Assembly (NCBI RefSeq): GCF_019039255.1
Contig: NZ_CP077062.1
Location: 4,216,001-4,280,000 of the forward strand
Length of the DNA: 64,000 nt
DNA from: Nocardioides panacis
Lineage (GTDB): Bacteria; Actinomycetota; Actinomycetes; Propionibacteriales; Nocardioidaceae
Reading direction: 5' to 3'
Part shown: positions 1 to 64,000 of the stretch, piece after piece
How the letters are laid out: every line of letters starts with the position of its first letter
How positions within the stretch are numbered: the first letter of the stretch is position 1
The notes under the pieces: model-generated
Seen by the model: only the letters and a program-made list of their open reading frames with translations
What the model was told of the DNA's origin: nothing
Database searches by the model: none
Position numbers and translations under genes: made by a program

Positions 1-821
1 GCCATCACCGCGGTGGTCAGACCCTCGAGGGCCGCCGAGCGGAGCACGAGGTGGGTGCCGCGCGACGGCCGCAGCCGGACACCGGGCACCAGGCCGCCCG
101 CCCAGATGCCCGCCGCGTTCACGACGGTGCGCGCCCGGATCGTGGAGGTGGTGCCGGTGAGCTCGTCGCGGACGACCGCGCCGTCCCCGGACAGCTCGGT
201 GACCCGGGTCCGGGTCAGCACCCGGGCGCCGTACGTCGCGGCGGTGCGGGCCAGGCCGACGACGAGCCGGGCGTCGTCCTCGAGCTGACCGTCCCAGGAC
301 AGCAGCCCGCCGCGCAGCCCGTCGGCGCGCAGCCCGGGGACCAGGCCGAGGGTCTCGGTGCGCGAGAGCCGCCGGGGCCGGGGGAGCACGTCGCGCGGGG
401 TGCGCGCGGCCAGCCGCAGCAGGTCCCCGGCGACCAGGCCGGCCCGGGTCAGCCGCGCCGCGCCGGGCGCGACCGAGGGCTGCAGCGGGACCAGCATCGG
501 CAGCGCGCGGGTGAGGTGCGGCGCGGTCCGGGTCATCAGCACCCCGCGCTCGACGGCGCTCTCGTGGGCGACGCCGACCTGCCCGTGGGCGAGGTACCGC
601 AGCCCGCCGTGCACGAGCTTCGAGCTCCACCGCGACGTACCGAAGGCCAGGTCGTGGGCGTCGACGGCGACCACGGACAGCCCGCGCGAGGCGGCGTCCA
701 GCGCCACGCCTGCGCCGGTCACGCCGAGCCCGACGACCAGCAGGTCGACGACCCGGCCGTCGGTGGCCTCGGCCAGCTCCCGCTCCCGCCGTACGACGGA
801 CAGGGCCGGCGACCCGCTCAC
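1..821 (-). CDS. glpD: Glycerol-3-phosphate dehydrogenase (FAD), C-terminus beyond the window
   Basis: Partial gene, 273 residues visible, running off the left edge. It would oxidise sn-glycerol 3-phosphate to dihydroxyacetone phosphate with FAD, passing electrons to the respiratory chain. The N-terminus carries an FAD-binding Rossmann fold (VVGLGVTGAG at about residues 28-37) followed by the GlpD signature SSKLVHGGLRYL; further on RLRPSRGTHLVL is also typical of the family. The GTG start at 821 overlaps the stop of the upstream TetR gene (GTGA), so the two are translationally coupled. The neighbourhood of glpD, TetR and a divergent FAD oxidase resembles that of mycobacterial glpD1. Confidence 0.93.
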   Translation of the reverse strand, partial: MSGSPALSVVRRERELAEATDGRVVDLLVVGLGVTGAGVALDAASRGLSVVAVDAHDLAFGTSRWSSKLVHGGLRYLAHGQVGVAHESAVERGVLMTRTAPHLTRALPMLVPLQPSVAPGAARLTRAGLVAGDLLRLAARTPRDVLPRPRRLSRTETLGLVPGLRADGLRGGLLSWDGQLEDDARLVVGLARTAATYGARVLTRTRVTELSGDGAVVRDELTGTTSTIRARTVVNAAGIWAGGLVPGVRLRPSRGTHLVLRSAALEGLTTAVM

Positions 822-1435
822 GGGTGGAGGTACCCGTCCACCAGGGCCCGGAGCTCGCCGTCGAACGCCGCCGCGTCGAGGCCGTCGCCGGTCATCGTCG
901 CCGTGGACAGGCCGAAGCCGTAGGCGGCGAGCAGCACCGAGCGGGCCAGCAGGGCCGGGTCGCCGGCTCGTACCGAGCCGTCGGCCCGCCCTTCGACGAC
1001 GCCGGCCTCGAGCCGGGCGAGCAGCGCGTCCTGGGTTCGGCCGCGACGCTCGAGCAGGTAGGGCAGCAGCAGCTCGGGGTCGACCTCGACGATGGTGCGG
1101 AACAGCTCGTTGCGACGCAGCGCGGCCACGGTCGCGGCGACCCCGTCGGCCAGCCGCTCGCGCGCCGACCCGGCCGACGAGGGCTCCTCGGCGATCCCGG
1201 ACCACTCGCGGGTCATCAGGTCGCCGACCAGGCTCCGCATGTCCGGCCAGCGCCGGTAGATCGTCATCCGCGAGACGCCGGCCCGCCGCGCCACGTCGGT
1301 CAGCGTGCTGCGTCGCCAGCCCAGCGCCACGATGCTGGCGCGGGCCGCGTCGAGGAGCGCGTCGTCCCCCGCGGCCCGGCGGTGGCCCGGCGGGGCCGTC
1401 TGGGTCGCCCGGGAGATGTTACGAAGTGACGGCAC
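818..1435 (-). CDS. TetR-family transcriptional regulator
   Basis: 205 residues. The helix-turn-helix lies at about residues 42-66 (LTDVARRAGVSRMTIYRRW), followed by an all-helical ligand-binding domain. It is co-transcribed with glpD (overlapping GTGA) and divergent from the AGPS-like oxidase at 1453, so it probably controls both. The GTG start at 1435 falls inside a 33-bp dyad that looks like its own operator, which fits leaderless translation from the GTG. A later in-frame start is possible but would cut into the region before the helix-turn-helix. The ligand is unknown; glycerolipid metabolism is the inferred theme. Confidence 0.9.
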   Translation of the reverse strand: MPSLRNISRATQTAPPGHRRAAGDDALLDAARASIVALGWRRSTLTDVARRAGVSRMTIYRRWPDMRSLVGDLMTREWSGIAEEPSSAGSARERLADGVAATVAALRRNELFRTIVEVDPELLLPYLLERRGRTQDALLARLEAGVVEGRADGSVRAGDPALLARSVLLAAYGFGLSTATMTGDGLDAAAFDGELRALVDGYLHP

Positions 1436-1450
1436 ATGTCACACTGTAAC
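1418..1450. promoter_or_regulatory. 33-bp dyad, candidate TetR operator
   Basis: GTTAC, 3 bases, GTGAC, 7 bases, GTCAC, 3 bases, GTAAC: two nested perfect 5-bp inverted pairs sharing one centre. It covers the start codon of the TetR gene and ends two bases before the ATG of the oxidase at 1453. Binding here would block both divergent genes, as expected for an autoregulated TetR repressor. That the TetR at 818 binds it is inference from position. Confidence 0.75.
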
Positions 1451-1452
1451 GC

Positions 1453-3030
1453 ATGACGACTCCGATGCACTGGGCCCGCTGGGGCGACCCCGACCAGGCC
1501 GCCGCCCTTCCCGAGGCCGCCCGCGGGCTGGTCGAGCTCGCGTTCGGCCCCGCCGAGGAGCGGCCCACCACCCCGCTCGCCGAGGTCCGGGTCCCCGAGC
1601 CCGCGCTCGCCGCGGACCTGCTGGCCGGGCTGCGCGACCTCGTCGGCGCCGACCACGTGCACATCGACCACGAGACCCGGGTCCGGCACACCCGCGGCAA
1701 GTCGACGTCCGACCTGCTCCGGATGCGCGCCGGCGACGGCTCGGACGCCCCCGACGCCGTCGTCCGGCCGGCCGGCCACGACGAGGTGCAGGCACTGGTC
1801 GGCTGGTGCGCGGAGCACCGGGTCGCGCTGGTCCCGTTCGGCGGCGGCACCTCGGTCGTCGGCGGGCTCACCGTGCTGCGCGAGGGGTACGCCGGCGTGG
1901 TGTCGCTCGACCTGGGCCGGCTCGACGCGCTGGTGTCGGTCGACGCCGAGTCGGGGACCGCCGTGCTCCAGGCCGGGGTGCTCGGCCCGGCCGCCGAGGA
2001 GCTGCTCGGTGCGCACGGCCTGATGCTCGGGCACTTCCCGCAGTCCTACCGGTACGCCTCGGTCGGCGGGTTCGCCGCGACCCGCTCCAGCGGCCAGGCC
2101 TCGTCCGGCTACGGCCGCTTCGACGCGCTGGTCGTCGGGCTCACCGTCGCCACCCCGATCGGCACGCTCGAGCTCGGCTCCGCACCGGCGAGCGCCGCCG
2201 GCCCCGACCTGCGCCAGCTCGTGCTGGGCTCCGAGGGCGCGTTCGGGGTGATCACCTCGGTGACCGTCCGGGTCCGCCCGGTGCCGTCGGTGAAGGTGTA
2301 CGACGGGTGGCGGTTCGACTCGTTCGCGGCCGGGACGGCCGCCTTGCGCGCGCTCGCGCAGTCCGGGGCGGCGCCGACCGTGCTGCGGCTCTCCGACGAG
2401 AACGAGACGGCGATCAACCTCGCCCAGCCCGACCAGGTCGGCGGCGCGAGCGCGGGCGGCTGCCTGATGATCGCCGGGTTCGAGGGCGAGCCCGCCGACG
2501 TCGAGCCGGCCCGGGTCGTCGCCTCCGCCCGGCTGACCCGGGCCGGCGGGGTCCGGGACGAGACGGCCGGGCCGTCGTGGGCCGCCGGCCGGTTCCACGG
2601 CCCGTACCTCCGCGACGCGATGCTCGACGTCGGCGTGCTCGTCGAGACCCTGGAGACCGCGACGTTCTGGTCCGGCCTGCCCGGGCTGTACCGCGCGGTG
2701 ACCGCCGCCGTCACGGGCGCGCTGGCCGACGACGCGCCGCTGGTGCTCTGCCACGTGTCGCACGTCTACCCGACCGGTGCCTCGCTGTACTTCACGGTTG
2801 CCGCCAAGCAGCGCGGCGACGGCCTCGAGCAGTGGGCCCGCGCGAAGGCCGCCGCGTCCGACGCGATCGTCGCGGCCGGCGCGACGATCACCCACCACCA
2901 CGCGGTCGGCCGGGACCACAAGCCCTGGCTGGCCCAGGAGATCGGGCCGGTCGGGGTGGAGATGCTGCGCGCGGTCAAGGAGCGCCTCGACCCGCACGGG
3001 GTCCTGAACCCCGGCGTCCTCATCCCCTGA
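1453..3030 (+). CDS. FAD-linked oxidase, alkyldihydroxyacetonephosphate synthase-like
   Basis: 525 residues. FAD-binding type 4 domain in the N-terminal half with PFGGGTSVVGG near residue 134, and an FAD-linked oxidase C-terminal domain ending in a histidine-rich ATITHHHAVGRDHKPW segment like that of AGPS. AGPS exchanges an acyl group of acyl-DHAP for a fatty alcohol in ether lipid synthesis. Actinobacterial homologues are usually annotated AgpS, though the reaction is rarely proven. The neighbour glpD produces DHAP, which fits a glycerolipid role. The gene is divergent from the TetR gene, and its ATG follows the dyad directly, so little or no leader is present. Confidence 0.85.
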   Translation: MTTPMHWARWGDPDQAAALPEAARGLVELAFGPAEERPTTPLAEVRVPEPALAADLLAGLRDLVGADHVHIDHETRVRHTRGKSTSDLLRMRAGDGSDAPDAVVRPAGHDEVQALVGWCAEHRVALVPFGGGTSVVGGLTVLREGYAGVVSLDLGRLDALVSVDAESGTAVLQAGVLGPAAEELLGAHGLMLGHFPQSYRYASVGGFAATRSSGQASSGYGRFDALVVGLTVATPIGTLELGSAPASAAGPDLRQLVLGSEGAFGVITSVTVRVRPVPSVKVYDGWRFDSFAAGTAALRALAQSGAAPTVLRLSDENETAINLAQPDQVGGASAGGCLMIAGFEGEPADVEPARVVASARLTRAGGVRDETAGPSWAAGRFHGPYLRDAMLDVGVLVETLETATFWSGLPGLYRAVTAAVTGALADDAPLVLCHVSHVYPTGASLYFTVAAKQRGDGLEQWARAKAAASDAIVAAGATITHHHAVGRDHKPWLAQEIGPVGVEMLRAVKERLDPHGVLNPGVLIP

Positions 3031-3234
3031 CCCGGCGACTCTGGCGGCGAGCGCCCGCCGACCCGGCGACTCTGGCGGCCGAGCGCCCGCCGACCCGGCG
3101 ACTTTGGCGGCCGAGCGACCACCGACCCGGCGCGTCTGGCGGGCCGCCGTACGGTGCCGACCTACGGACCTGGGCTCCCCGCCGCCAAAGCCGCCGGGTC
3201 GGCGCAGCCCCCGCCGCCAGAGTCGCCGGGTGGG
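3031..3234. repeat. Tandem and inverted GC-rich repeat array between convergent genes
   Basis: Four head-to-tail units of about 32 bases starting at 3031, 3061, 3093 and 3125, each beginning (A)CCCGGCGACTCTGGCGGC with small changes (third unit CTTTGG, fourth truncated). Two copies in opposite orientation follow at 3181-3204 and 3211-3234. The array fills the whole gap between the stops of the convergent oxidase and pirin genes. Transcripts from either side would fold into strong hairpins, so it may act as a bidirectional terminator. The spacing and the lack of cas genes argue against CRISPR. Confidence 0.85.
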
Positions 3235-3933
3235 CTAGGGGAGCTGCCAGGCCAGGAGCTCTGCTCCCGGAGAGAGACCCGTCGCCCTCGGGGCGCCTTC
3301 GGCGGTGAACCTCGCGGCATCGCCCTCCGCCAGTCGGCCGGCGCCCTCCAGGTCGACCGACCCCCGGGCCACGAAGACGTGCAACCGGGGCGCGTCCGGC
3401 AGCTCGACGGACTCTCCCGGACCCAGCCGCGCGACGTGCAGGGCGGCTCCCGAGGTGTGGATCCGGACGGCCGCGTCGAGGCCGGGGAGGCCGGAGGCCA
3501 GCGCCGTCAGCCCCTGTACGTCGACCCGCGACCGTGCGAAGGACGGGGTGAGCCCGGACTCGTCGGGCCGCACCCACATCTGCACGAAGCGGGTCGGCTC
3601 GGCGGCGCCCGGGGCGTCGTTGCGCTCGCTGTGCCGCACGCCGCTGCCCGCGCTGAGCCGCTGCACGACCCCGGGGGTGAGCACGCCGGAGTGCCCGTGC
3701 GAGTCCTGGTGCACCAGGCTGCCGGCCAGCACCCAGGTGACGATCTCCAGGTCGGCGTGCGGGTGCAGGTCGTACCCGTGCCCCGGAGCGACCACGTCCT
3801 CGTTGTGCGCGACGAGCACCGCGTGCCCCACGTTGTCCGGGTCGTAGTGCTGCCCGAAGGAGAACGAGTGCCGCGACGTCAGCCAGTCCGTCGTGGTCTC
3901 GAAACGCTCCCCGCCCCGCCGTACGTCGATCAC
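3235..3933 (-). CDS. Pirin family protein (bicupin)
   Basis: 232 residues, the usual length for YhhW-type pirins. The N-terminal cupin keeps the metal-ligand pattern: HPHADLEIVTWVLAG supplies two His and a Glu, with a further His in SGVRHSERN. Family members include quercetin 2,3-dioxygenases and redox-sensing Fe proteins, and the substrate cannot be read from sequence. The GTG start at 3933 gives a normal N-terminus (VIDVRRGGERFET). The gene ends immediately beside the repeat array, 10 bases downstream of the diguanylate cyclase gene on the same strand. Confidence 0.9.
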   Translation of the reverse strand: MIDVRRGGERFETTTDWLTSRHSFSFGQHYDPDNVGHAVLVAHNEDVVAPGHGYDLHPHADLEIVTWVLAGSLVHQDSHGHSGVLTPGVVQRLSAGSGVRHSERNDAPGAAEPTRFVQMWVRPDESGLTPSFARSRVDVQGLTALASGLPGLDAAVRIHTSGAALHVARLGPGESVELPDAPRLHVFVARGSVDLEGAGRLAEGDAARFTAEGAPRATGLSPGAELLAWQLP

Positions 3934-3943
3934 GCGACCCAGG

Positions 3944-5059
3944 CTAGGCCAGCGAGTTCGCCACCACCGTGGAGGAGAGCCGGCCGTGCTTGGCGACGTA
4001 CTGGGCCCGGTCGGCCTCGGCGAACAGCCGGGCCGGCGTCAGCGTCGTGCCGTGCGTGACGGCGGCGGTCGCGGCACCGGCCGAGACGCCGACGCCCGGA
4101 CCGGAGTGCCAGGTGCGCCGGCACAGCCGGTCGGCGGCGGCGACCACGGCGGCCGGGTCGTGCCCGGAGACCAGCACGGTGAACTCGTCCCCGCCGACCC
4201 GGGCGACCAGGCTGCCGGCCAGCCGGCTGAACTCGGAGGTCAGCGCCCGGGCCACGGACTGGATGAGCTGGTCGCCGGCGAGGTGCCCGAGGGTGTCGTT
4301 GACCTGCTTGAGCCGGTTGATGTCGAGCGAGACCACCGTGACCGTGCGCACCGAGCGGGGCGCGACGTCGAAGGCCTGGGCGGCCCGCTCGTCGAGGGCC
4401 CGGCGGTTCAGCAGCCCGGTCAGCGGGTCGCGGTAGGCGAGCTGCTCGAGCGACTCCTCGCGCACCGCCCGGCTGATCGCACCGCCGAGGATCGCCATCA
4501 GCGCCTCGAGGTAGGACAGGTCCAGGCTGCTGAAGTCCGGGTGGTCCACGGTGCGGGTGGCGTAGAACTCGCCCCACAGCTGGCCGTCGACGACGATCGG
4601 CGACCCGATCGCGCAGTGCTTGGCGAGCTCCTGGAGCAGCAGCCGCTCGCGGCCGTCGGTGCCCGGGTCGTCGACCGCGGCCCGCCACGGGACCCAGTCC
4701 TGGCTGAGCACCGCGAGGTTCGCGTACTCGCCCATGTCGTAGACCTCGTTGTCCGGCCACCGCACCTCGGTCGGGCCGAGGTCGCCGACGTTGACGATGG
4801 TCCGCACGGTGCTGGTGCCGGTCTCCAGCCGGCTGACGGACACGCTGGACGCGTCGAGCGCGAGGAGCGCCTCCTCGGCGGCGATCTCCAGCAGCCGGAA
4901 CAGCGCCTCCGAGCGGCCCAGGGCGCGCGCCATCTCCGCAAGGCTGCGGATGCGCGTCTCCTGCACGGCTGGCAACACCTGTCCGACTCCCTCAGTGCGT
5001 CGTGGTGCGGGGCCCGAGAGGCCCGTCCGACTGTTGCTTCGGTCGGTGGGGACGGCCAC
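3944..5059 (-). CDS. Diguanylate cyclase with N-terminal GAF domain
   Basis: 371 residues from a GTG at 5059; an in-frame ATG near 4931 is an alternative. A GAF-like sensor spans about residues 45-200 and a GGDEF domain residues 210-365, with DPLTGLLNRRAL at its start and an intact RVGGDEFTVL active loop. It should make cyclic di-GMP from two GTP. No RxxD inhibitory site is visible at the usual place before the GGDEF loop, so product inhibition through that site is not expected. There is no membrane segment, so the protein is probably cytosolic. It is divergent from the lipoprotein gene at 5157. Confidence 0.9.
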   Translation of the reverse strand: MAVPTDRSNSRTGLSGPAPRRTEGVGQVLPAVQETRIRSLAEMARALGRSEALFRLLEIAAEEALLALDASSVSVSRLETGTSTVRTIVNVGDLGPTEVRWPDNEVYDMGEYANLAVLSQDWVPWRAAVDDPGTDGRERLLLQELAKHCAIGSPIVVDGQLWGEFYATRTVDHPDFSSLDLSYLEALMAILGGAISRAVREESLEQLAYRDPLTGLLNRRALDERAAQAFDVAPRSVRTVTVVSLDINRLKQVNDTLGHLAGDQLIQSVARALTSEFSRLAGSLVARVGGDEFTVLVSGHDPAAVVAAADRLCRRTWHSGPGVGVSAGAATAAVTHGTTLTPARLFAEADRAQYVAKHGRLSSTVVANSLA

Positions 5060-5156
5060 TACAGGCCTGGCTCGAGATTCTGCACGATCGACACGGCGAG
5101 ATGTCCGGTTAGTTCGTGTATGACACCACTGGACTACCGCGGGCTAGCCTGCCTGC

Positions 5157-5612
5157 ATGTCACCGGTCCGGGTCGTGGGACTCCTCGCGGGGCTGCTGGC
5201 CGCCGGTACGTCGCTCGGCGGGTGCTCCGCGCCGGCCGCCCGTCCCGCGCCGGACCCGGCGCTGGGGCCCGTCGGCCCGAGCACGCCCACCCCCGGCTCC
5301 ACGGCGGTGTTCGACTGCGGGACCGTCGACGTCCGCGACCTCCACGGCGTCGGGGCCGACCGGCGACGTACCGCGCTGGACCGGGCCGCGGGCTGCGTGC
5401 GCGACGCGCTGGCGGCCGGGCGGCCGGCCCGGTTCGTGCGGGTCGGCGGCGACGCGGGTCGGCCGACGCGGTCGACGTACCTCGTGACCGGGCGGGGAGA
5501 GCTCTCGGTCAGCGTCGAGCAGGACGGCCGGACCCGGGTGCGGCGCTGCACGAACGCGACCGGGCTGTCCCTGCTCGGCACCTGCTCGCGGGACCCGGGC
5601 CCCGGCTCCTGA
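5157..5612 (+). CDS. Small lipoprotein of unknown function
   Basis: 151 residues. A lipoprotein signal peptide ends in the lipobox LGGC (Cys at about residue 23), followed by a Pro/Ala-rich linker and a globular part with four cysteines (FDCGTVDV, GCVRDAL, RRCTNATG, LGTCS), which could form two disulphides outside the cell. I recognise no family. The ATG lies in a compact divergent promoter region shared with the diguanylate cyclase. No clear Shine-Dalgarno is present. Confidence 0.72.
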   Translation: MSPVRVVGLLAGLLAAGTSLGGCSAPAARPAPDPALGPVGPSTPTPGSTAVFDCGTVDVRDLHGVGADRRRTALDRAAGCVRDALAAGRPARFVRVGGDAGRPTRSTYLVTGRGELSVSVEQDGRTRVRRCTNATGLSLLGTCSRDPGPGS

Positions 5613-5660
5613 GTCCCGTCGGTGCGGGACCGGGACGCCGCGATCTGCCAGGGTGTCGCC

Positions 5661-7037
5661 ATGTCGTCCCCCACCCCTGCCCCGTTCCTCCCTGCCGGCT
5701 TCCGCTTCGGCACCAGCACCGCGGCGTACCAGATCGAGGGCGCGGCCCGCGAGGGCGGCCGCGGCCCGTCGGTCTGGGACACGTTCTGCGCGCGGCCCGG
5801 GACGATCTCCGACGGCAGCAACGGCGACGTGGCCTGCGACCACTACCACCGCTATCCCGAGGACGTCGCGCTGATGCGGGACCTCGGCGTCGGCGGCTAC
5901 CGGCTCTCGATCGCCTGGTCGCGGGTGCAGCCCGAGGGCAGCGGCCGCGCGAACCCCGAGGGCCTGGCGTTCTACGACCGGCTCGTCGACGAGCTGCTCG
6001 CCGCCGGGGTCCGGCCGATGGCCACGCTGTTCCACTGGGACCTGCCGCAGGCGCTCGAGGACCGCGGCGGCTGGCTGCAGCGCGACACCGCCGAGCGGTT
6101 CGCGGAGTACGCCGCGCTGGTGGCGCTGCGGCTCGGCGACCGGGTCGAGCACTGGTGCCCGGTCAACGAGCCCAACGTGGTGACGATGCTCGGCCACGCG
6201 CTCGGCGTGCACGCCCCCGGCAAGCAGCTGATGTTCGACGCGCTGCCGGTCGCGCACCACCTGCTGCTCGGGCACGGCCGGGCGCTCGCCGCGCTGCGGG
6301 CCGTCGGCGCGCGGAGCGTCGGCACCGCGAACAACCACTCGCCGGTGCGGGCGGCCTCCGACGACGCCGCGGACGTGGCCGCCGCCGAGCTCTACGACAC
6401 GTTGTGGAACCGGATCTTCTCCGACCCGATCCTGCTCGGCCGCTACCCCGCCGGCATCTTCGAGCTGATGCCCGGGCCGGTCGAGGACGACCTCGCGGTG
6501 ATCGGCGCGCCCGTCGACTTCTACGGCCTCAACTACTACAACCCGACCCGGATCGCCGACCCTGCCTCCCCGCTCCCGGCCGAGCCGGGCTTGGACGAGG
6601 TGCTGACCGCGCGCGGTGCGCCGTTCAAGATGGTGCCGCTCGAGGGGTACGACCGCACGGCGTTCGGCTGGCCCGTCGTGCCCGACGGCCTGCGGGAGAC
6701 CCTGGTCGGCCTCCGGGCGACGTACGGCGACCGGCTGCCGCCCGTCTACGTCACCGAGAGCGGCTGCGCGTACGACGACGTGGTCGGTGCCGACGGGGCG
6801 GTGCACGACCCGGAGCGGGTGGCCTACCACGACGCGCACCTGCGGGCCGTGGCCGACGCGATCGCCGACGGGGTCGACGTACGCGGCTACTACGCGTGGT
6901 CGCTGCTCGACAACTTCGAGTGGGCCGAGGGGTACTCCAAGCGCTTCGGCCTGGTGCACGTCGACTACGCGACCCAGCAGCGCACGCCCAAGGACTCCTA
7001 CGCGTGGTACCGCGAGCTGATCGCCGCGCACCGGTGA
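5661..7037 (+). CDS. Glycoside hydrolase family 1 beta-glucosidase
   Basis: 458 residues from the ATG at 5661, which gives the usual N-terminus LPAGFRFGTSTAAYQIEGA. A GH1 (beta/alpha)8 barrel with the acid/base Glu in NEPN (about residue 170) and the nucleophile Glu in VTESG (about residue 366). It would release glucose or another monosaccharide from beta-linked disaccharides or aryl glycosides by the retaining mechanism. No signal peptide is seen, so it acts in the cytoplasm. The stop overlaps the GTG of the MFS transporter (GTGA), suggesting import and cytosolic cleavage of the same sugar. Confidence 0.94.
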   Translation: MSSPTPAPFLPAGFRFGTSTAAYQIEGAAREGGRGPSVWDTFCARPGTISDGSNGDVACDHYHRYPEDVALMRDLGVGGYRLSIAWSRVQPEGSGRANPEGLAFYDRLVDELLAAGVRPMATLFHWDLPQALEDRGGWLQRDTAERFAEYAALVALRLGDRVEHWCPVNEPNVVTMLGHALGVHAPGKQLMFDALPVAHHLLLGHGRALAALRAVGARSVGTANNHSPVRAASDDAADVAAAELYDTLWNRIFSDPILLGRYPAGIFELMPGPVEDDLAVIGAPVDFYGLNYYNPTRIADPASPLPAEPGLDEVLTARGAPFKMVPLEGYDRTAFGWPVVPDGLRETLVGLRATYGDRLPPVYVTESGCAYDDVVGADGAVHDPERVAYHDAHLRAVADAIADGVDVRGYYAWSLLDNFEWAEGYSKRFGLVHVDYATQQRTPKDSYAWYRELIAAHR

Positions 7038-8299
7038 CCACTCTCCCGCCCCCGCCCGGGTCGGTCGAGCCCGTCGAGGCGTTCGCCGACCCGCTGGTCT
7101 CGGTGCCCAGGCGCTGGGTCGCCTCGGTCACGCTGGCCGGGCTCGGGCTGTGGGCGGGGTTCTTCGGGCCGATCCAGGTGCTGCTCGCCCAGCAGGCGCA
7201 GGTGGTCTCGCCCGACCACAAGGAGTTCGTGTTCGGGGTGGTGACCGGCGTCGGGTCGGCGGTCTCGGTGGTCGCCAACCCGCTGTTCGGCGCCCTCTCC
7301 GACCGGACCACGTCGCGCTTCGGCCGGCGGGTGCCGTGGGTGCTGGTCGGCGCGCTGCTCGGTGCCCTCGCGCTGGTGCTCCTCGCGACCGCCCAGTCGA
7401 TCCTGGCCATGGTGCTCGCCTGGAGCCTGGCCCAGGCCTCCCTGAACGCGATGTTCGCGGCCCTCACCGCGACCGTCCCCGACCTGGTGCCGGTCCGCGA
7501 GCGCGGCGTCGTCGGCGGCTGGGTCGCGGTCTCCCAGACCCTCGGGATCGTCGGCGGCGTCGGCATCGCCACCGCGACCGGCGGCATCGCGGCCGGCTAC
7601 TACGCGACGGCTGCCGCAGTGGTGGTGCTGGCGGTCCCCTACGTGCTGGGCAGCCGGGACGTCGCGCTGCCGCGGGCGCTGCGACCGGACTTCTCCTGGC
7701 CGGTGTTCCTGCGCTCGTTCTGGATCTCGCCGGCCCGGCACCCCGACTTCGCCTGGGCCTGGCTGACCCGGTTCCTGGTCAACCTCGGCAACTCGCTCGG
7801 CACGCTGCTGCTCTACTTCTACCTCCAGGACGCCGTCGACTACCCCGACCCGGAGCTCGGCGTGCTCGTGCTCACCGTCGTCTACGCGGTCTTCATCGTC
7901 GCCAGCACGGTGGTCTTCGGGCTCTGGTCCGACCGGCTGCAGCGCCGCAAGATCTTCGTCGTGGTCTCCGGCGCGGTCACCGGCCTGGGTGCGCTGATCC
8001 TCGCGGTCCTCCCGACCTGGCCCGGCGCGCTCGCCGGCGCGGTGGTGTTCGGCATCGGGTACGGCGTCTACCTCTCGGTCGACTTCGCCCTGTGCACCGA
8101 GGTGCTGCCCGCCGCCGAGGCCCGCGCCAAGGACCTCGGGGTGATCAACATCGCCGTCGCGCTGCCCCAGGTGTTCGCGCCGTTCGTCGGCTCGTTCCTG
8201 GTCGCGTACGCCGGCGGGTACGTCACGTTGTACGCCGTGGCCTGCGCCGTCTGCCTGCTCGGCAGCGTGTTCGTGCGCAACATCCACGGGGTGCGCTAG
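7034..8299 (+). CDS. MFS transporter, probably for a sugar or disaccharide
   Basis: 421 residues from a GTG that overlaps the glycosidase stop by four bases. About 12 membrane helices; the MFS motif between helices 2 and 3 appears as LSDRTTSRFGRRVPW, and a related LWSDRLQRRK lies between helices 8 and 9. Coupling to a GH1 enzyme points to a beta-glucoside or similar oligosaccharide as substrate; this is inference from operon structure. The open frame continues far upstream through other genes, but only this part has coding character. Confidence 0.9.
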   Translation: MTTLPPPPGSVEPVEAFADPLVSVPRRWVASVTLAGLGLWAGFFGPIQVLLAQQAQVVSPDHKEFVFGVVTGVGSAVSVVANPLFGALSDRTTSRFGRRVPWVLVGALLGALALVLLATAQSILAMVLAWSLAQASLNAMFAALTATVPDLVPVRERGVVGGWVAVSQTLGIVGGVGIATATGGIAAGYYATAAAVVVLAVPYVLGSRDVALPRALRPDFSWPVFLRSFWISPARHPDFAWAWLTRFLVNLGNSLGTLLLYFYLQDAVDYPDPELGVLVLTVVYAVFIVASTVVFGLWSDRLQRRKIFVVVSGAVTGLGALILAVLPTWPGALAGAVVFGIGYGVYLSVDFALCTEVLPAAEARAKDLGVINIAVALPQVFAPFVGSFLVAYAGGYVTLYAVACAVCLLGSVFVRNIHGVR

Positions 8300-8311
8300 G
8301 TCCTCCCGCTC

Positions 8312-8370
8312 AGCTGTGGAACGGAACCAGCCTCAGCGAGGCCCGAGGGGGCACGGGTCGTTCCACAGCT
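8312..8370. terminator. Large branched inverted repeat between convergent genes
   Basis: A perfect 12-bp inverted repeat, AGCTGTGGAACG at 8312-8323 and its complement at 8359-8370, encloses 35 bases that hold two smaller hairpins: GCCTC/GAGGC and CCCG/CGGG. The predicted fold is a closed stem with two side arms. It sits between the stop of the MFS gene and the stop of the gene on the other strand, so a bidirectional terminator is the simplest reading, though no U-tract follows. See findings for the alternative. Confidence 0.6.
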
Positions 8371-8383
8371 CCGCCGGCGGGTG

Positions 8384-8821
8384 TCACCACTGCAGCCGCA
8401 TCTCGAGCAGGGTGGCCAGCGCGACCGACTCACCGTCGCGCGCGCCTTGCCCGACCTGCAGCGTCGGCGCCGTCGGCGTCACCGGGACGGTGCGCCAGCG
8501 GCCGAAGCGCTCGGGCGACACGACGAGCAGGTAGTACCTGCCGTCCTGGCCGAGGCCGACCGAGTGGTCCTTGCGCAGGTACCACCCCACGACCCCGGTC
8601 CGGTAGCGCCCGCGCCCGGTCCACGGCTTGGCCGTCAGCTCCTCGGTCGGCAGCCCCGCCGCGGTCGCCCGCTCGACGAACCGGTCGAGCAGCACCTGGG
8701 CCTCGCTCGCCTCCTGCTCGCGCTTCCGGCGCTCCGCCTCGGCGTGGTACTCCGCGCTCGCGGCCCGCTCGGCCCGGCGCCTGGCTGCGTCGTCGTCCAC
8801 CGGAACCTCCGTCTCGGGCAC
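8384..8821 (-). CDS. Conserved hypothetical protein
   Basis: 145 residues from a GTG at 8821. The first 45 residues form a charged, Ala/Glu/Arg-rich probable coiled coil; the rest has a compact pattern with TGVVGWYLRKDHSVGLGQDG and YYLLVVSPERFGRW. No signal peptide or membrane segment. I recognise it only as an actinobacterial-type hypothetical and assign no function. It converges on the MFS gene across the branched repeat. Confidence 0.75.
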   Translation of the reverse strand: MPETEVPVDDDAARRRAERAASAEYHAEAERRKREQEASEAQVLLDRFVERATAAGLPTEELTAKPWTGRGRYRTGVVGWYLRKDHSVGLGQDGRYYLLVVSPERFGRWRTVPVTPTAPTLQVGQGARDGESVALATLLEMRLQW

Positions 8822-8866
8822 ATGGTCGCCGGGTGGTTTCCCGGCGGCCGGCGAGGATCGACCTGG

Positions 8867-9304
8867 TCAGCTCTTCTGCAGCTCCTCGGCCAGCATGACG
8901 ATGATGCCGCTCGGGCCGCGCACGTAGGTGAGCCTGTAGACGTCCTCGTAGGTCGCCACGCCGCGCAGCGGGTGGCAGTCGTGCCGCGCGGCGATCGCCA
9001 GGGCCGCGTCGATGTCGTCGACCGAGAAGGCCACGCGGTGCATGCCGATCTCGTTGGGCCGGGTGGGTTCGGTCTCGATCGCGTCGGGGTGGAGGTACTC
9101 GAAGAGCTCGAGGCGACCGTTGCCGTCCGGCGTCTGGAGCATGGCGATCTTGGCGTGGTTGCCGTCGAGGCCGACGGCGGTGTCGGTCCACTCCCCGCTG
9201 ACCGTGTCCCGGCCGAGGACGGTGAGCCCCAGGTCGGTGAAGAAGGCAATGGTCGCCTCCAGGTCGCGGACGGCGATCCCGACGTTCTCGAGCTTGATCG
9301 GCAT
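8867..9304 (-). CDS. VOC family (glyoxalase/bleomycin resistance-like) protein
   Basis: 145 residues, one complete paired beta-alpha-beta-beta-beta VOC unit beginning IKLENVGIAVRDLEATIAFF and ending SGIIVMLAEELQ. Possible metal ligands are the Glu of GRLELFEYL and the His of GMHRVAFSV. The VOC fold serves glyoxalases, dioxygenases, epimerases and drug-binding proteins; the sequence does not say which applies. It lies downstream of the broken alpha/beta hydrolase on the same strand. Confidence 0.88.
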   Translation of the reverse strand: MPIKLENVGIAVRDLEATIAFFTDLGLTVLGRDTVSGEWTDTAVGLDGNHAKIAMLQTPDGNGRLELFEYLHPDAIETEPTRPNEIGMHRVAFSVDDIDAALAIAARHDCHPLRGVATYEDVYRLTYVRGPSGIIVMLAEELQKS

Positions 9305-9361
9305 GTGTCGCAGGTTACCGAGTCGGCGCGGTCCGGTCAGGTCCCGGCCGCCGCGGACGAC

Positions 9362-10073
9362 CTACGCGGTTCCGGCCGTCCGCTCGGCGGCGTCGAGGAG
9401 GACCCGGGCCAGCCGCTCGGGCTGCACGAGCTGCGGCCAGTGGCCGCCGGGCAGGTCGACGTACTCGACGTCCCGGACGGCGGCGAGCTCCGGCAGGTCC
9501 CCGCCGGCCACCCACTCGCGGAGCTGCTCCGCGGTGTACTCCGGGCACACCGCGGTGACCGGGACGTCGTACCGGCGGGGGTCGTGCAGCCGCACGGGCT
9601 CGCTGAGCACCCCCTCGGGGACCGGGATGGCCTCGGCGTAGAGCCGTTCGAGGGTCGGCCCGTCGAGGTCGGCGACGTTCGCCTCCTCGCCGACCTCCTT
9701 CCAGTCCGGCATCGCGACCTCGCCGTTCTCGGCGGGCAGGCCGCGCAGGAGGGCGCTGCCGTCCTCGCTCGGGAAGCCGCCGACGTACACCGCGCGGGCG
9801 ACCCGGTCCGGGCGGGCGTCGACGGCGGCGTGCCCGATCCCGCTGCCGGCGGAGTGCCCGACCAGCAGCACCGGGCCCTCGGTCGCGTCGATCGCGGCGA
9901 CGACGGCGTCCACGTGGTCCCGCAGGGTGATGCCCGAGCGGGGGGGCGTCCTTGCCCTCCATCCCGGGCAGCGTCAACGGGTGGGCCCGGTGCCCGGCGC
10001 GCTGCAGCGGCGGGACGACGTCGTCCCAGCTCGAGCCGTCGAGCCACAGGCCGGGGATCAGGATGATGTCCAT
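9362..10073 (-). pseudogene. Alpha/beta hydrolase interrupted by a +1 shift in a C7 run
   Basis: The N-terminus (MDIILIPGLWLDGSSWDDVV) reads from an ATG at 10073 behind a strong GGAGGA ribosome site, then loses frame at a seven-base G run on the given strand (9940-9946). The remainder reads in the next frame, including the nucleophile elbow VLLVGHSAGSG and the terminal GGHWPQLVQPE with the catalytic His. Removing one base from the run joins ...GKDAP to RSGITLRDHVDAVVAAID and restores a 236-residue hydrolase of normal length. Because the only fault is one base in a homopolymer, a sequencing error is as likely as true inactivation; phase variation is a third option. Confidence 0.85.
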
Positions 10074-10193
10074 GGGGGTCCTCCGAACGGGGTGGACGGA
10101 CGGCGGGAGAGCGCCGTCGTGAGGTCCCGTCGGACGCTAGTCGGCATTGCGGACGGTGTGCGTCCGGAACCGACCAGCGACCTGCGACCGGGG

Positions 10194-10748
10194 TCAGCGG
10201 CCCGGGGTGACCCGCCCCAGGATGCCCTTGCTGACCTCGGACGCGCGCTGCTGCTCGCCGGCCAGCGAGCTCACGACCACCAGGGTGCCGGTGAGCGCGG
10301 GCACGACCCACTGCAGGACCCGGAGCTGCGACTGGGCCTTCGCCGCGTCGTCGGGGGTGGCCAGGGACGGGGTGGTGGCGTCCTGGACCGGGACGTCGTG
10401 GTGCTGGGAGACCTTCTTGCCCAGGACCCGGCTGTACGCCGTGACGCCCAGCGCCGCGACGGTGAGGGCGGTCTTGGCCAGGGCCATCGAGGCGACACCC
10501 TGCTGGCCGGCGACCCGGCCCTTGTCGCCGGCGAGCTGGCCCACGCTGCCGACCAGGTGCAGGCCGATCGCCGCCGCGTTGACGGGGGTCCACTTGTCCC
10601 AGCCGGTGTTGGCGACCGCGCCGCTGCCGGTGGCGGTCTTCGCCTCGGCCGAGGCCGGGTTGAGCGACACCGCGTTGGCCAGCGTGCCGCCGAACCAGGC
10701 GGAGAGGCCGACGTCGTGCAGCGAGCGGGAGAGCGTGTTGCGAGCCAT
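10194..10748 (-). CDS. Probable membrane protein of unknown function
   Basis: 184 residues starting at the ATG at 10748, chosen because AGGAGG lies a few bases upstream. Hydrophobic stretches occur near residues 50-65 (VNAAAIGLHLVGSVG), 80-105 (MALAKTALTVAALGVTAYS) and 145-165 (VLQWVVPALTGTLVVVSSLA), consistent with three or four helices. The rest is polar and alanine-rich. I recognise no named family. It is divergent from the epimerase gene at 10885. Confidence 0.78.
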   Translation of the reverse strand: MARNTLSRSLHDVGLSAWFGGTLANAVSLNPASAEAKTATGSGAVANTGWDKWTPVNAAAIGLHLVGSVGQLAGDKGRVAGQQGVASMALAKTALTVAALGVTAYSRVLGKKVSQHHDVPVQDATTPSLATPDDAAKAQSQLRVLQWVVPALTGTLVVVSSLAGEQQRASEVSKGILGRVTPGR

Positions 10749-10884
10749 GAGGGAACCTCCTGAGACGGGGAGGTCCACAGCGTCGTCGCCGTGGACCAGA
10801 ACGATCTCGGTACCCGGCCCCTCCCGGGTGAAACGCCGTCGCGTGGGTCATCGGGCCTCAGGGCGCCCGTGCCAGGGTGGTGGG

Positions 10885-11805
10885 ATGACCGAGTCCAGCC
10901 CCTCCCCGTCCGCCGTCGTCGTCGTCACCGGGGCGAACGGTCTGGTCGGCTCCCGCACCTGTGCCGCGCTCGTCGAGCGGGGTGCGACCGTGCGTGCCGT
11001 CGTACGACGTCCCGGCACCGCCCCGGCCCTCGCCGGCGTCGAGGAGTGGGTCGGTGACTTCTACGACCCGGAGCTGGCGGCCGCCGTGGTCGCGGGCGCG
11101 GACGCCGTGGTCACCACGGTCCACCCGATGGGGACCGACCGCGCGACCCAGCACCGGATCGCGGTGGACGGCACACCGGTCCTGGCGACGGCTGCCCGGG
11201 ACGCCGGGGTCGAGCGACTGGTGCACATCTCCACGGCGGGCGTCTACGACCGCTCACCCGGCACCGGCGACGTGGACGAGGACGCCGCGCTGGTCGCGGA
11301 CGACGCGGACGCCTACGCCGTGACCAAGCGTGACACCGACGCCGCGCTGACCGAGGTCGACGGGCTCACCCGCGTGCTGCTCCGTCCGCCGGCGATCCTC
11401 GGCGCCGCGGAGACCTCGGTCTGGAACACGCTTCGTCCGGCCGCGATGCGCGACGACGAGAACGCCCGGCACGCCGTCCCCGAGCAGAGCTTCGCCTGGG
11501 TGCACGTCGACGACCTCGCCACCTTCGCCGCTGACCTGGCGTCCGGCCGGGTGGCGGCCGCGACGGACCCGGCAGCCGGACCGGTCGCGGGCGGGTGCAC
11601 CGTGGTGAACGTCGCGGCGGGCCCGGCGACGGTCCGCGACTACTACGCGACCGTCACCGGAGCCCTCGGCGTCGAGCCGGTCTGGGACGACCGTCCGGTG
11701 TGGACCGGCCGCATCCTGGCCGGGCGGGCCCACGGGTGGGGCTGGACACCGAGCGTGGACCTGACCCGCGCACTGGCCGAGATCGACGACGGGCTGCGCG
11801 GCTAG
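10885..11805 (+). CDS. NAD(P)-dependent epimerase/dehydratase family protein
   Basis: 306 residues from the ATG at 10885. Extended short-chain dehydrogenase with the nucleotide-binding motif TGANGLVGSRT at about residues 14-24, HISTAGVYDRS, and a catalytic Tyr-Lys pair in DAYAVTKRDTD (YxxxK). Substrate unknown: members act on nucleotide sugars, flavonoids or steroids. Its stop overlaps by a few bases the stop of the convergent SRPBCC gene. A longer open frame runs upstream but lacks coding character. Confidence 0.88.
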   Translation: MTESSPSPSAVVVVTGANGLVGSRTCAALVERGATVRAVVRRPGTAPALAGVEEWVGDFYDPELAAAVVAGADAVVTTVHPMGTDRATQHRIAVDGTPVLATAARDAGVERLVHISTAGVYDRSPGTGDVDEDAALVADDADAYAVTKRDTDAALTEVDGLTRVLLRPPAILGAAETSVWNTLRPAAMRDDENARHAVPEQSFAWVHVDDLATFAADLASGRVAAATDPAAGPVAGGCTVVNVAAGPATVRDYYATVTGALGVEPVWDDRPVWTGRILAGRAHGWGWTPSVDLTRALAEIDDGLRG

Positions 11806-12482
11806 CGGGTCGGCGTCCCGGCAGCAGCCGTGTCCTCGACGTTGCGCTTGAGGACCCGGAGCATCCGCGCCTGCATCACCCAGACGACCGGCGGGAACAG
11901 CCAGGACGCGAGCAGCAGTCCCAGCCAGCGCGGGCGGAAGGCCTCGTACCCGCCGATCACGAGCCGGGTGCGCCCACCGGGCAGCGCGGTCAGCAGGAAC
12001 CCCCAGAGCCCCTCGGTGTAGGCGGACGGCCGGGGCTGCCGCGGGTCGAGGGTCCGGCCGCGCAGGTCGCTGCACCCGTGCAGCCCCAGGAACCGGCCCG
12101 GCTCGAGCGCGGCGACCTCCCAGGCGTCCACCAGGCCGTGGCGGGTCCGGTACCTCACCGGGTCGCCCACCTCGAGCGCCTGCCACTCGGGGTGGACCTC
12201 GCGGGCGCTCGGGTGGCCGGCGTTGTCGAGGTGGTCCCAGGAGTACCAGCCCGCCCGGTCCCCGCCCAGCTGCACCAGCCACGGCCAGACCTGGTCGGGC
12301 GGTGCGTCGATGGTGACCGCCATGGTCGCGCCCCGCCGCCCGTCGGGGACCACGTCCGCGCCGGGGTACGGCCCCCTGACCTCCGTCTCGGTGGCGCCCC
12401 AGGTCCGGAGCCGGGGGAGCACCCAGCCGACGTAGACCAGCACGCCCAGCGCGGTGGCCGCGGCCCTGCCTGCGACTGCCAT
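11802..12482 (-). CDS. SRPBCC (START/polyketide cyclase-like) membrane-anchored protein
   Basis: 226 residues. An N-terminal hydrophobic helix (about residues 8-25) is followed by an SRPBCC domain starting MAVTIDAPPDQVWPWLVQLG and containing AGWYSWDHLDNAG. Another hydrophobic stretch (LLLASWLFPPVVWVMQ) lies near the C-terminus. The helix-grip fold binds lipids or other hydrophobic ligands, and no catalytic residues can be assigned. The ATG at 12482 is the first good start. Several actinobacteria carry similar proteins with the same WYSWD motif, from memory. Confidence 0.83.
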   Translation of the reverse strand: MAVAGRAAATALGVLVYVGWVLPRLRTWGATETEVRGPYPGADVVPDGRRGATMAVTIDAPPDQVWPWLVQLGGDRAGWYSWDHLDNAGHPSAREVHPEWQALEVGDPVRYRTRHGLVDAWEVAALEPGRFLGLHGCSDLRGRTLDPRQPRPSAYTEGLWGFLLTALPGGRTRLVIGGYEAFRPRWLGLLLASWLFPPVVWVMQARMLRVLKRNVEDTAAAGTPTR

Positions 12483-12522
12483 GCGGCCAGCGTGGAAGCA
12501 GGCGGGAGGACCGGCCAGGGGC

Positions 12523-13910
12523 CTAGGTCCCGGTCCCGCCGCCCCGGTCCGGCGTAGACGTCTCGCGCAGCGCGTCCGCCAGGCAGGCCCGCAGCACCTC
12601 CTGGTCCGGGAAGTGGTCCGGGTCGGCGACGGCCGCGACGGTCAACGTGCCGGCGTACGACAGCACCTCGAAGGAGACCGTCGAGTTCCCGCTCTCGGCG
12701 ACCACGACCGGTACGGCGGAGACGACCCGCCGCCCGTCGAACGACACGGGCTCGACCGGGCCGCGCACGTGGCTGACCAGGGTGTGGAACCGGTGCTGGT
12801 GGTCGAGGTACCACCGGTAGCCGCCGGCCGCGGCCAGCGGCCGGAACAGCCAGCCGAGCACGGCGATCGGCGGGGGACCGCTCGCACCCGCCTTCCCGGC
12901 CCGGACGGTCGCGGCGACCGCCGCCAGGCGCTCGGCCGTCGCGCCCCTGGTCGGCACCGGGACCAGCAGCGGGCTCACGAGGTTGCCGAGCCCGGCCCGC
13001 TGCTCGGCGCGCCGCCCGGACACCGGGACGGCGACCACGACGGAGTCGACGCACTCACCCCGCCGCTCGAGCACCCGCTGCAGCGCGGTCGCGACGGCGA
13101 CCAGCACGGCGTCGTTGGTGGTGGCGCCGTGCCGGTGCGCGGCCGCGCGGACCGCGTCGTACGGCGCGCGCACCACGACCACCCGGCGGCGGGCACCGGT
13201 CCGGCGCATCAACGAGCACTCCGCGATCCGCGGCGGCCGCAGCCCCCCGCCCGCCTGCATGGACGCCCGCAGCAGCCGCCACGAGCCGGCGACGCCGCAG
13301 ACCGCCTTCGCCTTGGTGCGCACCGCATCCCTCAGCAGGTCCGGCACCGAGGGGCGGGGCCGCGCCGGCCGGACGGCGGTCGTCTCCGGGCCGGGGTCCA
13401 CCAGGCCGGCCAGGACGGTGAGCCCGCCGATCCCGTCCGCGAGGACGTGGTGCAGCACGACCACGAGCGCGCTCCGGTCGTCCGGCAGCCCGGTCACCAG
13501 GACCACCGACCACAACGGCGCCTCCCGTCGGAGCGGGGTCATCACCACCTCCAGGGCGGTGTCCAGCAGCGCCTGGGCGTCGCCGGGGGCCCGGCAGGCG
13601 ACCGCGCGGACGTGGCGCCGGACGTCGAAGCCCGGGTCGTCGACCCAGACCGGGCCGCCGCAGCCGAACGGCACCGTGACCAGCCGCTGGCGCAGCCGGG
13701 GGGACCGACCGGGTCCGCTGGTCGACGAGGTCGCGGGCACGCGGCAGGGACAGGGGGGCCGTCGAGCTCGAGGACGACCCCGAACTGCTGCGGGACGTCC
13801 CCGTTGTCCATCGCCAGGAAGGCGCGGTCCGACGCGCTCGCGCGCTCGACCGGCGTCGGCCCGGTCGTCGTCCCCGGTGCCGGCAGCCGCCGACGGATCG
13901 CCACGCCCAT
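12523..13910 (-). pseudogene. Wax ester synthase/DGAT-type acyltransferase with two shifts in C6 runs
   Basis: WS/DGAT family, which acylates alcohols or diacylglycerol from acyl-CoA to make storage lipid. The frame starting at the ATG at 13910 encodes the normal N-terminus (RASASDRAFLAMDNGDVPQQ). It is lost at the six-base run 13753-13758 and, after about 55 bases in a second frame (SLPRARDLVDQR), again at the run 13698-13703. The rest carries the active-site HHxxxDG motif (HHVLADGIGG) and the usual C-terminus. Deleting one base from each run gives a single 461-residue protein, a normal family length. Both faults are single extra bases in homopolymers, so read error is a serious alternative to a true pseudogene. 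Confidence 0.85.
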
Positions 13911-14005
13911 GCGGCCAGCGAACCCCGTCGTACGACGGGACCGGCAGGGCCCAACGTCCCGGGGTCGACCGGTGTGCGCACGCCCGCTGGGGGTACCGGG
14001 CACCC

Positions 14006-14221
14006 ATGTCCGACAAGAAGCTGAGCAAGGGCGACCAGGTCGAGTGGAACAGTCACGGCGGCACCGCGGAGGGCACGGTCGAGAAGAAGATCACCCGTGA
14101 CACGCACGCCGCGAAGCGGGACGTGAAGGCCTCCGAGGACGACCCGCAGTACCTCGTGAGGAGCGACAAGAGCGGCGGCGAGGCGGTCCACAAGCCGGAC
14201 GCGCTGAAGAAGAAGAAGTAG
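14006..14221 (+). CDS. DUF2945 (HVA1-like, TUDOR fold) protein
   Basis: 71 residues, a single small domain beginning KKLSKGDQVEWNSHGGTAEG and ending in a lysine run. This matches the HVA1/DUF2945 family, small SH3/Tudor-like proteins of unknown function found widely in bacteria and fungi. Very high charge (Lys, Asp, Glu) suggests a soluble nucleic-acid- or protein-binding role, which is inference only. It stands alone between the acyltransferase and the VOC gene. Confidence 0.85.
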   Translation: MSDKKLSKGDQVEWNSHGGTAEGTVEKKITRDTHAAKRDVKASEDDPQYLVRSDKSGGEAVHKPDALKKKK

Positions 14222-14234
14222 GCGGGCCGTCCGC

Positions 14235-14909
14235 TCAGCCCGGCGGGAAGACGCAGAACTCGTTGCCCTCGGGGTCGGCCAGCACGGTCCAGTGCGGCTG
14301 CTCCCACAGGTACGTCGCCCCGCGGGCGAGCAGGTCCTCGACGCGACCGACGACGTCCCAGTGCACGCGGTTGGGCTCGGTGCGCGGCTCGGGCACCGGA
14401 GCGAAGTCCAGCGTCATCCGCTCGTCGACCGCCACCCCGCTCAGCGTCCACCAGTCGTCCCCGGGCTCGCGCGTCGGCTCGACCCCGAACAGCCCGCCCC
14501 ACCAGCGAGCGAGGGCCTCGGGATCGGCGCAGTCGATCCCGATCCCGTGGATCCGGTACGCCGGCAGCCGGTCCGGGGGTCGCACGAACGCGCAGAACTC
14601 GTTGCCCTCCGGGTCGGCCATCACGTTCCACCCGAAGGCGTTCTCCGACGCCGGCGCCAGCACCCGGGCACCGAGGGCGGTCAGGTCGTCGACCGATCCG
14701 CAGTCCACGTCGAGGTGGACGCGGTTCTTGACCCGGTGCGGCCGGTCGACCGGGTTCACCCACAGGGTGTGCCGCGACGTCGCCCCGCCGAGCCGGGCCG
14801 GTGGTTCACCGTCCGCGACCTCGAGCCCGCTCACCTCGGCCCAGAACCGGGTCTGGAGGTCGACGTCGACCGCGTCCATGCACAGGTCCTGCCAGGTCAC
14901 GAGGCTCAC
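14235..14909 (-). CDS. Two-domain VOC family protein
   Basis: 224 residues from a GTG at 14909 that overlaps the preceding stop (GTGA). Two tandem glyoxalase-like halves, each ending in the same block: ADPEGNEFCAFV (about residue 107) and ADPEGNEFCVFP (C-terminus). Each half also has an HxDV segment (NRVHLDVDCG and NRVHWDVVGR). This is the actinobacterial VOC/DUF subtype often labelled glyoxalase; the substrate is unknown. It is translationally coupled to the DUF1905/YdeI gene upstream. Confidence 0.87.
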   Translation of the reverse strand: MSLVTWQDLCMDAVDVDLQTRFWAEVSGLEVADGEPPARLGGATSRHTLWVNPVDRPHRVKNRVHLDVDCGSVDDLTALGARVLAPASENAFGWNVMADPEGNEFCAFVRPPDRLPAYRIHGIGIDCADPEALARWWGGLFGVEPTREPGDDWWTLSGVAVDERMTLDFAPVPEPRTEPNRVHWDVVGRVEDLLARGATYLWEQPHWTVLADPEGNEFCVFPPG

Positions 14910-15376
14910 CGCTGCTTGCCTGCCAGGAAGAGCGCGACCGCCTTCTCCACACGTCGTTGCCGGGTCTCCGGAGCCTTGGCGGCGTTGATGTTGTCCACGT
15001 GATAGCGCCGCAGGCTGTTGGAGAGCCCGTCGAAGAACTGTCGGGCGGGCGCTGCCTGCTCCATCGCAGCAGCGAAGTCCGGGGGCACCTCCACCTCCCG
15101 CGGGGTGTCGGCGACCTTCAGGGTCACGGAGATCGCGTCGCCGCCCCTCAGCCCGGTCGCCTCGCGGATCGCAGCACTGACACCGATGAGGTGTCGACCA
15201 CCCATGACGGCAACCGTGCTGCGGTACTCGTACCCGTTCACCGTCACCAGCACCGGCGGACGTCTGCCGTGCCCCAGCTGCTCGATGACCTGCTCCGGCA
15301 CAGGGATGCCGGTGTTGTTCCCGCTCGAGCTCAAGGTCGTCTCGAAGGTCACGCCTTCGCGCTGTTCCGGTGTCAT
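14906..15376 (-). CDS. DUF1905 and YdeI/OmdA-type protein
   Basis: 156 residues. The N-terminal half (VLVTVNGYEYRSTVAVMGGRHLIGVSAAIREATGL is the region from about residue 42) matches DUF1905. The C-terminal half (VPPDFAAAMEQ, ARQFFDGLSNSLRRYHVDNI) matches the bacteriocin-protection YdeI/OmpD-associated family. Such fusions are common in actinobacteria; the molecular role is not known. It is co-transcribed with the VOC gene that follows through a GTGA overlap. Confidence 0.88.
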   Translation of the reverse strand: MTPEQREGVTFETTLSSSGNNTGIPVPEQVIEQLGHGRRPPVLVTVNGYEYRSTVAVMGGRHLIGVSAAIREATGLRGGDAISVTLKVADTPREVEVPPDFAAAMEQAAPARQFFDGLSNSLRRYHVDNINAAKAPETRQRRVEKAVALFLAGKQR

Positions 15377-15457
15377 CGCTCTCCCGTCGCTGTCGAACCG
15401 ACTCGAAACTAACCGAGGTACGACGCCCGGGTGGTCGACAACCCTCCGACAGTGTCC

Positions 15458-16170
15458 TCAGCGGCCCGCGCTCTGGCCGCCGTCGAGGTGCAGGATCTGT
15501 CCGGTGACGAACGGGGCCGACTCCAGGTAGAGGATGCCGTCGACGACGTCGCTGACCTGGCCGACCCGTCCCAGGGGTGGAGCGCCGCAAGGGAGTCGTA
15601 GGACTCCGGCGCATGTTCCGGGGTCTGGATGACGCCCGGCGAGACCGCGTTGACCCGGATGCCGTGCGCGGCGTACTCGATGGCCAGGGACCTGGTGGCG
15701 GAGGCGAGACCGCCCTTGGTCAGCGCGGTGAGGACGGCGGGTGTCTGGGAGTCGGCGAAGTCCGCGAGCGTGGCCGAGACGTTGACGACGTGGCCGCTGC
15801 GTCGCTCGAGCATCGCGGTGATGACGCGCTGGGTGAGCCAGAAGAACCCGGCCAGGTTGACGCCGACAGCTCGCGCGTAGTCGGCGGCCGTGTAGTCGGT
15901 GAACGGCTTGGCGACGTACACGCCGGCGTTGTTGACGAGGGTGTCGATGCGGCCGAACCTCTCCAAGGCGCCCTCGACGACGCGGTCGGCGGTGGCGGGA
16001 TCGGAGATGTCTCCGTCGATCGTGAGCAGGTCCGCGTCGCTGGCCGGCACGATCGTGCGCGAGGTCGCCACGACCGCCCAGCCCTGCCGCCGGTAGCCGG
16101 CCACGAGGCCGGCCCCGATGCCCTGCGAGCCGCCCGTGACGACGACCACCTTGCGAACCCGCTCGCTCAT
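15458..16170 (-). pseudogene. Short-chain dehydrogenase/reductase with a one-base shift near the C-terminus
   Basis: Classical SDR: TGGSQGIGAGL nucleotide motif, NNAG, a catalytic Ser-Tyr-Lys site (here VNVSATLADF and a Thr-Lys of ALTKGG, with the usual YxxxK Tyr not seen) and NAVSPGVIQTPE. The frame is lost at about 15573-15576, in a short C run. The end of the protein (VSDVVDGILYLESAPFVTGQ, then LHLDGGQSAGR) reads in the next frame. One additional C would restore 237 residues. The ATG at 16170 overlaps the stop of the GNAT gene (ATGA). Either a sequence error or a recent mutation; the substituted active-site Tyr is odd and independent of the shift. Confidence 0.78.
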
Positions 16171-16742
16171 GCATCTGCCCCGGAGGACGGCTGCCACTGC
16201 CGCCTGAGCAGCCCGTAGACCCACGAGTCCGACACGTCTCCGTTCACCACGCAGTCCTCGCGCAGCGTGCCCTCGCGCACGAACCCGAGCTTCTCCAGGA
16301 CACGCGCCGAGGCCGCGTTGCGCGTGTCGGCCTCGGCCTGCACCCGGTTCAGGTCCAGCGTGTCGAACGCCCACTGCAGCACGGCGCGGGCGGCCTCGGT
16401 CGCGTAGCCGTGGCCCCAGGCCGCCTCCTCGAGGCAGTAGCCCATCGCCGCGCTGTGGTAGTCCGGGTTCCACCGGGTCAGGGAGCACCAGCCGAGGAAC
16501 GTCGCGTCGGAGACGCGGTCCAGGGCCAGCCGTGCCCCGCTGCCGTCCTCCGCCATCTGCCGGCAGGCCACGAGGAAGCGGTCGGCGCGCGCCGGCTCGG
16601 TCCAGGGCGGAGAGTTCCAGTAGCGCAGCACGGAGGCGCTGCTGTGCAGCGCGAACAGGGCGTCCGCGTCCTCGGTGGTGAAGGGGCGCAGCCGCAGCCG
16701 GTCGGTGTGCAGCGTGGGGGTGAGCAGGGACATGCCTGCCAT
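16167..16742 (-). CDS. GNAT acetyltransferase, RimJ/RimL type
   Basis: About 191 residues from the ATG at 16742 (a second ATG at 16733 would also serve). Starts LHTDRLRLRPFTTEDADALF as in RimJ/RimL enzymes and has AAWGHGYATEAARAVLQWAF, the acetyl-CoA binding loop, then NAASARVLEKLGF. It would acetylate an amino group, often of a protein N-terminus or small amine. The open frame extends 47 residues further upstream without homology. Coupled by ATGA to the SDR that follows. Confidence 0.88.
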   Translation of the reverse strand: MAGMSLLTPTLHTDRLRLRPFTTEDADALFALHSSASVLRYWNSPPWTEPARADRFLVACRQMAEDGSGARLALDRVSDATFLGWCSLTRWNPDYHSAAMGYCLEEAAWGHGYATEAARAVLQWAFDTLDLNRVQAEADTRNAASARVLEKLGFVREGTLREDCVVNGDVSDSWVYGLLRRQWQPSSGADA

Positions 16743-16898
16743 GGTGCCTTGCCCGTACGAGCGTCCGCCGGGCCGGGAACGCCAGTCGCCGTCCGGATGG
16801 CACTGCGTGCGCCCCGGTCGAGTCATGTCCCTGCCCTGCCGTTTGGACCATGCTCGAAGGGCGGGGGTGCGCATACCTGGCAAGCCGAGGTGGTCGAC

Positions 16899-18272
16899 AT
16901 GACGTTGCGAAGCGAGACTGCGCCCACGAGTGACGACCCGGTCCCGCCCCCCGTGCCGGCGTCACGGCGTACGCACCTGGGGAGAGTCGTGGCCGGTTCG
17001 CTGGCAGCTGGGTTCGCAGCGGCGGTCGTGCTCCCGTTCCTGCCAGTCGCCTCGGTGGATGTGGACTTCTCCACCGCGATGGTGCTGCTCGGGTGGGCGC
17101 TCGGGTGGGCGCTCTTGGCGGTGCTGTCCACACGGTTCACCGACCAACCTCAACGCTGGGCCGTAGTGCCCGCGATCTTCATGGCGGTGGCTGGTGCGTT
17201 GCTGCTCGTGGCCCCGGGCGCCGTGGTGGACGACCTGGGCTGGGTCTGGCCGCCCGCTCTGGTGATCTTGGTGGTCTGGATGTGGATCCGCGCCAAGCGC
17301 ACGATGCACAGCCGGGCCAGGGTGTGGCTGCTGAACCCGGTGCTGGTCGTCCTGGTGCTCCTCGCTCTGGGCGGGGTGTACGAGAGGATCGCTCAGTCCG
17401 CCGCACCGGTGGTCGCCATGCGCGGGCAGCTCGTCGACGTCGGACCGTACCGCCTCCACCTGGAGTGCCACGGTTCACGCCGCCCGACCGTGGTCCTGGA
17501 GCCCGGCGGTGGTGGCTCGGCAGCCTCGATGGGACTGATCGCGCCCGCGGTAGCCCGCGACACCCGGGTGTGCGTGTACGACCGGGCAGGGCGGGGCTGG
17601 AGTGATCCTGCCGCGAGCCCGCCCGATGCTGCCCAGATCGCCACCGATCTCCACACGCTGCTGAACCGCGCGCACGTTCCGGGTCCCTACGTGCTGGCCG
17701 GGCACTCGTTCGGCGGGCTGTACGTGAGGACGTATGCCGCGAAGTACCCCGATGAAGTCGCCGGTCTCGTCCTGGTCGACTCCACCGCCGCCCACGACAC
17801 CCCCGTGTCGGCACCGAAGGCGGCTTCCTACAGCGTCCTGAAGCATGCGACCTCGCTGATCGCGACCACTTCCCACGTGGGCCTCGGTTGGTTCCTCGCC
17901 AACAGCGACTACGCGTATCTGCCGCCGAAGTACCGCGACGATGCACGTTCGACTGCAGCCTCCGGGAAGGAGATGGCCGGGTTCCTCGATGAGTTCGGCG
18001 TCGCGAACCGGTCCGAGGCCGAGGCCGGGACACTCCGCACCCTGGATGCGAAGCCATTGATCGTCCTGACCGCCACCGTCGACAACTCCAAGGGATGGAT
18101 GGCTGACCAGGACAAGATGGTCACGCTGTCGAGCAACAGCGTCCATCGCGTCGAGCCAGGGGCGACCCACGCGTCCTTCGTGGACGACCCAGCGCACGCC
18201 GCCGCCGTCACCCGAGCGATCCACGACATCGTCGTCTCACTCCGGACCGGGGCACCGCTGAGCCACCCCTGA
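16899..18272 (+). CDS. Membrane-anchored alpha/beta hydrolase
   Basis: 457 residues from the ATG at 16899. Four hydrophobic helices lie in the first 160 residues, followed by an alpha/beta hydrolase domain: VLEPGGGGSAASMG (oxyanion loop), the nucleophile Ser in LAGHSFGGLYV (about residue 270), and a C-terminal GATHASF supplying the His. The acid is probably an Asp around 400. The catalytic domain would face one side of the membrane; substrate unknown. Divergent from the GNAT gene, with only about 150 bases between them. Confidence 0.87.
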   Translation: MTLRSETAPTSDDPVPPPVPASRRTHLGRVVAGSLAAGFAAAVVLPFLPVASVDVDFSTAMVLLGWALGWALLAVLSTRFTDQPQRWAVVPAIFMAVAGALLLVAPGAVVDDLGWVWPPALVILVVWMWIRAKRTMHSRARVWLLNPVLVVLVLLALGGVYERIAQSAAPVVAMRGQLVDVGPYRLHLECHGSRRPTVVLEPGGGGSAASMGLIAPAVARDTRVCVYDRAGRGWSDPAASPPDAAQIATDLHTLLNRAHVPGPYVLAGHSFGGLYVRTYAAKYPDEVAGLVLVDSTAAHDTPVSAPKAASYSVLKHATSLIATTSHVGLGWFLANSDYAYLPPKYRDDARSTAASGKEMAGFLDEFGVANRSEAEAGTLRTLDAKPLIVLTATVDNSKGWMADQDKMVTLSSNSVHRVEPGATHASFVDDPAHAAAVTRAIHDIVVSLRTGAPLSHP

Positions 18273-18408
18273 CGCCGGCCGCTGACGGCACATGCTTCGG
18301 GTCGCCGGTCCCAGAGGCCGGTTGCTACTCGTCACGTGAGTCGATGCACCGGGGCCGGGTGACGTCTTGGCCGGGTGCCATTCCGACGGACTTCCTCCAG
18401 CGGGGGAA

Positions 18409-19539
18409 TCAGCGGACGAGTTGGTCGAGGCGTGCCTCGAGGCGTTCCACCGTGCTGTCGACATCGGTGAGCTTGTCGAGCCCGAACAGTCCGATCCGGA
18501 AGGTCGAGAAGTCGTCGCCTTCGCCGCACTTGAGCGGCACGCCAGCGGCCACCTGCATGCCCAGGTCTTTCAGTTTGGCCCCGCTACGGATGTCCGGGTC
18601 GTCGGTGAACGCGACCACCACGCTGGGTGCCGCGAATCCGTCGGCGGCGACGGACGGGAACCCGCGTTTGGCCAGCGCGGCGCGGACTCGCGTCCCCAGG
18701 ACGATCTGGGCTCGGCACAGGTCGGCAAGCCCAGCGTCGTGGGTCTCGCGCATGAGTGCAGCGTTGTGCGCCAACGCGTCTGTCGGCATCGTTGCGTGGT
18801 AGGGGGTGCGTCCCTCGGAGTAGGCCTCGGTGATCGTGAGCCACTGCCGGAGATCGGCGGCGAAGCTCGTCGAGGTGCTCGACTCGACGGCCGCCCGGCC
18901 GGCCTCCCTGAGGATCACGAAGCCCGCGCACGGCGAGCCGCTCCAGCCTTTCTGCGGAGCCGTGAGGAGGACATCGATTCCGAGATCGGCCATGTTCACC
19001 CAGAGCGCCCCCGACGCGATGCAGTCAAGGACGAACAGCCCCCCGACATCATGGGTCGCCGCAGCGACGGCACGGAGGTAGTCGTCGGGCAGCACGATCC
19101 CGGCGGCCGTCTCCACGTGCGCCGCGAAGACCACCTCGGGACGGGTGCGCTCGATGGTCTCGACCACATCGCCGATCGGAGGCGGTACCCATGGTGCGTG
19201 CCGCTCGTCGGACGTCGGTCGGGCGAACAGGACGGGGGCTTCGGCCGGAATGGACCCGGCATCGAAGATCTGCGACCAGCGGTAGGAGAAGAAGCCGTTG
19301 CGGACGACGAGGCATCGGCGGCCGGTCGCCAGCTGCCGGGCGACCGCCTCCATGGCGTACGTGCCACCACCTGGGACGACCGCGAGGGTCTGGGCCTGGT
19401 AGGTCGTGCGGAGCACCTCAACGATGTCCTGCATGACCGCGACGAAGCGCTTCGACATGTGGTTCAGCGAACGGTCCGTGAAGACGACGGAGTACTCCAG
19501 CAGTCCACCGGGATCGACGTCAGCGCGAGGCAGGTCCAC
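18409..19539 (-). CDS. Class V PLP aminotransferase (serine/alanine-glyoxylate type)
   Basis: 376 residues from the GTG at 19539, where the family usually begins (VDLPRADVDPGGLLEYSVVF). The PLP lysine is in APQKGWSGSPCAG; TLAVVPGGGTYAMEAVARQ forms the phosphate-binding part. Members of COG0075 transfer amino groups between Ser, Ala or Asp and glyoxylate or pyruvate. The nearby F420-reductase-like and SDR genes give no pathway. A start at 19620 would add 27 residues with no family resemblance. Confidence 0.86.
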   Translation of the reverse strand: MDLPRADVDPGGLLEYSVVFTDRSLNHMSKRFVAVMQDIVEVLRTTYQAQTLAVVPGGGTYAMEAVARQLATGRRCLVVRNGFFSYRWSQIFDAGSIPAEAPVLFARPTSDERHAPWVPPPIGDVVETIERTRPEVVFAAHVETAAGIVLPDDYLRAVAAATHDVGGLFVLDCIASGALWVNMADLGIDVLLTAPQKGWSGSPCAGFVILREAGRAAVESSTSTSFAADLRQWLTITEAYSEGRTPYHATMPTDALAHNAALMRETHDAGLADLCRAQIVLGTRVRAALAKRGFPSVAADGFAAPSVVVAFTDDPDIRSGAKLKDLGMQVAAGVPLKCGEGDDFSTFRIGLFGLDKLTDVDSTVERLEARLDQLVR

Positions 19540-19890
19540 GACCTCAGACTCCCACAGGTCTTCTCGGCGCGCCCCTGCGTCCTGGTCGCGGCGCAAAGAC
19601 CCACCGGCCCGCCAGTGCATGAGAGGCGGATGCGAAGTACGCCGCCAGACCCGCGAAGACGACGGTGTCGAACACGCCTATCCTCCTCCGACACCGAGTC
19701 GTCCTCGATCATCGGGCACGCGGTCCCGCGGACGCCTCACCCGATTCCGACGACCTCACCTCGGCACCGTGTCGCCTCAGGTTCGGCGCCGGGAAGCCCC
19801 GCCGACCTGATGCACGAGTGCATCGACGGCCCCACCGGCCGGGTCAGGCAGGTGTCAGCGTCCCGCGGCAAGACTGCTCGGACGTGGGGC
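19540..19890. other. Intergenic stretch, nothing recognised
   Basis: No convincing gene. Small overlapping frames exist on both strands without ribosome sites or family resemblance. It probably holds the promoter of the class V aminotransferase and the 3' end of the F420-reductase-like transcript. Confidence 0.5.
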
Positions 19891-20514
19891 TCAGCCGGTG
19901 AGTTCATCGACGCCGAGGGCGAAGTCCCAGTGGCCCACCCCGTTGCTGGCGAGGCCCACCGTGACCACGCCCACTCCTTCCAGCCAGTGCGCCATCTTCA
20001 GGCCGCCGACGTCCAGCGGGCGCAGCCCGATGCTCTCGATGAATGCCGCTACGCCCGCCTTGGCCTGCGCATCGTCCCCGGCCATGAAGACGTCGGGTCG
20101 ACCCTCCTCCAGGACCTTGCGGAAGATGGTGTTGAACGCCTTCACCACGCTGGCGCCGGCCGGGGCCACGTTGGCGACTTCCCGCGCAATCGAGGTCTCC
20201 TCGCTGTGGGCCAGTCCGTCGAACGTGGCGTTGAAGGGGTTGCTGATGTCGACGATGACCTTGCCCTCGAGGGCGTCTCCGTACTCGACGACGACCGGAA
20301 CGACACCGTCGTACAGCACGGCCGTGATGACGATGTCACCTGCCGGGACGGCGCCCCACGTGCCCGTCGTCGCGTCGCCGCCCAGGGCCTTGGCCAGGTC
20401 ATCGGCCTTGGACTGGTCGCGTCCCATGACCTCGACGGTGTTGCCGCCCGCTACCGCGAGCGTGCCGATGGTGCGGGCCATGTTCCCCGTACCGATGAGG
20501 GTGATGCGGCTCAT
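19891..20514 (-). CDS. NADPH-dependent F420 reductase-like / NAD(P)-binding protein
   Basis: 207 residues from the ATG at 20514. N-terminal Rossmann motif ITLIGTGNMARTIGTLAVAGG; VIVDISNPFNATFDGL and VVKAFNTIF are shared with F420H2:NADP oxidoreductase-like and YrpA-like proteins. These transfer hydride between NADPH and a deazaflavin or flavin. The C-terminus HWDFALGVDELTG is complete. Cofactor F420 use is plausible in an actinobacterium but not shown. Confidence 0.85.
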   Translation of the reverse strand: MSRITLIGTGNMARTIGTLAVAGGNTVEVMGRDQSKADDLAKALGGDATTGTWGAVPAGDIVITAVLYDGVVPVVVEYGDALEGKVIVDISNPFNATFDGLAHSEETSIAREVANVAPAGASVVKAFNTIFRKVLEEGRPDVFMAGDDAQAKAGVAAFIESIGLRPLDVGGLKMAHWLEGVGVVTVGLASNGVGHWDFALGVDELTG

Positions 20515-20692
20515 GATGTGTGCTCTCTTCTGTCTTCGAGGTGTCGCTCTGTCTCGTTCGTGCTGGGCCAGGTCAGGACCACGGGACGAGGGCATCCGGT
20601 GATCGCTAGCCCCTGGTACGCAGCTGCCCGTGGCAGCGTGCCGACGCGAGGCGCGAGGTGGCGCCCTGCCGCTCGGCGGTGGCGTGGGTGGT

Positions 20693-21427
20693 TCAGAGGG
20701 CAGTCATGCCGCCGTCGGTGACCAGTTCCACTCCGTTGACGTAGCTGGAGTCGTCGGAGGCGAGGAACAGGGCGACAGTCGCGATCTCCTCGGGCCGGCC
20801 CATCTCTCCGCGGGGGATGAGGGACTCGAACGCGGCCATGGTTGCCGCGTCGAACAGTTCTTCCTGCTTGGCGGTGGCGACCTGGCCGGGGGTCAGGACG
20901 TTCACCCGGATCTTGCGGTCGCGCAGCTCGTTGAGCCAGACACGGGCCCAGGCCTGCTGGACGGCCTTGCTTCCCGCGTAGAGGCTCCAGCCGGGAAAGG
21001 CGCCGAGGGAGGCGTTGGACCCGGTCATGAAGATCGAGCCGTTGTCGTTGATCAGCGGCAGTGCCTTCTGCACGGTGAACAGGGTGCCGCGCGCGTTGAG
21101 CGAGAAGGCACGGTCGAACTGTTCCTCGGTGATCTCGCCGAGGACGGCAGGCTCACCCATCCCGGCGCTGGCCCACAGCACGTCGATCGAGCCCTTCTCC
21201 CGCTGGACGGTGGCGTACAAGCGGTCCAGGTCGTCCAGGTCGGACGCGTCACCCTGGACGGCGGTGACGTTGCGACCGATCAGCCTGACCGCGTCGTCCA
21301 GTGCGTCCTGCCGCCGGGCCTGGATGAAGACGTGCGCGCCTTCCTCGACGAACAGCTGGGCGCCGGCCAGTGCCATGCCGGTGGACCCGCCGGTGATCAC
21401 CGCTACCTTGCCATCGAGCTTTCCCAT
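20693..21427 (-). CDS. Short-chain dehydrogenase/reductase
   Basis: 244 residues from the ATG at 21427, which follows a GGAG ribosome site. Classical SDR: TGGSTGMALAGA (a slightly unusual TGxxxGxx motif), WASAGMG in place of NNAG, Ser in MTGSNASLG, Tyr-Lys in YAGSKAV, and a proper C-terminal VTDGGM. Divergent from the TetR gene at 21565 with an operator-like dyad between them, so it is almost certainly the repressor's target. Probably an inducible enzyme for xenobiotic or carbonyl compounds. Confidence 0.92.
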   Translation of the reverse strand: MGKLDGKVAVITGGSTGMALAGAQLFVEEGAHVFIQARRQDALDDAVRLIGRNVTAVQGDASDLDDLDRLYATVQREKGSIDVLWASAGMGEPAVLGEITEEQFDRAFSLNARGTLFTVQKALPLINDNGSIFMTGSNASLGAFPGWSLYAGSKAVQQAWARVWLNELRDRKIRVNVLTPGQVATAKQEELFDAATMAAFESLIPRGEMGRPEEIATVALFLASDDSSYVNGVELVTDGGMTAL

Positions 21428-21527
21428 GATCACTCCGTTGCTGGTTGGTGTTCCGAACAGTCCAGCTCCTTAGGTACACCGGACTGTGTATGTAACGTAC
21501 GCACGACGTGGCGCGTGCGCAAGCTAT

Positions 21528-21555
21528 GTAGACCGGTGCGTACCCAACGGTCTAC
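21528..21555. promoter_or_regulatory. 28-bp dyad, candidate TetR operator
   Basis: GTAGACCG at 21528-21535 and its exact complement at 21548-21555, with a central GTAC; 12 of the 14 half-site positions are paired. It lies immediately before the GGAGG ribosome site of the TetR gene and within the divergent promoter region shared with the SDR gene. Binding of the neighbouring TetR is inferred. Confidence 0.8.
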
Positions 21556-21564
21556 GCTGGAGGT

Positions 21565-22206
21565 ATGACGGAGCTGGAGAAGGGCCCTCTGGGCCGGCGC
21601 CGGGGCAGGGGCGCACGCGAGCGCATCCTCAGCGCCTCACAGCAGCTGTTCCGCGACCAGGGCATCAACCGCACCGGCATGGAACAGCTCAGCGCCGTGG
21701 CCCAGGTGTCCAAGCGCACGGCCTACCAGCACTTCGCCACCAAGGACGAGCTGGTCGCCGAGTACCTGCGCAACGTCGATCCCGACGTCATGCCCGGCGT
21801 GTTCGACCGCGCCGACCTCACCCCTCGCGAACGGCTCCTCACCGCCTTCGACATGCCCGCGTCCACGCCCATGTGCCCCTACATCGCGGCGTCCGTCGAG
21901 CTGCACGACCCCCAGCACCCGGCATCCCAGTACGCCCGCGACTACAAGACCGCCGTAGCCGCGCGGCTCACCGAGACCGCCCGCGAGGCGGGCGCCACCG
22001 ACCCCGAACAGCTCGGCGAGCAACTGGCGATGCTTCTCGACGGCGCCGCGGCTCGGAGCCAGGTCCTCGACAGCGATTCCTTCCCCACCGCCGCCGCCAT
22101 CGCCGCCGTCCTCATCGACCACGCCATCGCCGCGTCCTCTCCTCGGACACCCGGCGATGACCAGGGAGCTACCAAGTCCGGTCTCGTTCCGGTGGAAAGC
22201 CGATGA
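21565..22206 (+). CDS. TetR-family transcriptional regulator
   Basis: 213 residues. Helix-turn-helix at about 37-57 (MEQLSAVAQVSKRTAYQHFA) preceded by RERILSASQQLFRDQG. The ligand domain includes ASTPMCPYIAASVELHDPQHP, typical of the group that controls divergent SDR genes in response to aldehydes or quinones. A good GGAGG site lies a few bases upstream. It faces the SDR gene at 20693. Confidence 0.92.
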   Translation: MTELEKGPLGRRRGRGARERILSASQQLFRDQGINRTGMEQLSAVAQVSKRTAYQHFATKDELVAEYLRNVDPDVMPGVFDRADLTPRERLLTAFDMPASTPMCPYIAASVELHDPQHPASQYARDYKTAVAARLTETAREAGATDPEQLGEQLAMLLDGAAARSQVLDSDSFPTAAAIAAVLIDHAIAASSPRTPGDDQGATKSGLVPVESR

Positions 22207-22534
22207 TGGCCCGATCATCCCTGGTCAGCCGGGAGACGGCGTCGAGCTCGGCACTCGGGAGGGGGATCGGCCCACGAGATCTGGCCGCAAGCATCCGTAC
22301 GCATCGTCGACGTCGGCGGTGAGGAAGTGGACGCCTCAGCACCGCAGCAAGCTGTGCGGTGGTCATCGGCATCGGCCGGAACGGGAAGAGCCGCGTTGGG
22401 GTGGACATGGAGCACCTCACGCGACGACCTAGCGCGAGGTTAGGGTGCGCTCGCCGCTGACACGACGAGGCTCTCGGAGTCTCGACGCTAGCCCTGGCTG
22501 AGCACTACCGCAGGCGGTGACGTGACGGAGTGGG
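22207..22534. other. Intergenic stretch, nothing recognised
   Basis: No convincing gene. Short frames on both strands show no family resemblance. It borders the rraA remnant and may itself be eroded sequence. Confidence 0.45.
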
Positions 22535-22900
22535 TCAAACCCGAGCCTCGAGGCGGTCGTCGGCCAAGTCCACACGGTCGAAAGGGTCTCGCAGCCGCAG
22601 GGCGCCGGGCGCGGAGTCCGGGACGACCGGGTGGGTGACCACGTGCGACCCCGGCGTGAAGATGCCGCCGCCGAAGGCGACCACGACGTTCTGTTTACCG
22701 GCCCGTGCTTGAGGCTCTTGCGGGGGTTGGTGCCCCGCGCCTTGACGCCGATGTCGAGGGAGGCCCAGCAGGGGTGTCGCGCGCCGCACCATTGATGGTC
22801 AGTCCTTCCCAAGCGTTGGTGGCGGCGATCTCGGCCATCCGTGCCGAGCAGGCGATGCTCGCCTCCGCCCAGGGGGACCGACCGCGGGCTGAGGAGCCCT
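22535..22900 (-). pseudogene. Truncated, frameshifted rraA (RraA/HMG aldolase family) remnant
   Basis: Three frames read in succession on the minus strand give the C-terminal half of an RraA-like protein: AEIAATNAWEGLTINGAARD, then ASLDIGVKARGTNPRKS, then NVVVAFGGGIFTPGSHVV. These match the family's conserved blocks around the NGxxRD active site and the GTNPRKS loop. At least two one-base losses separate them, and about 75 N-terminal residues are absent: the resemblance ends close to the stop of the Gfo/Idh gene at 22933. RraA-like proteins act as HMG/CHA aldolases or oxaloacetate decarboxylases, or inhibit RNase E. Unlike the single-shift genes elsewhere in this window, this one is truncated as well, so it is a real remnant. 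Confidence 0.75.
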
Positions 22901-22932
22901 GGGCGAGATCCACCGAACGCACCCGGTGCGCC

Positions 22933-23811
22933 TCAACGGCCCATGCGGAGCTTGGTGTCGGCGGCCTCGATGACCCGCTGGATGTGCAGGCCCCGGTTGA
23001 CGTCGAGTGCGTGCGCCTCGCCGGTCCGTGCGGCGTTGGCGAACTCGGCGAACATGGTGGCGTAGTCGGCCGTGCGCTCGGCATCGGAGCAGTCGACCGA
23101 TGTCTTGCCGTCCGCCCCGACGAACTCGAACACAGCCTCGTCATAGTCGATCGTGCTGCTCGACCCCAACGTCGACTCGGAGGGCCCGACCAGCCGGTGC
23201 TCCAGCCTCAGGGTGACCCAGGCGTTCTCGTCGTCCTCGGCGTCCACGTCGACGACCGGTCCCATGGCGGCGTCGAGGAGATCCGCGACGTGCGGGCCGA
23301 CATCGAACAGGAGGCCACGTTCACCTCGCCACCGGTCGGCCTGCGCAGGCTGGTCCCTGTGCACCTTGACGACCCGGCAACCACCGCCTCGGGGTCGTCG
23401 GTCCGGACCGTGTGCCTGGAGGAACCGCTGGACCTCCGCGGTGTACCGCCACGTGAAGGCGACCTGAGAGACGACGCCGGCGGCGACCACCGTCTCGGTC
23501 AGTCGCTCGGCGTCAGCGAGGTCCCACGCGATCGGCACCTCCAGCAGCACACTCTTCCCGGCCCTGGCGGCGATGCCGGCGAGCTCACCCTGGACGGCAG
23601 GTGGCACGGCGAAGCAGACCGCCTCACACGCGTCGAGCAGATCCACGAAATCGGCGAACACCGAGACGTCGTACCGCTTGGCGAACTCCTCCGCGGCGAG
23701 GGTCCGTCGCGTCCACACGCCCACGAACTCGAGGTCCGGCGACGCGGCAAGGGCGGACGCAAAGACCCCGGCTCGCCTTCCCGCTCCCACCAGACCCGTC
23801 GTCACCGTCAC
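22933..23811 (-). CDS. Gfo/Idh/MocA family oxidoreductase with a changed EKP motif
   Basis: 292 residues from a GTG at 23811. N-terminal NAD(P)-binding domain with TTGLVGAGRRAGVFASALA and a C-terminal domain with ERGLLFDVGPHVADLLDAA. In most members the catalytic loop reads EKP; here it is LLEVPIAWDL, with Val in place of the Lys that polarises the sugar hydroxyl. The enzyme may therefore be inactive or have a non-dehydrogenase role. Substrates of the family are sugars, inositols and related polyols. It is followed directly by the rraA remnant on the same strand. Confidence 0.83.
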   Translation of the reverse strand: MTVTTGLVGAGRRAGVFASALAASPDLEFVGVWTRRTLAAEEFAKRYDVSVFADFVDLLDACEAVCFAVPPAVQGELAGIAARAGKSVLLEVPIAWDLADAERLTETVVAAGVVSQVAFTWRYTAEVQRFLQAHGPDRRPRGGGCRVVKVHRDQPAQADRWRGERGLLFDVGPHVADLLDAAMGPVVDVDAEDDENAWVTLRLEHRLVGPSESTLGSSSTIDYDEAVFEFVGADGKTSVDCSDAERTADYATMFAEFANAARTGEAHALDVNRGLHIQRVIEAADTKLRMGR

Positions 23812-24369
23812 GCATCGAGACTAGGAGTGGGGACCCGGGCCGGGCATCCCCTGTTCGCGTGACTCGACGCTCACGGGTGCAAAGAGGCACCGCCCCAGGT
23901 CACGAGATGTCCTGAGGCGGTGCGGATGCCGGGCCCGTAGTCCAAACGGGATCGAGACGGAAGATGTCAGTGAGCCGTCTGCTCTGGAACCGGGGTCTCC
24001 CCAGGTCTCTGAGCCACCCGATCATCTGAGAGCGCGTGTCCCATCACCTGCGCGGATCGCGGCATGAGCGGACGTTTCCATAGCCTCATCGCCTGGTGCG
24101 GCTGAGCGCCTAGAGGCAGGTGTACTGCTCGTTGGGTGCGGGGTGAAGGACGAGTTCCTGTGGAATGTGCGCGGGACTCTTCGGCTCAGGACCCTGGCAG
24201 CGTACGGGGATGCTTTCACGGGGCCGTGAAGCGCGCTGGGGCGTCCGTCGCCGGACACCGCCCGCGTGGCTCCGGCGATCCCATGTACGCGGGATGACAG
24301 GCGGACCGCCCGACCGGCACGTTGGAGTCTCCACCCTGCCAGCGCTCGGGACCGTCCACGGGAGTCGAG
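23812..24369. other. Intergenic stretch, nothing recognised
   Basis: About 560 bases with no convincing gene on either strand and no tRNA fold that I can see. A short minus-strand frame at 24110-24334 has no family resemblance. The right end should hold the promoter of the gene at 24370. Confidence 0.5.
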
Positions 24370-24990
24370 ATGCAGTTGCGAGCCACCCTGATCACGGCCG
24401 ACCCGGCACGGCTCGAGGAGGCCGTCCGTTTCGTCGAGACCGACGCGCGCAAGCTCGTCGAGGGCGAGCCCGGCAATCTCGGCATGTCGCTGAAGGTCAA
24501 CAGCACGCTCGGAGTCGCGGTGGTGCACAGCTTCTGGGTGTCAGCCGACGCGATGCGGGAGAGCGACAAGCACGTGCGTTCGACCCGGGAGACCGCTGCT
24601 GACCGCGCCAGTGGCACGGTCTCCGTGGAGACCTACCGGGTTGCGAGCGTGGTGAGGGTGGCCCCCTGGGCATCGGGGGGCGGGGTCCGGGTGACGCGCG
24701 CTGACGCGGACCCCTCCCAGCTCGACACGGTGGTCGCCGCCTACGAGGACACCGCCGTCCCGTGGCTCACCGAGACCGCGGGCTTCTGCGGCGCGCTCTT
24801 CGTCGCGCAGCAGCGCACGGGCCGCACCGTCAGCGAGACGATATGGAGCGATGCGGCCGCGCTGGCCGAGAGCCGGAGCGTGGCGGCCGCCATCAGGGTC
24901 GACACCGCGGCGGCCGCCGACCTCGCCGTACGAGGGCTCGAGGAGTACTCCCTGCTGTTCAGCACGGTCCGGCCCGTGCCCGCCGAGTGA
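24370..24990 (+). CDS. Dimeric alpha-beta barrel (ABM-like) protein
   Basis: 206 residues from the ATG at 24370, preceded by GGGAGTCGAG. Two ferredoxin-like halves can be seen: the first contains GEPGNLGMSLKVNSTLGVAV and the second TAGFCGALFVAQQRTGRTVS followed by TIWSDAAALAESR. This resembles a duplicated antibiotic-biosynthesis-monooxygenase/stress-responsive barrel fold. No cofactor or catalytic residue can be assigned. It stands alone. Confidence 0.72.
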   Translation: MQLRATLITADPARLEEAVRFVETDARKLVEGEPGNLGMSLKVNSTLGVAVVHSFWVSADAMRESDKHVRSTRETAADRASGTVSVETYRVASVVRVAPWASGGGVRVTRADADPSQLDTVVAAYEDTAVPWLTETAGFCGALFVAQQRTGRTVSETIWSDAAALAESRSVAAAIRVDTAAAADLAVRGLEEYSLLFSTVRPVPAE

Positions 24991-25763
24991 CCTCTCCCAT
25001 GCGTCTGTTCGACGGGACGCGGGCGCCTACTCGACGGGGGCAGGGTCGAGCGCGTGCAAGGTTGTCGTGCTCGAGTTGCAGGAGGGGCATATCGGCGTCG
25101 ATGGTTGGGATCTCGGCTTCTGTCGCCTCGACATTGCAGTCGTCGAACTTGGTGAGCGTCCGGCCGGCGGCCCGAGGTTCAGCGCGAACCTTTCTGAGTA
25201 CGGCGCCCCTGACGTGGCGACCTGACGATCAACGATGCGCCGGCGCAGGTTGGTCGCCAGCCAGCCGCGGCCGGAGATCAGACGTCGTTCCTCGAAGCAC
25301 AGACCTCCAGCGGGCAAACGCTCTCGCTGCAGGCCCCTGCAGGCTGCAGGGCACGGTCGGCGCGGCGCGCAGCTCGAAGCAGGCGTCGTTGTTGCCGGAG
25401 CTTCACCCGTGACCAGATCATCCGGATCTCCGAGAGCGTCACCTATCGACAGTGAGCAGCAGCCCCAGGCGGGCGGGCGCTACGGCGCGTGCCCGCTCAT
25501 CGGTTGTGCGTATGTTGTGCGGGGCGCCACCTTCACCGGTTGTGAGAAATGGGACACAACCAGTAAGAGCGCTCGCCGACCGCGCCAAAGGGCTTCGGCA
25601 CGTCCGCTCATCGGCACATCCGGTAAACGGCACTTGCCGATAGGCGGCGGTTCGACGCGCCCACCTGCGCGCGTCCAGGGCAAGAGCGACCGATCGCAAG
25701 TGATGTGCACAGCCGGAGCGAGGAACTGGTCAATCGGACGTCGCGCCGCGTGGCAGTCGCCGT
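24991..25763. other. Long intergenic stretch with two inverted repeats
   Basis: No convincing gene in about 770 bases. A minus-strand frame at 25027-25317 ends in ICPSCNSSTTTLHALDPAPVE, possibly a zinc-ribbon fragment, but has no other recognisable part. Two perfect 7-bp inverted repeats are present: GGTTGTG/CACAACC at 25538-25561 and ATCGGCA/TGCCGAT further right at about 25609-25641. The stretch follows the 3' end of the amidase operon, so the repeats could be terminators or operators left from a lost gene. Confidence 0.45.
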
Positions 25764-27179
25764 CTAACGGTCGAGGTAGGCCGTCGCTCGTCGCGATCCG
25801 AGAGGCTCAGTCGATTCGAGCAGGTGCCCGACGTCCAGCACGCTCTGCTCCCCGCGTGCGGGACCGATGATCTGCATCCCCACGGGGAGTCCCTCGACAA
25901 GACCGCACGGCACCGACAAGGTAGGGAGACCCAGCAGGCTGGCTGGGCCTACGAGCCGGATCAGGTTCTCCAAAGCGTCCACCTCCTTGCCATTGAGGAG
26001 CGCCGTCTCGGAGCCGATCGTTGGCGTGCGGATCGGTAGCGTGGGACCCGCGATCACGTCGACCTCGGCGAAGGCGGCTTGCACCTCTGCGCGAAGATGC
26101 CGCCGGATCTGCTGCGCCTCCAGGTAGTCGACAGCTGACGGCAGCTCTCCGCACTCGAGGAGCAGCCGCACGTCGTCGCTGTAGTCCTGCGGACGGTCGC
26201 GCAGGTTCGCGCGGTGCACTGTGCTGGTCTCGCTGGTGTCAATGATGGTGAGCGCGTACTCCGCGTCCTTGAGCCCCGGGATGCTGATCGTCCGAACCTC
26301 CGCGCCCAGGCCACGCAGCGACTCGATGCCTGCGCGGACGGAGCGGGCGATCTCGTCGTCCACGTCGCTGAAGTAGAAGTCCTCGACGACACCGATGGTG
26401 ACGCCCTCGAGGCTGGTCCGCAGGGAGCCGGCAGTGGTGGTGCCCGGCAGGTTCAGGGACCCGGGGTCGCGCGGGTCGTAGCCGCTGATCGCGTCGAGCA
26501 TGACGGCCGCGTCCTTGACGCTGCGAGTCATCGGACCGACGTGGTCCAACGTCCAGGCCTCCGGGAAGCAGCCGAACCGGCTGACCCGTCCGTACGTCGG
26601 CTTCAGCCCGACGATGCCGCAGAACGCGGCCGGGATGCGGATCGAGCCGGAGGTGTCCGACCCGAGCGCCGCGGTCGCCATGTTGCTCGCGAGCGCAGCG
26701 GCCGAACCGCCGCTCGAGCCGCCCGGGCTCTTGTCGAGGTCCCACGGGTTGCGGCAGGTGCCGTAGTAGCGGTTGTCCGTCGTGCCACCCAACGCGTACT
26801 CGTGCATGTTGAGCTTGCCGAGGAACACGGCGCCCGCCTCGGAGAGCCGGTCGACCACGGTGGCGTTGGTGCTGGAGACGAAGCTGCCGTGGATCTTCGA
26901 CCCCATGGTGGTGACCCGGTCGGCGAAGTAGATGTTGTCCTTGATGGCCAGCGGTACGCCGTGCAGCGCGCCCCGGTAGTGGCCGCCGGAGATCTCGGAC
27001 TCGGCCTTCCTAGCTTCGTTGAGAGCGTCGTCACGGTAGACGTCTATATAGGCTTTCAGCGTGTCGTCGTGACGCCCCATGTTCTCTAGCACGGCAACGG
27101 TCACCTCGACCGGAGACACTTGACCGGACTCGAGCATCGGAGCCAGCTCGTGCACCGGCAGCGCTGCGAGGTCGCTCAT
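25764..27179 (-). CDS. Amidase signature family hydrolase (GatA/AtzF-like)
   Basis: 471 residues. Amidase signature enzyme with the full Ser-cisSer-Lys triad: Lys80 in GVPLAIKDN, Ser155 in SPGGSSGGSA and Ser179 in ALGSDTSGSIRIP. It hydrolyses a carboxamide. It stands in an operon with a 60-residue protein (ATGA overlap) and an APC permease and is not beside gatB/gatC, so it is probably a catabolic amidase and not the tRNA amidotransferase subunit. Substrate inferred from the locus: an N-acyl amino acid or amino acid amide. Confidence 0.91.
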   Translation of the reverse strand: MSDLAALPVHELAPMLESGQVSPVEVTVAVLENMGRHDDTLKAYIDVYRDDALNEARKAESEISGGHYRGALHGVPLAIKDNIYFADRVTTMGSKIHGSFVSSTNATVVDRLSEAGAVFLGKLNMHEYALGGTTDNRYYGTCRNPWDLDKSPGGSSGGSAAALASNMATAALGSDTSGSIRIPAAFCGIVGLKPTYGRVSRFGCFPEAWTLDHVGPMTRSVKDAAVMLDAISGYDPRDPGSLNLPGTTTAGSLRTSLEGVTIGVVEDFYFSDVDDEIARSVRAGIESLRGLGAEVRTISIPGLKDAEYALTIIDTSETSTVHRANLRDRPQDYSDDVRLLLECGELPSAVDYLEAQQIRRHLRAEVQAAFAEVDVIAGPTLPIRTPTIGSETALLNGKEVDALENLIRLVGPASLLGLPTLSVPCGLVEGLPVGMQIIGPARGEQSVLDVGHLLESTEPLGSRRATAYLDR

Positions 27180-27358
27180 GCCTGCTCCTCCACTGCTCGC
27201 CAGGTCACGGCGATCTCGTGGTCGGCCAGCAGGGACTCGTCCACCTCGCCGCGCAGCCGCAACATCTTGGCCCAGTACTGTTCGAGCGGGGCCTCGTCCT
27301 CTGCGGGGACAGTGAGGCCGCGGTTTTGCAGACGCTGGAGAGCGGTTGGATTCGTCAT
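27176..27358 (-). CDS. Small amidase-linked protein (AtzG-like position)
   Basis: 60 residues from the ATG at 27358, with AAAGGG upstream. Highly polar and mostly helical (AEDEAPLEQYWAKMLRLRGE), with no signal peptide. The stop overlaps the amidase start (ATGA). Small partner proteins next to amidases are known, such as AtzG beside AtzE, and form part of the active complex. Sequence similarity to AtzG is weak, so the role is inferred from position and size. Confidence 0.7.
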   Translation of the reverse strand: MTNPTALQRLQNRGLTVPAEDEAPLEQYWAKMLRLRGEVDESLLADHEIAVTWRAVEEQA

Positions 27359-27368
27359 CGGTGCCCTT

Positions 27369-28808
27369 TCAGTCGGTGACCTGCGGCTCGCGCAGGGCGG
27401 CCATCGCGTCCCGGCGGGAGCGCAGGTAGAAGAAGTAGTATGCGAGCCCCAGTGCATAGATGATCGCAACGGCGATGAGATCCTTCCTGGCCTGCTGGCT
27501 CAACGCCAGCAAAGCGCCCAGGATCGCAAGCACCGGCGGCACTGGGTAGAGCGGCAAGCGGAACGTCCGCACCGAGGTCTTGTCACGTTGCCTGCTCACG
27601 ATCGTGGTCACCCCGACGAACACGTAGATCGAGATGGTGAGCACGGACACGAAGGTCACGACGGCGACGATGTCGGAGGCGAAGCAGAGGATAGTGGCGC
27701 ATACGCCGACGACGAGGGTGGCCACCCAGGGGGCGTCGGTCGCAGGCAGGAGCCTTTGCAGCGCTTTGCTGACCGGCGACGGCCAGATGCCGTCACGACC
27801 GCTTGCCCAAAGCACCCGGGCGAACTGCAGCGTGATCGCCAAGCAGGCATTGAAGAACGCGATGACCGCTCCAATGATGAGGATCGTGGCCGCGGTGTGG
27901 CCCCAGTGCTGCTCGACGACGTAGGTGAGTGGGGTGCTGGAGGACAGGAACGCCTTGAGGTCAGGAGCTCCGAAGGCTGCACCGAGGAACGCCGCCAGTT
28001 CGAGCCCCACGCCCACGAGGCAGGACACCAGGACCGCCTTGCCGACGTTGCGAGTCGACCCCTTCGTCTCCTCGGCGAACGAGATGGCCGCGTCGTACCC
28101 GTTCACGGACTGCAATGCGATCGCAACTGCGGCGACGACAGCTCCCGTCCCGAAGGACTGCAGCGTCCCGTCCACGACCCCCATTGGGTCCAGGAAGGTC
28201 GAGACGCTCTGTGTGGGGTTGGAAAAGCCGGCCACTGCAATGACCACAATGACGACCATCTCCAGGGCCAGGAACAGTGCGGTCATCAACGCGTTGACGT
28301 GAATCTTCAGCATCGCCAGGCCAGTGACAATGACCATGGCGATGGCGGCAGAGAGGTTGACCGGAAATACGTCGTTGAGTGAGTTGAGGTAGATGCCCAC
28401 GCCGAGCGCGATACTCGCGGGGAGGAAGATCGCCTGCACGACGTAGCTGAGCAGGGTGAGAAAGGCGGCCCACGTGCCAAGCACCCGGGCCACGATCGAG
28501 TAGATGCCGCCGGCGATCGGATAGAGCGCGCCCAGCTCAGCCATACACAGGGCGACCATCACGGCCAACGTCGCACCGGCGAGGTAGGCGAGCACCGACC
28601 CGGTGCCGGCCACCGCAACCACGGCAAGCCCGACGATCAGCAGCGAGCCTGCCGGCGTGATGTCCGACAACGTAAGGATTACCGAGCCGATCGTCGTCAG
28701 GCCCCGCTCGAGCCGTGGCCTGTAGCCCAGCTGACGGAGCCGGGTGTCCCCGTCGATATCGATGTGAACGGTGTCAGTGGGATGTGGTCCGCTCGGTGCG
28801 TTGGCCAT
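27369..28808 (-). CDS. APC superfamily amino acid permease
   Basis: 479 residues, about 12 membrane helices. The APC N-terminal signature is present: LTLSDITPAGSLLIVGLAVV in helix 1 and MAELGALYPIAGGIYSIVAR in helices 2-3, plus FAEETKGSTRNVGKAVLVS. It would import an amino acid or amino acid derivative driven by the proton or sodium gradient. First gene of the three-gene amidase operon, divergent from the GNAT-peptidase-racemase operon at 29003, which suggests it brings in their substrate. Confidence 0.92.
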   Translation of the reverse strand: MANAPSGPHPTDTVHIDIDGDTRLRQLGYRPRLERGLTTIGSVILTLSDITPAGSLLIVGLAVVAVAGTGSVLAYLAGATLAVMVALCMAELGALYPIAGGIYSIVARVLGTWAAFLTLLSYVVQAIFLPASIALGVGIYLNSLNDVFPVNLSAAIAMVIVTGLAMLKIHVNALMTALFLALEMVVIVVIAVAGFSNPTQSVSTFLDPMGVVDGTLQSFGTGAVVAAVAIALQSVNGYDAAISFAEETKGSTRNVGKAVLVSCLVGVGLELAAFLGAAFGAPDLKAFLSSSTPLTYVVEQHWGHTAATILIIGAVIAFFNACLAITLQFARVLWASGRDGIWPSPVSKALQRLLPATDAPWVATLVVGVCATILCFASDIVAVVTFVSVLTISIYVFVGVTTIVSRQRDKTSVRTFRLPLYPVPPVLAILGALLALSQQARKDLIAVAIIYALGLAYYFFYLRSRRDAMAALREPQVTD

Positions 28809-29002
28809 CAGTGATCCTTCAAGGTGGGCGAGATGGACGTCAGGGTGCCGTCGGGTGCGGCGAGCCTAGGGGAGACCAACGTCTCGAAAGGTTTGCCGAT
28901 TGCACAGGCTTTTCGTCCGAGAGTTGTCACCTTTGCACGAAGCGGCACCGGACGGCCCGAGGAAGGATGGGTCGCCAACCGCTCCCGGCGAAAGGACCCG
29001 AT

Positions 29003-29905
29003 ATGCCGCACACCGCGCCACCACCGGACAGTCGGGCGCGGGACGACGCGGCTATCCCGGACGAGCTCGCTGAGTCCGCGGTGACCGGGGCCGAGCGCGA
29101 TGCCCGGGAGGCAGCAGACCGCGCGCAGATCACCATCGTCGAGGCGCGGGACGAGTCCGCCGCACGCCTGATCGCGGAGGTCGGCGCCAGGGTCTGGGGC
29201 CCGCGCGGCACGCTCGCACCCAACGAGCTGCGGGCCCTCATGCACGCCGGGGACCCGGTGCACCTCGCCCTAGACCGCAGCCAGCCAGGGCGCGACGTAG
29301 TGGGGTTCGCGGTCGGCTTCGTCGGCTGGTCACCGTTGCTGCACGTGCACTCGCACCAGGTCGGAGTCGTGGACGGACATCGGCGCCGCGGAGTCGGCTA
29401 CGCCCTGAAGCTGGCGCAGCGGCACACCTGCTTGTCCCACGGCATCACCGACATGCGCTGGACGTTCGACCCGTTGGTGCGCCGCAACGCGTCGTTCAAT
29501 CTGGGGGCGCTCGGTGCTCACGCCGCCGCATTCCACGTCGATTTCTACGGCGCGATGGATGACGCGATCAACGAGGGCGACGCCTCGGACCGGTTGGAGG
29601 CGGTCTGGGCGCTGGCGAGGCCGCTGCCCTCTCGGCCAAGCGCCGCGCCCGCGATCCGTGGCGAGCTGGTGCCCCTGCTCGTCGAACGCGACGGCCGGCC
29701 ACAGCCGACCGGCGCCGACCCGTCGGCCGGAGCCATGCTCGCCATACCGGCCGACTACGAGACCTTGCGAAGGCAGGACCCCTCTAGCGGCAGGGCCTGG
29801 CGCGCTGCTGTTCGCGAGGTCCTGCGCGCGGCGTACGCCTCCGGCCTGCGCGTCGGCCGGGTCACCGACACCGGCTACCAGCTGGTCGCCGGGGACGACG
29901 CGTGA
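29003..29905 (+). CDS. GNAT-like acetyltransferase (COG3375 type)
   Basis: 300 residues from the ATG at 29003 behind AAAGGA. After a polar first 40 residues a GNAT fold follows with LLHVHSHQVGVVDGHRRRGVG (acetyl-CoA loop, split here as two motifs) and ITDMRWTFDPLVRRNASFNL. This is the predicted GNAT subfamily often found beside N-acylamino acid racemases. It would acylate or deacylate an amino acid nitrogen. Its stop overlaps the M20 peptidase start. Long for a GNAT: the C-terminal 120 residues form an extra domain. Confidence 0.85.
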   Translation: MPHTAPPPDSRARDDAAIPDELAESAVTGAERDAREAADRAQITIVEARDESAARLIAEVGARVWGPRGTLAPNELRALMHAGDPVHLALDRSQPGRDVVGFAVGFVGWSPLLHVHSHQVGVVDGHRRRGVGYALKLAQRHTCLSHGITDMRWTFDPLVRRNASFNLGALGAHAAAFHVDFYGAMDDAINEGDASDRLEAVWALARPLPSRPSAAPAIRGELVPLLVERDGRPQPTGADPSAGAMLAIPADYETLRRQDPSSGRAWRAAVREVLRAAYASGLRVGRVTDTGYQLVAGDDA

Positions 29906-31062
29906 TGTCCGGACCGGATCCGCTCATGCAGGTGTGCGCCCGGTTGGCCGCCCAGCAGGGCGCCATGGTCTCGATGCTGGACACCTTGGTCTCCAGCGAG
30001 TCCCCCTCCAACGACCCGGCTCTTCTCGCGATCACCGCTGACCTGGTGGCAGACCTGGGTGAGAACCTGCTGGGCCAGCAGGCCGAATGGGTGACGACGA
30101 GCGGGCCGAAGGCCCTCAGGTGGGACCTTCCCGAGGTTCGTAGCGAAGCCGCGCCGGTCGTTTTGCTGGCTCACCTGGACACGGTCTGGCCAGTGGGCAC
30201 ACTGGACCGCTGGCCGTTCTCGGTCACCGACGACCGGGCGACCGGTCCGGGCGCCTTCGACATGAAGGCCGGTATCGTCCAGGCCTTCTTCGCCCTGGCC
30301 GCACTCGCCGAGGCCGGGCTCCCGCGTCCACCCGTCGTCGTGCTGGTGACGGCGGATGAAGAGATCGGCTCACCCGCCGGGCGCGAGCTCGTCGAGGCCG
30401 CCGCACAAGGAGCGAGCGCGGTACTCGTGCTGGAAGCCTCGGCCGGTGGCGCCTTGAAGATCGCCCGCAAGGGCGTCGGTAACTATTGGCTGCACGTCAC
30501 CGGCCGAGCCGCGCACGCCGGACTCGAGCCGGAGATGGGCGTCAACGCACTGGTCGCCGCCGCCGAGCTTGTGCTGGCCCTTGGCGGCATCGCCGACGCC
30601 GCTGGGGGCACCACCGTCACGCCGACGGTGGCCGATGCTGGCAGCGCCCAGAACACCGTCCCGGCGACCGCGTCGATCGCGGTCGACGTTCGCGCCGTCA
30701 CGGTGGCCGAGCAGGAACGGGTCGACCACGCGCTGCGGGCCCTGCGTCCGTCGAATGGCGCCACGGTGACGGTCGAGGGTGGGATCAACCGCCCGCCGCT
30801 CGAGGAGCGGGCCGCAGCCGACCTGTACGCCCTGGCGCAGCGGGCCAGCAGCCGCTGCGGGCTTCCACCGCTTAGCTCGACACGCGTGGGCGGTGGGTCC
30901 GACGGCAACTTCACCGCGGCGCTTGGCGTGCCGACGCTGGACGGGCTCGGTGCCGTGGGTGCGGGCGCGCATGCCGAGGGCGAGTACGTCCTCACCACCG
31001 CCATGCCCCAGCGAGCTGCCTTGCTCGCTGGCCTGATTGTCGAACTCGCGAGGAGAAGTTGA
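29905..31062 (+). CDS. M20 family metallopeptidase / N-acyl amino acid deacylase
   Basis: 385 residues from the ATG at 29905 (GTG at 29902 is also possible; both overlap the GNAT stop). M20 motifs: VVLLAHLDTVWPVG (His and the following Asp bind zinc), GPGAFDMKAG (bridging Asp), VTADEEIGSPAG (catalytic Glu) and GAGAHAEGEYV (terminal His). The dimerisation domain lies at about residues 180-290. Such enzymes cleave N-acyl amino acids, carbamoyl amino acids or dipeptides. It overlaps the racemase start (TGATG), consistent with a deacylation step next to racemisation. Confidence 0.92.
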   Translation: MSGPDPLMQVCARLAAQQGAMVSMLDTLVSSESPSNDPALLAITADLVADLGENLLGQQAEWVTTSGPKALRWDLPEVRSEAAPVVLLAHLDTVWPVGTLDRWPFSVTDDRATGPGAFDMKAGIVQAFFALAALAEAGLPRPPVVVLVTADEEIGSPAGRELVEAAAQGASAVLVLEASAGGALKIARKGVGNYWLHVTGRAAHAGLEPEMGVNALVAAAELVLALGGIADAAGGTTVTPTVADAGSAQNTVPATASIAVDVRAVTVAEQERVDHALRALRPSNGATVTVEGGINRPPLEERAAADLYALAQRASSRCGLPPLSSTRVGGGSDGNFTAALGVPTLDGLGAVGAGAHAEGEYVLTTAMPQRAALLAGLIVELARRS

Positions 31063-32172
31063 TGAAGCTAGCGTCTGTTGAGCTGCTGCGTCTGAAGATG
31101 CCGCTGGTCGCGCCGTTCCGTACGTCGTTCGGCGTGCAGACCGGACGTGACGTCCTCCTCGTCGTCGTCCACACGACCGACGGGGCCACCGGCTACGGCG
31201 AGTGCGTCGCGCTGGCAGACCCGGTCTACAACGAGGAGTACGTCGAGGGGGGCTGCGCATGTCCTGTTGCGCTATCTCGTGCCTGCCGTTCTCGCCGAGC
31301 CCGACCTCACCGCCGCGAAGGTCGCAGGTCTCACCGACGGCATCGTCGGGCACCGTATGGCGAAGGCCGCGCTGGAGCTCGCCGTGCTCGACGCGCAGCT
31401 GCGCACAGTGGGCATGAGCATGACCGAGTACCTCGGCGGAGTGCGGGAGAGGGTCGACGTCGGCGTTTCAGTTGGCATCACCGACACAGTCGAGGACCTC
31501 GTGCGCGTCGTAGGCGACTTCCGAGCGCAAGGCTATCGTCGGGTCAAATTGAAGATCCAGCCCGGCTTCGACGTCGAGCCCGTCACAGCGGTGCGGGAAG
31601 CGTTCGGGAGTGCCCTGGCGCTTCAGGTGGACGGCAACACCGCTTACCGTGCCAAGGACCTGGCCCACCTGACCGAGCTGGACGCATTCGGCCTGCTCTT
31701 GATCGAACAGCCCTTCGAGCACGACGCCAATGACCTGCACGCTGAACTGGCCACTCGGTGCGTCACGCCGATCTGCCTGGACGAGTCGCTGACGTCGTCG
31801 GCGACCACGGCGGCCGCCATCCACTCCGGCGCCTGCAGTGTCGTGAACATCAAGGCCGGCCGGATGGGTGGCTACCTTGAGGCCCGTCGGGCGCATGACG
31901 TCGCGACCGCCCTGAACACGCCGGTGTGGTGCGGCGGCATGCTCGAGACTGGTCTGGGCCGAGCCGCGAACCTGGCCCTGGCCTCGCTCCCGGGCTTCAC
32001 GCTTCCCGGCGACATCTCCGCCTCCGACCGCTACTACGCCCAGGACATCACCGAGCCGTTCGTGTTGGTCGACGGTCAAGTCGCGGTGCCGCAAGGTCCT
32101 GGGCTGGGGGTCACCGTGCGGGAGGACGTGCTGCGAGAGGTGATCACGTCGCGTCAGACCGTGTCGGCGTAG
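31062..32172 (+). pseudogene. N-acylamino acid racemase/o-succinylbenzoate synthase-type enolase, shifted in a G6 run
   Basis: Enolase superfamily, NSAR/OSBS subgroup. The N-terminus (MKLASVELLRLKMPLVAPF) reads in one frame to YNEEYVEG; the rest reads in another from AHVLLRYLVPAVLAEPD. The break is at the six G at 31247-31252; removing one gives a continuous 369-residue protein, the exact usual length. All catalytic residues are present: KLKI (both Lys), DGN, EQP, DES and NIKAGR. It would racemise N-acyl amino acids produced or used by the neighbouring M20 peptidase and GNAT. Everything else in the gene looks under selection, so a read error is likely. Confidence 0.88.
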
Positions 32173-32175
32173 ACG

Positions 32176-33789
32176 TCATAACTTGCGTAGGTGCAGGGCA
32201 GCCATCAGCCGCTCATCCGGGTCGTCCAGTCGCAGGCCCGAGAGCGCCTCGATGCGCTGCAAACGGTAACGCAGCGTATTGCGGTGCACGTTCAACGCCT
32301 TCGCGACCGCGCCGGCGTCCCCGAACCCGTCGAGCCACGCCCGCAGGGTCACTCCGTATTCGCTGCCATGTTTCGCGTCGTACTCGACGATCCGGGCCAC
32401 GGGTCCCTCCCACAGGGCTGACATCGGCGTGAGGGCAGCGAGAGCCTTGTAAACCGACACCGACGCTCGGACCTCCTCGTGCGACGCAACGGGACCGCGG
32501 GCAGGCTCCCGCGCCAGGCATTGAAGGATCTCGTCCACCGACGCTGTGCTGGCCGCAGCGACATGCAGGGTCGACACAACCGGGCCGCAGGCCACGCGGA
32601 CGCGGAAGCCCGCCTGCTCGGCGTCGCTCGCCAGCCCCAGAGCCAGCCTCTGGATACCGTTCTCGACCTGCGCCCAGTCGTCACCGGTGAGCTCCGGCAG
32701 TAGTGCCAGCATGCGCACCCCCGCCAGGGTGCTGGACACGTGCCACCGGAAGGCCATAGCGCGGGCGTTGATGAGCTCGTCGATCCTGCGGTAGGCGTGG
32801 TGATCGGCCGGCAGCGTGCCGCGGGAGTCGAGCGCGATCCCCATGACCGCAGCCGGGAGGTCGGCGTCAATGCCCAGAGCGTCGGCCGCGGTCCGTACGT
32901 CCACGCGGTCCTCAAGCAGCTGCCGAAGCATGTCCTCGCGATGCTGCTGCAGTGTGAAGCCGACACTCTGAGCACGCAGCAGGTGCGCGGACGCCGCCCG
33001 CGCGGCATCGTGCATCACCGTCTCGGCCTCGCGACCGAGGGGCACCTTCCCTTCAAGAGCCCACAAGGTTCCGAGCACCTCGGCGTCGGCTCGCACCGCG
33101 ACGGCCAGCCTACGTCTCAGACCCAGCGAGGCATCGGCCTCAAGTTCGACGACGGTGTCGGACTCCCGCAAGGCGTTGAAGACGCCCATCTCACCGAGGT
33201 GGCGGAGATAGATCTCGGGCACCCGACGACCCAGAATCGCCTCGCGTCGTGGAGTGTCTAGCTCGTCATCTTGCAGCGTCGAGTAGGCGAGCACGTGGCT
33301 CGTCGCATCCTCGATGGTGACGGCACCGCCGACTGCCATGGCGAGGACGTTGGCGAACCCGAACAGGTCACCGACTGCCTGGAGGCTTCCTGACGATGAG
33401 TGCGCAGCCGTGATGGCGTGCCGCATCAGGACGCTGATCTGCTCCCATCGCATCGCCTTCGGCAGCTCCATCAACGTGACGCAGGCACCCTCGGCAGTGC
33501 TTCGCAGTCGAGACGCCCCCACGTCGGTCGACTTGACCACGACCGCGGCCGCCTGCGCCACGCCCGCCGCTTCGAGCAGCTCGACGGCCTGCTCCGACGG
33601 AGCGTGGACGCCGACCGCCAGCACCACGTCCCCCCGCCGTATGACAGGCGGATTGACGGGGTCGTAAACGATCACCTCGCAGGCGAAAGCCGTCTCCAGC
33701 CCGGGGGTCGAGAGAACGCGGACGACGGCCGAGCCCAAGGTCTTCACAAGCCGGCTGAGTGGAACACCGTCCTCCTCGACATTCACCAT
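32176..33789 (-). CDS. PucR-family transcriptional regulator
   Basis: 537 residues. N-terminal PucR/GAF-like sensory region (VIRRGDVVLAVGVHAPSEQ, EQISVLMRHAITAAH), a central GGDEF-like/CdaR region, and the C-terminal PucR helix-turn-helix ALNVHRNTLRYRLQRIEAL. PucR regulators answer to purines, amino acids or other nitrogen compounds. It converges on the peptidase-racemase operon with 3 bases between stops, and is the only regulator in the locus. It probably activates both divergent operons; the promoters lie at 28809-29002. Confidence 0.9.
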   Translation of the reverse strand: MVNVEEDGVPLSRLVKTLGSAVVRVLSTPGLETAFACEVIVYDPVNPPVIRRGDVVLAVGVHAPSEQAVELLEAAGVAQAAAVVVKSTDVGASRLRSTAEGACVTLMELPKAMRWEQISVLMRHAITAAHSSSGSLQAVGDLFGFANVLAMAVGGAVTIEDATSHVLAYSTLQDDELDTPRREAILGRRVPEIYLRHLGEMGVFNALRESDTVVELEADASLGLRRRLAVAVRADAEVLGTLWALEGKVPLGREAETVMHDAARAASAHLLRAQSVGFTLQQHREDMLRQLLEDRVDVRTAADALGIDADLPAAVMGIALDSRGTLPADHHAYRRIDELINARAMAFRWHVSSTLAGVRMLALLPELTGDDWAQVENGIQRLALGLASDAEQAGFRVRVACGPVVSTLHVAAASTASVDEILQCLAREPARGPVASHEEVRASVSVYKALAALTPMSALWEGPVARIVEYDAKHGSEYGVTLRAWLDGFGDAGAVAKALNVHRNTLRYRLQRIEALSGLRLDDPDERLMAALHLRKL

Positions 33790-34004
33790 CTATTTAGGCT
33801 CCACTCGGTTGTACGCAATTCGATGTGCAGGTGAAGCCTCGCACGGGAGGCGTGCATATTCGGCCAGCATGCAGTATCTGACAGGTGGGAGGCCACAACC
33901 GCACGGAACTCATCTCGCAACTCGGAGACGCCAATGGTGTGGCCTCCGCCGTGCGCACCGTGTCGTACGCTCCGACCCGCCAGTCATCAACCGGGGGAGG
34001 CGCC

Positions 34005-35273
34005 GTGCGTCGCAGCATGCTCATCGCCGTCACCAGCACCATGGTCGCGCTCGTGGTCTCCCTGCTCGGCTTCACGCCGGCCCGGGCGGGCGTCACCGGC
34101 ACGGGGTCCCCGGCGCCCGGACCGCACGACACGTTGGCGCTCACGTACCGCCACTACGCCGTGAAGCAGCCCGGTGGCAGCGTGCGCGAACGGGTCGGCA
34201 TCCACCTCGGTGCAGCCGCCGAGGTGCACATCGGCCTTCGCGACGGCTTCGGCCGGTTCGTCCGGGGGCGGGTGAACCTGGGCACGCTGTCTGCCGGGTG
34301 GCACTACTGGACGTGGTCGGGCTACCAGAACGGCGGGGTCCCCGCGCCGGACGGCCGCTACGGGGTCACCGTGCACGCCACTTTCGAGGAGTCCGGCTTC
34401 ACCACCCAGGACGGGCTCGAGGTGCTTGTTCACCGTCGGTACCACCCGGGCTCGGTGACCAGCACCTACTCGACCATCTACCCGCGCGCCAGCACCCTGC
34501 ACGACTCGACGACCCTGGGCTTCCGTCCCCTCGAGATGGTCCGGGCGACCATCCGGATCCGTGACGCCGCCGGCCAGGTCGTGTTCACGTGGGCGTACGA
34601 GGTGTTCCACACCTACCTGCGGGTGACGTGGGACGGCCGCACCGGACATGGTCGGGCTCTGCGGGCGGGCACGTACTACGTGACGGTGTCCGGCGTCGAC
34701 AGGGATCATCTCGCCGGCCGCACCCGGGCGCGCGCCGTGAAGGTGTCCGGGCAGAGGTTGGTGCAGCGGACCAAGACCATCACGGTGGCTCCGGCCGACG
34801 TGGTTCAGCCCTTCTGTGGCTATGACTCAGGCAACGGCTGCTGGGACTACCCGCAGTGCGGCACAGTTGCGCCCAGTGACCGGTTCACCCAGAACGGGGC
34901 GCTGAGCTACCGGTCAGGGCGGGGCTGCGCCCAGCCGGCACCGTGGGTGCCCCTGTCCCGCCGCCATGAGGTCACGCTGACCGACGACGCCCCACGGGGC
35001 TACGGGACGATGGCCGTGTCCGTGTTCGGAGGCCCAACGACCGCTGGCGCCGCGGACCAGGGTGTTCTCTCCGCGGGTGGCCTCAGCGCGTCGACGGGGC
35101 CGGACACCGACGACCACGCGACCGTCCTTCCGCCGGTCCCCGTCGGGCACGTCGCGGTCGGTCATGCCGACTACGTGCCCGGGCTCGCGTGGGAGTTCAC
35201 GACTCGGGACGGCGCCAGCTATGACGCTGCCTACTACATGGTGACGTACACGTTCCTCACGCCTCAGTCCTGA
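34005..35273 (+). CDS. Secreted protein, FlgD-like/beta-sandwich with a conserved CGTV C-terminal domain
   Basis: 422 residues from the GTG at 34005, chosen because GGGGGAGG lies 4 bases upstream. A Sec signal peptide (MLIAVTSTMVALVVSLLGF, ending near ARAG) is followed by two FlgD-like Ig units, the second with VTWDGRTGHGRALRAGTYYV. The C-terminal third has CGTVAPSDRFTQNGALSYRS and ends YYMVTYTFLTPQS. The gene at 39967 encodes a protein with the same architecture and end (see findings). Function unknown; a cell-surface or extracellular adhesive role is a guess. Confidence 0.8.
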   Translation: MRRSMLIAVTSTMVALVVSLLGFTPARAGVTGTGSPAPGPHDTLALTYRHYAVKQPGGSVRERVGIHLGAAAEVHIGLRDGFGRFVRGRVNLGTLSAGWHYWTWSGYQNGGVPAPDGRYGVTVHATFEESGFTTQDGLEVLVHRRYHPGSVTSTYSTIYPRASTLHDSTTLGFRPLEMVRATIRIRDAAGQVVFTWAYEVFHTYLRVTWDGRTGHGRALRAGTYYVTVSGVDRDHLAGRTRARAVKVSGQRLVQRTKTITVAPADVVQPFCGYDSGNGCWDYPQCGTVAPSDRFTQNGALSYRSGRGCAQPAPWVPLSRRHEVTLTDDAPRGYGTMAVSVFGGPTTAGAADQGVLSAGGLSASTGPDTDDHATVLPPVPVGHVAVGHADYVPGLAWEFTTRDGASYDAAYYMVTYTFLTPQS

Positions 35274-35337
35274 CCGGCTGTCCTTCCCTACTCGAGGAAC
35301 GTGGCGCGGTCCGCCCTCTTGACCAGATTCGAGACAC

Positions 35338-35741
35338 TCACAGCGGTGAAAGCGTTGGGCACCCTGCCGGCTCGGCTCGGTGGGAGGAGCTGGCCTGATC
35401 AGGAGCTTGACCACCTGGCGTGAGTGGCGCCTGGCGTGGAGGTTCGACTTTGGTGATCTTCAGGGAGCTGAGATCGACGTAGTCATCGACCTCAAGTGTT
35501 CCGGCAAGCAGCCTTTCGATCTCCGAGTACTCGTGGGCGAGGTCTGCGTTGCCAGATGCGACCTCGCGAACTGGGACTCGACGTGACGGCGGGCCGCCTC
35601 TGCCTGCCGTTCGGCCGCCGCGCGCGCTCGATTTGCAGCGGCCTGCGTCCGTGCGAATGGCTCCGGCTTGATAATCCTCGGACCACCGGGTGTCTGGGCG
35701 ACGTGGGGCCAAGCCGTTTGGTTTGAACCCTTCCGAGGCAT
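35338..35741 (-). pseudogene. Remnant of an Mrr-like restriction endonuclease gene
   Basis: The first frame (MPRKGSNQTAWPHVAQTPGG) has an alanine/arginine-rich coiled coil AAANRARAAAERQAEAARRH. The frame is then lost near 35570, and the next reads EVASGNADLAHEYSEIERLL then LEVDDYVDLSSLKITKVEPP. This coiled-coil plus DDYVDLxxLK block is what precedes the Mrr_cat domain in actinobacterial Mrr-like restriction proteins, as I recall the family. The nuclease domain itself is missing: the frame stops 40 residues on. A degraded restriction gene inside an island rich in nucleases. Confidence 0.65.
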
Positions 35742-35799
35742 GTCTGTCCCGGCGAGGAAGTCGGCCCGGCGAGCGTCGCAGGGCCGCCTGGTCGCTGTC

Positions 35800-35814
35800 G
35801 CGGCGAAAAGATGC
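35800..35814 (+). repeat. Island motif, weak copy H (GCGGCGAAAAGATGC)
   Basis: Diverged copy of the island motif (consensus GCGGCGRTRTGACGC), between the Mrr remnant and the GIY-YIG gene, which are divergent. Matches at the GCGGCG block and the end. Same orientation as the others. Confidence 0.35.
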
Positions 35815-35917
35815 AGTTCGAACGCTCAGTGAAAAGGGCGCTTACTTGTCCGCGACGCCTGTTGGTGGATGACGAAGTTGCGTGGGGCACGAGGGACTGA
35901 GCGCTAGCGTCCTCACC

Positions 35918-36991
35918 ATGTCCACACATCCCGATGTTCGGATCGAGCCTGGCCCGGACGGCTCTTGGTCGCTGATGCTTCGTGAACGCCCCGTCGTCAC
36001 GGGGTTGTCCCGCGAGCAAGCCGAGCGGGAGGCGATCAAGACTCCGAGTGAACTCGTTCTTGGCACCCCGTTCGCCGATGACTGGTTCAACCGCGGATAC
36101 GCCGCACAGAGGATCACCGAAGGGTCAGTGCGCGCCGAGGACGTCTGTGACCCGATCGAGTATCAGGGATATCGGTTCGATCTCTTCGATCTCTACGACC
36201 GAATGTGGGGGATCAGCGAGGCCCTCGAGGACGGAACACGCCTCTTCCGGCCGAAGCCAGGCAGCCGCCAAGCTTTGAAGTGGCTGATCGCGGATCTCTC
36301 CGGGACCCCTGCCGACTCGCGCAAGACGATGCCGGAAAATAACGCCCTGCGCCACGCGACCCATGCGCGTCTACAGGAGCGCGGCTGGTCCGAACGGATC
36401 AACCAGGTGTCATTCCGGTTGCTCCGCGAACCGGGCGGCGACGACGCCGTTGTGCCGATCAAGACCGTCGATGCAGCGGAGGAAGACGGCGAGGCCATCG
36501 TCGACGTCGAGGCCGACGACGTCACCGAGAGCGGCCGGCTCCGACTCGGTGAGTTCGAATGGAGCACATGGCAGGATCTTGACAGCGCAGCAAGGGAAGC
36601 AACGAAACACCCAGGCGTTTACCTGGCCCGCAGCGGACGCGACATCGTCTACGTCGGTATGGCCGGGGAACGCCGTGGCATGGGCGTTCGAGGACGTCTT
36701 CAGACCTACGCTCGGGGCCGTGGCGCAGTTTCGGGACTGGGTGAAGCCGCACTCGACCGGGCGTTTGCCGATCCAGCGTGGCTCGCCAGCCGTCTCGCCA
36801 GCCTGCACGCCGAGGGCCCGGCACGGTCGAAAGAGTGGGCCCGCGATGCCATCCGGCATGTGAATCTCCAGGTGTGCTGGACTGCTGCGCCGGACGCGGA
36901 GACAGCCAAGGCCTGGGAGCACAGCATTCTGCTCGAGCTCGAAGACGTAGCCCTGTGGAATCGAGCCAGGCCACGCCAAACGAGCGAGTAA
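35918..36991 (+). CDS. GIY-YIG-type nuclease domain protein
   Basis: 357 residues from the ATG at 35918. The N-terminal 60 residues form a small beta-rich domain (RIEPGPDGSWSLMLRERPVV). The C-terminal part from about residue 230 reads HPGVYLARSGRDIVYVGMAG, then GVRGRLQTYARGRG: the GIY and YVG blocks with the following Arg of the GIY-YIG fold. A Glu in AKAWEHSILLELE could be the metal ligand. The middle (residues 70-200) is unassigned. A GIY-YIG enzyme would cut DNA. The neighbours (Mrr remnant, NERD protein, integrase) suggest a defence or mobile-element function. Confidence 0.75.
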   Translation: MSTHPDVRIEPGPDGSWSLMLRERPVVTGLSREQAEREAIKTPSELVLGTPFADDWFNRGYAAQRITEGSVRAEDVCDPIEYQGYRFDLFDLYDRMWGISEALEDGTRLFRPKPGSRQALKWLIADLSGTPADSRKTMPENNALRHATHARLQERGWSERINQVSFRLLREPGGDDAVVPIKTVDAAEEDGEAIVDVEADDVTESGRLRLGEFEWSTWQDLDSAAREATKHPGVYLARSGRDIVYVGMAGERRGMGVRGRLQTYARGRGAVSGLGEAALDRAFADPAWLASRLASLHAEGPARSKEWARDAIRHVNLQVCWTAAPDAETAKAWEHSILLELEDVALWNRARPRQTSE

Positions 36992-37097
36992 CCGCTCGGG
37001 TAAAGAAAGCCAGCTTCAGCGCGAACACGTGGAGCTCGCGGCGGACGCGCATGCACGCCTGCGGCCTCAAGGCACGCCACCCCCCGGAGGGTCGGTC

Positions 37098-37886
37098 TCA
37101 ACTACCGAGCGGCACCTTCTGCGTGTGGTCCCACGAAGCGGCGCGATAGTCCTCGAGCCTTCGTACTACGTCGGTGGCGGCGCTCTGGCTGACGGGCTGG
37201 TCCTGGAGTCTTGTGAGCCATTCCACGAGGCGCCGGCCTGAAACGAAATCGATACCGTCCACGTTGGCTCCGTCGGGTACGCCGTGGTGAGCCGCGCCCC
37301 AGAGCACGACGACCGGGGTCACTCGAAGCGGGTTGATCTTGGCTCGGTGACGCGCTCCCCGCTCGCTCTTGAAGAGGGTTCGTGCCAAGGCCTCGGCGCG
37401 CATTTGGGCCTTCGTGGCGGCCTTAGCCATGTCGATGGTGTCGCTGGCGTTGTTGCGCCATTTGGAGTCGATAGCGACTAGGCCGCCGTTGCGGGTGACG
37501 ACGAGGTGATCGAGATCGCCGGCTTGGAGGTTGATGCTGTCGACCCAGCCCCAGATCAGTCGCTTCCGTTTCGCGCGCTGCAGTTCGCTGCGGGTGTTTT
37601 CCTCGCCCCAGGCACCTCGTAAGTGCCAGATGGCTTGGCCATCGTTGGCGAGGAACGCTGCGTGTAGGAGGTGAAGAAGGATTGCGACCAAGGTTGCCTG
37701 GACGACTCCAAGCAGCCACCAGGTGAAGGCGTTCGGCGTCATGACGACGGTGAACAGAAAGAACTCCAGGGTCAGCAGTCCGACAACACCGGCGGTGAGC
37801 AACGCGATGAGCAGGAGGTTCGCTCTGGACCACTGAAGGAACCGGCGCCGGAATTCGCGACGTGAAAATGGCCGATACCTGGTCAT
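37098..37886 (-). CDS. NERD-domain protein, membrane anchored
   Basis: 262 residues from the ATG at 37886 with AGGAG upstream. Two hydrophobic helices near the N-terminus (LLLIALLTAGVVGLLTLEFF and WWLLGVVQATLVAILLHLLH) are followed by a NERD (nuclease-related) domain: GAWGEENTRSEL, AGDLDHLVVTRNGGLVAIDS and the Lys of SKWR. The D-(x)n-(D/E)xK arrangement is the PD-(D/E)XK-type site. NERD proteins are predicted to process DNA or RNA. The active side would face the cytoplasm. Confidence 0.86.
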   Translation of the reverse strand: MTRYRPFSRREFRRRFLQWSRANLLLIALLTAGVVGLLTLEFFLFTVVMTPNAFTWWLLGVVQATLVAILLHLLHAAFLANDGQAIWHLRGAWGEENTRSELQRAKRKRLIWGWVDSINLQAGDLDHLVVTRNGGLVAIDSKWRNNASDTIDMAKAATKAQMRAEALARTLFKSERGARHRAKINPLRVTPVVVLWGAAHHGVPDGANVDGIDFVSGRRLVEWLTRLQDQPVSQSAATDVVRRLEDYRAASWDHTQKVPLGS

Positions 37887-38036
37887 CGGTAACTCCTTGT
37901 TGTGGCAGCGTCGGAGAGTCAACCCCACATTCGGTCCGTTGGCAGGTTGTTTTACGACATCCGTCAGCTTGTGACTTGCAGGGCGATGACTCTCGAGAGT
38001 GCCCGGGCGGCGCGGCAGTTCGACCGAGGCGTCAAG

Positions 38037-38948
38037 TTAGACGCCGGCAACGTACGCGGTGAGGAAGTGGACGCCGTGGCGGTCGAGGTTGCCTCTGGCT
38101 CGGTCGTAGTGCTCGGTGGTGCGGGGGTCGGCGTGGCGAGCGAGTATCTGGACGTCGCGGAGGGGGACGCCGGCATCCAGGGCGTTGGTGATCGCGGCGT
38201 GGCGCAGCGAGTGCGGGCTGATGTGGCGGCGGATGGCGGCGGTCTTCGCGATCCGGACCACCATCCGGTAGACGTCGCGGCGGTCGATCGGCTTGCCGGA
38301 GACGGGGCGGAGTACCAGCGGGCCGGTGGTGCGTTGCCCGCGACATGCCTCGAGCACGCGCAGCACCGGGACGGTGAGGGGCATCGTCGCGGGCTTGTTT
38401 CCCTTGCCGACCAGATGCAGGACGCGGTGACCGCGCAGCGTCTCGGCGTAGTCCTCGATCCGCACCGCCGCGGCCTCGGAGGCTCGCAGTGCATTGATGC
38501 CGAGCAGGTAGGCAAGCGCGCCGTGGTGGACGCTGACGGTCTGAGCTACCTGGAGGAACCGGATCAGCTCGAGCCGGTCCAGGCCCTGCGTGCGGGACTC
38601 ATCGGAATGGACCTTCGGGAGTCGTGCGTAGACCGCGGGGTCGGAGACGATCAGCCCGTCGATGTGCGCGAAGCGGAAGTAGCCGCGCACCGCGTGCATC
38701 ATCGTGACAACCGAGGAGTCCATCAGTCCACCGTCGCCGAGCTTTCGGATGTAGAGCTCGATATGCGCGCGCTGGATTCCGACCAAGGGATCGAGCGCGT
38801 TGGTCTCGCACCAGGCGAACCAGCGGCGGAGCTGAAAGGCGTCCAGCGCGTGGGTATGGCCGGAGTACCGCGCCAGGTAGGAGACCGCCGCGAGCTGTGC
38901 AGGGGACATGGCGTCGGGCTGGAACGGAAGAAGTGTCGTGCTGGACAT
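38037..38948 (-). CDS. Tyrosine recombinase/integrase
   Basis: 303 residues from the ATG at 38948. N-terminal SAM-like core-binding domain (about residues 15-110) and a catalytic domain with all key residues: Arg near 154 (GINALRASEAAAVRIED), Lys in LVGKGNKPATMP, HxxR in SPHSLRHAAI (about 248), His in ILARHADPRTTEHYD and the nucleophile Tyr near 281. Members resolve, integrate or excise DNA at short core sites. It lies inside the island marked by the repeated 15-bp motif and is the only recombinase in the window, so it is the obvious candidate to act on that motif. That is inference. An in-frame upstream extension to 39008 lacks homology. Confidence 0.92.
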   Translation of the reverse strand: MSSTTLLPFQPDAMSPAQLAAVSYLARYSGHTHALDAFQLRRWFAWCETNALDPLVGIQRAHIELYIRKLGDGGLMDSSVVTMMHAVRGYFRFAHIDGLIVSDPAVYARLPKVHSDESRTQGLDRLELIRFLQVAQTVSVHHGALAYLLGINALRASEAAAVRIEDYAETLRGHRVLHLVGKGNKPATMPLTVPVLRVLEACRGQRTTGPLVLRPVSGKPIDRRDVYRMVVRIAKTAAIRRHISPHSLRHAAITNALDAGVPLRDVQILARHADPRTTEHYDRARGNLDRHGVHFLTAYVAGV

Positions 38949-39051
38949 CGAAGTCACCTGGCGAAAGAGGCTCAGCCTCGCCACGGATCGCCACACGCGG
39001 TGAGGCACTTGCCCAGACGCTATGAATCACAGCGTCGGGGAGTGCCCTGCT

Positions 39052-39066
39052 ACGGCGGTATGACGC
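39052..39066 (+). repeat. Island motif, strong copy A (ACGGCGGTATGACGC)
   Basis: 14 of 15 positions match the consensus GCGGCGRTRTGACGC. It lies between the recombinase start and the stop of the PD-(D/E)XK gene, inside a longer imperfect inverted repeat (AGTGC ... GCACT). Same orientation as all other copies. Confidence 0.75.
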
Positions 39067-39099
39067 GGGCCGCGCACTTGCGTCGACTCGCGTCGGGCG

Positions 39100-39777
39100 T
39101 CAACCTGCAGCGGCCTCTGGCCAACCGATTCCATCCGTGGTCACTGCGAGGATCGGTCTCATGTCGACCATCGCCGGATCCGGCGGAAGATCCAAGTACC
39201 GCTTGATCTCGCCGGTGCGCTTGTATCTGCTGAGGATCTTCGTCAATTGCTCTGGGGTGCTGGCGTTCATCACCGACAGCACGTCGGCAAAGCCCGTCTC
39301 AAACTTCTCGGCCATGACTATCCGTCTGACAGGAACGGCCGGCAGCTGATCTAACGGCGGCTGCCTGAATGCGTCGGCGTGCGCTTGAAGCAGCGGAGCG
39401 AGATCAGTCGAGCGCGTCGCGCGACCGTCAAGCCCAGAGCGGCAATCGGTGTAGGCCGACTCGATGAGTGGTTGGCCGAATCCAACCGCAAGGGCTTGAG
39501 CACGGTGACTGACCTGGCAGACAACGTTCCATCCCTCCCTCGGGGTTCGAACTGCACGCTTGAGCTCGACGAGCACCACGCGACCAGAGCTGTCGAGGAA
39601 CAAGAAGTCGATCGACGGCGCGTTCCAGTGTCGTCGAGCATCGTTGACCTTGTAGTCGGTCATCACCTCCCATGCGGCTAGGAAGAACGGTTCACCACTG
39701 AGGCGGACCTGTTCTTGGCCGAGCCAAGACGCCGTCAAGCGCTTCTGCATCGACCACTCGGTCTCCTCGGGCAGCAT
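39100..39777 (-). CDS. PD-(D/E)XK nuclease-like protein
   Basis: 225 residues. The fold's core is visible at about residues 55-75: SIDFLFLDSSGRVVLVELKR, with an Asp, then ExK (ELK) after a hairpin, followed by an Arg-rich segment. The remainder (DVLSVMNASTPEQLTKILSR, then IKRYLDLPPDPAMVDMRPIL) is helical and unassigned. It would be a Mg-dependent nuclease or a nuclease-derived binding protein. It lies alone between two strong copies of the island motif (39052 and 39846). Confidence 0.72.
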   Translation of the reverse strand: MLPEETEWSMQKRLTASWLGQEQVRLSGEPFFLAAWEVMTDYKVNDARRHWNAPSIDFLFLDSSGRVVLVELKRAVRTPREGWNVVCQVSHRAQALAVGFGQPLIESAYTDCRSGLDGRATRSTDLAPLLQAHADAFRQPPLDQLPAVPVRRIVMAEKFETGFADVLSVMNASTPEQLTKILSRYKRTGEIKRYLDLPPDPAMVDMRPILAVTTDGIGWPEAAAG

Positions 39778-39845
39778 GGTTGGAATCTACGGTCTGTCGC
39801 CCTCCTCTTGAGTGAGCATCGCGATCTGGCTCGGCCTACCAGTTC

Positions 39846-39860
39846 GCGGCGGTATGACGC
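39846..39860 (+). repeat. Island motif, strong copy B (GCGGCGGTATGACGC)
   Basis: Exact consensus. It lies 69 bases upstream of the PD-(D/E)XK start and downstream of the secreted protein at 39967. Confidence 0.8.
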
Positions 39861-39966
39861 AGACCGGTGCGACGCAGGCATGACTCTGCTCCGGTTCCAT
39901 GCGGGGGACACTTACTTTCGGCGTCTGCTTCAAGATCGCGTGCTCAGCCCAGCCAGGGCGTGTGGT

Positions 39967-41340
39967 CTACGGCTGGGGGGTCAGGTACGTGTAGTGCACA
40001 GTGATGTCGGCGACGTCGTAAGAGTCGGTCCCGAGCGTCGCGATCGACCAGCTGAGGGACCTTTTGTAGATGCCGGACACCCAGTCCTCGTATGGGCGCT
40101 TCGTGGGCGGGGTTGTCGTCACGGTCTCACCGGCGACCGGTGCCGACGTGCCGTCGGGATGGCTTGTGTCGTTGGAGTAGCCGATCCCATTGACGAACAG
40201 CCGAGCGGTGTCGCTCTCCCCGGCCACGGTGGGCTTGCCCCGCATGGACAGCCACGTGGACCGCAGACCCCGCGGTGCGACCTGCGGTGTCAGCGTGTCC
40301 AGGGCGAGACCGCCACCGGCTACGGCGAGGCTCGTGTACCAGGGTCCGCAGGTGTCGGACGAGCGGAAGCTCTTCGCACCCGGCTCGGCATACACCTCGG
40401 AGGGCACCACGGTGCCGCACGGCATGGGCTGCGGATCTCTGCCGCCGGTCGTGTCCGTGGGTGTCGTCGACCCACGGGTCGGCGGGGCGACGACCGACCC
40501 GGTGGCCTCGACCAGGGGCTTGTCCGACACGTGCACCGCGACGGCCTTGGCGGGGCCGGGGTTCCCCGCTGCGTCCCGCACTGCGTACTGAAGCCGGTAG
40601 GTCCCGGCCGGGAGGGGGTAGTTTTTCTTGAAGTCCGTCCCGCGGAACTCGATGGGCGCCCCCTCCGGGTAGTCACTGGGGCGGTAGTCGAAGGAGCGCG
40701 ACGTTGCGACCACGTGTCCGCTGGCGTCCTTCACGCTGAACACGACCTGTCCCAGCTCGGTCATCGGGTCGTCGCCGGTGTTGTTCAGGGTGACCCCGAT
40801 GCGGTCCTGGGTCAGCGTCGTGTGCGGGTACACGGTGTCGGCGCTGAGCGTCGGTGTCCACTTCGTGTTGAAGTAGGTGTCGACGAAGACGTTGGCTGCG
40901 CTGCGCGATGTCTTTCCAGCTCTGGCGACCTGGTCGGCGACGAAGATGGCGTAGTAATGGCCGTCGCGGACTGGCTTGCCGCGTGGGTTCTTGCCGTTCC
41001 ACTGCCAGGCGTGAACGCCGCCCGAGAGCCGTCCAAGCTTCTTCCTGTAGACGACCGTTCGGTCCGTGTTGTTGCGGCGGACGGTGACGATGACGTCCGA
41101 CCTGCTGGCGAGGTTGTACCTGATGCGGACGTTGTCCTGGGAGCCGTCTCCGTTCGGGGACAACGCACCCTCGTAGACGTCATAGCCAAGCCTGATCACG
41201 GGCGGCGTCGTGCTGGCGGCGTCTGCGGACTCTGGGGCTGTGAGCGGCGCGAGAAGCAGGGCGGCCGCGACGAACGCGACCGTGACCCTGCCCAGGGAAC
41301 GCTGGGACATTGACGGTGCGCTGGCGATTGGGTGAAGCAC
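39967..41340 (-). CDS. Secreted protein with FlgD-like domains, paralogue of the 34005 product
   Basis: 457 residues from the GTG at 41340, preceded by GGGGGA at normal spacing; the ATG at 41310 would still leave a signal peptide (VTVAFVAAALLLAPL, ending near ADA). After it comes a FlgD-like unit (YEGALSPNGDGSQDNVRIRY, then GRLSGGVHAWQWNGKNPRGK), a second Ig-like unit and the same C-terminal domain as its paralogue: CGTVVPSEVYAEPGAKSFRS and the end ITVHYTYLTPQP. Two such genes flank the mobile part of this region on opposite strands. Function unknown. Confidence 0.8.
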   Translation of the reverse strand: MLHPIASAPSMSQRSLGRVTVAFVAAALLLAPLTAPESADAASTTPPVIRLGYDVYEGALSPNGDGSQDNVRIRYNLASRSDVIVTVRRNNTDRTVVYRKKLGRLSGGVHAWQWNGKNPRGKPVRDGHYYAIFVADQVARAGKTSRSAANVFVDTYFNTKWTPTLSADTVYPHTTLTQDRIGVTLNNTGDDPMTELGQVVFSVKDASGHVVATSRSFDYRPSDYPEGAPIEFRGTDFKKNYPLPAGTYRLQYAVRDAAGNPGPAKAVAVHVSDKPLVEATGSVVAPPTRGSTTPTDTTGGRDPQPMPCGTVVPSEVYAEPGAKSFRSSDTCGPWYTSLAVAGGGLALDTLTPQVAPRGLRSTWLSMRGKPTVAGESDTARLFVNGIGYSNDTSHPDGTSAPVAGETVTTTPPTKRPYEDWVSGIYKRSLSWSIATLGTDSYDVADITVHYTYLTPQP

Positions 41341-41460
41341 AAGAGTCCCCCGAGAATTGGCGTTCAAAGGTCTGACTGTAGTGGGCGCGAGCCTCCGTCG
41401 CCGGCGAACCCGGCCGAGGGCCGGCGCCCTCCTGGCGGACGTCCGTGGTGCGTCCGCGTC

Positions 41461-41475
41461 GCGGCGAAATGACTC
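41461..41475 (+). repeat. Island motif, weak copy C (GCGGCGAAATGACTC)
   Basis: 12 of 15 positions match. It lies between the secreted protein at 39967 and the one at 41529, and overlaps a small inverted repeat AAATG/CATTT. Confidence 0.45.
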
Positions 41476-41528
41476 AGCATTTCTAACCCGCCTAGGTGGC
41501 GCCCAAGCACGAGGCGGCTGCGACTGAG

Positions 41529-42122
41529 TCAATCGTCCGACCAGTGCTTGTCGACCACGCGGCCATTCTCGTACCAAATCTCGGCGTAGATGGCGTAGCC
41601 GGGGCCCGAGCGGCAGTACCGGTAGCTGCGGTGGCTCGCACCGTCGATTCCGGTGGTGCCGAAAATATGCGACACCCGAGCTTGTGTATCTCCGTTCTGC
41701 ACGCGCTCGTACTCGGCGTTTGTCGCGCAGCCGCGGCGTGGTCGCGGCAGTGGCTCTCGGTAGCCGTCGGCGCCGCCGACCAGGATCTTTGAGAAGTAGC
41801 GCTGGAAGTCAAGGGTCGTCGGGGCGTAGAGCCTGAGAGGGACACGCCTCTTCGTATAGTGCCCGTTCGCGCAGTTCGGCTTGCAGTCGTTGACCCACTG
41901 TCGGGCCGTGGCCGTCGCGTATGTCTGGGTCCACTGGGACCATTGCACGCGGTCGAAGTAGCCGTTTCCGTCGCCGCACGCCAACTGAAGTGTTGCGGGC
42001 CGATGTTGTGCCACCCGGGTGCACGAGTAAAGCGCGGGAGTCGTGACTGCGGAGGTGGGGGCCGCTACGGCCAGCGGGCTCACCGCAAGTCCCAGAGCAG
42101 CAAGGCCGGTTCGAATACGCAT
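41529..42122 (-). CDS. Secreted conserved hypothetical protein
   Basis: 197 residues with a Sec signal peptide (LAALGLAVSPLAVAAPTSA). The mature part holds LACGDGNGYFDRVQWSQWTQ and WVNDCKPNCANGHYTKRRVP, a block I recognise in many actinobacterial secreted proteins without known function, with several cysteines likely in disulphides. The protein ends with an AEIWYENGRVVDKHW strand. Confidence 0.75.
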   Translation of the reverse strand: MRIRTGLAALGLAVSPLAVAAPTSAVTTPALYSCTRVAQHRPATLQLACGDGNGYFDRVQWSQWTQTYATATARQWVNDCKPNCANGHYTKRRVPLRLYAPTTLDFQRYFSKILVGGADGYREPLPRPRRGCATNAEYERVQNGDTQARVSHIFGTTGIDGASHRSYRYCRSGPGYAIYAEIWYENGRVVDKHWSDD

Positions 42123-42272
42123 CAGCTGCTCCCCAAGTCGAACTTGCGGTCCAAGCGTTCAACGCAGTCCGCGGTATTGCTGAGTCCGGCAACTCCCTCT
42201 TCCGAATCCTTGAACCGCCATGCCCTTCGACTCTTCGTCACGCGTTCCTCCTAAACCTTCAGGCAGATTTGG

Positions 42273-43037
42273 CTAGCAGGCCTTCCAGATACCGCGAGGC
42301 GCTGACTTCGCCGCTGCCTCGGAGCTGGTGTATTGAGCGGCGCGCTTGAACGGCACGTTGTTGTAGACGTACACGGCGGCATGGCCCGTCCACACTTGGG
42401 TCCGGTTGACGTCGCGTCCGTCCTGGACGCGACTGACGTAACGCAGCAGCCGCCCGTAGCGGTCCGCATTCGCCTGCGTATTGTCCGAGACGAGCTTGAC
42501 GCGCGTCATTAGGGGAAGAAGCCGCTTCATGTAGCTCGAAGCAGCTGGCCCGCCACACTCGACTCTGCCGTACACCTCGGGGGTGTCAATGCCGACAAGA
42601 CGCACGCGGCGCTTCGCGCCTGACGAAAACTTCACGTCGACCGTGTCACCGTCGACGACCTTGGTGACCCGCGCGTACTGGACGACCGTGGGCTTGGAAG
42701 GCTTGGGTGTCGGTGTCGGTGTGGTCGTTGCCGGCGGGGGAGTGGGCGTGGTGTCTACGGGCGGCGGAGTGGTCGGTGTGGGCTGCCCTGTGGGGGTTGT
42801 CCCGTTGTAGCAGGGGCAAGGGAGCGACTCGCAGACGATCCAATCGCCATCCGCATCTAGGCGGTGAGGATCGGATCCAGGGCTGTTCGCCAAGAAGAAG
42901 CTCTGGGCTGCCGCCTGGGTCGCGAAGTCGCTGCAGTCCCGGTCGTAGATGGCTTGAGCTGGCGATGTCACGAGCACTGTCAGAAAGCCGACCACGAGCG
43001 CGATCGTGGGCAGGATGGCAACGCGCTTCAAAGACAT
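42273..43037 (-). CDS. Secreted staphylococcal-nuclease-type nuclease with an excalibur domain
   Basis: 254 residues; CCGGGGGAAATC upstream gives a strong ribosome site. Signal peptide (ALVVGFLTVLVTSPAQA), then an excalibur calcium-binding domain (YDRDCSDFATQAAAQSF, DPHRLDADGDWIVCE), a Pro/Thr-rich linker, and an SNase domain: VTKVVDGDTVDV, RVRLVGIDTPEVYG (catalytic Arg and Glu) and DRYGRLLRYVS (second Arg). It would cut extracellular DNA or RNA with calcium. Order reversed from the usual SNase-then-excalibur arrangement. Confidence 0.92.
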   Translation of the reverse strand: MSLKRVAILPTIALVVGFLTVLVTSPAQAIYDRDCSDFATQAAAQSFFLANSPGSDPHRLDADGDWIVCESLPCPCYNGTTPTGQPTPTTPPPVDTTPTPPPATTTPTPTPKPSKPTVVQYARVTKVVDGDTVDVKFSSGAKRRVRLVGIDTPEVYGRVECGGPAASSYMKRLLPLMTRVKLVSDNTQANADRYGRLLRYVSRVQDGRDVNRTQVWTGHAAVYVYNNVPFKRAAQYTSSEAAAKSAPRGIWKAC

Positions 43038-43453
43038 GATTTCCCCCGGAGCAAGACAGCTGGACCCAGGAGCCTAGGGGGAGACACACCCCTCTGTCCG
43101 ACGTTCACTGCATAGCGTCATGAGTCCTCCTTGGAGCACGTCGAGCTCGATTGGCCGTTGGGTGTCGTCTGCCAGGTGCGCTGGTCAACCCGTTGGGCCG
43201 GCGAGCTGGCGGAACCGTTGGCGGTCACCACGGGATCCGTGCGGTGGCGCGCCAGTCCACTACCTGGCACCCATGGGTCCGTCGCAGCCCGGGCACGCAG
43301 CCTTTCCCACTTGGTCGAGATATCTGCTTGGACGCCAGCCGCCGCGCGGCCAAGGAACCATAGGATCTGCAACGGGGAGCGCCACCGTCCACGTAACCTG
43401 CTCAGGTCCGGCGCCACCACCGGCGACACATCGCAACTCTCGGGGACCCCGCC
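43038..43453. other. Intergenic stretch, no gene recognised
   Basis: The nuclease promoter and leader lie at the left. The rest has a minus-strand open frame ending at 43118 with some coding-like character but no family resemblance or ribosome site. The right end carries GGGGACCCC just before the gene at 43454. Confidence 0.45.
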
Positions 43454-43972
43454 ATGCGCACGCTCACCGCCATCACCGCCACCGCCGCTGTGCTGGCCGC
43501 CGTCGTCTCGGCCGCCGCACCGGCCAGCGCCGACGTCTTGTCCTTCACCGACAAGCGCGGGGACGCTGCCGCCCGCTACGACCTGACGGCGTTGCGGGTG
43601 AACAACTCCGCCGCCCGGGTCTCGGCCACCGTCCACGTCCGCGACCTGCGCGGGGACCGGACCCAGATCTTCGGGCTGACCGTCGCGGTCGTCGGCGGGG
43701 ACACGACCTACATGCTCTCCACGGTGCGGCGCGCGAACGGCACGACCACGAGCCGCATTGACGGCTACACCTCTGACTACACCGACGTGACCAGCGACTG
43801 CACCCTGGTCAGCCGCTGGCAGCCGGTGAAGAACACCATCAGCGTCTCGCTGCCGCGCGCCTGCGTCGGTGGGCCGGGCGCACTGCGTGCGAACCTCTAC
43901 ATCGGAGCGGGCAACGGGAGCACCGGAGACCCGGCCGACCAGAGCAAGGTCGTCCGGGTCGGTCAGGGCTGA
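43454..43972 (+). CDS. Small secreted protein of unknown function
   Basis: 172 residues with a Sec signal peptide (LTAITATAAVLAAVVSAAAP, cut near ASA). The mature part is beta-rich (ARVSATVHVRDLRGDRTQIF, TYMLSTVRRANGTTTS), with two cysteines in TSDCTLVSRW and PRACVGGPG that could pair. Many actinobacteria have similar one-domain secreted proteins with no known role, from memory. ATG preceded by GGGGACCCC. Confidence 0.75.
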   Translation: MRTLTAITATAAVLAAVVSAAAPASADVLSFTDKRGDAAARYDLTALRVNNSAARVSATVHVRDLRGDRTQIFGLTVAVVGGDTTYMLSTVRRANGTTTSRIDGYTSDYTDVTSDCTLVSRWQPVKNTISVSLPRACVGGPGALRANLYIGAGNGSTGDPADQSKVVRVGQG

Positions 43973-44149
43973 GCCCGGGTAGACACCACCGACGGCTGCC
44001 TCGCGGCCTGGCACGTCAGTGGTGAGGCATGGCGTCGCTTCGATGAAGACGAACACTTTGACTGACGAAGACAGTAGTGACGGGTTCTTTCGATGAACCC
44101 ATCCCAGGCATCGAAGATGGCCAACTGGGGGCAACCTGCGGCGCTGAAC

Positions 44150-44164
44150 GCGGCGGTGTGACGC
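44150..44164 (+). repeat. Island motif, strong copy D (GCGGCGGTGTGACGC)
   Basis: Exact consensus. It lies between convergent genes (secreted protein and DUF2510/SHOCT protein), within a larger inverted repeat ACCTGCG/CGCAGGT at 44135-44167. Confidence 0.8.
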
Positions 44165-44263
44165 AGGTCGGAGAGGTCTAACGCCACCTGCCATTTTCAC
44201 CGGATCCGCAGGATGTTCCCCTGGTGACTCATTATTCGGAACCGGGCCCCGGGGAGCCAGCGA

Positions 44264-45205
44264 TCAGAGTCCGCTAAGCAGCTTGGCCTTGGCACTCGCG
44301 AACTCCTCGTCCGTCAGGATCCCCTCCTGGCGGAGGGCGGCGAGTTCGCGGAGGCGGTCCGCCAGACTCGGAGGCGATGTCTGAGCCGGAGCAGCTGCCT
44401 CGGGCTGGACCGGTGGCGCAAGCTCAGCTGCCCCCGTGTCTGCGGTCGACGAGCCGTGGATGCCGAGAACGGCATTAGCCGCGGCTTCGAGCGCCAATCC
44501 AACGTCGACGTGGCCCTGCTTGGCGGTCTTGAGCCCCACACTGTTCGGAACCTGGTTGGACAGCGTGTAGATCTGACGGTCCGTAGCGACTGTCAGGTAC
44601 GAGGTGCGAGACCCTTGGCTGGCGACGTGGGCCAACCCGGCAGCCGCCAAACCCGGTGCACTGGTCTTCATCAAATGCTTCGTGCCCTTGAGCAGGCCTG
44701 CAACGGCAGGGCCGATTGCACTCTCGAAACCGGAGCCGCCCTGTGAGAGCTGATCCGAATTTGATGGCGTGAACGTGATCGAGCGCAACTTCTCGTACGG
44801 CGTCTTCGCGTTGATGCCACCACCGCTCAGATTCGCGGCCATCTGCGATCGCACATTCGCGACGCTCGGGCGCTCCGGTTGCTCACCAAACGCAACGCGG
44901 ACGTAGCCACCCTCGTAGACCTCGACGGTCGACAGCCCGAAGGTTCCGCTGGTAACGAGCGCGCCGGCAGCGGCTACTTCCTCCGCCCACTTCCGCTCCT
45001 GGGCTTCCCTTGATTCTCTCTTGTCGGCTGACCGATCGGCGGCAGCCTTCTTGAGCCTGGCGAACGCACCGTCCTTCTTGTCGGCCATGGGGGCTGTGGC
45101 ACCGGCGCCAGGGTCGTGGATGTGCTCCGTCCACGCGGTCCCGTCCCAGTACCGTGTCGTGCCCTGGTCGTCCGGATACCACCCCGCGGGGGTCTGCTGG
45201 CTCAT
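44264..45205 (-). CDS. DUF2510 and SHOCT domain protein
   Basis: 313 residues from the ATG at 45205. The N-terminal DUF2510 motif is clear (PAGWYPDDQGTTRYWDGTAW) and the C-terminal SHOCT domain too (LRELAALRQEGILTDEEFAS). A middle domain (FGLSTVEVYEGGYVRVAFGE, TVATDRQIYTLSNQVPNSVG) resembles a pleckstrin-like lipid- or membrane-associated domain seen in such proteins; this is tentative. No membrane segment. Functions are unknown. Confidence 0.85.
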   Translation of the reverse strand: MSQQTPAGWYPDDQGTTRYWDGTAWTEHIHDPGAGATAPMADKKDGAFARLKKAAADRSADKRESREAQERKWAEEVAAAGALVTSGTFGLSTVEVYEGGYVRVAFGEQPERPSVANVRSQMAANLSGGGINAKTPYEKLRSITFTPSNSDQLSQGGSGFESAIGPAVAGLLKGTKHLMKTSAPGLAAAGLAHVASQGSRTSYLTVATDRQIYTLSNQVPNSVGLKTAKQGHVDVGLALEAAANAVLGIHGSSTADTGAAELAPPVQPEAAAPAQTSPPSLADRLRELAALRQEGILTDEEFASAKAKLLSGL

Positions 45206-45580
45206 GTCGGCATCTTGACATCGGGGCTCGACAGAACCGAGGACCCTCGCCGCGATAGCTAGTTCGTGCTCCTCGTTCGCGGCGAAAGGACGCACCCTTG
45301 GGACCGAGCCCGCTGCGTTGGCGCGCGAGCTCTTACCGCGGCGTACTGGTTTGGTTCCTGACCGGTTTTCGGAGACCGGTCGCGCCCTAGTTGGGCAGCA
45401 GATCGTTGACCCGGCATCAGCGTCTGCCTAGGTTGATGCTTCGTCAACGAGCCGCAAGAGGGTGAATGCATTGCCTACTGGACCGCTGCACCAGCGCTAC
45501 GGGTGGGAACCCTCGGTGCCGACACGAGCGAGGACTGCCGGTGCACGATCGGTGAGGATCACAACGACTACGGCGTCCTT
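45206..45580. other. Intergenic stretch with a weak motif copy and short repeats
   Basis: Besides the motif copy at 45279 it has two ACCGGT blocks (around 45361-45380), the second bordering a GC-rich stretch. No gene recognised, although the 81-residue frame starting at 45503 could replace the shorter start chosen at 45581. Confidence 0.45.
45279..45293 (+). repeat. Island motif, weak copy E (GCGGCGAAAGGACGC)
   Basis: 12 of 15 positions match. It lies 74 bases upstream of the DUF2510/SHOCT start, in the same orientation as the others. Confidence 0.45.
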
Positions 45581-45748
45581 ATGGCTGAGGTTAATTTCGG
45601 GCAGGACGACCAGGACGACGGCGACCGGGACAGCGATGAGACGCTCAACGTCTACGACGCGGCCGATATCTGGATGTCGCATGGAATGGACGAGGACTAC
45701 ACCTTCGGCTACAGCGAAGATGAGTTGCGGCGCGCCGCCGGCAGGTGA
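45581..45748 (+). CDS. Small acidic conserved hypothetical protein
   Basis: 55 residues from the ATG at 45581, or 81 from a GTG at 45503. Strongly acidic N-terminal half (NFGQDDQDDGDRDSD), then VYDAADIWMSHGMDEDYTFG and YSEDELRRAAGR, a block recognisable as the end of small conserved actinobacterial proteins (from memory). No signal peptide; function unknown. Confidence 0.6.
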   Translation: MAEVNFGQDDQDDGDRDSDETLNVYDAADIWMSHGMDEDYTFGYSEDELRRAAGR

Positions 45749-45929
45749 CCACCACGCGGCGGAATGGGGCAACCACAGAGCGTGGAGGGGGGCAGTACAG
45801 ATGGTCGCCCGTCCTCCGGTGGCATGAGGTCACGACCGGGCCGAGCCGCGTGCGACGGGGTACATAGGTGCTTCGCGTTCGGCACCCTGGGGCGCCGCGA
45901 GTAGGGGTTGACTTGGTTAGGCTGCTGCA

Positions 45930-47276
45930 GTGAGTGATAGTGAGCGGATCCAGGTCGGGCAGGCGCTCGAATCGATATCTGTGGCGTTGGCGCCCTACGT
46001 GGAAGAGGCCATGGTAAATGCCTACGGCGACGACTGGGACGAGGTGGTTGCGGAGGAAGACGCCCGCCGGCGAAAGGATGGCCGGAGGTTCCCGGTCTCC
46101 AAGACCGACCTCTCTGTCTTGCTCAAGGCGCTCATTCATCGACGCATCGATCCGTGGTCCAGCCTCCGCAACTTTCCCAGGATGCGGGCTTACGCCAGCG
46201 AGATCCTGACGCTTCGGAATCTTCACGCACATGGAGACCCCTGTGAGGGGGAACATGGGCGCCTCGTTGATACCGGTCGTCGGCTTATCATGTTGCTTGG
46301 TATCTCCCTTCCGGAAAGCCTAGGGCCGACGCCGCATGCGGGTGTGGAAGTGGCTGTTGGCGAAAGTGGAGTGGAACTGCCTTCCCAGCTGCCAATCCGC
46401 ATTGACCGTTGGGACGCCAAGATGGTCTCACTTGGTGAGGCCGGCGAGCAGGTCGGCGAAATCCTCATGAGGGCGTATGTGCTTGAGCGTGAGTGCCGTG
46501 CCGTGAGCAGTGCCGCGCTGATGGATCTCGACCCGAAGGCACCTGACTTCGAAACATTCCACCAGGAGTTGTGGTCCGCGGTCAGCGCCGCTGGGCCTGA
46601 GGTTGTCGAACTCCTCCGACGCTTGGAACAACTGGAGCTCGCCGGCCCTCAGCCCAAGGACCCAGCCATGTCGCTTCTCTTTCTACATGGACGCCACGTG
46701 CTGACAACGGGGTTCCTAGAGGCGGCCTGCAAGAGCCACCTCGGTGACATCGAACAGCACCAGTTGGATGCGATTCGCGACGCCGCCAGCGCTATCAGCG
46801 AGGCGGCCCGACATCAATCAGGTGCGGCATTGGAAGAGCGGCTTAAGGCCATCTCCGTAACGACTGACTTGGCTCGCGAGCGCGTGAACGAGTCGCGGCG
46901 CCTTGTCCAAGCCATGACAGTCGGCGACTACACATCATCAGTACTGCGTGTTGCTTCCGAATTGGATGACGCGAGCCCGATTGCCAATGCCATCGTCGCG
47001 GCCGCCAGGTTTGAACTCGCGGACGCTTCGCATGATGAAGCCGGCAACTGGACTCCAGAAGCCCTACCCCACATCCAAGACGCAGTTGCCCGCCTTAGGT
47101 TCGAGGCAGCCATGGAACCAGGGTCCTCCCGGGAGAGTCTCCTGGTCACAGCCCTCCGTCGTGAAGGTGAGATCTACGTCGACATCGACCAGCCTGAGCA
47201 AGCCCTTCAGTCGTTCGCTCGCGCTGAGGAGATCATCGACCGATACCCCTCGGCCGACCCCTCCCTGTCCGCGTGA
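45930..47276 (+). CDS. Swt1-type HEPN domain protein with helical repeat C-terminus
   Basis: 448 residues from the GTG at 45930; TTGACT-like promoter elements lie just upstream, so the transcript may be leaderless. The first 125 residues match the Swt1-family HEPN domain: LAPYVEEAMVNAYGDDWDEV, VLLKALIHRRIDPW and the RNase-type Rx4H motif RNLHAH at about residues 96-101. The rest is helical, with TPR-like parts near the end (GEIYVDIDQPEQALQSFARA). HEPN domains with Rx4-6H are metal-independent RNases in toxin and antiphage systems. No partner antitoxin is adjacent. Confidence 0.75.
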   Translation: MSDSERIQVGQALESISVALAPYVEEAMVNAYGDDWDEVVAEEDARRRKDGRRFPVSKTDLSVLLKALIHRRIDPWSSLRNFPRMRAYASEILTLRNLHAHGDPCEGEHGRLVDTGRRLIMLLGISLPESLGPTPHAGVEVAVGESGVELPSQLPIRIDRWDAKMVSLGEAGEQVGEILMRAYVLERECRAVSSAALMDLDPKAPDFETFHQELWSAVSAAGPEVVELLRRLEQLELAGPQPKDPAMSLLFLHGRHVLTTGFLEAACKSHLGDIEQHQLDAIRDAASAISEAARHQSGAALEERLKAISVTTDLARERVNESRRLVQAMTVGDYTSSVLRVASELDDASPIANAIVAAARFELADASHDEAGNWTPEALPHIQDAVARLRFEAAMEPGSSRESLLVTALRREGEIYVDIDQPEQALQSFARAEEIIDRYPSADPSLSA

Positions 47277-47599
47277 GTGCTACTCCCTTTCCGTCGTCCC
47301 GCGAGGGCCCATCGGGCGCATGCTGAACGACTCATAAGCGTTCTGCACCTTGGTGTAGCCGCCAAATCCGTTTCTCCGCCCAGGTTTCCTGCGACAACCT
47401 GCGCTGAAGCCGGATGACCCGGCACACGCAAGAGCCCTGCCGTCCAGCCGAATCAATCAGATCAGCGCCCAGAGACGTTTGATCGGCGAGACGGTGCGGC
47501 CAACACGCGGCGATATGACGCTGCCGCTAGATCAGAGAAGGATTCGCGCTCTGACTCCGGGGCCGACACACTTCGTGTGTGACGTCGAGAAGAACGCCC
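47277..47599. other. Intergenic stretch with a strong motif copy
   Basis: Carries island motif copy F at 47507. Otherwise nothing recognised: no gene, no clear terminator. GTG and ATG starts for the next gene are at its right end. Confidence 0.5.
47507..47521 (+). repeat. Island motif, strong copy F (GCGGCGATATGACGC)
   Basis: Exact consensus. Between two plus-strand genes; flanked by GCGGC on the left and GCCGC on the right, so again inside a small inverted repeat. Confidence 0.78.
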
Positions 47600-48463
47600 A
47601 TGCAGACGGGTTTTCCGGTCGATCTTCGAGGTGAGTCAATTGCTCGTCGCGACCATGCGGGCCCCTACGGTGATGTCGAGATGAAGGCAGCTCGAATCAT
47701 TGAGCGGGCGACAGGAGCGCAGGTCGTTCTTCAAGATGACAACGTCGGGCCGCCAAAGCCCGACCTTCGCCTCGAGTACGGCGACGGGCGCAGGGGCATC
47801 GGTGAAGTCGTCACAGTGACTGACCCCGCTCGCGCCGCTGAGACCATGGCGTTCGCACACGGCGGACTCGACATCGTCGACGACAATCTGCGTTGGCAAT
47901 GGTGGATCACAGCGCCGGCCCGCGTAGACCGCCGTCGTCTCCGCGAGGTCCTGGTTCCGGTGCTCGCAGACATGGAGGTCGCCGGAGAGCGACCACCCGC
48001 GCTAGGGCCAATCAACATGGCGACGGCAGGTCCTGGAGTTTTGAGGCTGTTGGACCTGGGTGTCACAGAGGTCGCGGCGAACGATCGCGCTGGAGACCAG
48101 GCTGGACATGTGCGATGGCAGCCGGAGGGAGCGGGGGGAACGCTCGAGGTGGATATCGAAGCCTTCCACGTGTGGCTTGCCGCCTTCCTGGCCAAGCCGC
48201 TCGCCCAGTCGAAGCTAAACAAGCTAGCTGGCGTGCCCGGCGAAATTGAACGGCACCTCTTTGTTGGCGTTTCTTGGAGCGCGCCTTGGCCGGTCGTGCG
48301 GCTCCTTGACCGTGAAGTTGATGCGCTGCCCTTCCGGGAGCCCGCTTTGCCAGAGAGCGCCAGCCACCTGTGGGTATGGGGATGCGAGCTCCCGGGGCGC
48401 GCTCTCGCCTGGTGGCCGGAGTGCGGATGGCTCGATGTCCAGCGTCACTGGCTAGCGGACTAG
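47600..48463 (+). CDS. Hypothetical protein, possible PD-(D/E)XK fold
   Basis: 287 residues from the ATG at 47600; a GTG at 47579 would add seven. Residues 20-75 contain GDVEMKAARIIERATGAQVV and KPDLRLEYGDGRRGIGEVVT, an arrangement similar to a PD-(D/E)XK core (Glu, Asp, Glu), but the final Lys is not obvious (GEV). The rest (LLDREVDALPFREPALPESA, LWVWGCELPGRALAWWPECG) is unassigned. It lies alone between motif copies F and G. Confidence 0.65.
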   Translation: MQTGFPVDLRGESIARRDHAGPYGDVEMKAARIIERATGAQVVLQDDNVGPPKPDLRLEYGDGRRGIGEVVTVTDPARAAETMAFAHGGLDIVDDNLRWQWWITAPARVDRRRLREVLVPVLADMEVAGERPPALGPINMATAGPGVLRLLDLGVTEVAANDRAGDQAGHVRWQPEGAGGTLEVDIEAFHVWLAAFLAKPLAQSKLNKLAGVPGEIERHLFVGVSWSAPWPVVRLLDREVDALPFREPALPESASHLWVWGCELPGRALAWWPECGWLDVQRHWLAD

Positions 48464-48531
48464 TCGCATCCGGTTGAGCTTGGGTCCGATTTGCTCATCA
48501 CTCGCACTGAATTGACCGGTTGTCGTCCTCT

Positions 48532-48546
48532 GCGGCGGTGTGACGC
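48532..48546 (+). repeat. Island motif, strong copy G (GCGGCGGTGTGACGC)
   Basis: Exact consensus. Between the stops of two convergent genes. Confidence 0.8.
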
Positions 48547-48582
48547 CCCATCAGCATCATGGCTGCGGCGTCGTCAGTCTCC

Positions 48583-49803
48583 TCAGCTGTACCGGTTGAC
48601 GGGCCGTCGCCACCGCAATTTCCCTGCGAACGACCGGTGAAGGGCCGGCGTCAACAAGACCAGCGTTGATAGCGCACCCAGCCCGACGGGTGTCCCCGCT
48701 ATCCGCAGACCCTGCGTGCGCCACGGGCCGGCGCCGTGCTCGGTGTCATTGATAAAGACGACAGTCTGGCCCGTGTCGCCTCCGAGTAGCTGGTCGAATC
48801 GCGCTTCGTCGAGGTCGGCGCGGGTTCGCAACGCGCCCGGACTAGCCATCACAAGGATGGAAACCTTGCCGTGCGCGGTGAACCACTGGCCTTCCTCGCG
48901 CGGTTCGGCTGGATCGGTGTAGCCGTATTCAATACTCAGCGGAAATGGCCATCGCAGGGTCCCAAAGAGACGTCCCTGGAGCAGGCGAGTGCGCGCTAGA
49001 TGGACATCTACGTCCGAGTCAACGGCAAGAACCTCAGCAGCGTCGAGCTCGACGTCGAGGACAAACTCGTGGGCTTCGAGGATTGCATCGACAAGTTCGC
49101 TGAAAGTGGACGGTTCTACAACGTCGAGCTCGTTACGCAACGGGTCAAGGCGGTGGCCGAGGTACTGGCCACGCCATGTCGTGGTGTCGATCCGCATCGA
49201 CGCGTGCCGATCGAGGTCGTCGAGGAATGTTTCGTCAACTAGACAGGACGGTGGGACCCATACGCGGATTGACTTCTGCCCAGGCTCGCCGACCTCCTCC
49301 CACCGGACGTCGACGCCCCATCTGTTCTCGACGAGCTCGCGGACGTCGAGCGCCACGAACTCACTGATTGACTCGACCCAAACCGCTATGTATACGACCT
49401 CGGGAGCGTCGTACCACTCGCGCAAGTGGGCGATCTCGACGTCGGCGTATGCACCTTTGTCATTGAACTTGGCCGCGTTGAGCGTCGCGGCGTGGAGCCC
49501 CTTGAGTTGGAACCAAACCCTCGTCTGGCCCACCTCGTTAGTGCCAGTCCGCTTCAGCCGGATGCCGAGGTCGATGGCTCCCCGGTCGCGGTCGTACTCC
49601 AGCCACAGGGAGCGCCCGTGCAGTCGTCTGCGTAGCTCCAAGACGTACCCGTCTTCGAACTCCTCCTCTGGGATGGTTGTCGACACGTACCAAATGTTGC
49701 ACGCCACGCACCGCCAGCGAAGATATGTGTGTCGACGCGGAGCAGTCATCGCGATCGAGTGATCGCTCAGCCGGGCTGTCTCGGTTCTCAGAACCGCGCT
49801 CAT
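48583..49803 (-). CDS. DUF4365-like PD-(D/E)XK protein
   Basis: 406 residues from the ATG at 49803 (GTG at 49824 and ATG at 49749 are alternatives). A first block with a Cys pair (YLRWRCVACNIWYVST), then AIDLGIRLKR ... GQTRVWFQLKG, in which Asp and the QLK triplet form the (D/E)xK site as in DUF4365, followed by YDAPEVVYIAVWVESISEFV. The second half (AHEFVLDVELDAAEVLAVDS, VVFINDTEHGAGPWRTQGL) is unassigned, and a hydrophobic stretch lies near the C-terminus. DUF4365 proteins are predicted nucleases of defence loci. Confidence 0.72.
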   Translation of the reverse strand: MSAVLRTETARLSDHSIAMTAPRRHTYLRWRCVACNIWYVSTTIPEEEFEDGYVLELRRRLHGRSLWLEYDRDRGAIDLGIRLKRTGTNEVGQTRVWFQLKGLHAATLNAAKFNDKGAYADVEIAHLREWYDAPEVVYIAVWVESISEFVALDVRELVENRWGVDVRWEEVGEPGQKSIRVWVPPSCLVDETFLDDLDRHASMRIDTTTWRGQYLGHRLDPLRNELDVVEPSTFSELVDAILEAHEFVLDVELDAAEVLAVDSDVDVHLARTRLLQGRLFGTLRWPFPLSIEYGYTDPAEPREEGQWFTAHGKVSILVMASPGALRTRADLDEARFDQLLGGDTGQTVVFINDTEHGAGPWRTQGLRIAGTPVGLGALSTLVLLTPALHRSFAGKLRWRRPVNRYS

Positions 49804-50034
49804 TGCGGCTCTGCTCGGCGACACTCACTTGCTGGGCGACAGATCCCTTACGCCCTCGGGTGCTGACGATCGGAGATGAGGCTCGGCACGCGGAAGTACG
49901 CATCGTGAGGGGTGCCGGTCGTTCCATCAAACGGTCGCTCCTTCAAACCTCAATGCCGCAGCACTTCAAGCCAGGAGAACCCGCGCAGCCAACCCCGTCG
50001 GCGCGCCGGTCGCCCGTCGACGACAATCAAACTT

Positions 50035-50931
50035 GTGGCTCACAACATCCGCCCGGCCCGAGGCCAGCACACTGTCACCGAACGACTCCTCAAAGGATTC
50101 GCTGCCGACGACGGACGCCTAGCCGTCTTCGACCGTGAATTCCGTCAACGTCGCCTCCGCACCCCCGGCGCGGGAATATTCACTACCAACTTCGACTCGT
50201 GGGACTCCCGAGGGTCCGAGGACCGATGGAACCTGTTTGAAGTCAATTTCCCGGCCGCTCTCGCGCGGGTCAAGAATCGGGCAGCGTTGATGGACCCACC
50301 GACGGTCGACACTCTTAGAGACATGCTCGCCCTTCATTGGCTCCGCAGCAGGGGCATGGTGAGAGCCCGCGGTCAAGCTGTCAGCCGCACGTTCGGAAGC
50401 TACAGGCGCGACGCACCTGACACACGGCCCGAACTCTTGGCTGAAGCACTGCGGCAGCGAACCGGTCTCGTCGCCACATCGCGGTCATCACTCGAATGGA
50501 TGGCCGATCAAATGATCAACGACGTCCAGGCGAATGACCTCGCGAAGTGGCACAGTCAGCAAAACCTCGAGTACTTCCAGGCGGCCCGCACGCGCTTCCA
50601 GCAACTTGATCTACACGTCCATTACTCCGACACACGCGATCTGGCCATCGGCGACTGCCCGGTCGTCACCACAATCAAGGGACGATCGGGCGCTGGGCCA
50701 CACCAGGACATCGGCGTGCAGAAGGCCGACCACGTTGCCATGCCAATCACACCGGACATCCTCATCACCCTCGGCGCCGAACCTCCCAGTAAGAATCTGA
50801 GCGACAACGAAGCCGACTATTACGACAATCTCCAATGGTCAACGTTCGAAGTTTGGATTGCTGCGCGCCCCGGCGGCACGGCCGATCAACGCCTCAAACA
50901 TGAAGCCCAGCAGAAGCGCCCGCTCCCGTAG
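50035..50931 (+). CDS. DUF4238 family protein
   Basis: 298 residues from a GTG at 50035. Starts RPARGQHTVTERLLKGFA, where DUF4238 proteins usually have QHYVPRFYLRNF; FDREFRQRRLRTPGAGIFTT and LRDMLALHWLRSRG follow, and the C-terminal half has IGDCPVVTTIKGRSGAG and MPITPDILITLGAEPP. DUF4238 proteins are widespread and often encoded in defence or prophage regions; their activity is unknown. The QHTVTER opening is a divergent form of the hallmark. Confidence 0.72.
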   Translation: MAHNIRPARGQHTVTERLLKGFAADDGRLAVFDREFRQRRLRTPGAGIFTTNFDSWDSRGSEDRWNLFEVNFPAALARVKNRAALMDPPTVDTLRDMLALHWLRSRGMVRARGQAVSRTFGSYRRDAPDTRPELLAEALRQRTGLVATSRSSLEWMADQMINDVQANDLAKWHSQQNLEYFQAARTRFQQLDLHVHYSDTRDLAIGDCPVVTTIKGRSGAGPHQDIGVQKADHVAMPITPDILITLGAEPPSKNLSDNEADYYDNLQWSTFEVWIAARPGGTADQRLKHEAQQKRPLP

Positions 50932-51348
50932 GCACGTGGCCAACCATGCCAGCAGCAGTGGATGAGACCGGAGTCTGAGTCCCGAACGTTCTCCATTGGT
51001 TCGTCATCGCTGCGACTGACGTATCTCGGCTACTTGTTGACTTCTCCTCCGGCAGTGGCCGGGCCAGGCGGTTGTCGAGGTGCTCGGTGGGACCTCGCCT
51101 GAGCCTGTGCGGCTTCAATCACGACCGGTCCAAGAGAGCACCATCGCGCGACGTGCGTGATTCTGCGGAGCGAGCCTGGAGTAGGTGGGGAAGGTTCGGA
51201 TGCGGCGAGGTGACGCGCGGTGCCGGTGCCGAAGCCGCGCTACGTCTAGGGTTAGTCCGCGATCGGGAGCCGAATGGGTTTCTGCGCCACTTACCGCTGC
51301 GCTGTCCGCTATGGAGCGAGCTTGAATAACTAGTAGAGAGGCAAGTCA
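50932..51348. other. Intergenic stretch before the lower-GC two-gene pair
   Basis: No gene recognised. The right end has AT-rich promoter-like sequence (GAATAACTAGTAG) and an AGAGAGG ribosome site for the DUF262 gene. Confidence 0.5.
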
Positions 51349-52446
51349 ATGAGCCTAGAAGCCGAGATTGACCGGAATCGTCAAAGTATCCGCTCTGACG
51401 GATATGCAATGTCGATCGGAGAAGTACTGAATCTCTACCGCGACGAGGAGATTCGGATCCGTCCCGAGTTTCAGCGACTTTTCAGGTGGCCAATCGAGAT
51501 GCAAGCGAGACTCATCGAATCCATCTTGTTGGACATCCCGTTACCAACGATTTTTGTTGCGCAAGCAGAGGATGGCGTTTGGGAGGTGGTGGATGGGCTG
51601 CAACGGCTTTCGACAATCCTCCTCTTCATGGGTGAACTACGCGACGAAGTGTCGAAAGAGCACATGCCCCCCTCGACGCTAGTCAAGACCAAGTACCTGC
51701 CAGCCCTGGAGGGCATGCTTTATACCGAACTGCCGCAGAGCATCAAGCTGCAGTTGAAGCGTGCCCGTCTCGACTTCAGAATCCTGCTGCGAGAGTCAGA
51801 TGACGCAGTGAAGTATGAACTCTTCGATCGCTTGAACAGTGGGGGCATGGCAACAAGTCCGCAGGAAGTCAGGACCGCGCTGGTAATAATGCGGGACCCG
51901 ACATTCCATCTCTGGCTTCAGGACCTGAGAAATCTAGAATCGTTGCAAAACACAGTGGCCATTACGGATCGCCAACTGGCCGAGCAGTATGATTTGGAGC
52001 TCTTAGTGCGATTCTTGGTCTATCGAGAGAGTGCACCGGAGGCCCTGTCGTCCTTCGCGGATATCGACTCGTTCTTGACTGAGCGACTTCTCGAAATTGC
52101 AAGCGACGACACTTTTGATCGCGATGGGAACGATTCCATCGTGCGCACCGTGTTTGACGTTATCTGGAGTCTCGGGCCAGAGGCATTCCGAAAATTCGAT
52201 GCCGTCAAAGGTAAAACGGTTGGCGCGTTCAGCGTTTCAGCGTACGAAGCGGTGACCTCAGGCGTGGCAACGAATCTCGATAGCTGGATCAAGGTGCCCG
52301 AAGCTCAGCGAGAGGCACTCTTGCGAGAACGGGTTCAGGCGCTGTGGAGCGACAGTGAGTTCCTGCGGCACAGCGGTGCTGGCATACGAGCGACCACGAG
52401 GGCACCAAAGATGCCAGCGGTCGGCGCGCGGATTTTTTCGGTATAG
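51349..52446 (+). CDS. DUF262 (GmrS/ParB-like) domain protein
   Basis: 365 residues. DUF262 motifs: IRPEFQRLFRWPIEMQARLI, PLPTIFVAQAEDG and the nucleotide-handling DGLQRLSTI (the DGQR motif, Asp near residue 81). DUF262 occurs in GmrSD-type modification-dependent restriction and as NTP-using ParB-like nucleases. The C-terminal DUF1524 HNH nuclease of GmrSD is absent. GC content is clearly lower than the window and codons are A/T-richer, a sign of transfer. It is followed after 11 bases by a HEPN gene, which would supply the nuclease. Confidence 0.87.
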   Translation: MSLEAEIDRNRQSIRSDGYAMSIGEVLNLYRDEEIRIRPEFQRLFRWPIEMQARLIESILLDIPLPTIFVAQAEDGVWEVVDGLQRLSTILLFMGELRDEVSKEHMPPSTLVKTKYLPALEGMLYTELPQSIKLQLKRARLDFRILLRESDDAVKYELFDRLNSGGMATSPQEVRTALVIMRDPTFHLWLQDLRNLESLQNTVAITDRQLAEQYDLELLVRFLVYRESAPEALSSFADIDSFLTERLLEIASDDTFDRDGNDSIVRTVFDVIWSLGPEAFRKFDAVKGKTVGAFSVSAYEAVTSGVATNLDSWIKVPEAQREALLRERVQALWSDSEFLRHSGAGIRATTRAPKMPAVGARIFSV

Positions 52447-52457
52447 CGGGCAAGTGA

Positions 52458-53099
52458 ATGGCGATTCGGACCTTAGAAGATCTCGAGGCTCGCTTGACGG
52501 CGGATCTCAAGTGGCGCAATCAAGAACTATTCTCTTGGGAGAAGCAGGTAGAGAGAACCAAAGATTTGACACGGTCTGGCTTGCTCCGTGGAGGGTGGGC
52601 GCTTATTTACGCGCACTGGGAGGGGTACGTGAAGAGTTCGGGAGTTGCCTACCTGGAATGGGTGTCGCGTAAGGGTCTAAAACTGAGTGACCTTCGCGAC
52701 GAACTGGCCGCCGTCTCTATACGAGCATCCCTCCAAAAACTGGCTGAAGAAAAGAATCCTGAACGGCACACGGAGATTGTCACTCTGGTTCGCGAGGAAG
52801 CCTTGCGTCCTGCGGAACTTCCGTATACAGATGCCATGATCCGCACCAATTCGAACCTGAATTTCAAGGCATTTTCTTCAATCATGCACGCTCTGGGGTG
52901 TGACGCGAGCGCTCACGATGCTCACAAGATGTTTATTGACTCGAGATTGTTGAAACAGAGGAACGGCATTGCCCACGGCCGCAAAGAGTACGTAGAGCTT
53001 GAAGAATGGGTCGAGGGTCGCGATATTGTCATGAAAATCCTTCGGGATGTGCGGACTCAGATCGCAAATGCTGCAGCGCTCAACGCGCACCTTCGTTGA
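52458..53099 (+). CDS. MAE_28990/MAE_18760-type HEPN nuclease
   Basis: 213 residues. HEPN domain with the Rx4H RNase motif RNGIAHG at about residues 168-174 in SRLLKQRNGIAHGRKEYVEL, and the N-terminal helix RGGWALIYAHWEGYVKSSGV typical of the MAE_28990/MAE_18760 family. These proteins are predicted RNases commonly paired with DUF262 proteins. The pair is likely a two-gene antiphage or restriction-like system: DUF262 as sensor/NTPase, HEPN as effector. Same low-GC composition as the upstream gene. Confidence 0.87.
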   Translation: MAIRTLEDLEARLTADLKWRNQELFSWEKQVERTKDLTRSGLLRGGWALIYAHWEGYVKSSGVAYLEWVSRKGLKLSDLRDELAAVSIRASLQKLAEEKNPERHTEIVTLVREEALRPAELPYTDAMIRTNSNLNFKAFSSIMHALGCDASAHDAHKMFIDSRLLKQRNGIAHGRKEYVELEEWVEGRDIVMKILRDVRTQIANAAALNAHLR

Positions 53100-53436
53100 T
53101 GCGTCTTCACTCGCGCTGTTGCCCCTTGGTGGCAGCTGGAAGACTCCTAAAACCTTCCGCTTTACGGACAGCAATTGGGATTGCGACATAACAGGATGTT
53201 GTCGCAAACCTGTGCGCGGACGTAACGCCGTCAGTTGAAGGATCGAAGTGCTTCGGTATGTCAGAGTTGACTGGTTTCCAAGTGACTCTCAGAGGTGGCT
53301 GGTTGCGGCCGGGTCATTCTGGGCGGTGTGCTGCGCCTTCATGCGCTCGCCAGCGAGGTGCAACGGGACTGCTGAGCGACGCAGATCTCGCGCCAGGTCG
53401 ATGGTCCCGCCGAGTCCGTGCGGCCCGGGAGGCCGA
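53100..53436. other. Intergenic stretch at the island edge, nothing recognised
   Basis: No convincing gene. The composition changes from the low-GC pair on the left to the chromosomal high-GC pattern on the right, so one island boundary probably lies here. No tRNA or obvious att repeat is seen. Confidence 0.5.
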
Positions 53437-54174
53437 TCAGCTCGTCGTTGCCCGAGCCTTGCTGAGGCCGGCCTCCAGGATCTCCAGCGTCAGCCCGTAG
53501 TGCTGACGCGCCACGTCGAACGCGCGGGCGGTGTCGCGCTCGATCACCGCCTCGACGAGCGCGTGGTGCTCTCGTCGGGCCGTGCTGAGGAACTCGTCGG
53601 GGTAGGGCTCCGACCCGAAGCCGAGGGTGGCTTCGCGGGACAGTTCGACGCTGAGCACGGAGAGCCGCTCGTTGCGCGCGACGGCGGCTATCTCCCTGTG
53701 CAGCCGGTCGTCCGCGGATCGGGCTGCGGAGGAGTCGGCCGCCGAGTCGAACTGGGTGAGCCGCTCGCGCAGGAGCTCGGCATCCGCTTCGGTGCACCGC
53801 TCCGCAGCGGTGCGCGCGATGGTGGCCTCGACGAGGCACCGGTACTCACAGAACTCCCGCAGTGCCGGAAGCTCGCTCTCGAGCGTGCGGAGCGCGACGT
53901 CGGGCGCGACCGTCGTCCAGTCGGCCTCGGTGACGAAGGTTCCGCCTTCGCGGCCGCGCACGGAGGCGAGGAGTCCCAACCCGGAGACCAGCCGGATGGC
54001 CTCGCGCACGGTGACGCGAGAGACCCCCATCAGCTCGGCGAGGTCCCTCTCCGAGGGAAGACGGTCGCCGGGGGAGTACGCGCCGACGGCGATGGCGGTG
54101 GTGAGCCGGTCCGCGAGCGCCTGGGCCTTGGTGACGACCGGTCCTCGATCGTGGAGCGGTGACGCCGCTGGCAT
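53437..54174 (-). CDS. FadR-type GntR transcriptional regulator
   Basis: 245 residues from the ATG at 54174, behind GGAGGAG. Winged helix-turn-helix at about residues 20-75 (GDRLPSERDLAELMGVSRVT, VREAIRLVSGLGLL) and an FCD ligand-binding domain (EYRCLVEATIARTAAERCTE, SADDRLHREIAAVARNERL). FCD domains bind a metal ion and small organic acids. Divergent from the iminopeptidase/permease pair; a palindrome in the shared region is the likely operator. Confidence 0.92.
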   Translation of the reverse strand: MPAASPLHDRGPVVTKAQALADRLTTAIAVGAYSPGDRLPSERDLAELMGVSRVTVREAIRLVSGLGLLASVRGREGGTFVTEADWTTVAPDVALRTLESELPALREFCEYRCLVEATIARTAAERCTEADAELLRERLTQFDSAADSSAARSADDRLHREIAAVARNERLSVLSVELSREATLGFGSEPYPDEFLSTARREHHALVEAVIERDTARAFDVARQHYGLTLEILEAGLSKARATTS

Positions 54175-54187
54175 GTCTCCTCCTCCG

Positions 54188-54212
54188 CAAAGGTATTGCA
54201 AGCAGACCTTTG
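54188..54212. promoter_or_regulatory. 25-bp dyad, candidate GntR operator
   Basis: CAAAGGT, 11 bases, ACCTTTG: a perfect 7-bp inverted repeat just upstream of the GntR start and 44 bases before the iminopeptidase start. Spacing and position suit a FadR-type dimer. Binding is inferred. Confidence 0.7.
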
Positions 54213-54255
54213 TCGTGCTTCACTCCTCCCGGTCGCATCAACGAGAGGTGTTCCC

Positions 54256-55167
54256 ATGCATGTGGACGTGGTCGAGCGGCGCTTGCACGGCGCTCACGGG
54301 AGCACGTGGTACCAGCGCAACATACCCGACCGTTCGCGCCCCGGGGCCTTGCCGCTCGTCGTGCTGCACGGCGGCCCGGGCATGGCGCACGACTACCTGC
54401 GCAGGCTCGTCGATCTCGCCGGCGACGGCCGTGAGGTCATCGTCTACGACCAGGTGGGCTGCGGCCGGAGCAGCCACCACCCCGACGCGCCGGCCGAGCA
54501 CTGGACCGTCGACCTGTTCGTCGACGAGCTCGAGGAGCTGGTGCAGCACTGGGGGATCGCCGACGGCTTCCACCTGCTCGGACAGTCCTGGGGCGGCATG
54601 CTCGCCCCGGAGTACGTCCTGGCCCATCCCGGCCGGGCGACCAGCCTGGTCCTGATGGACAGCCCCGCCAGCATGCCCGGCTGGGCCGCCGGCACCCGGC
54701 GGCTCTTGGCGGAGCTGCCTGCGGGCGTCCGCGACGCGATCGAGCGCCACGAGTCCGCCGAGACCTTCGAGGACCCCGAGTACGTCGCCGCGGTCGACGC
54801 GTTCTACCGCAGGCACCTGTGCCGGCTCGATCCGTGGCCGCAGGACGTGCTGGACTCGTTCGCGCAGCTCGAGAAGGACCCGACCGTCTACACGTCGATG
54901 ATCGGCCCGAGCGAGTTCACGATCACCGGCACCCTGGCGCAGTGGTCGGTCGCCGAGCGGGTGCAGGACCTCCGGCTGCCCACCCTCGTCGGCTACGGCG
55001 AGCACGACGAGGCCACCGACTCCTGGCGTCCGTTCGCCGAGCGGATCCCCGGCGCGGTGGTCCACGAGTTCGCCGGGGCCAGCCACACCCCGCACCTGGA
55101 GTGCCCCGAGGAGTTCGACCGCGTCGTCGCGGACTTCCTGCGCACTCACGACCGACCCGCCCGCTGA
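54256..55167 (+). CDS. Proline iminopeptidase (S33 family)
   Basis: 303 residues from the ATG at 54256. Alpha/beta hydrolase with the S33 signature VVLHGGPGMAHDYLRRLVDL, DQVGCGRSS, nucleophile Ser about 111 in LLGQSWGGMLAPE, and catalytic His in FAGASHTPHLE. It would release N-terminal proline (or another residue or amide) from small peptides. Cytosolic. Followed by an APC permease after 39 bases and controlled with it by the divergent GntR regulator, so it probably digests an imported peptide or amide. Confidence 0.92.
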   Translation: MHVDVVERRLHGAHGSTWYQRNIPDRSRPGALPLVVLHGGPGMAHDYLRRLVDLAGDGREVIVYDQVGCGRSSHHPDAPAEHWTVDLFVDELEELVQHWGIADGFHLLGQSWGGMLAPEYVLAHPGRATSLVLMDSPASMPGWAAGTRRLLAELPAGVRDAIERHESAETFEDPEYVAAVDAFYRRHLCRLDPWPQDVLDSFAQLEKDPTVYTSMIGPSEFTITGTLAQWSVAERVQDLRLPTLVGYGEHDEATDSWRPFAERIPGAVVHEFAGASHTPHLECPEEFDRVVADFLRTHDRPAR

Positions 55168-55206
55168 GCCCCAGTCCCCTTCCCGTCCCACGAACAGAGG
55201 TCCCCC

Positions 55207-56607
55207 ATGTCGTCGTCCCGTCACGTTGACGAGGCAGCCGAGTCGGCTCAGCAGCTGGAGCAGCACGGCTACAAGCAGGAGCTGCGCCGCACGATGTCGT
55301 TGTCGGACGTCGTCGTCTACGGGCTGATCTACATGGTCCCGATGGCGCCGGTCGCCGTCTTCGGCACCATCGACAGCTTCGCGCACGGGATGGCCGCCCT
55401 GGTGTACGTCGTCGCCGCGGTCGCCATGGTGTTCAGCGCCATCAGCTACCGCGAGATGGCCCTGCGCTACCCCATCGCCGGCTCGGTCTACTCCTACGTG
55501 CGGCGGGGACTCAACCCGTTCGTCGGCTTCCTGTCCGGCTGGGCGATCCTGCTGGACTACCTGCTGCTCCCGGCCCTGCTGTCGGTGTTCGCCGCGATCG
55601 CGATGACCACCGTCGTACCCGGCATCGCGGCGTGGGTGTGGATCATCCTGTTCGTGGTGGCGGCCGCGGTGATCAACCTGGCCGGCATCGGCGTGACCGC
55701 GCGGATGAACATGCTGTTCCTGTGGATCCAGGTCATCGTGCTCGCGGTCTTCGTCGTGGGCGCCGTCATCAAGGTGGCCCAGGGCGAGGCCACGTTCACG
55801 CTCGACCCGCTGTACCGGCCGGCCGGCTTCTCCTGGGGGATCGTGTTCGGAGCCATCCCCCTGGCCGCGCTGAGCTTCATCGGCTTCGACGCGATCTCCA
55901 CCCTGAACGAGGAGGCCGAGGGCGGGGGCCGTGCGGTCGCCCGCGCGACGATGATCGTGCTGGTGGCGGTCACCGTGCTCTTCGTCGTGCAGGTCTACGC
56001 CGCCGCCGCGTTCGCGCCGGCCGACGGGAACTTCTCGAGCAGTGACCGGGAGCTCAACGCGTTCTACGACATCTCCGGGGACATCCTGGGCAGCTGGTTC
56101 AAGGTCGTGGTCACCCTGACCTCAGCGTTGATCGCGATCTTCGCCAACTCCATCGCCTCCCAGGCGACCTCGTCGCGCCTGGTGTTCAGCATGGCGCGGG
56201 ACCGCCTGCTGCCGCGCGTGCTGTCCACCGTGGTCACCGACCGCCAGGTCCCGCAGAACGCGATGCTGCTGATCGCCGGCCTCTCGCTGGTCATCGGGCT
56301 GGTGGGCTCCCAGCACTCGACCCTGCTCATCACGCTGGTGACCTTCGGCGCGCTGACCGCATACATCCTGCTGCACGTCGCGGTGCTGTGGCACCTGGGC
56401 ATCCGCGGGAGCCGGCGGAGCTGGTTCGCGCACGTCGTCTCGCCCGTGCTGGGAGCCGCGGTGCTGGCCTACGCGCTGTGGAGCGCGGACCCGCACGCGA
56501 AGGTCCTCGGGCTTGCGTGGATGGGCGTCGGGGTGCTGCTGGCGGTGTTCCACCACGTCCGCGGCACCCTGGACACCCCGCAGGAGCAGCCCCGGCAGCT
56601 GGTCTGA
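55207..56607 (+). CDS. APC superfamily amino acid/amine permease
   Basis: 466 residues, about 12 membrane helices after a 30-residue cytosolic N-terminus. APC motif SDVVVYGLIYMVPMAPVAVF in helix 1, EMALRYPIAGSVYSYVRRGL in helices 2-3, SFIGFDAISTLNEEAEGGGR in helix 6, and ANSIASQATSSRLVFSMARD. It imports amino acids or polyamines. Preceded by AGAGG and lying in the operon of the iminopeptidase. Confidence 0.93.
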   Translation: MSSSRHVDEAAESAQQLEQHGYKQELRRTMSLSDVVVYGLIYMVPMAPVAVFGTIDSFAHGMAALVYVVAAVAMVFSAISYREMALRYPIAGSVYSYVRRGLNPFVGFLSGWAILLDYLLLPALLSVFAAIAMTTVVPGIAAWVWIILFVVAAAVINLAGIGVTARMNMLFLWIQVIVLAVFVVGAVIKVAQGEATFTLDPLYRPAGFSWGIVFGAIPLAALSFIGFDAISTLNEEAEGGGRAVARATMIVLVAVTVLFVVQVYAAAAFAPADGNFSSSDRELNAFYDISGDILGSWFKVVVTLTSALIAIFANSIASQATSSRLVFSMARDRLLPRVLSTVVTDRQVPQNAMLLIAGLSLVIGLVGSQHSTLLITLVTFGALTAYILLHVAVLWHLGIRGSRRSWFAHVVSPVLGAAVLAYALWSADPHAKVLGLAWMGVGVLLAVFHHVRGTLDTPQEQPRQLV

Positions 56608-56623
56608 CCCCCGCGGGTGAGCG

Positions 56624-58654
56624 TCAGCGGGACAGCGTGACGGCAAGGGTGCCGGTGTTGTCGCCGTGGTCGACGTCCAGCACCGCGAGGCGGAGCGGCC
56701 CGTTCTTGGCGGCGGTGAACGCCGTCGAGTACGCGTGGTCCGCCGCGCAGGGCGTCGTACCGGTGAGCGGGTGCCACTCGACGCGCTGGCCGTCGACCCA
56801 CAGCTCGAGCGGTTCCTGGCCACCGAGCACCTGCGGGTCGTACGGCGCCCAGCCGGCTCCGGTGGCCACACAGGCGGCGTCGGCCTGGACCGCGCCGGAG
56901 GCGTAGCTGCCGCGCGCGGTCAGCGTCACCGTCTGGCCGGCCTTGACCCTCATGGCCGAGTCGGTGCCGGTGGGCTGGCCGGTGCTCACGGTCACCGAGT
57001 CGCTGCGCTGCGTCCACGGCGCGGTGGCCGCCGGCGTCGCGGCGGGGGCGGCGGTCGGGGTGGCGACCGGGTCGAGGCGCTGGACCGTGACGACCACGGC
57101 GCCGGTGTCGTCTGCGCGGGTCAGCGGGTCCCAGAGCGCGAGCTCGACCTGCGCGGTGCGGGTCGCGGTCCAGGTCGCGACGTGGGTGCGGGTCGCGCAG
57201 AGCGCCCCGCCGTCGGCCGCGGTGCCGGCGAACGGCACGCCGTCGACGTACAGGCCGCCGTGCGCCTGGTCGGGGTGCGTCCGGTCCAGCGAGACCCGGG
57301 ACGACCAGGCGCCGGCGGACGCGACGCAGCGACCGTCGGTCTGCACGCCGCCGCCGAGGCCGGCGGTGCCGCTCGTGGTGACCCGGTAGGTCACGCCCTG
57401 CTGGACGGCACCCGCGGTCCACACGGTGCCGCTCGCCGCGGGCACCGAGACGGTCTCGGTCTGCAGGCCGGCCCCGGCCCGGGCCGCGGTGGCGGTGGGG
57501 GCCGCCGCGAGCCCGGGCGCCTGGGGCAGTCCGGAGCTGACGTTGGTGGTGCGGCGCGAGACCAGCACGGTCAGCGAGCCGCTGGCGCCTGCGGGCCGGT
57601 TCGCGACCCGGAGCGCGAGCGCGCCGGTGCGCTTGAGCTTGACCGTGCGCGTGTAGACGTGGCTGGAGTGGCACCCCGCGGCGACGGCCCGGCCGTTGAC
57701 CAGAAGGTCGAGGGCGCCGTGGGCCTTCCTGCCCGCGCGGGTCGGCGCGGGCATCCAGCGGCGGCTGGTGGGCGACCAGCGGCAGGAGGCGTCGGCGACC
57801 TGCGCAGCGGTGCCGTAGCCGTAGACCCCGGCGGCGGTGACCTTGTAGGCGATCCCGCGGCGCAGCTTGAACGGCGTCCTCCTCGTCGTGCCGTTCACCG
57901 GGACCGCGACGGTGACGAACGGCCGCTTGCGCAGGTCGAGGACGCCGGCCTTGGTGCGCGGGACGAGGGGTACGGCGGGCACCGTCGGCGGGGCCGGGGT
58001 GGTCGGCGTGACCGGGGTGGTCGGCGGCGTGACCGGCACGGTCGGGGCCGTCGGCACGGCTGGGACGTCGGTGGCGCCGGTGTACCAGCTGGTCAGGCCG
58101 TTGCCGCCGGCCCGGCTCAGCGAGATGTGCACGTGGTTGCGGTGCCGCAGCGTGTCACCGCAGGTGCTGAGCACCTTGCAGGCCTGGTAGGGCCGGGCCC
58201 TGAAGCCGTAGTAGGAGGAGTAGATCTGGTCGTTCCAGATGAGGTACATGATCCCCATCCGGCGGGCCAGCGCGTCGGCGTTGCCCTCGGCGTCGGTGGC
58301 GAAGAGCCGGGCCAGGAACGCCGCGACGTACGCCCGGTCGCGGGGCGAGTAGACGCTGACCGCCCAGTCGAACGCGCGGCCCTCCTTGTGCTCGGAGACG
58401 CCGCCGTCCTTGCAGGAGCGGGAGATGCCCAGCGAGCCGCTGCCCGGGTAGGTCGCCTGCAGCCACACCGACAGCTTCGTGGCCCCGGGCTTGGCGTCCG
58501 GGCTGCAGTTGGTCTGCGGCTCGTAGCCGGAGAAGTCCTCGATCGGCACCGCCGTCGCGGCCACCGGGACCAGCACCAGCAGGGCCACGACCAGGGCGAG
58601 CAGCCGGCTCGCGAGTCGTGCCGGTCGGGCGGGCGGGCGGTGCGGTGCGGGCAT
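56624..58654 (-). CDS. Secreted protein with ARB_07466-like catalytic domain and repeated C-terminal modules
   Basis: 676 residues from the ATG at 58654, which puts a signal peptide (LLALVVALLVLVPVAATA) at the right distance. The N-terminal domain carries SEHKEGRAFDWAVSVYSPRD and RRMGIMYLIWNDQIYSSYYG, then RHRNHVHISLS: two His-containing sites of the ARB_07466-like domain, related to zinc D,D-peptidases. A Thr/Pro/Val-rich linker follows, then three beta-sandwich modules of about 110-120 residues, each with a Cys before a GxC spacing (ADASCRW, TDGRCVAS, ADAACVAT). A cell-wall hydrolase or surface binder is likely. Confidence 0.83.
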   Translation of the reverse strand: MPAPHRPPARPARLASRLLALVVALLVLVPVAATAVPIEDFSGYEPQTNCSPDAKPGATKLSVWLQATYPGSGSLGISRSCKDGGVSEHKEGRAFDWAVSVYSPRDRAYVAAFLARLFATDAEGNADALARRMGIMYLIWNDQIYSSYYGFRARPYQACKVLSTCGDTLRHRNHVHISLSRAGGNGLTSWYTGATDVPAVPTAPTVPVTPPTTPVTPTTPAPPTVPAVPLVPRTKAGVLDLRKRPFVTVAVPVNGTTRRTPFKLRRGIAYKVTAAGVYGYGTAAQVADASCRWSPTSRRWMPAPTRAGRKAHGALDLLVNGRAVAAGCHSSHVYTRTVKLKRTGALALRVANRPAGASGSLTVLVSRRTTNVSSGLPQAPGLAAAPTATAARAGAGLQTETVSVPAASGTVWTAGAVQQGVTYRVTTSGTAGLGGGVQTDGRCVASAGAWSSRVSLDRTHPDQAHGGLYVDGVPFAGTAADGGALCATRTHVATWTATRTAQVELALWDPLTRADDTGAVVVTVQRLDPVATPTAAPAATPAATAPWTQRSDSVTVSTGQPTGTDSAMRVKAGQTVTLTARGSYASGAVQADAACVATGAGWAPYDPQVLGGQEPLELWVDGQRVEWHPLTGTTPCAADHAYSTAFTAAKNGPLRLAVLDVDHGDNTGTLAVTLSR

Positions 58655-58813
58655 GGGCGCGGGGTCCCCCGGGTGAGTGGTGCGACGGAGCGTTCCCTGC
58701 CCCATCGGCATGGGGGGCCGCGGACCTGAGGGGTCGGCGGGTGAAAACACCGCAGTCGTCGGCGTGTCGCGCTTGACTCGCCGTCGGCGCGTCGGCGGCC
58801 CTAGGCTGGCGGC

Positions 58814-59005
58814 ATGCGGAAGACACTGACGATCACCCTGGGCGTGCTGATGGTCGTGATCGGTGCGGTGTGGACCTTCCAGGGGCTCGGGTACCTCAAG
58901 GGCAGCCCGATGACCGGGGTGGAGCTGTGGGCGATCCTCGGTCCGCTGGTCGCCGGGCTCGGGGTGGCGCTGGCGATCGTGGGGGTGCGGTCGCCCAGAG
59001 CCTGA
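58814..59005 (+). CDS. Small two-helix membrane protein
   Basis: 63 residues. Two hydrophobic helices (TITLGVLMVVIGAVWTFQGL and AILGPLVAGLGVALAIVGV) with a short GYLKGSPMTG loop between. Known as a conserved small protein in actinobacteria, without function. Transcribed towards the flavoenzyme, whose stop is 3 bases away. Confidence 0.8.
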   Translation: MRKTLTITLGVLMVVIGAVWTFQGLGYLKGSPMTGVELWAILGPLVAGLGVALAIVGVRSPRA

Positions 59006-59008
59006 GCA

Positions 59009-61012
59009 TCACAGGGCGGCGGCGAGCTCGGTGCCCTGCTTGATGGCCCGCTTGGCGTCCAGCTCGGCGGCCACGTCGGCGCCGCCGATCAGGTGCGCCT
59101 CCACCCCGGCGAGCAGCAGGTCGTCGTACAGCGTGCGCACCGACTCCTGGCCCGCGCACACCACGACGTGGTCGACCTCGAGCAGCCGGGCGACGCCGTC
59201 GACGGTGACGTGCAGCCCGGCGTCGTCGACGCGGTCGTAGGTCACCCCCGGGACGAGGTGCACGCCGGAGTCCTTGAGCACCGCGCGGTGCGCCCAGCCC
59301 GAGGTCTTCGCCAGGCCCTTGCCGATCGCGGTGTCCTTGCGCTGCAGCAGGTGCACCTCGCGGGCCGGGGTCCGCGGCTTCTTCTCGGTCAGCCCGCCGG
59401 GGTGCAGCGCCGGGTCGCCCACGCCCCAGTGCGCCATCCACTCGTCGAGGTCCTCCTCCGTGTGGGTCAGGAAGACCGCCACGTCCACGCCGATCCCGCC
59501 GGCGCCGACGACCGCGACCCGACGGCCGAGGGGGACGGCGCCGGAGATCGCGTCCGCGTAGGAGACGACCGACGGGTGGTCGGCGCCCTCGAAGCTGACG
59601 GACCGCGGGACCACGCCGGTGGCGACCACCACCTCGTCGTACGACGTGAGGTCGGCGACGGACGCCGCCGTGCCGAGCCGTACGTCGACCCCGAGCACCT
59701 CGAGCCGACGGGCGTAGTACCGCAGTGTCGAGGCGAACTCCTCCTTGCCGGGGATCGCCATGGCGAGCCGGAACTGTCCGCCGAGCGCGGAGGACGCCTC
59801 GAACAGCGTCACGTCGTGCCCGCGCTCGGCGGCGGCCACCGCGGTGGCGAGGCCGGCCGGTCCGGCGCCGACGACCGCGACGGTGCGGGCGTGCCGGGTG
59901 GGGGCGAGCGTCAGCGTGGTCTCGTGGCAGGCGCGCGGGTTGACCAGGCAGGAGGCGCGCTGGTTGGCGAACGTGTGGTCCAGGCAGGCCTGGTTGCAGC
60001 CGATGCAGGTGTTGATCTCGTCGGCGCGGCCGGCGGCGGCCTTCTCCACGAACGACGGGTCGGCCAGGAACGGGCGGGCCATCGAGACCAGGTCGGCGCC
60101 GCCGGAGGCCAGGACCTCCTCGGCGACCTCGGGGGTGTTGATCCGGTTCGAGGCGCACACCGGGATGCCGAGCTCGGGCCGCAGCCGGGCGGTGGTCGAC
60201 GCCCAGGCGGCGCGCGGGACCTGGGTGATGATCGTGGGCACCCGGGCCTCGTGCCACCCGATGCCGGTGTTGATCACCGACGCGCCGGCCGCCTCGACCT
60301 TGCGGGCCAGGGTGACGGTCTCGTCCCAGGTCTGGCCCCCGGGCACCAGGTCGAGCAGCGACATCCGGTACATCAGCAGGAAGTCCTCGCCGAGCGCCTC
60401 GCGGACCCGGCGGACCACCTCGACGGGGAACCGCATCCGGTTCTCCGCGGAACCTCCCCACCGGTCGGTGCGGTGGTTGGTGTGCGGGGCGAGGAACTGG
60501 TTGATCAGGTAGCCCTCGGAGCCCATCACCTCGATGCCGTCGTACCCGGCCCGCCGCGCCAGCCGGGCGGCGTCGACGTAGTCCCGGATCGTCCGCTCGA
60601 CCCCGCGCCCGGACAGCGCGCCGGCCTTGAACGGCGTGATCGGCGACTTGCTCGCGGAGGCCGAGACGTTCAGCGGGGTGTAGCCGTAGCGGCCGGCGTG
60701 CAGCACCTGCAGGACGATCGCGCCGCCCTCGGCGTGCACCGCGTCGGTGACCTGGCGGTGCCCGTCGGCGTGCGAGCGCCGGGTCATCATCGAGCCGAAC
60801 GGCAGCAGCCAGCCGCGCACGTTGGGGGAGTGGCCGCCGGTGACGATCAGCCCGGCGCCGCCGCGGGCCCGCTCGGCGAAGTACGCCGCGAGCTCGGGCA
60901 GGTGCCTGGCCTTGTCCTCCAGGCCGGTGTGCATCGAGCCCATCACGGTGCGGTTGCGCAGCGTGAGGTGCCCGATCGTCAGCGGGGCGAGGAGGTGCGG
61001 GTACGGCGTCAT
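59009..61012 (-). CDS. NADH:flavin oxidoreductase/2,4-dienoyl-CoA reductase family
   Basis: 667 residues, the usual size for the FMN-FeS-FAD fusion. N-terminal Old Yellow Enzyme barrel (HLTLRNRTVMGSMHTGLED, GSEGYLINQFLAPHTNHRTD), a 4Fe-4S cluster motif CIGCNQACLD ... CLVNP at about 340-360, and a C-terminal FAD/NAD domain (VAVVGAGPAGLATAVAAAER, VAVVGAGGIGVDVAVF). It reduces dienoyl-CoA or related enoyl substrates using NADPH. Start at the ATG at 61012, which overlaps the PadR stop (ATGA), so the two are coupled. Confidence 0.93.
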   Translation of the reverse strand: MTPYPHLLAPLTIGHLTLRNRTVMGSMHTGLEDKARHLPELAAYFAERARGGAGLIVTGGHSPNVRGWLLPFGSMMTRRSHADGHRQVTDAVHAEGGAIVLQVLHAGRYGYTPLNVSASASKSPITPFKAGALSGRGVERTIRDYVDAARLARRAGYDGIEVMGSEGYLINQFLAPHTNHRTDRWGGSAENRMRFPVEVVRRVREALGEDFLLMYRMSLLDLVPGGQTWDETVTLARKVEAAGASVINTGIGWHEARVPTIITQVPRAAWASTTARLRPELGIPVCASNRINTPEVAEEVLASGGADLVSMARPFLADPSFVEKAAAGRADEINTCIGCNQACLDHTFANQRASCLVNPRACHETTLTLAPTRHARTVAVVGAGPAGLATAVAAAERGHDVTLFEASSALGGQFRLAMAIPGKEEFASTLRYYARRLEVLGVDVRLGTAASVADLTSYDEVVVATGVVPRSVSFEGADHPSVVSYADAISGAVPLGRRVAVVGAGGIGVDVAVFLTHTEEDLDEWMAHWGVGDPALHPGGLTEKKPRTPAREVHLLQRKDTAIGKGLAKTSGWAHRAVLKDSGVHLVPGVTYDRVDDAGLHVTVDGVARLLEVDHVVVCAGQESVRTLYDDLLLAGVEAHLIGGADVAAELDAKRAIKQGTELAAAL

Positions 61013-61569
61013 GCGGGAGCTCCTGCGGAGAGGGAGGTGTGGGCGGTGAGGTACTCGGTCAGCCAGTCCACCCAGAACTGCTCGAGGCGGATGCCGCCGC
61101 GCAGCACCAGGTAGACGTCGAGGTCGTGGTCGGCCAGCGCGGCCGGGTCCGGGTAGCCGGCGGCCAGCTGCTCGTAGTGCGCGAGCCGGGTGGCGTGCTC
61201 GGCGCGGTGGCGCTCGACCTGGGCGAGCACCGCCGCCCGGTCGCCGTACGACGCACCACGGAGCTTGACCGCCACCTCGGAGCGGAACTGCTCCAGCGGC
61301 GTCGGCTCGCCGATCCACCGGGCCAGCTCGCGGCGGCCGGCCGCCGCGACGGCGTACACCTTCTTGGCGGGCCGGCCCTGCTGCGCGACGGCGGTGGAGC
61401 GCACCCAGCCGTCGGCCTCCATCCGGGCCAGCACGCGGTAGATCTGCTGGTGGGTCGCGCTCCAGAAGAACCCGATCGAGCGGTCGAAGCGCCGGGTCAG
61501 GTCGAGGCCGGAGGCGGGCCGCTCGGGCTGCTCGGCCAGCGACACCAGGATCGCGTGCTCGAGGGCCAT
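61009..61569 (-). CDS. PadR-family transcriptional regulator
   Basis: 186 residues from the ATG at 61569 (MALEHAILVSLAEQPERPAS). Winged helix-turn-helix at 30-80 (ATHQQIYRVLARMEADGWVR, GRPAKKVYAVAAAGRREL) and a C-terminal Vir_act_alpha_C dimerisation helix region. It overlaps the flavoenzyme start and likely controls it together with itself; a TGCAAC/GTTGCA palindrome lies just upstream. Confidence 0.92.
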   Translation of the reverse strand: MALEHAILVSLAEQPERPASGLDLTRRFDRSIGFFWSATHQQIYRVLARMEADGWVRSTAVAQQGRPAKKVYAVAAAGRRELARWIGEPTPLEQFRSEVAVKLRGASYGDRAAVLAQVERHRAEHATRLAHYEQLAAGYPDPAALADHDLDVYLVLRGGIRLEQFWVDWLTEYLTAHTSLSAGAPA

Positions 61570-61600
61570 GCCGACCAGACTGCCCGAACCGGACCCCCTA

Positions 61601-61614
61601 TGCAACGAGTTGCA
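61601..61614. promoter_or_regulatory. 14-bp palindrome, candidate PadR operator
   Basis: TGCAACGAGTTGCA, perfect except for the central GA, 32 bases upstream of the padR-type start and 68 bases before the ABC binding-protein gene. PadR regulators bind inverted repeats with TGCA-like ends. It could serve both divergent transcripts. Confidence 0.7.
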
Positions 61615-61681
61615 CGTGTGGTCCGGCGCACGTCGGTGAGACCGGCGGCCGGAGCGGACCCGCGAGTCCTACGATCGGCGC

Positions 61682-62575
61682 ATGCGCCTGACACCCGGCC
61701 TCGCCCTGGCCACCCTCCCGCTGCTCCTGGCCACCGTGGCCTGCGCCCCCGTCGAGGAGTCGACCAGCTCGAGCGACCAGCCCTCGGCCGCCACCAGCTC
61801 GTCGAGCGCCCCCGCTCCGGACGACTGCGCGCCGGACAAGCTGGCGCTGAAGAAGCCCGGCACGCTGACCATCGGCACCGACTCGCCGGCCTACGAGCCG
61901 TGGTTCTCCGGCAACGACCCGACCAACGGCAAGGGCTTCGAGTCCGCGGTCGCCTACGCCGTGGCCAAGCAGCTCGGCTTCACCACCGACCAGGTCAGCT
62001 GGGTCAAGGTGCCGTTCAACAACTCCTACGCCCCGGGCGCGAAGTCGTTCGACTTCGACATCAACCAGATCTCGATCACCCCCAAGCGCGCCGAGGTGGT
62101 GTCGTTCTCCGACGGCTACTACTCCGCGGCCCAGGGCGTCATCGCGCTGAAGAAGTCCCGGGCCGCCGGCGTCACCTCGCTAGCCGACCTGCAGGGCCTC
62201 AAGCTCGGCGCGCAGACCGGCACCACCTCGCTGACCGCGATCACCGACGTGATCAAGCCGGCGACCCAGCCGCTGGTCTTCGACGACACCAACCAGGCCA
62301 AGCAGGCGCTGCTCAACGGCCAGGTCGACGCGATCCTCTCCGACCTGCCCACGGCGTTCTACATCACCGCCGCGGAGATCCCGAAGAGCACGATCGTCGG
62401 CCAGTTCCAGCCGGAGACCGGTCAGCAGGAGGAGTTCGGGATGCTCTTCGAGAAGGGCAGCACGCTGGTGCCCTGCGTCGACCAGGCGCTGAGCGCGCTG
62501 CGCGACGACGGCACGCTGGCCGGCCTCGAGAAGCAGTGGCTGTCCGACGTGGTCGACGTACCCGTCCTGCAGTGA
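61682..62575 (+). CDS. Amino acid ABC transporter substrate-binding lipoprotein
   Basis: 297 residues. Lipoprotein signal peptide with lipobox TVAC (Cys near residue 21), then a Ser-rich linker and a solute-binding family 3 domain: GTLTIGTDSPAYEPWFSGND, FDFDINQISITPKRAEVVSF, LGAQTGTTSLTAI and QVDAILSDLPTAFYITAAE. It binds a polar amino acid outside the membrane. First gene of a complete ABC operon; its stop overlaps the permease GTG (GTGA). Confidence 0.93.
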   Translation: MRLTPGLALATLPLLLATVACAPVEESTSSSDQPSAATSSSSAPAPDDCAPDKLALKKPGTLTIGTDSPAYEPWFSGNDPTNGKGFESAVAYAVAKQLGFTTDQVSWVKVPFNNSYAPGAKSFDFDINQISITPKRAEVVSFSDGYYSAAQGVIALKKSRAAGVTSLADLQGLKLGAQTGTTSLTAITDVIKPATQPLVFDDTNQAKQALLNGQVDAILSDLPTAFYITAAEIPKSTIVGQFQPETGQQEEFGMLFEKGSTLVPCVDQALSALRDDGTLAGLEKQWLSDVVDVPVLQ

Positions 62576-63420
62576 GCGACTGGTCCCCCAGCCCGCGGCA
62601 GGTCGAGCGGCTGCGCGTCCGCCGTCGGCTCGACAACCGGGCCCGGCTGGTCGCCGGCGGTACGACGGTCGCGGTGCTGGTGCTGCTGCTCGTCGGCCTG
62701 ACCGGGTCGCCGGGCTGGCCGCGGGTCAAGGAGACGTTCCTGTCCTGGCCGGACGCGAAGGCGGCGTTCCCGGCGATCGCGTCGGCGTTCTGGGTGAACG
62801 TGCGGATGTTCCTGGTCGCCGAGCCGCTGATCCTGGTGGTCGGGGTGCTGGTCGCGGTCGCCCGCGGCACCGTCGCGCCGGTGCTGTTCCCGGTCCGCGC
62901 GCTGGCGGTGCTCTACACCGACCTGTTCCGCGGCGTGCCGACCCTGCTGGTGGTCTTCCTGGTCGCGTTCGGGCTGCCCGCGCTGCGGCTGCAGGGCGTC
63001 ACCACCAGCCTGTTCTGGCTGGGCGTGCTGGCGCTGGTGCTGTCCTACGGCGCCTACGTCGCGGAGGTGTTCCGCTCCGGCATCGAGGGCGTGCACCCCT
63101 CGCAGGTCGCCAGTGCGCAGGCGCTCGGCCTCTCGCACGCCCAGTCGCTGCGGTTCGTGGTGGTTCCGCAGGCGGTCCGCCGCGTCGTACCCCCGCTGCT
63201 CAACGACTTCGTCTCGCTGCAGAAGGACACCGCCCTGGTGGCCTCCGTCGGGCTGGTCGAGGCGCTGCGCCAGGCGCAGGTGTACTCGAGCTTCAACTTC
63301 AACTTCTCCTCCTACCTGGTCGCGGCCGCGTTCTTCGTGGCGCTGACCATCCCGCTGGCCCGGCTCACCGACTGGCTCGGCCGCCGCTACGCGCGCCGCG
63401 AGCGGGCGGGGGCCCGATGA
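62572..63420 (+). CDS. Amino acid ABC transporter permease
   Basis: 282 residues from the GTG at 62572. HisM/GlnP-type permease with about five or six membrane helices; the cytoplasmic EAA loop is AQALGLSHAQSLRFVVVPQA. VLYTDLFRGVPTLLVVFLVA is the usual family segment. It forms the channel for the binding protein and ATPase on either side. Overlaps both neighbours by four bases. Confidence 0.92.
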   Translation: MSDWSPSPRQVERLRVRRRLDNRARLVAGGTTVAVLVLLLVGLTGSPGWPRVKETFLSWPDAKAAFPAIASAFWVNVRMFLVAEPLILVVGVLVAVARGTVAPVLFPVRALAVLYTDLFRGVPTLLVVFLVAFGLPALRLQGVTTSLFWLGVLALVLSYGAYVAEVFRSGIEGVHPSQVASAQALGLSHAQSLRFVVVPQAVRRVVPPLLNDFVSLQKDTALVASVGLVEALRQAQVYSSFNFNFSSYLVAAAFFVALTIPLARLTDWLGRRYARRERAGAR

Positions 63421-64000
63421 GCCCGCTGCTGCGGGTCGAGAACCTCCGCAAGGCGTACGGCGACAAGGTGGTGCTGCGCGACGTCAGCCTGGACGTCGAG
63501 CCGCACGACGTGGTCTGCCTGATCGGGGCCTCGGGGAGCGGCAAGTCCACGCTGCTGCGCTGCCTGAACCTGCTCGAGACCGTCGACGACGGCGGCATCT
63601 GGTTCGAGGACGAGGAGATCACCGACCCGCGCGTGGACGCGCGACAGGTCAGGGCCCGGATGGGGATGGTGTTCCAGGCCTACAACCTGTTCCCGCACAT
63701 GACCGTGCTCGACAACCTCACCCTCGCGCCGCGCCGGGTGCACGGCACGCCCCGGGCGGAGGCCGAGGCCCGGGCGCGCGAGCTGCTCGGCCGGTTCGGC
63801 CTGGCCGACAAGGCCGACGAGCACCCCGACCGGCTCTCCGGCGGCCAGCAGCAGCGGGCCGCGCTGGCCCGGGCGCTGGCCACCGACCCGTCCCTGGTGC
63901 TGCTCGACGAGGTCACCTCCGCGCTCGACCCGGAGCTGGTCGGCGAGGTGCTCGACATCCTGCGCGACCTGGCCACCGGCGGCACCACGATGGTGCTGGC
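63417..64000 (+). CDS. Amino acid ABC transporter ATPase, C-terminus beyond the window
   Basis: 194 residues visible. Walker A GASGSGKST, Q-loop VFQAYNLFPHMTV, signature LSGGQQQRAALARAL, Walker B VLLDEVTSALDPE. Belongs to the GlnQ/HisP family and powers uptake through the preceding permease. In the Walker B motif the family's usual DEPTSALD reads DEVTSALD. The ATG overlaps the permease stop (ATGA). Complete up to just before the H-loop. Confidence 0.95.
   Translation, partial: MSPLLRVENLRKAYGDKVVLRDVSLDVEPHDVVCLIGASGSGKSTLLRCLNLLETVDDGGIWFEDEEITDPRVDARQVRARMGMVFQAYNLFPHMTVLDNLTLAPRRVHGTPRAEAEARARELLGRFGLADKADEHPDRLSGGQQQRAALARALATDPSLVLLDEVTSALDPELVGEVLDILRDLATGGTTMVL

Follow-up and report, generated by a model that had tools for sequence, protein, structure and literature searches.

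Bidirectional intrinsic terminators have an inverted repeat between convergent stop codons. The DNA uptake sequences of Neisseria and Haemophilus are short dispersed words that come in species dialects and often form inverted pairs at gene ends, and each genome holds thousands of single words. Gyrase, which is a conserved enzyme, has been reported to bind BIMEs at convergent gene ends in E. coli. Two other systems come closer to the arrays described here. REP elements and the RAYTs associated with them fall into two superfamilies, GTAG and CGTC; in two REP-rich genomes most conv-REPs are no more than 20 bp away from an ORF 3' end and uni-REPs are close to one, and the enzyme that moves CGTC REPs was left open by the authors (PMC3733652). 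For the stoperators of cluster A mycobacteriophages, another study describes that reversing the asymmetric site leads to loss of transcription repression (PMC9283540). A search of the open-access literature returned no title or abstract describing arrays such as ours. We would regard the stoperator as the closest working parallel and the REP as the closest in distribution, and would file the arrays as a member of neither.

The array that we started from lies in a window (the whole 64,000-nt stretch that was analysed) comprising bases 4216001–4280000 of a 4.90-Mb contig of Nocardioides panacis (genome G000). Core matching bore out an earlier note on this DNA in finding six CCCGGCGACTCTGGCGGC-like cores at 3031–3230, four in one direction and two in the other, in a gap bounded by two convergent stop codons. 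The forward cores occupy 3031–3048, 3062–3079, 3094–3111 and 3126–3143 on the plus strand and the inverted cores 3181–3198 and 3213–3230 on the minus strand. In order of position they have 0, 0, 1, 3, 2 and 0 mismatches to the quoted core, and the fourth has 1 mismatch to the family consensus. Six matches at up to 3 mismatches were found in the window, whereas 100 shuffles of it averaged 0.66 matches and never had more than 3. From core to core the forward arm steps by 31, 32 and 32 and the inverted arm by 32, so the head-to-tail unit of 32 bases described in the note holds except for the first spacing. The core likewise exists, but the string quoted as 20 bases long is 18 nt. The FAD-linked oxidase gene on the left (1453–3030, plus strand; Pfam FAD_binding_4 and FAD-oxidase_C) has its TGA stop at 3028–3030, where it abuts the first core and doubles as the TGA/CGA triplet of that unit. 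The pirin gene on the right (3235–3933, minus strand; Pfam Pirin) ends toward the array with its stop end at 3235, 4 nt past the last core; the array thus spans the gap with 4 nt left over and does not fill it exactly. The centre gap between the arms (3144–3180) is 37 bp, or about 5 + 32, and may contain one decayed unit. Rfam gave no match at E up to 1 in window positions 2000–4500, and no tRNAs were found in the window. Elsewhere in the window, at 16000–56000, G+C drops from about 74% to 61–70% over about 40 kb; this part contains a phage-type integrase (38037–38909, minus strand) and two FlgD_ig-domain proteins and is possibly an acquired island.

Uniqueness of the core to this place was named in the earlier note as an outcome that would count against its reading; counting showed the core to be one of a dispersed family. 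With up to 3 mismatches allowed, the quoted core matched G000 257 times versus 114 times for the reversed pattern, and the strict consensus GACCCGGCGNNTYTGGCGG matched 83 times versus 1 in the control. A profile search with a covariance model that served purely as a sequence profile gave 163 matches at E≤5, a count with rough E-values and with scoring that covered part of the first-look candidates. We assembled arrays from 46 regions chosen from core or profile matches plus the window, joining neighbours up to 90 nt apart and requiring at least one unit with no more than 1 mismatch; units were counted at up to 3 mismatches, both here and in the census of six genomes. This gave 52 arrays or single units in G000, comprising 30 two-sided arrays, 14 one-sided arrays and 8 single units. 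By eye, about half of the one-sided arrays have a facing arm farther away. Across the six genomes we found 53 two-sided arrays, with an inverted unit to the left of a forward unit in 5.

Like REPs and BIMEs, the arrays are dispersed and mostly extragenic, lie near ORF 3' ends at both convergent and tandem junctions, contain head-to-head pairs and include some species-specific types (PMC3733652). They differ in that the unit is not a palindrome, head-to-tail pairs, rare in REPs, are common (86 same-strand neighbours versus 31 facing ones in the 52 arrays), and a PF01797 gene was not found in 7 genomes of the genus. A resemblance to REP or BIME elements, one of the possibilities raised in the note, therefore extends to distribution, dispersal and differences between species, but not to the form of the unit, the mainly head-to-tail order or the presence of PF01797 (0/7). 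Stem-loops with a GTAG or CGTC tag in each unit were not found, with folding z-scores of single arms mostly between –1.4 and +0.6; by eye, GCGTC occurs inside some cores, not as the unpaired tag of a stem. A CGCCG/CGGCG dyad can be seen by eye at the head of the unit. We also considered CRISPR arrays and rejected them because there are no unique spacers, the linkers of same-arm neighbours being 74% alike in G000.

Gene positions came from our own codon-usage script, which used no annotation, was trained on G000 and was applied to the other genomes too. Four of the 52 G000 arrays lay inside called genes; units in such positions include those at L077 (G000:C1:1006569) and L092 (G000:C1:3020924). 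The 48 arrays between two called genes were at convergent (23), tandem (21) and divergent (4) junctions, which shows that the core is not always between convergent genes. As a comparison, evenly spaced G000 sequence amounting to 400 kb has 5,840 of its 52,013 intergenic bases (11%) in convergent gaps, which make up 63 of its 346 junctions. Arrays were in excess at convergent junctions whether this was calculated by bases (binomial p = 2.6e-10) or by junctions (p = 2.5e-6), with most of the array loci having been chosen because they hold arrays. In the evenly spaced sample itself, units with up to 1 mismatch were present at 3/346 junctions (convergent 2/63, tandem 1/225, divergent 0/58), and 3 of its 9 units were outside junctions. 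Because units occur at just 3 of 346 junctions, the array is not a general terminator.

The arrays are placed closely at gene ends. Among 57 outermost G000 units beside a gene that ends toward them, 46 are no more than 12 nt from the stop and 29 are directly at it. In all 29 units that abut a called stop, the unit's own TGA is the stop codon, and elsewhere in G000 units the same triplet is CGA (92), CCA (23), TGA (22) or other (4). Two-sided arrays are equally common between tandem (14) and convergent (15) genes in G000, so one arm often faces no gene end. In the six genomes the outermost forward unit was beside a plus-strand gene in 54/78 cases and the outermost inverted unit beside a minus-strand gene in 57/79, which is a tendency and not a strict rule.

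Such a position would suit a bidirectional intrinsic terminator or 3' stability element, in which facing units form a long RNA hairpin on both mRNAs and tandem duplication lengthens the stem. The whole window array does fold better than shuffles (z = –7.2 and –9.9 for the two strands), and the centre gap is 5–6 nt in 22 of 31 facing G000 pairs, which suits a hairpin loop. However, the inverted repeats themselves suffice for these z-scores. When the first 120–130 nt of six single arms were folded, five gave z-scores of –1.4 to +0.6 and the sixth –2.2, which does not support an RNA signal from a single arm folding locally. No U-tract terminator was found in window positions 2800–3500, a result that leaves room for a terminator free of a U-tract, and centre gaps in G002–G004 are 13–52 nt, with the cores of G002 extending 5 nt past the pattern used.

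We also compared the sequences of the two arms. In G000, facing units of one array agreed in 84.5% of core positions and units of different arrays in 83.8%. Agreement was 56% (0.563; 18 facing pairs) versus 51% (0.511) in the linkers and 23% versus 24% at two variable bases, so that opposing arms resemble random pairs. Neighbours in the same arm were more alike, with 90% agreement in the core, 74% in the linkers and 61% at the two variable bases. G006 showed the same trend (core 77% for 13 facing pairs versus 81%). Linkers in G002 gave 52% versus 37% for 3 pairs, and the pairs of G003 and G002 are too few to tell. In the innermost G000 pairs, 4 of 44 cells deviating from the consensus were identical in both arms, and two of the four come from L092, where the rare TTGC replaces CGGC on both sides. 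This double change favours pairing of the two arms or copying from one to the other. Overall, units duplicate inside an arm, and complementarity of the two arms is hardly maintained. The idea that the element was built by duplication thus fits within an arm, where neighbours are alike, and that of a bidirectional terminator is weakened by arms without co-variation, by the one-sided arrays (14/52) and by the missing U-tract. The hairpin also leaves steps of 22 and 32 and a 10.5-bp rhythm (see below) unexplained, and we consider it unlikely. Since opposing arms do not co-vary, the core appears to be kept for its sequence. In sum, the arrays resemble bidirectional intrinsic terminators in being an inverted repeat between convergent stops and differ in the helical step, the one-sided forms, the lack of compensatory change between arms and, for the window array, the lack of a U-tract.

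The step between units is close to constant. Same-strand steps were exactly 32 bp in 74/86 cases in G000 and in 37/42 in G006, which has the same core, and also with other cores in G003 (73/76), G002 (36/38) and G004 (9/9). Some regions of G006, G005 and G000 came from a pattern requiring 32, whereas those of G003, G002 and G004 did not. Same-strand spacings in G005 are unreliable because two overlapping patterns match the same units. A second tandem family in G000 has a GACCCGGGCC-like core and a 22-bp step, one turn less (L237:19554–19768, L247:18610–18948, L248:5359–5547, L250:7733–7792, and L079 at 4034 and 4521), and several of its arrays are at gene ends. In G005, one array has a step of 22 and a second has steps of 24 and 28. 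Among 121 intergenic tandem arrays (period 14–60, at least 2.4 copies), found in DNA mostly chosen because it holds arrays, the period was 31–32 in 82 and 22 in 9, and none had a period of 25–28. The period of coding tandem arrays was divisible by three in 61/69.

The gaps between opposing arms also show a helical rhythm. The centre gaps of 32 facing pairs in G000 were 5 (12 pairs), 6 (9), 13, 16 (4), 27, 37, 48, 67, 144 and 212. Nine of these gaps, those of 10–100, gave a phase coherence with its maximum at 10.5 bp (R = 0.82; p = 0.001 for that period and p = 0.006 over periods 8–14), with 13 and 67 off phase; the gaps are few, and those of 37 and 48 may simply represent 32 with 5 or 16 added. 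In seven genome/core sets R was 0.84 at 10.5, a value reached in 0 of 5000 simulations, and distinct gap values alone gave R = 0.82 (p = 0.0002). Gaps modulo 32 gave R = 0.77 (p = 0.006) with a peak at 10.75, and this is the safest figure since a gap of 37, for example, may consist of 32 + 5 and include a decayed unit.

We then compared related genomes. The strict consensus occurred in 4 of 39 genomes, namely G000, G005 (37), G006 (33) and, once, a genome of another family. A tandem pattern searched against 84,980 species genomes, possibly without the window's own record, matched 21 stretches, all in two Nocardioidaceae MAGs. We followed to their orthologs three gene 3' ends at which both G000 and one or more of the genomes sharing its core have arrays. 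In other species these gene ends carry arrays of the same build with different cores: GCCGAGGCGTCCCGTTC in G002, GCCGAGGCGCGCGT in G004, GAGTCGGCGCATCTGCAG in G003 and GAGTCGGCGCGTCC in G005, which has CCCGGCG-type arrays too. By eye, arrays were present at the three gene ends in 5/7, 4/6 and 5/7 genomes, and in 6 of the 9 gene-end cells of the genomes that do not have the window's core (G002, G003 and G004). G001 had no array at these three gene ends. At L161 in G003, the 3' end of a 440-aa gene that bears arrays in other species has a long near-perfect inverted repeat of unrelated sequence, ATTACCACGGGATGTCGG... The oxidase of the window had one close ortholog in this comparison (G001, 77%), with a different downstream neighbour.

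These other cores are also dispersed through their genomes. The G002/G004 pattern had 124 matches in G002 (control 0) and 29 in G004 (control 1), with no more than 5 in each of the other five genomes, and the G003/G005 pattern had 124 in G003 and 171 in G005 (controls 0) and none in the other five genomes of the genus. The loci of G003, G002 and G004 were picked from single-core matches, which favours clusters of matches, and the samples of G002 and G004 are small (9 and 6 arrays). In G001, 143 kb contained one array, with its own core and a period of 32, so none of the seven genomes examined in the genus is without an array. Relatedness is not reflected in core type: by each of the two comparable genes G002 and G006 are nearest to one another, yet they have different cores. 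At L117:3167 in G006, an inverted tandem of GAGTCGGCGCGTCCACAGC-type units adjoins the main core, which places two core types in one array region.

A family-wide search with the 646-aa gene matched 49/61 genomes. Among the matches listed were 30 loci, 25 of them new, and the 19 gene 3' ends from these that were viewed by eye showed no 32-bp array. In G016, G014 and G049 the ends of the 646-aa gene have palindromes of other sequence. In another genus, single palindromes stand at gene ends at L203 and L259 (G014) and at L269 and L273 (G049), and their heads look related (GAGTGGCGCA... and GAGTTCGGCGC...). GAGTGGCGCAGAT at 1 mismatch was found at 5 intergenic and 0 coding positions in a 200-kb sample of G014, and GAGTTCGGCGCG at 5 intergenic and 10 coding positions in G049.

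Species dialects of a short dispersed word, with inverted pairs at gene ends, are shared with DNA uptake sequences, from which the arrays differ in numbering tens per genome and in their tandem 32-bp step. The dialects also bear on a role in supercoiling or chromosome architecture, such as gyrase binding at convergent gene ends. The enrichment of arrays between convergent genes fits this explanation, and helical phasing would suit wrapped DNA. However, because gyrase is conserved, cores that differ between species of one genus are left unexplained, and we regard this role as improbable.

As for enzymes, a search for Y1_Tnp/RAYT (PF01797) found it in none of the seven genomes of the genus and in 5 of 14 control genomes. 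Among the genes that lie between a forward and an inverted arm is one for an AbiEi-like nuclease, the others including those for a GNAT protein, an MFS transporter and an aldose epimerase. The G000 copy of the nuclease matches AbiEi_4 at 25.4 bits (cut-off 25), the four copies scanned have a weak REase_MTES_1575 match that is under its cut-off, and PADLOC AbiEi models match both copies scanned. A PDB search with the nuclease gave nothing at E up to 1, and NCBIfam gave no match for 5 proteins. The gene adjoins arrays in 6/6 genomes where it was seen and has them on both sides in five, the G002 copy running off its contig. It is at one orthologous locus in five genomes and elsewhere in G003, and was absent from the 400 kb of evenly spaced G000 sequence. 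Since array regions were chosen, its contact with arrays is suggestive and no more. Nuclease identity to G000 is 67% for G002 (a fragment), 67% for G005 and 64% for G006, and its divergence does not track core type. We consider the nuclease a candidate array protein. DUF222 genes are about 130 nt from two G000 arrays; DUF222 proteins beside arrays are at L083:3623–4897 and L109:3325–4614, one with a weak HNH match. A further DUF222 match is at the edge of a random G003 stretch with no array in view.

These observations bear on the idea of a REP-like repeat, in which a cell enzyme, perhaps this AbiEi-like/REase_MTES_1575 nuclease, spreads or homogenises the unit or array, the repeats are tolerated at gene ends and any effect on transcription is secondary. 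Cores that are alike genome-wide within a genome and different between genomes, core types that are independent of relatedness, the nuclease beside arrays in all six genomes and the gene-end position reported for conv-REPs and uni-REPs in PMC3733652 are all consistent with it. Against it are the absence of PF01797 from the seven genomes, the single orthologous locus that accounts for five of the six cases of the nuclease, the choice of the DNA for its arrays, the lack of a match between nuclease divergence and core type, and the continued occupation of orthologous sites, which looks like inheritance. We rate a REP-like repeat as possible, with the weight of probability against it. More doubtful is a wider proposal of a new kind of actinobacterial gene-end system, in which facing arrays of directional sites are stepped by whole turns, a dedicated protein writes or reads the word, which is replaced chromosome-wide as specificity changes, and the array-bordered nuclease is that enzyme, with a role like that of RAYT for REPs; this we put forward as speculation.

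The reading that we prefer, tentatively and short of an even chance, is that the arrays are facing, helically phased sets of a putative directional protein-binding site that probably block transcription at gene ends. Whole-turn steps with different cores, phase between the arms and the lack of selection for pairing point to the double helix as the level of action and thus to a bound protein; the position at gene ends, together with orientation, suggests that the process concerned is transcription. An array would be a set of directional sites for a sequence-specific DNA-binding protein, in which a core of roughly 20 bp recurs at 32-bp intervals (some three turns of B-DNA), and this would place the bound proteins on one face of the helix. 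The two arms would usually face each other across a gap held in helical register, and the assembly would sit where one or both flanking genes have their stop codon. The resulting nucleoprotein block would most likely halt RNA polymerase on its way out of a gene or coming in from a convergent one, much as at a stoperator. If the specificity of the protein changes fast, this would account for the likeness of cores in any one genome and for their differences among many species of the genus. The use of other versions of the repeat by related species favours sites that a fast-changing protein reads over a simple RNA hairpin. Points that count against a protein-bound block are the scarcity of units at gene junctions in general (3/346), arms that often face no gene end, the small number of gaps behind the 10.5-bp rhythm, the 4 divergent and 4 intragenic G000 arrays, the steps of 24 and 28 in one G005 array, which are not whole turns, and the 5–6 nt centre gaps, which also suit a hairpin loop.

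Compared with stoperators as described in PMC9283540, the arrays are alike in having asymmetric sites in short intergenic spaces and lineages of differing specificity; the orientation of stoperators is correlated with transcription, toward which the arrays show a tendency. They are unlike stoperators in being chromosomal, in a core of about 20 bp versus 13 and in combining tandem and facing sites; stoperators also have a repressor, whereas the protein and its identity, like the block itself, are here what we infer.

If this reading is true, the arrays would be a natural collection of sites with independent variation in core, step (22 or 32) and phase, which would allow a direct test of how RNA polymerase is halted at gene ends by proteins bound there. 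They would also be a clear case of a binding word changing genome-wide between related species, and would offer a candidate enzyme for REP-like repeats that have no known transposase.

Follow-up and report, generated by a model that had tools for sequence, protein, structure and literature searches.

Results and Discussion

Single-base frame shifts in four metabolic genes

In the window, by which the whole 64,000-nt stretch analysed is meant (bases 4,216,001–4,280,000 of a genome assembled as one contig of 4,901,775 bases), four genes encoding an alpha/beta hydrolase, a wax ester synthase/diacylglycerol acyltransferase (WS/DGAT), an SDR family oxidoreductase and a racemase of the enolase superfamily contain a total of five single-base shifts that break their reading frames. 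This raises the question of whether the genes have been lost by mutation, are switched by changes in the length of their G/C runs, or are intact in the organism and misread in the assembly. The original prediction described the faults as uniform and suggested a systematic homopolymer error. The positions of the shifts, the run lengths and the sizes of the proteins restored by one-base repair were confirmed in the sequence (Table 1).

Table 1. Interrupted genes, shift sites and related sites elsewhere in the same genome (window positions unless preceded by a locus label).
Feature	Position	Strand	Remarks
Alpha/beta hydrolase (Abhydrolase_6)	9362–10073	−	236 residues read through; PF12697
7-G run, hydrolase +1 site	9940–9946	+	homologous codons of relatives without such a run
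WS/DGAT	12523–13910	−	461 residues read through; PF03007, PF06974, TIGR02946
6-G run, WS/DGAT +1 shift	13698–13703	+	
6-G run, second WS/DGAT +1 shift	13753–13758	+	
SDR family oxidoreductase	15458–16170	−	237 residues read through; PF00106 on N-terminal part
GGGG (CCCC on coding strand), likely SDR −1 site	15573–15576	+	outside the systematic class
Racemase/o-succinylbenzoate synthase-like enzyme, enolase superfamily	31062–32172	+	369 residues read through
6-G run, racemase +1 shift	31247–31252	+	relatives without such a run at homologous codons
CTTCCA-type shift sites, own genome	L135:14094; L091:2599, 2914; L127:1905; L145:9276; L148:6474; L154:7584		

The G+C content by codon position was of the coding type both before and after every junction, in two different frames, with values of 0.85–1.00 at the third position. 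Blind calls of a codon-phase hidden Markov model (HMM, see below) were placed at 9935, 13742, 15567 and 31255, by which all four genes were recovered, the call at 13742 representing both WS/DGAT runs merged into a net shift of 2. Single tblastn alignments crossed the junctions of the hydrolase, WS/DGAT, SDR and racemase genes at 8, 6, 7 and 8 homologous loci, respectively, and were mostly ungapped at the junction itself, as exemplified by DAPRSGITLR versus DAPRSGITFR (same genus) and EYVEGAAHVLL versus EYVAGAADVLR. The Pfam matches of the split halves agreed with each other, and the shifts in the four genes exceed chance.

The two halves of the hydrolase, read in different frames, both matched PF12697 (profile positions 1–43 and 50–216). 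An intact homologue from the same genus (L027) was 78% identical; the in-frame search of the named genomes gave relatives at 40–63% identity, with no near relative among them. Both WS/DGAT junctions were crossed by the homologues L007, L008 and L009, and both shifts are needed in this gene, since the intervening 50 bases matched the homologues in a third frame only. For the SDR, the C-terminal part was covered by alignment across the junction to L047 and others. In the racemase, the first part matched PF02746 and the second PF13378, TIGR01928 scored above its cut-off, and the junction was crossed by the homologues L067–L073 and L075.

Elsewhere in the window, positions 36000–54000 form an island of lower G+C content (0.59–0.67 vs 0.67–0.78 around it) with genes for a phage-type integrase (38037–39008), NERD domain, HEPN_Swt1 and DUF4238 proteins and a GmrSD-type restriction protein (51349–52446), which looks like an integrated defence island. 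No tRNA was found in the 64,000-nt window searched.

Excess and direction of shifts in the assembly

An HMM of codon phase that allows frame shifts, trained on the long open frames of each genome, was applied to 1.264 Mb of this assembly and, as controls, to parts of five complete genomes from the same family. It gave 118 candidate shifts in the 1.264 Mb, partly gene overlaps or chance calls, which corresponds to 10.4 per 100 kb of coding sequence, against 3.2 in a genome of the same genus (G003) and 4.5, 0, 0 and 1.1 in the other four. A net change of +1 was found for 102 of the 118 candidates. This bias was not a product of the HMM, because planted shifts of both signs were recovered (insertions, 87 of 100; deletions, 62 of 100). 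A G/C run of at least six bases lay within 25 nt of 71 of the 102 +1 shifts, as compared with 1.0% of random coding positions. Extrapolation from the scanned 1.264 Mb gives about 400 +1 shifts per genome.

Dependence on run length

Near coding G/C runs of three, four and five bases, +1 shifts occurred at 0.34, 0.39 and 0.36% (6/1678 for runs of five), and the frequency was 25% at runs of six (59/234) and 61% at runs of seven (11/18). This run-length curve is the clearest evidence for a systematic error. In the complete same-genus genome G003, none of 56 runs of six carried a +1 shift, whereas the rate seen in this assembly would predict about 14. Comparison of the 59 shifted runs with the 1678 remaining runs of five suggests that about 3% of true runs of five are given as six, and longer runs are altered more often. 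The error grows with run length, as in the AlgH-family gene (L163:5879–6450), in which an 8-G run is accompanied by a net shift of two.

G/C runs of six or more bases are also conceivable slip sites for programmed ribosomal frameshifting or transcriptional slippage, by which an intact product would be made across the run. However, about three quarters of the coding runs of six (175/234) read in frame in the same assembly, the run is not conserved in homologues, and the CTTCCA sites described below need another mechanism, so that recoding of this kind has a negligible likelihood.

A second context outside homopolymers

Among the 31 +1 shifts located away from runs of six, TTCCA/TGGAA was present in 13, mostly as CTTCCA (0.6 expected, p about 1e-14), and TTCCAT was shifted at five of its 30 occurrences. 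The 13 sites (examples in Table 1) include those of FlhA and KatG; in FlhA, the shift breaks VGARF/TLDAMPGKQ at a site of the CTTCCA type and the halves are contiguous on the profile. The other 18 shifts lie outside both contexts, and gene overlaps and chance calls are among them. Most simply, the underlying sequence at such sites would be CTTCA. The CTTCCA reading is again a context-dependent error, perhaps, as a speculation, one tied to a base modification that disturbs the reads. The homopolymer error originally suggested is thus to be extended to a non-homopolymer context, in which CTTCA is rendered as CTTCCA.

Shifts in needed genes and in repeated transposase copies

NAD synthetase is essential, and the one full-length copy that the genome has is interrupted precisely between profile positions 368 and 369; further matches, two in number and weak, cover the N-terminal amidase part only. 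CobT is split at profile positions 81/82 and FlhA at 137/138, and two +1 shifts each were found in KatG and in an HPII-type catalase. Genes with shifts at runs of six include those for NAD synthetase, CobT, an acyl-CoA carboxylase-like subunit and transposases. Three identical, dispersed copies of an IS110-like transposase (G000:C1:351896, 366465 and 2163051; L142, L143 and L223) appear shifted at the same 6-G run, and 11 related elements from other genomes keep the reading frame there; among plasmid records only distant IS110 relatives were found. A dead transposase could hardly have spread, and the copies must have been active. That NAD synthetase, CobT and the three IS110-like copies share this type of break disfavours both inactivation and phase variation.

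A separate observation was made at L139:8884–15481, where two adjacent large genes carry one +1 shift each; judged by eye, they may encode both subunits of an AddAB/RecBCD-like nuclease-helicase.

Real, independent loss-of-function mutations, for example in a mutator strain, would leave the four genes as pseudogenes. For the four +1 shifts, nothing specific was found in favour of such an origin, and its only support concerns the SDR, whose −1 class is no commoner than in the same-genus control. Against it stand the coding signal, which shows no decay to either side of the shifts, with no second damage seen, the strong +1 bias with its run-length threshold, and the recurrence of the same fault in NAD synthetase and in three transposase copies. 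Genuine gene loss is therefore very improbable. The doubt originally cast on four independent inactivations was well founded where +1 shifts are concerned, but the SDR could carry a real mutation.

Slipped-strand phase variation, in which run lengths vary in the population and toggle metabolic genes, would agree with the location of the shifts in homopolymer runs. Runs of six or seven are, however, short for contingency tracts. The extrapolated number of about 400 sites per genome, nearly always with +1, is also difficult to reconcile with switching, as is the presence of the sole full-length NAD synthetase among the switched genes. The CTTCCA-like sites, which account for 13 of the 31 +1 shifts outside runs, are no slip tracts, the run is not conserved at the homologous codons of the hydrolase and racemase relatives, and the shifts are not confined to contingency genes, as NAD synthetase, CobT, the acyl-CoA carboxylase-like subunit and transposases are affected. 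Variable G/C tracts that alter reading frames are known in another actinobacterium, Propionibacterium acnes, in which a comparison of 90 genomes revealed 54 such tracts that track the phylogeny (PMC4746626); in contrast, the present case involves an extrapolated 400 sites in one assembly, with runs of six or seven. It is accordingly very unlikely that some of the runs truly vary in the culture, with short-tract slippage toggling metabolic genes and the assembly having caught the 'off' state. Phase variation of metabolic genes, which had been put forward as the alternative, is contradicted by the direction and number of the shifts, by the essential gene and by the non-conserved runs, and a mutator and programmed frameshifting were rejected on the same grounds.

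The SDR shift belongs to a different class

Shifts of −1 made up 16 of the 118 candidates, several of them gene overlaps, and this class was not in excess over the control G003 (7 in 0.34 Mb of coding sequence). The direction and context of the SDR shift (−1, run of four) do not fit the genome-wide +1 class. Isolated −1 shifts of a similar kind were found twice, in a methyltransferase gene (L088:6516) and in the tail of a kinase gene (L156:19782). With no other damage in the gene, a stray error is somewhat more likely for the SDR than a real mutation. Uniformity thus holds for four sites, each with one extra base in a run of six or seven, and neither it nor the systematic error extends to the SDR.

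Comparison with published assemblies

PacBio-only assemblies of high-G+C Streptomyces differed from their Illumina-corrected versions at 70 to 335 positions per genome, the vast majority being single-base insertions in homopolymers, although the wording does not make fully clear which assembly holds the extra base (PMC6923854). The present case, also a high-G+C actinobacterium, resembles them in the type and number of its single-base homopolymer indels. In the Kastor nanopore study, many false frameshifted pseudogenes were reported, and the errors were tied to homopolymers and to k-mers including TCCA (PMC12007338). The likeness lies in false frame shifts at homopolymers and at particular k-mers, whereas the errors there were mostly deletions after homopolymers and those here are almost only insertions. 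Overall, the published homopolymer indels were of either sign for PacBio and mainly deletions for nanopore.

Conclusions

The four +1 shifts in the window (9940, 13698, 13753 and 31247) are best explained as consensus sequencing errors, and the genes concerned as intact in the organism, with a probability of about 95%; taken singly, each +1 shift is probably an error. A systematic error is supported by the assembly-wide excess, the preferred direction, the dependence on run length and context, and the needed genes affected. For the four +1 shifts in the window, it is the genome-wide pattern, its occurrence in single-copy housekeeping genes and its absence at runs of six in the same-genus genome that bear out the homopolymer error suggested at the outset. 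The assembly would lengthen G/C runs from about five bases upwards by one base, at a rate climbing with run length, and the cause would be an error of the reads or of the consensus in a long-read assembly made without adequate short-read polishing.

The phenomenon is almost certainly an ordinary artefact, a matter of sequencing and not of biology, and has housekeeping importance only. The run-length curve together with the CTTCA context provides a quick test for the same fault in other assemblies. With about 400 false shifts probable in this genome, it is unsafe to infer gene loss, pseudogenes or phase variation from this assembly until it has been polished.
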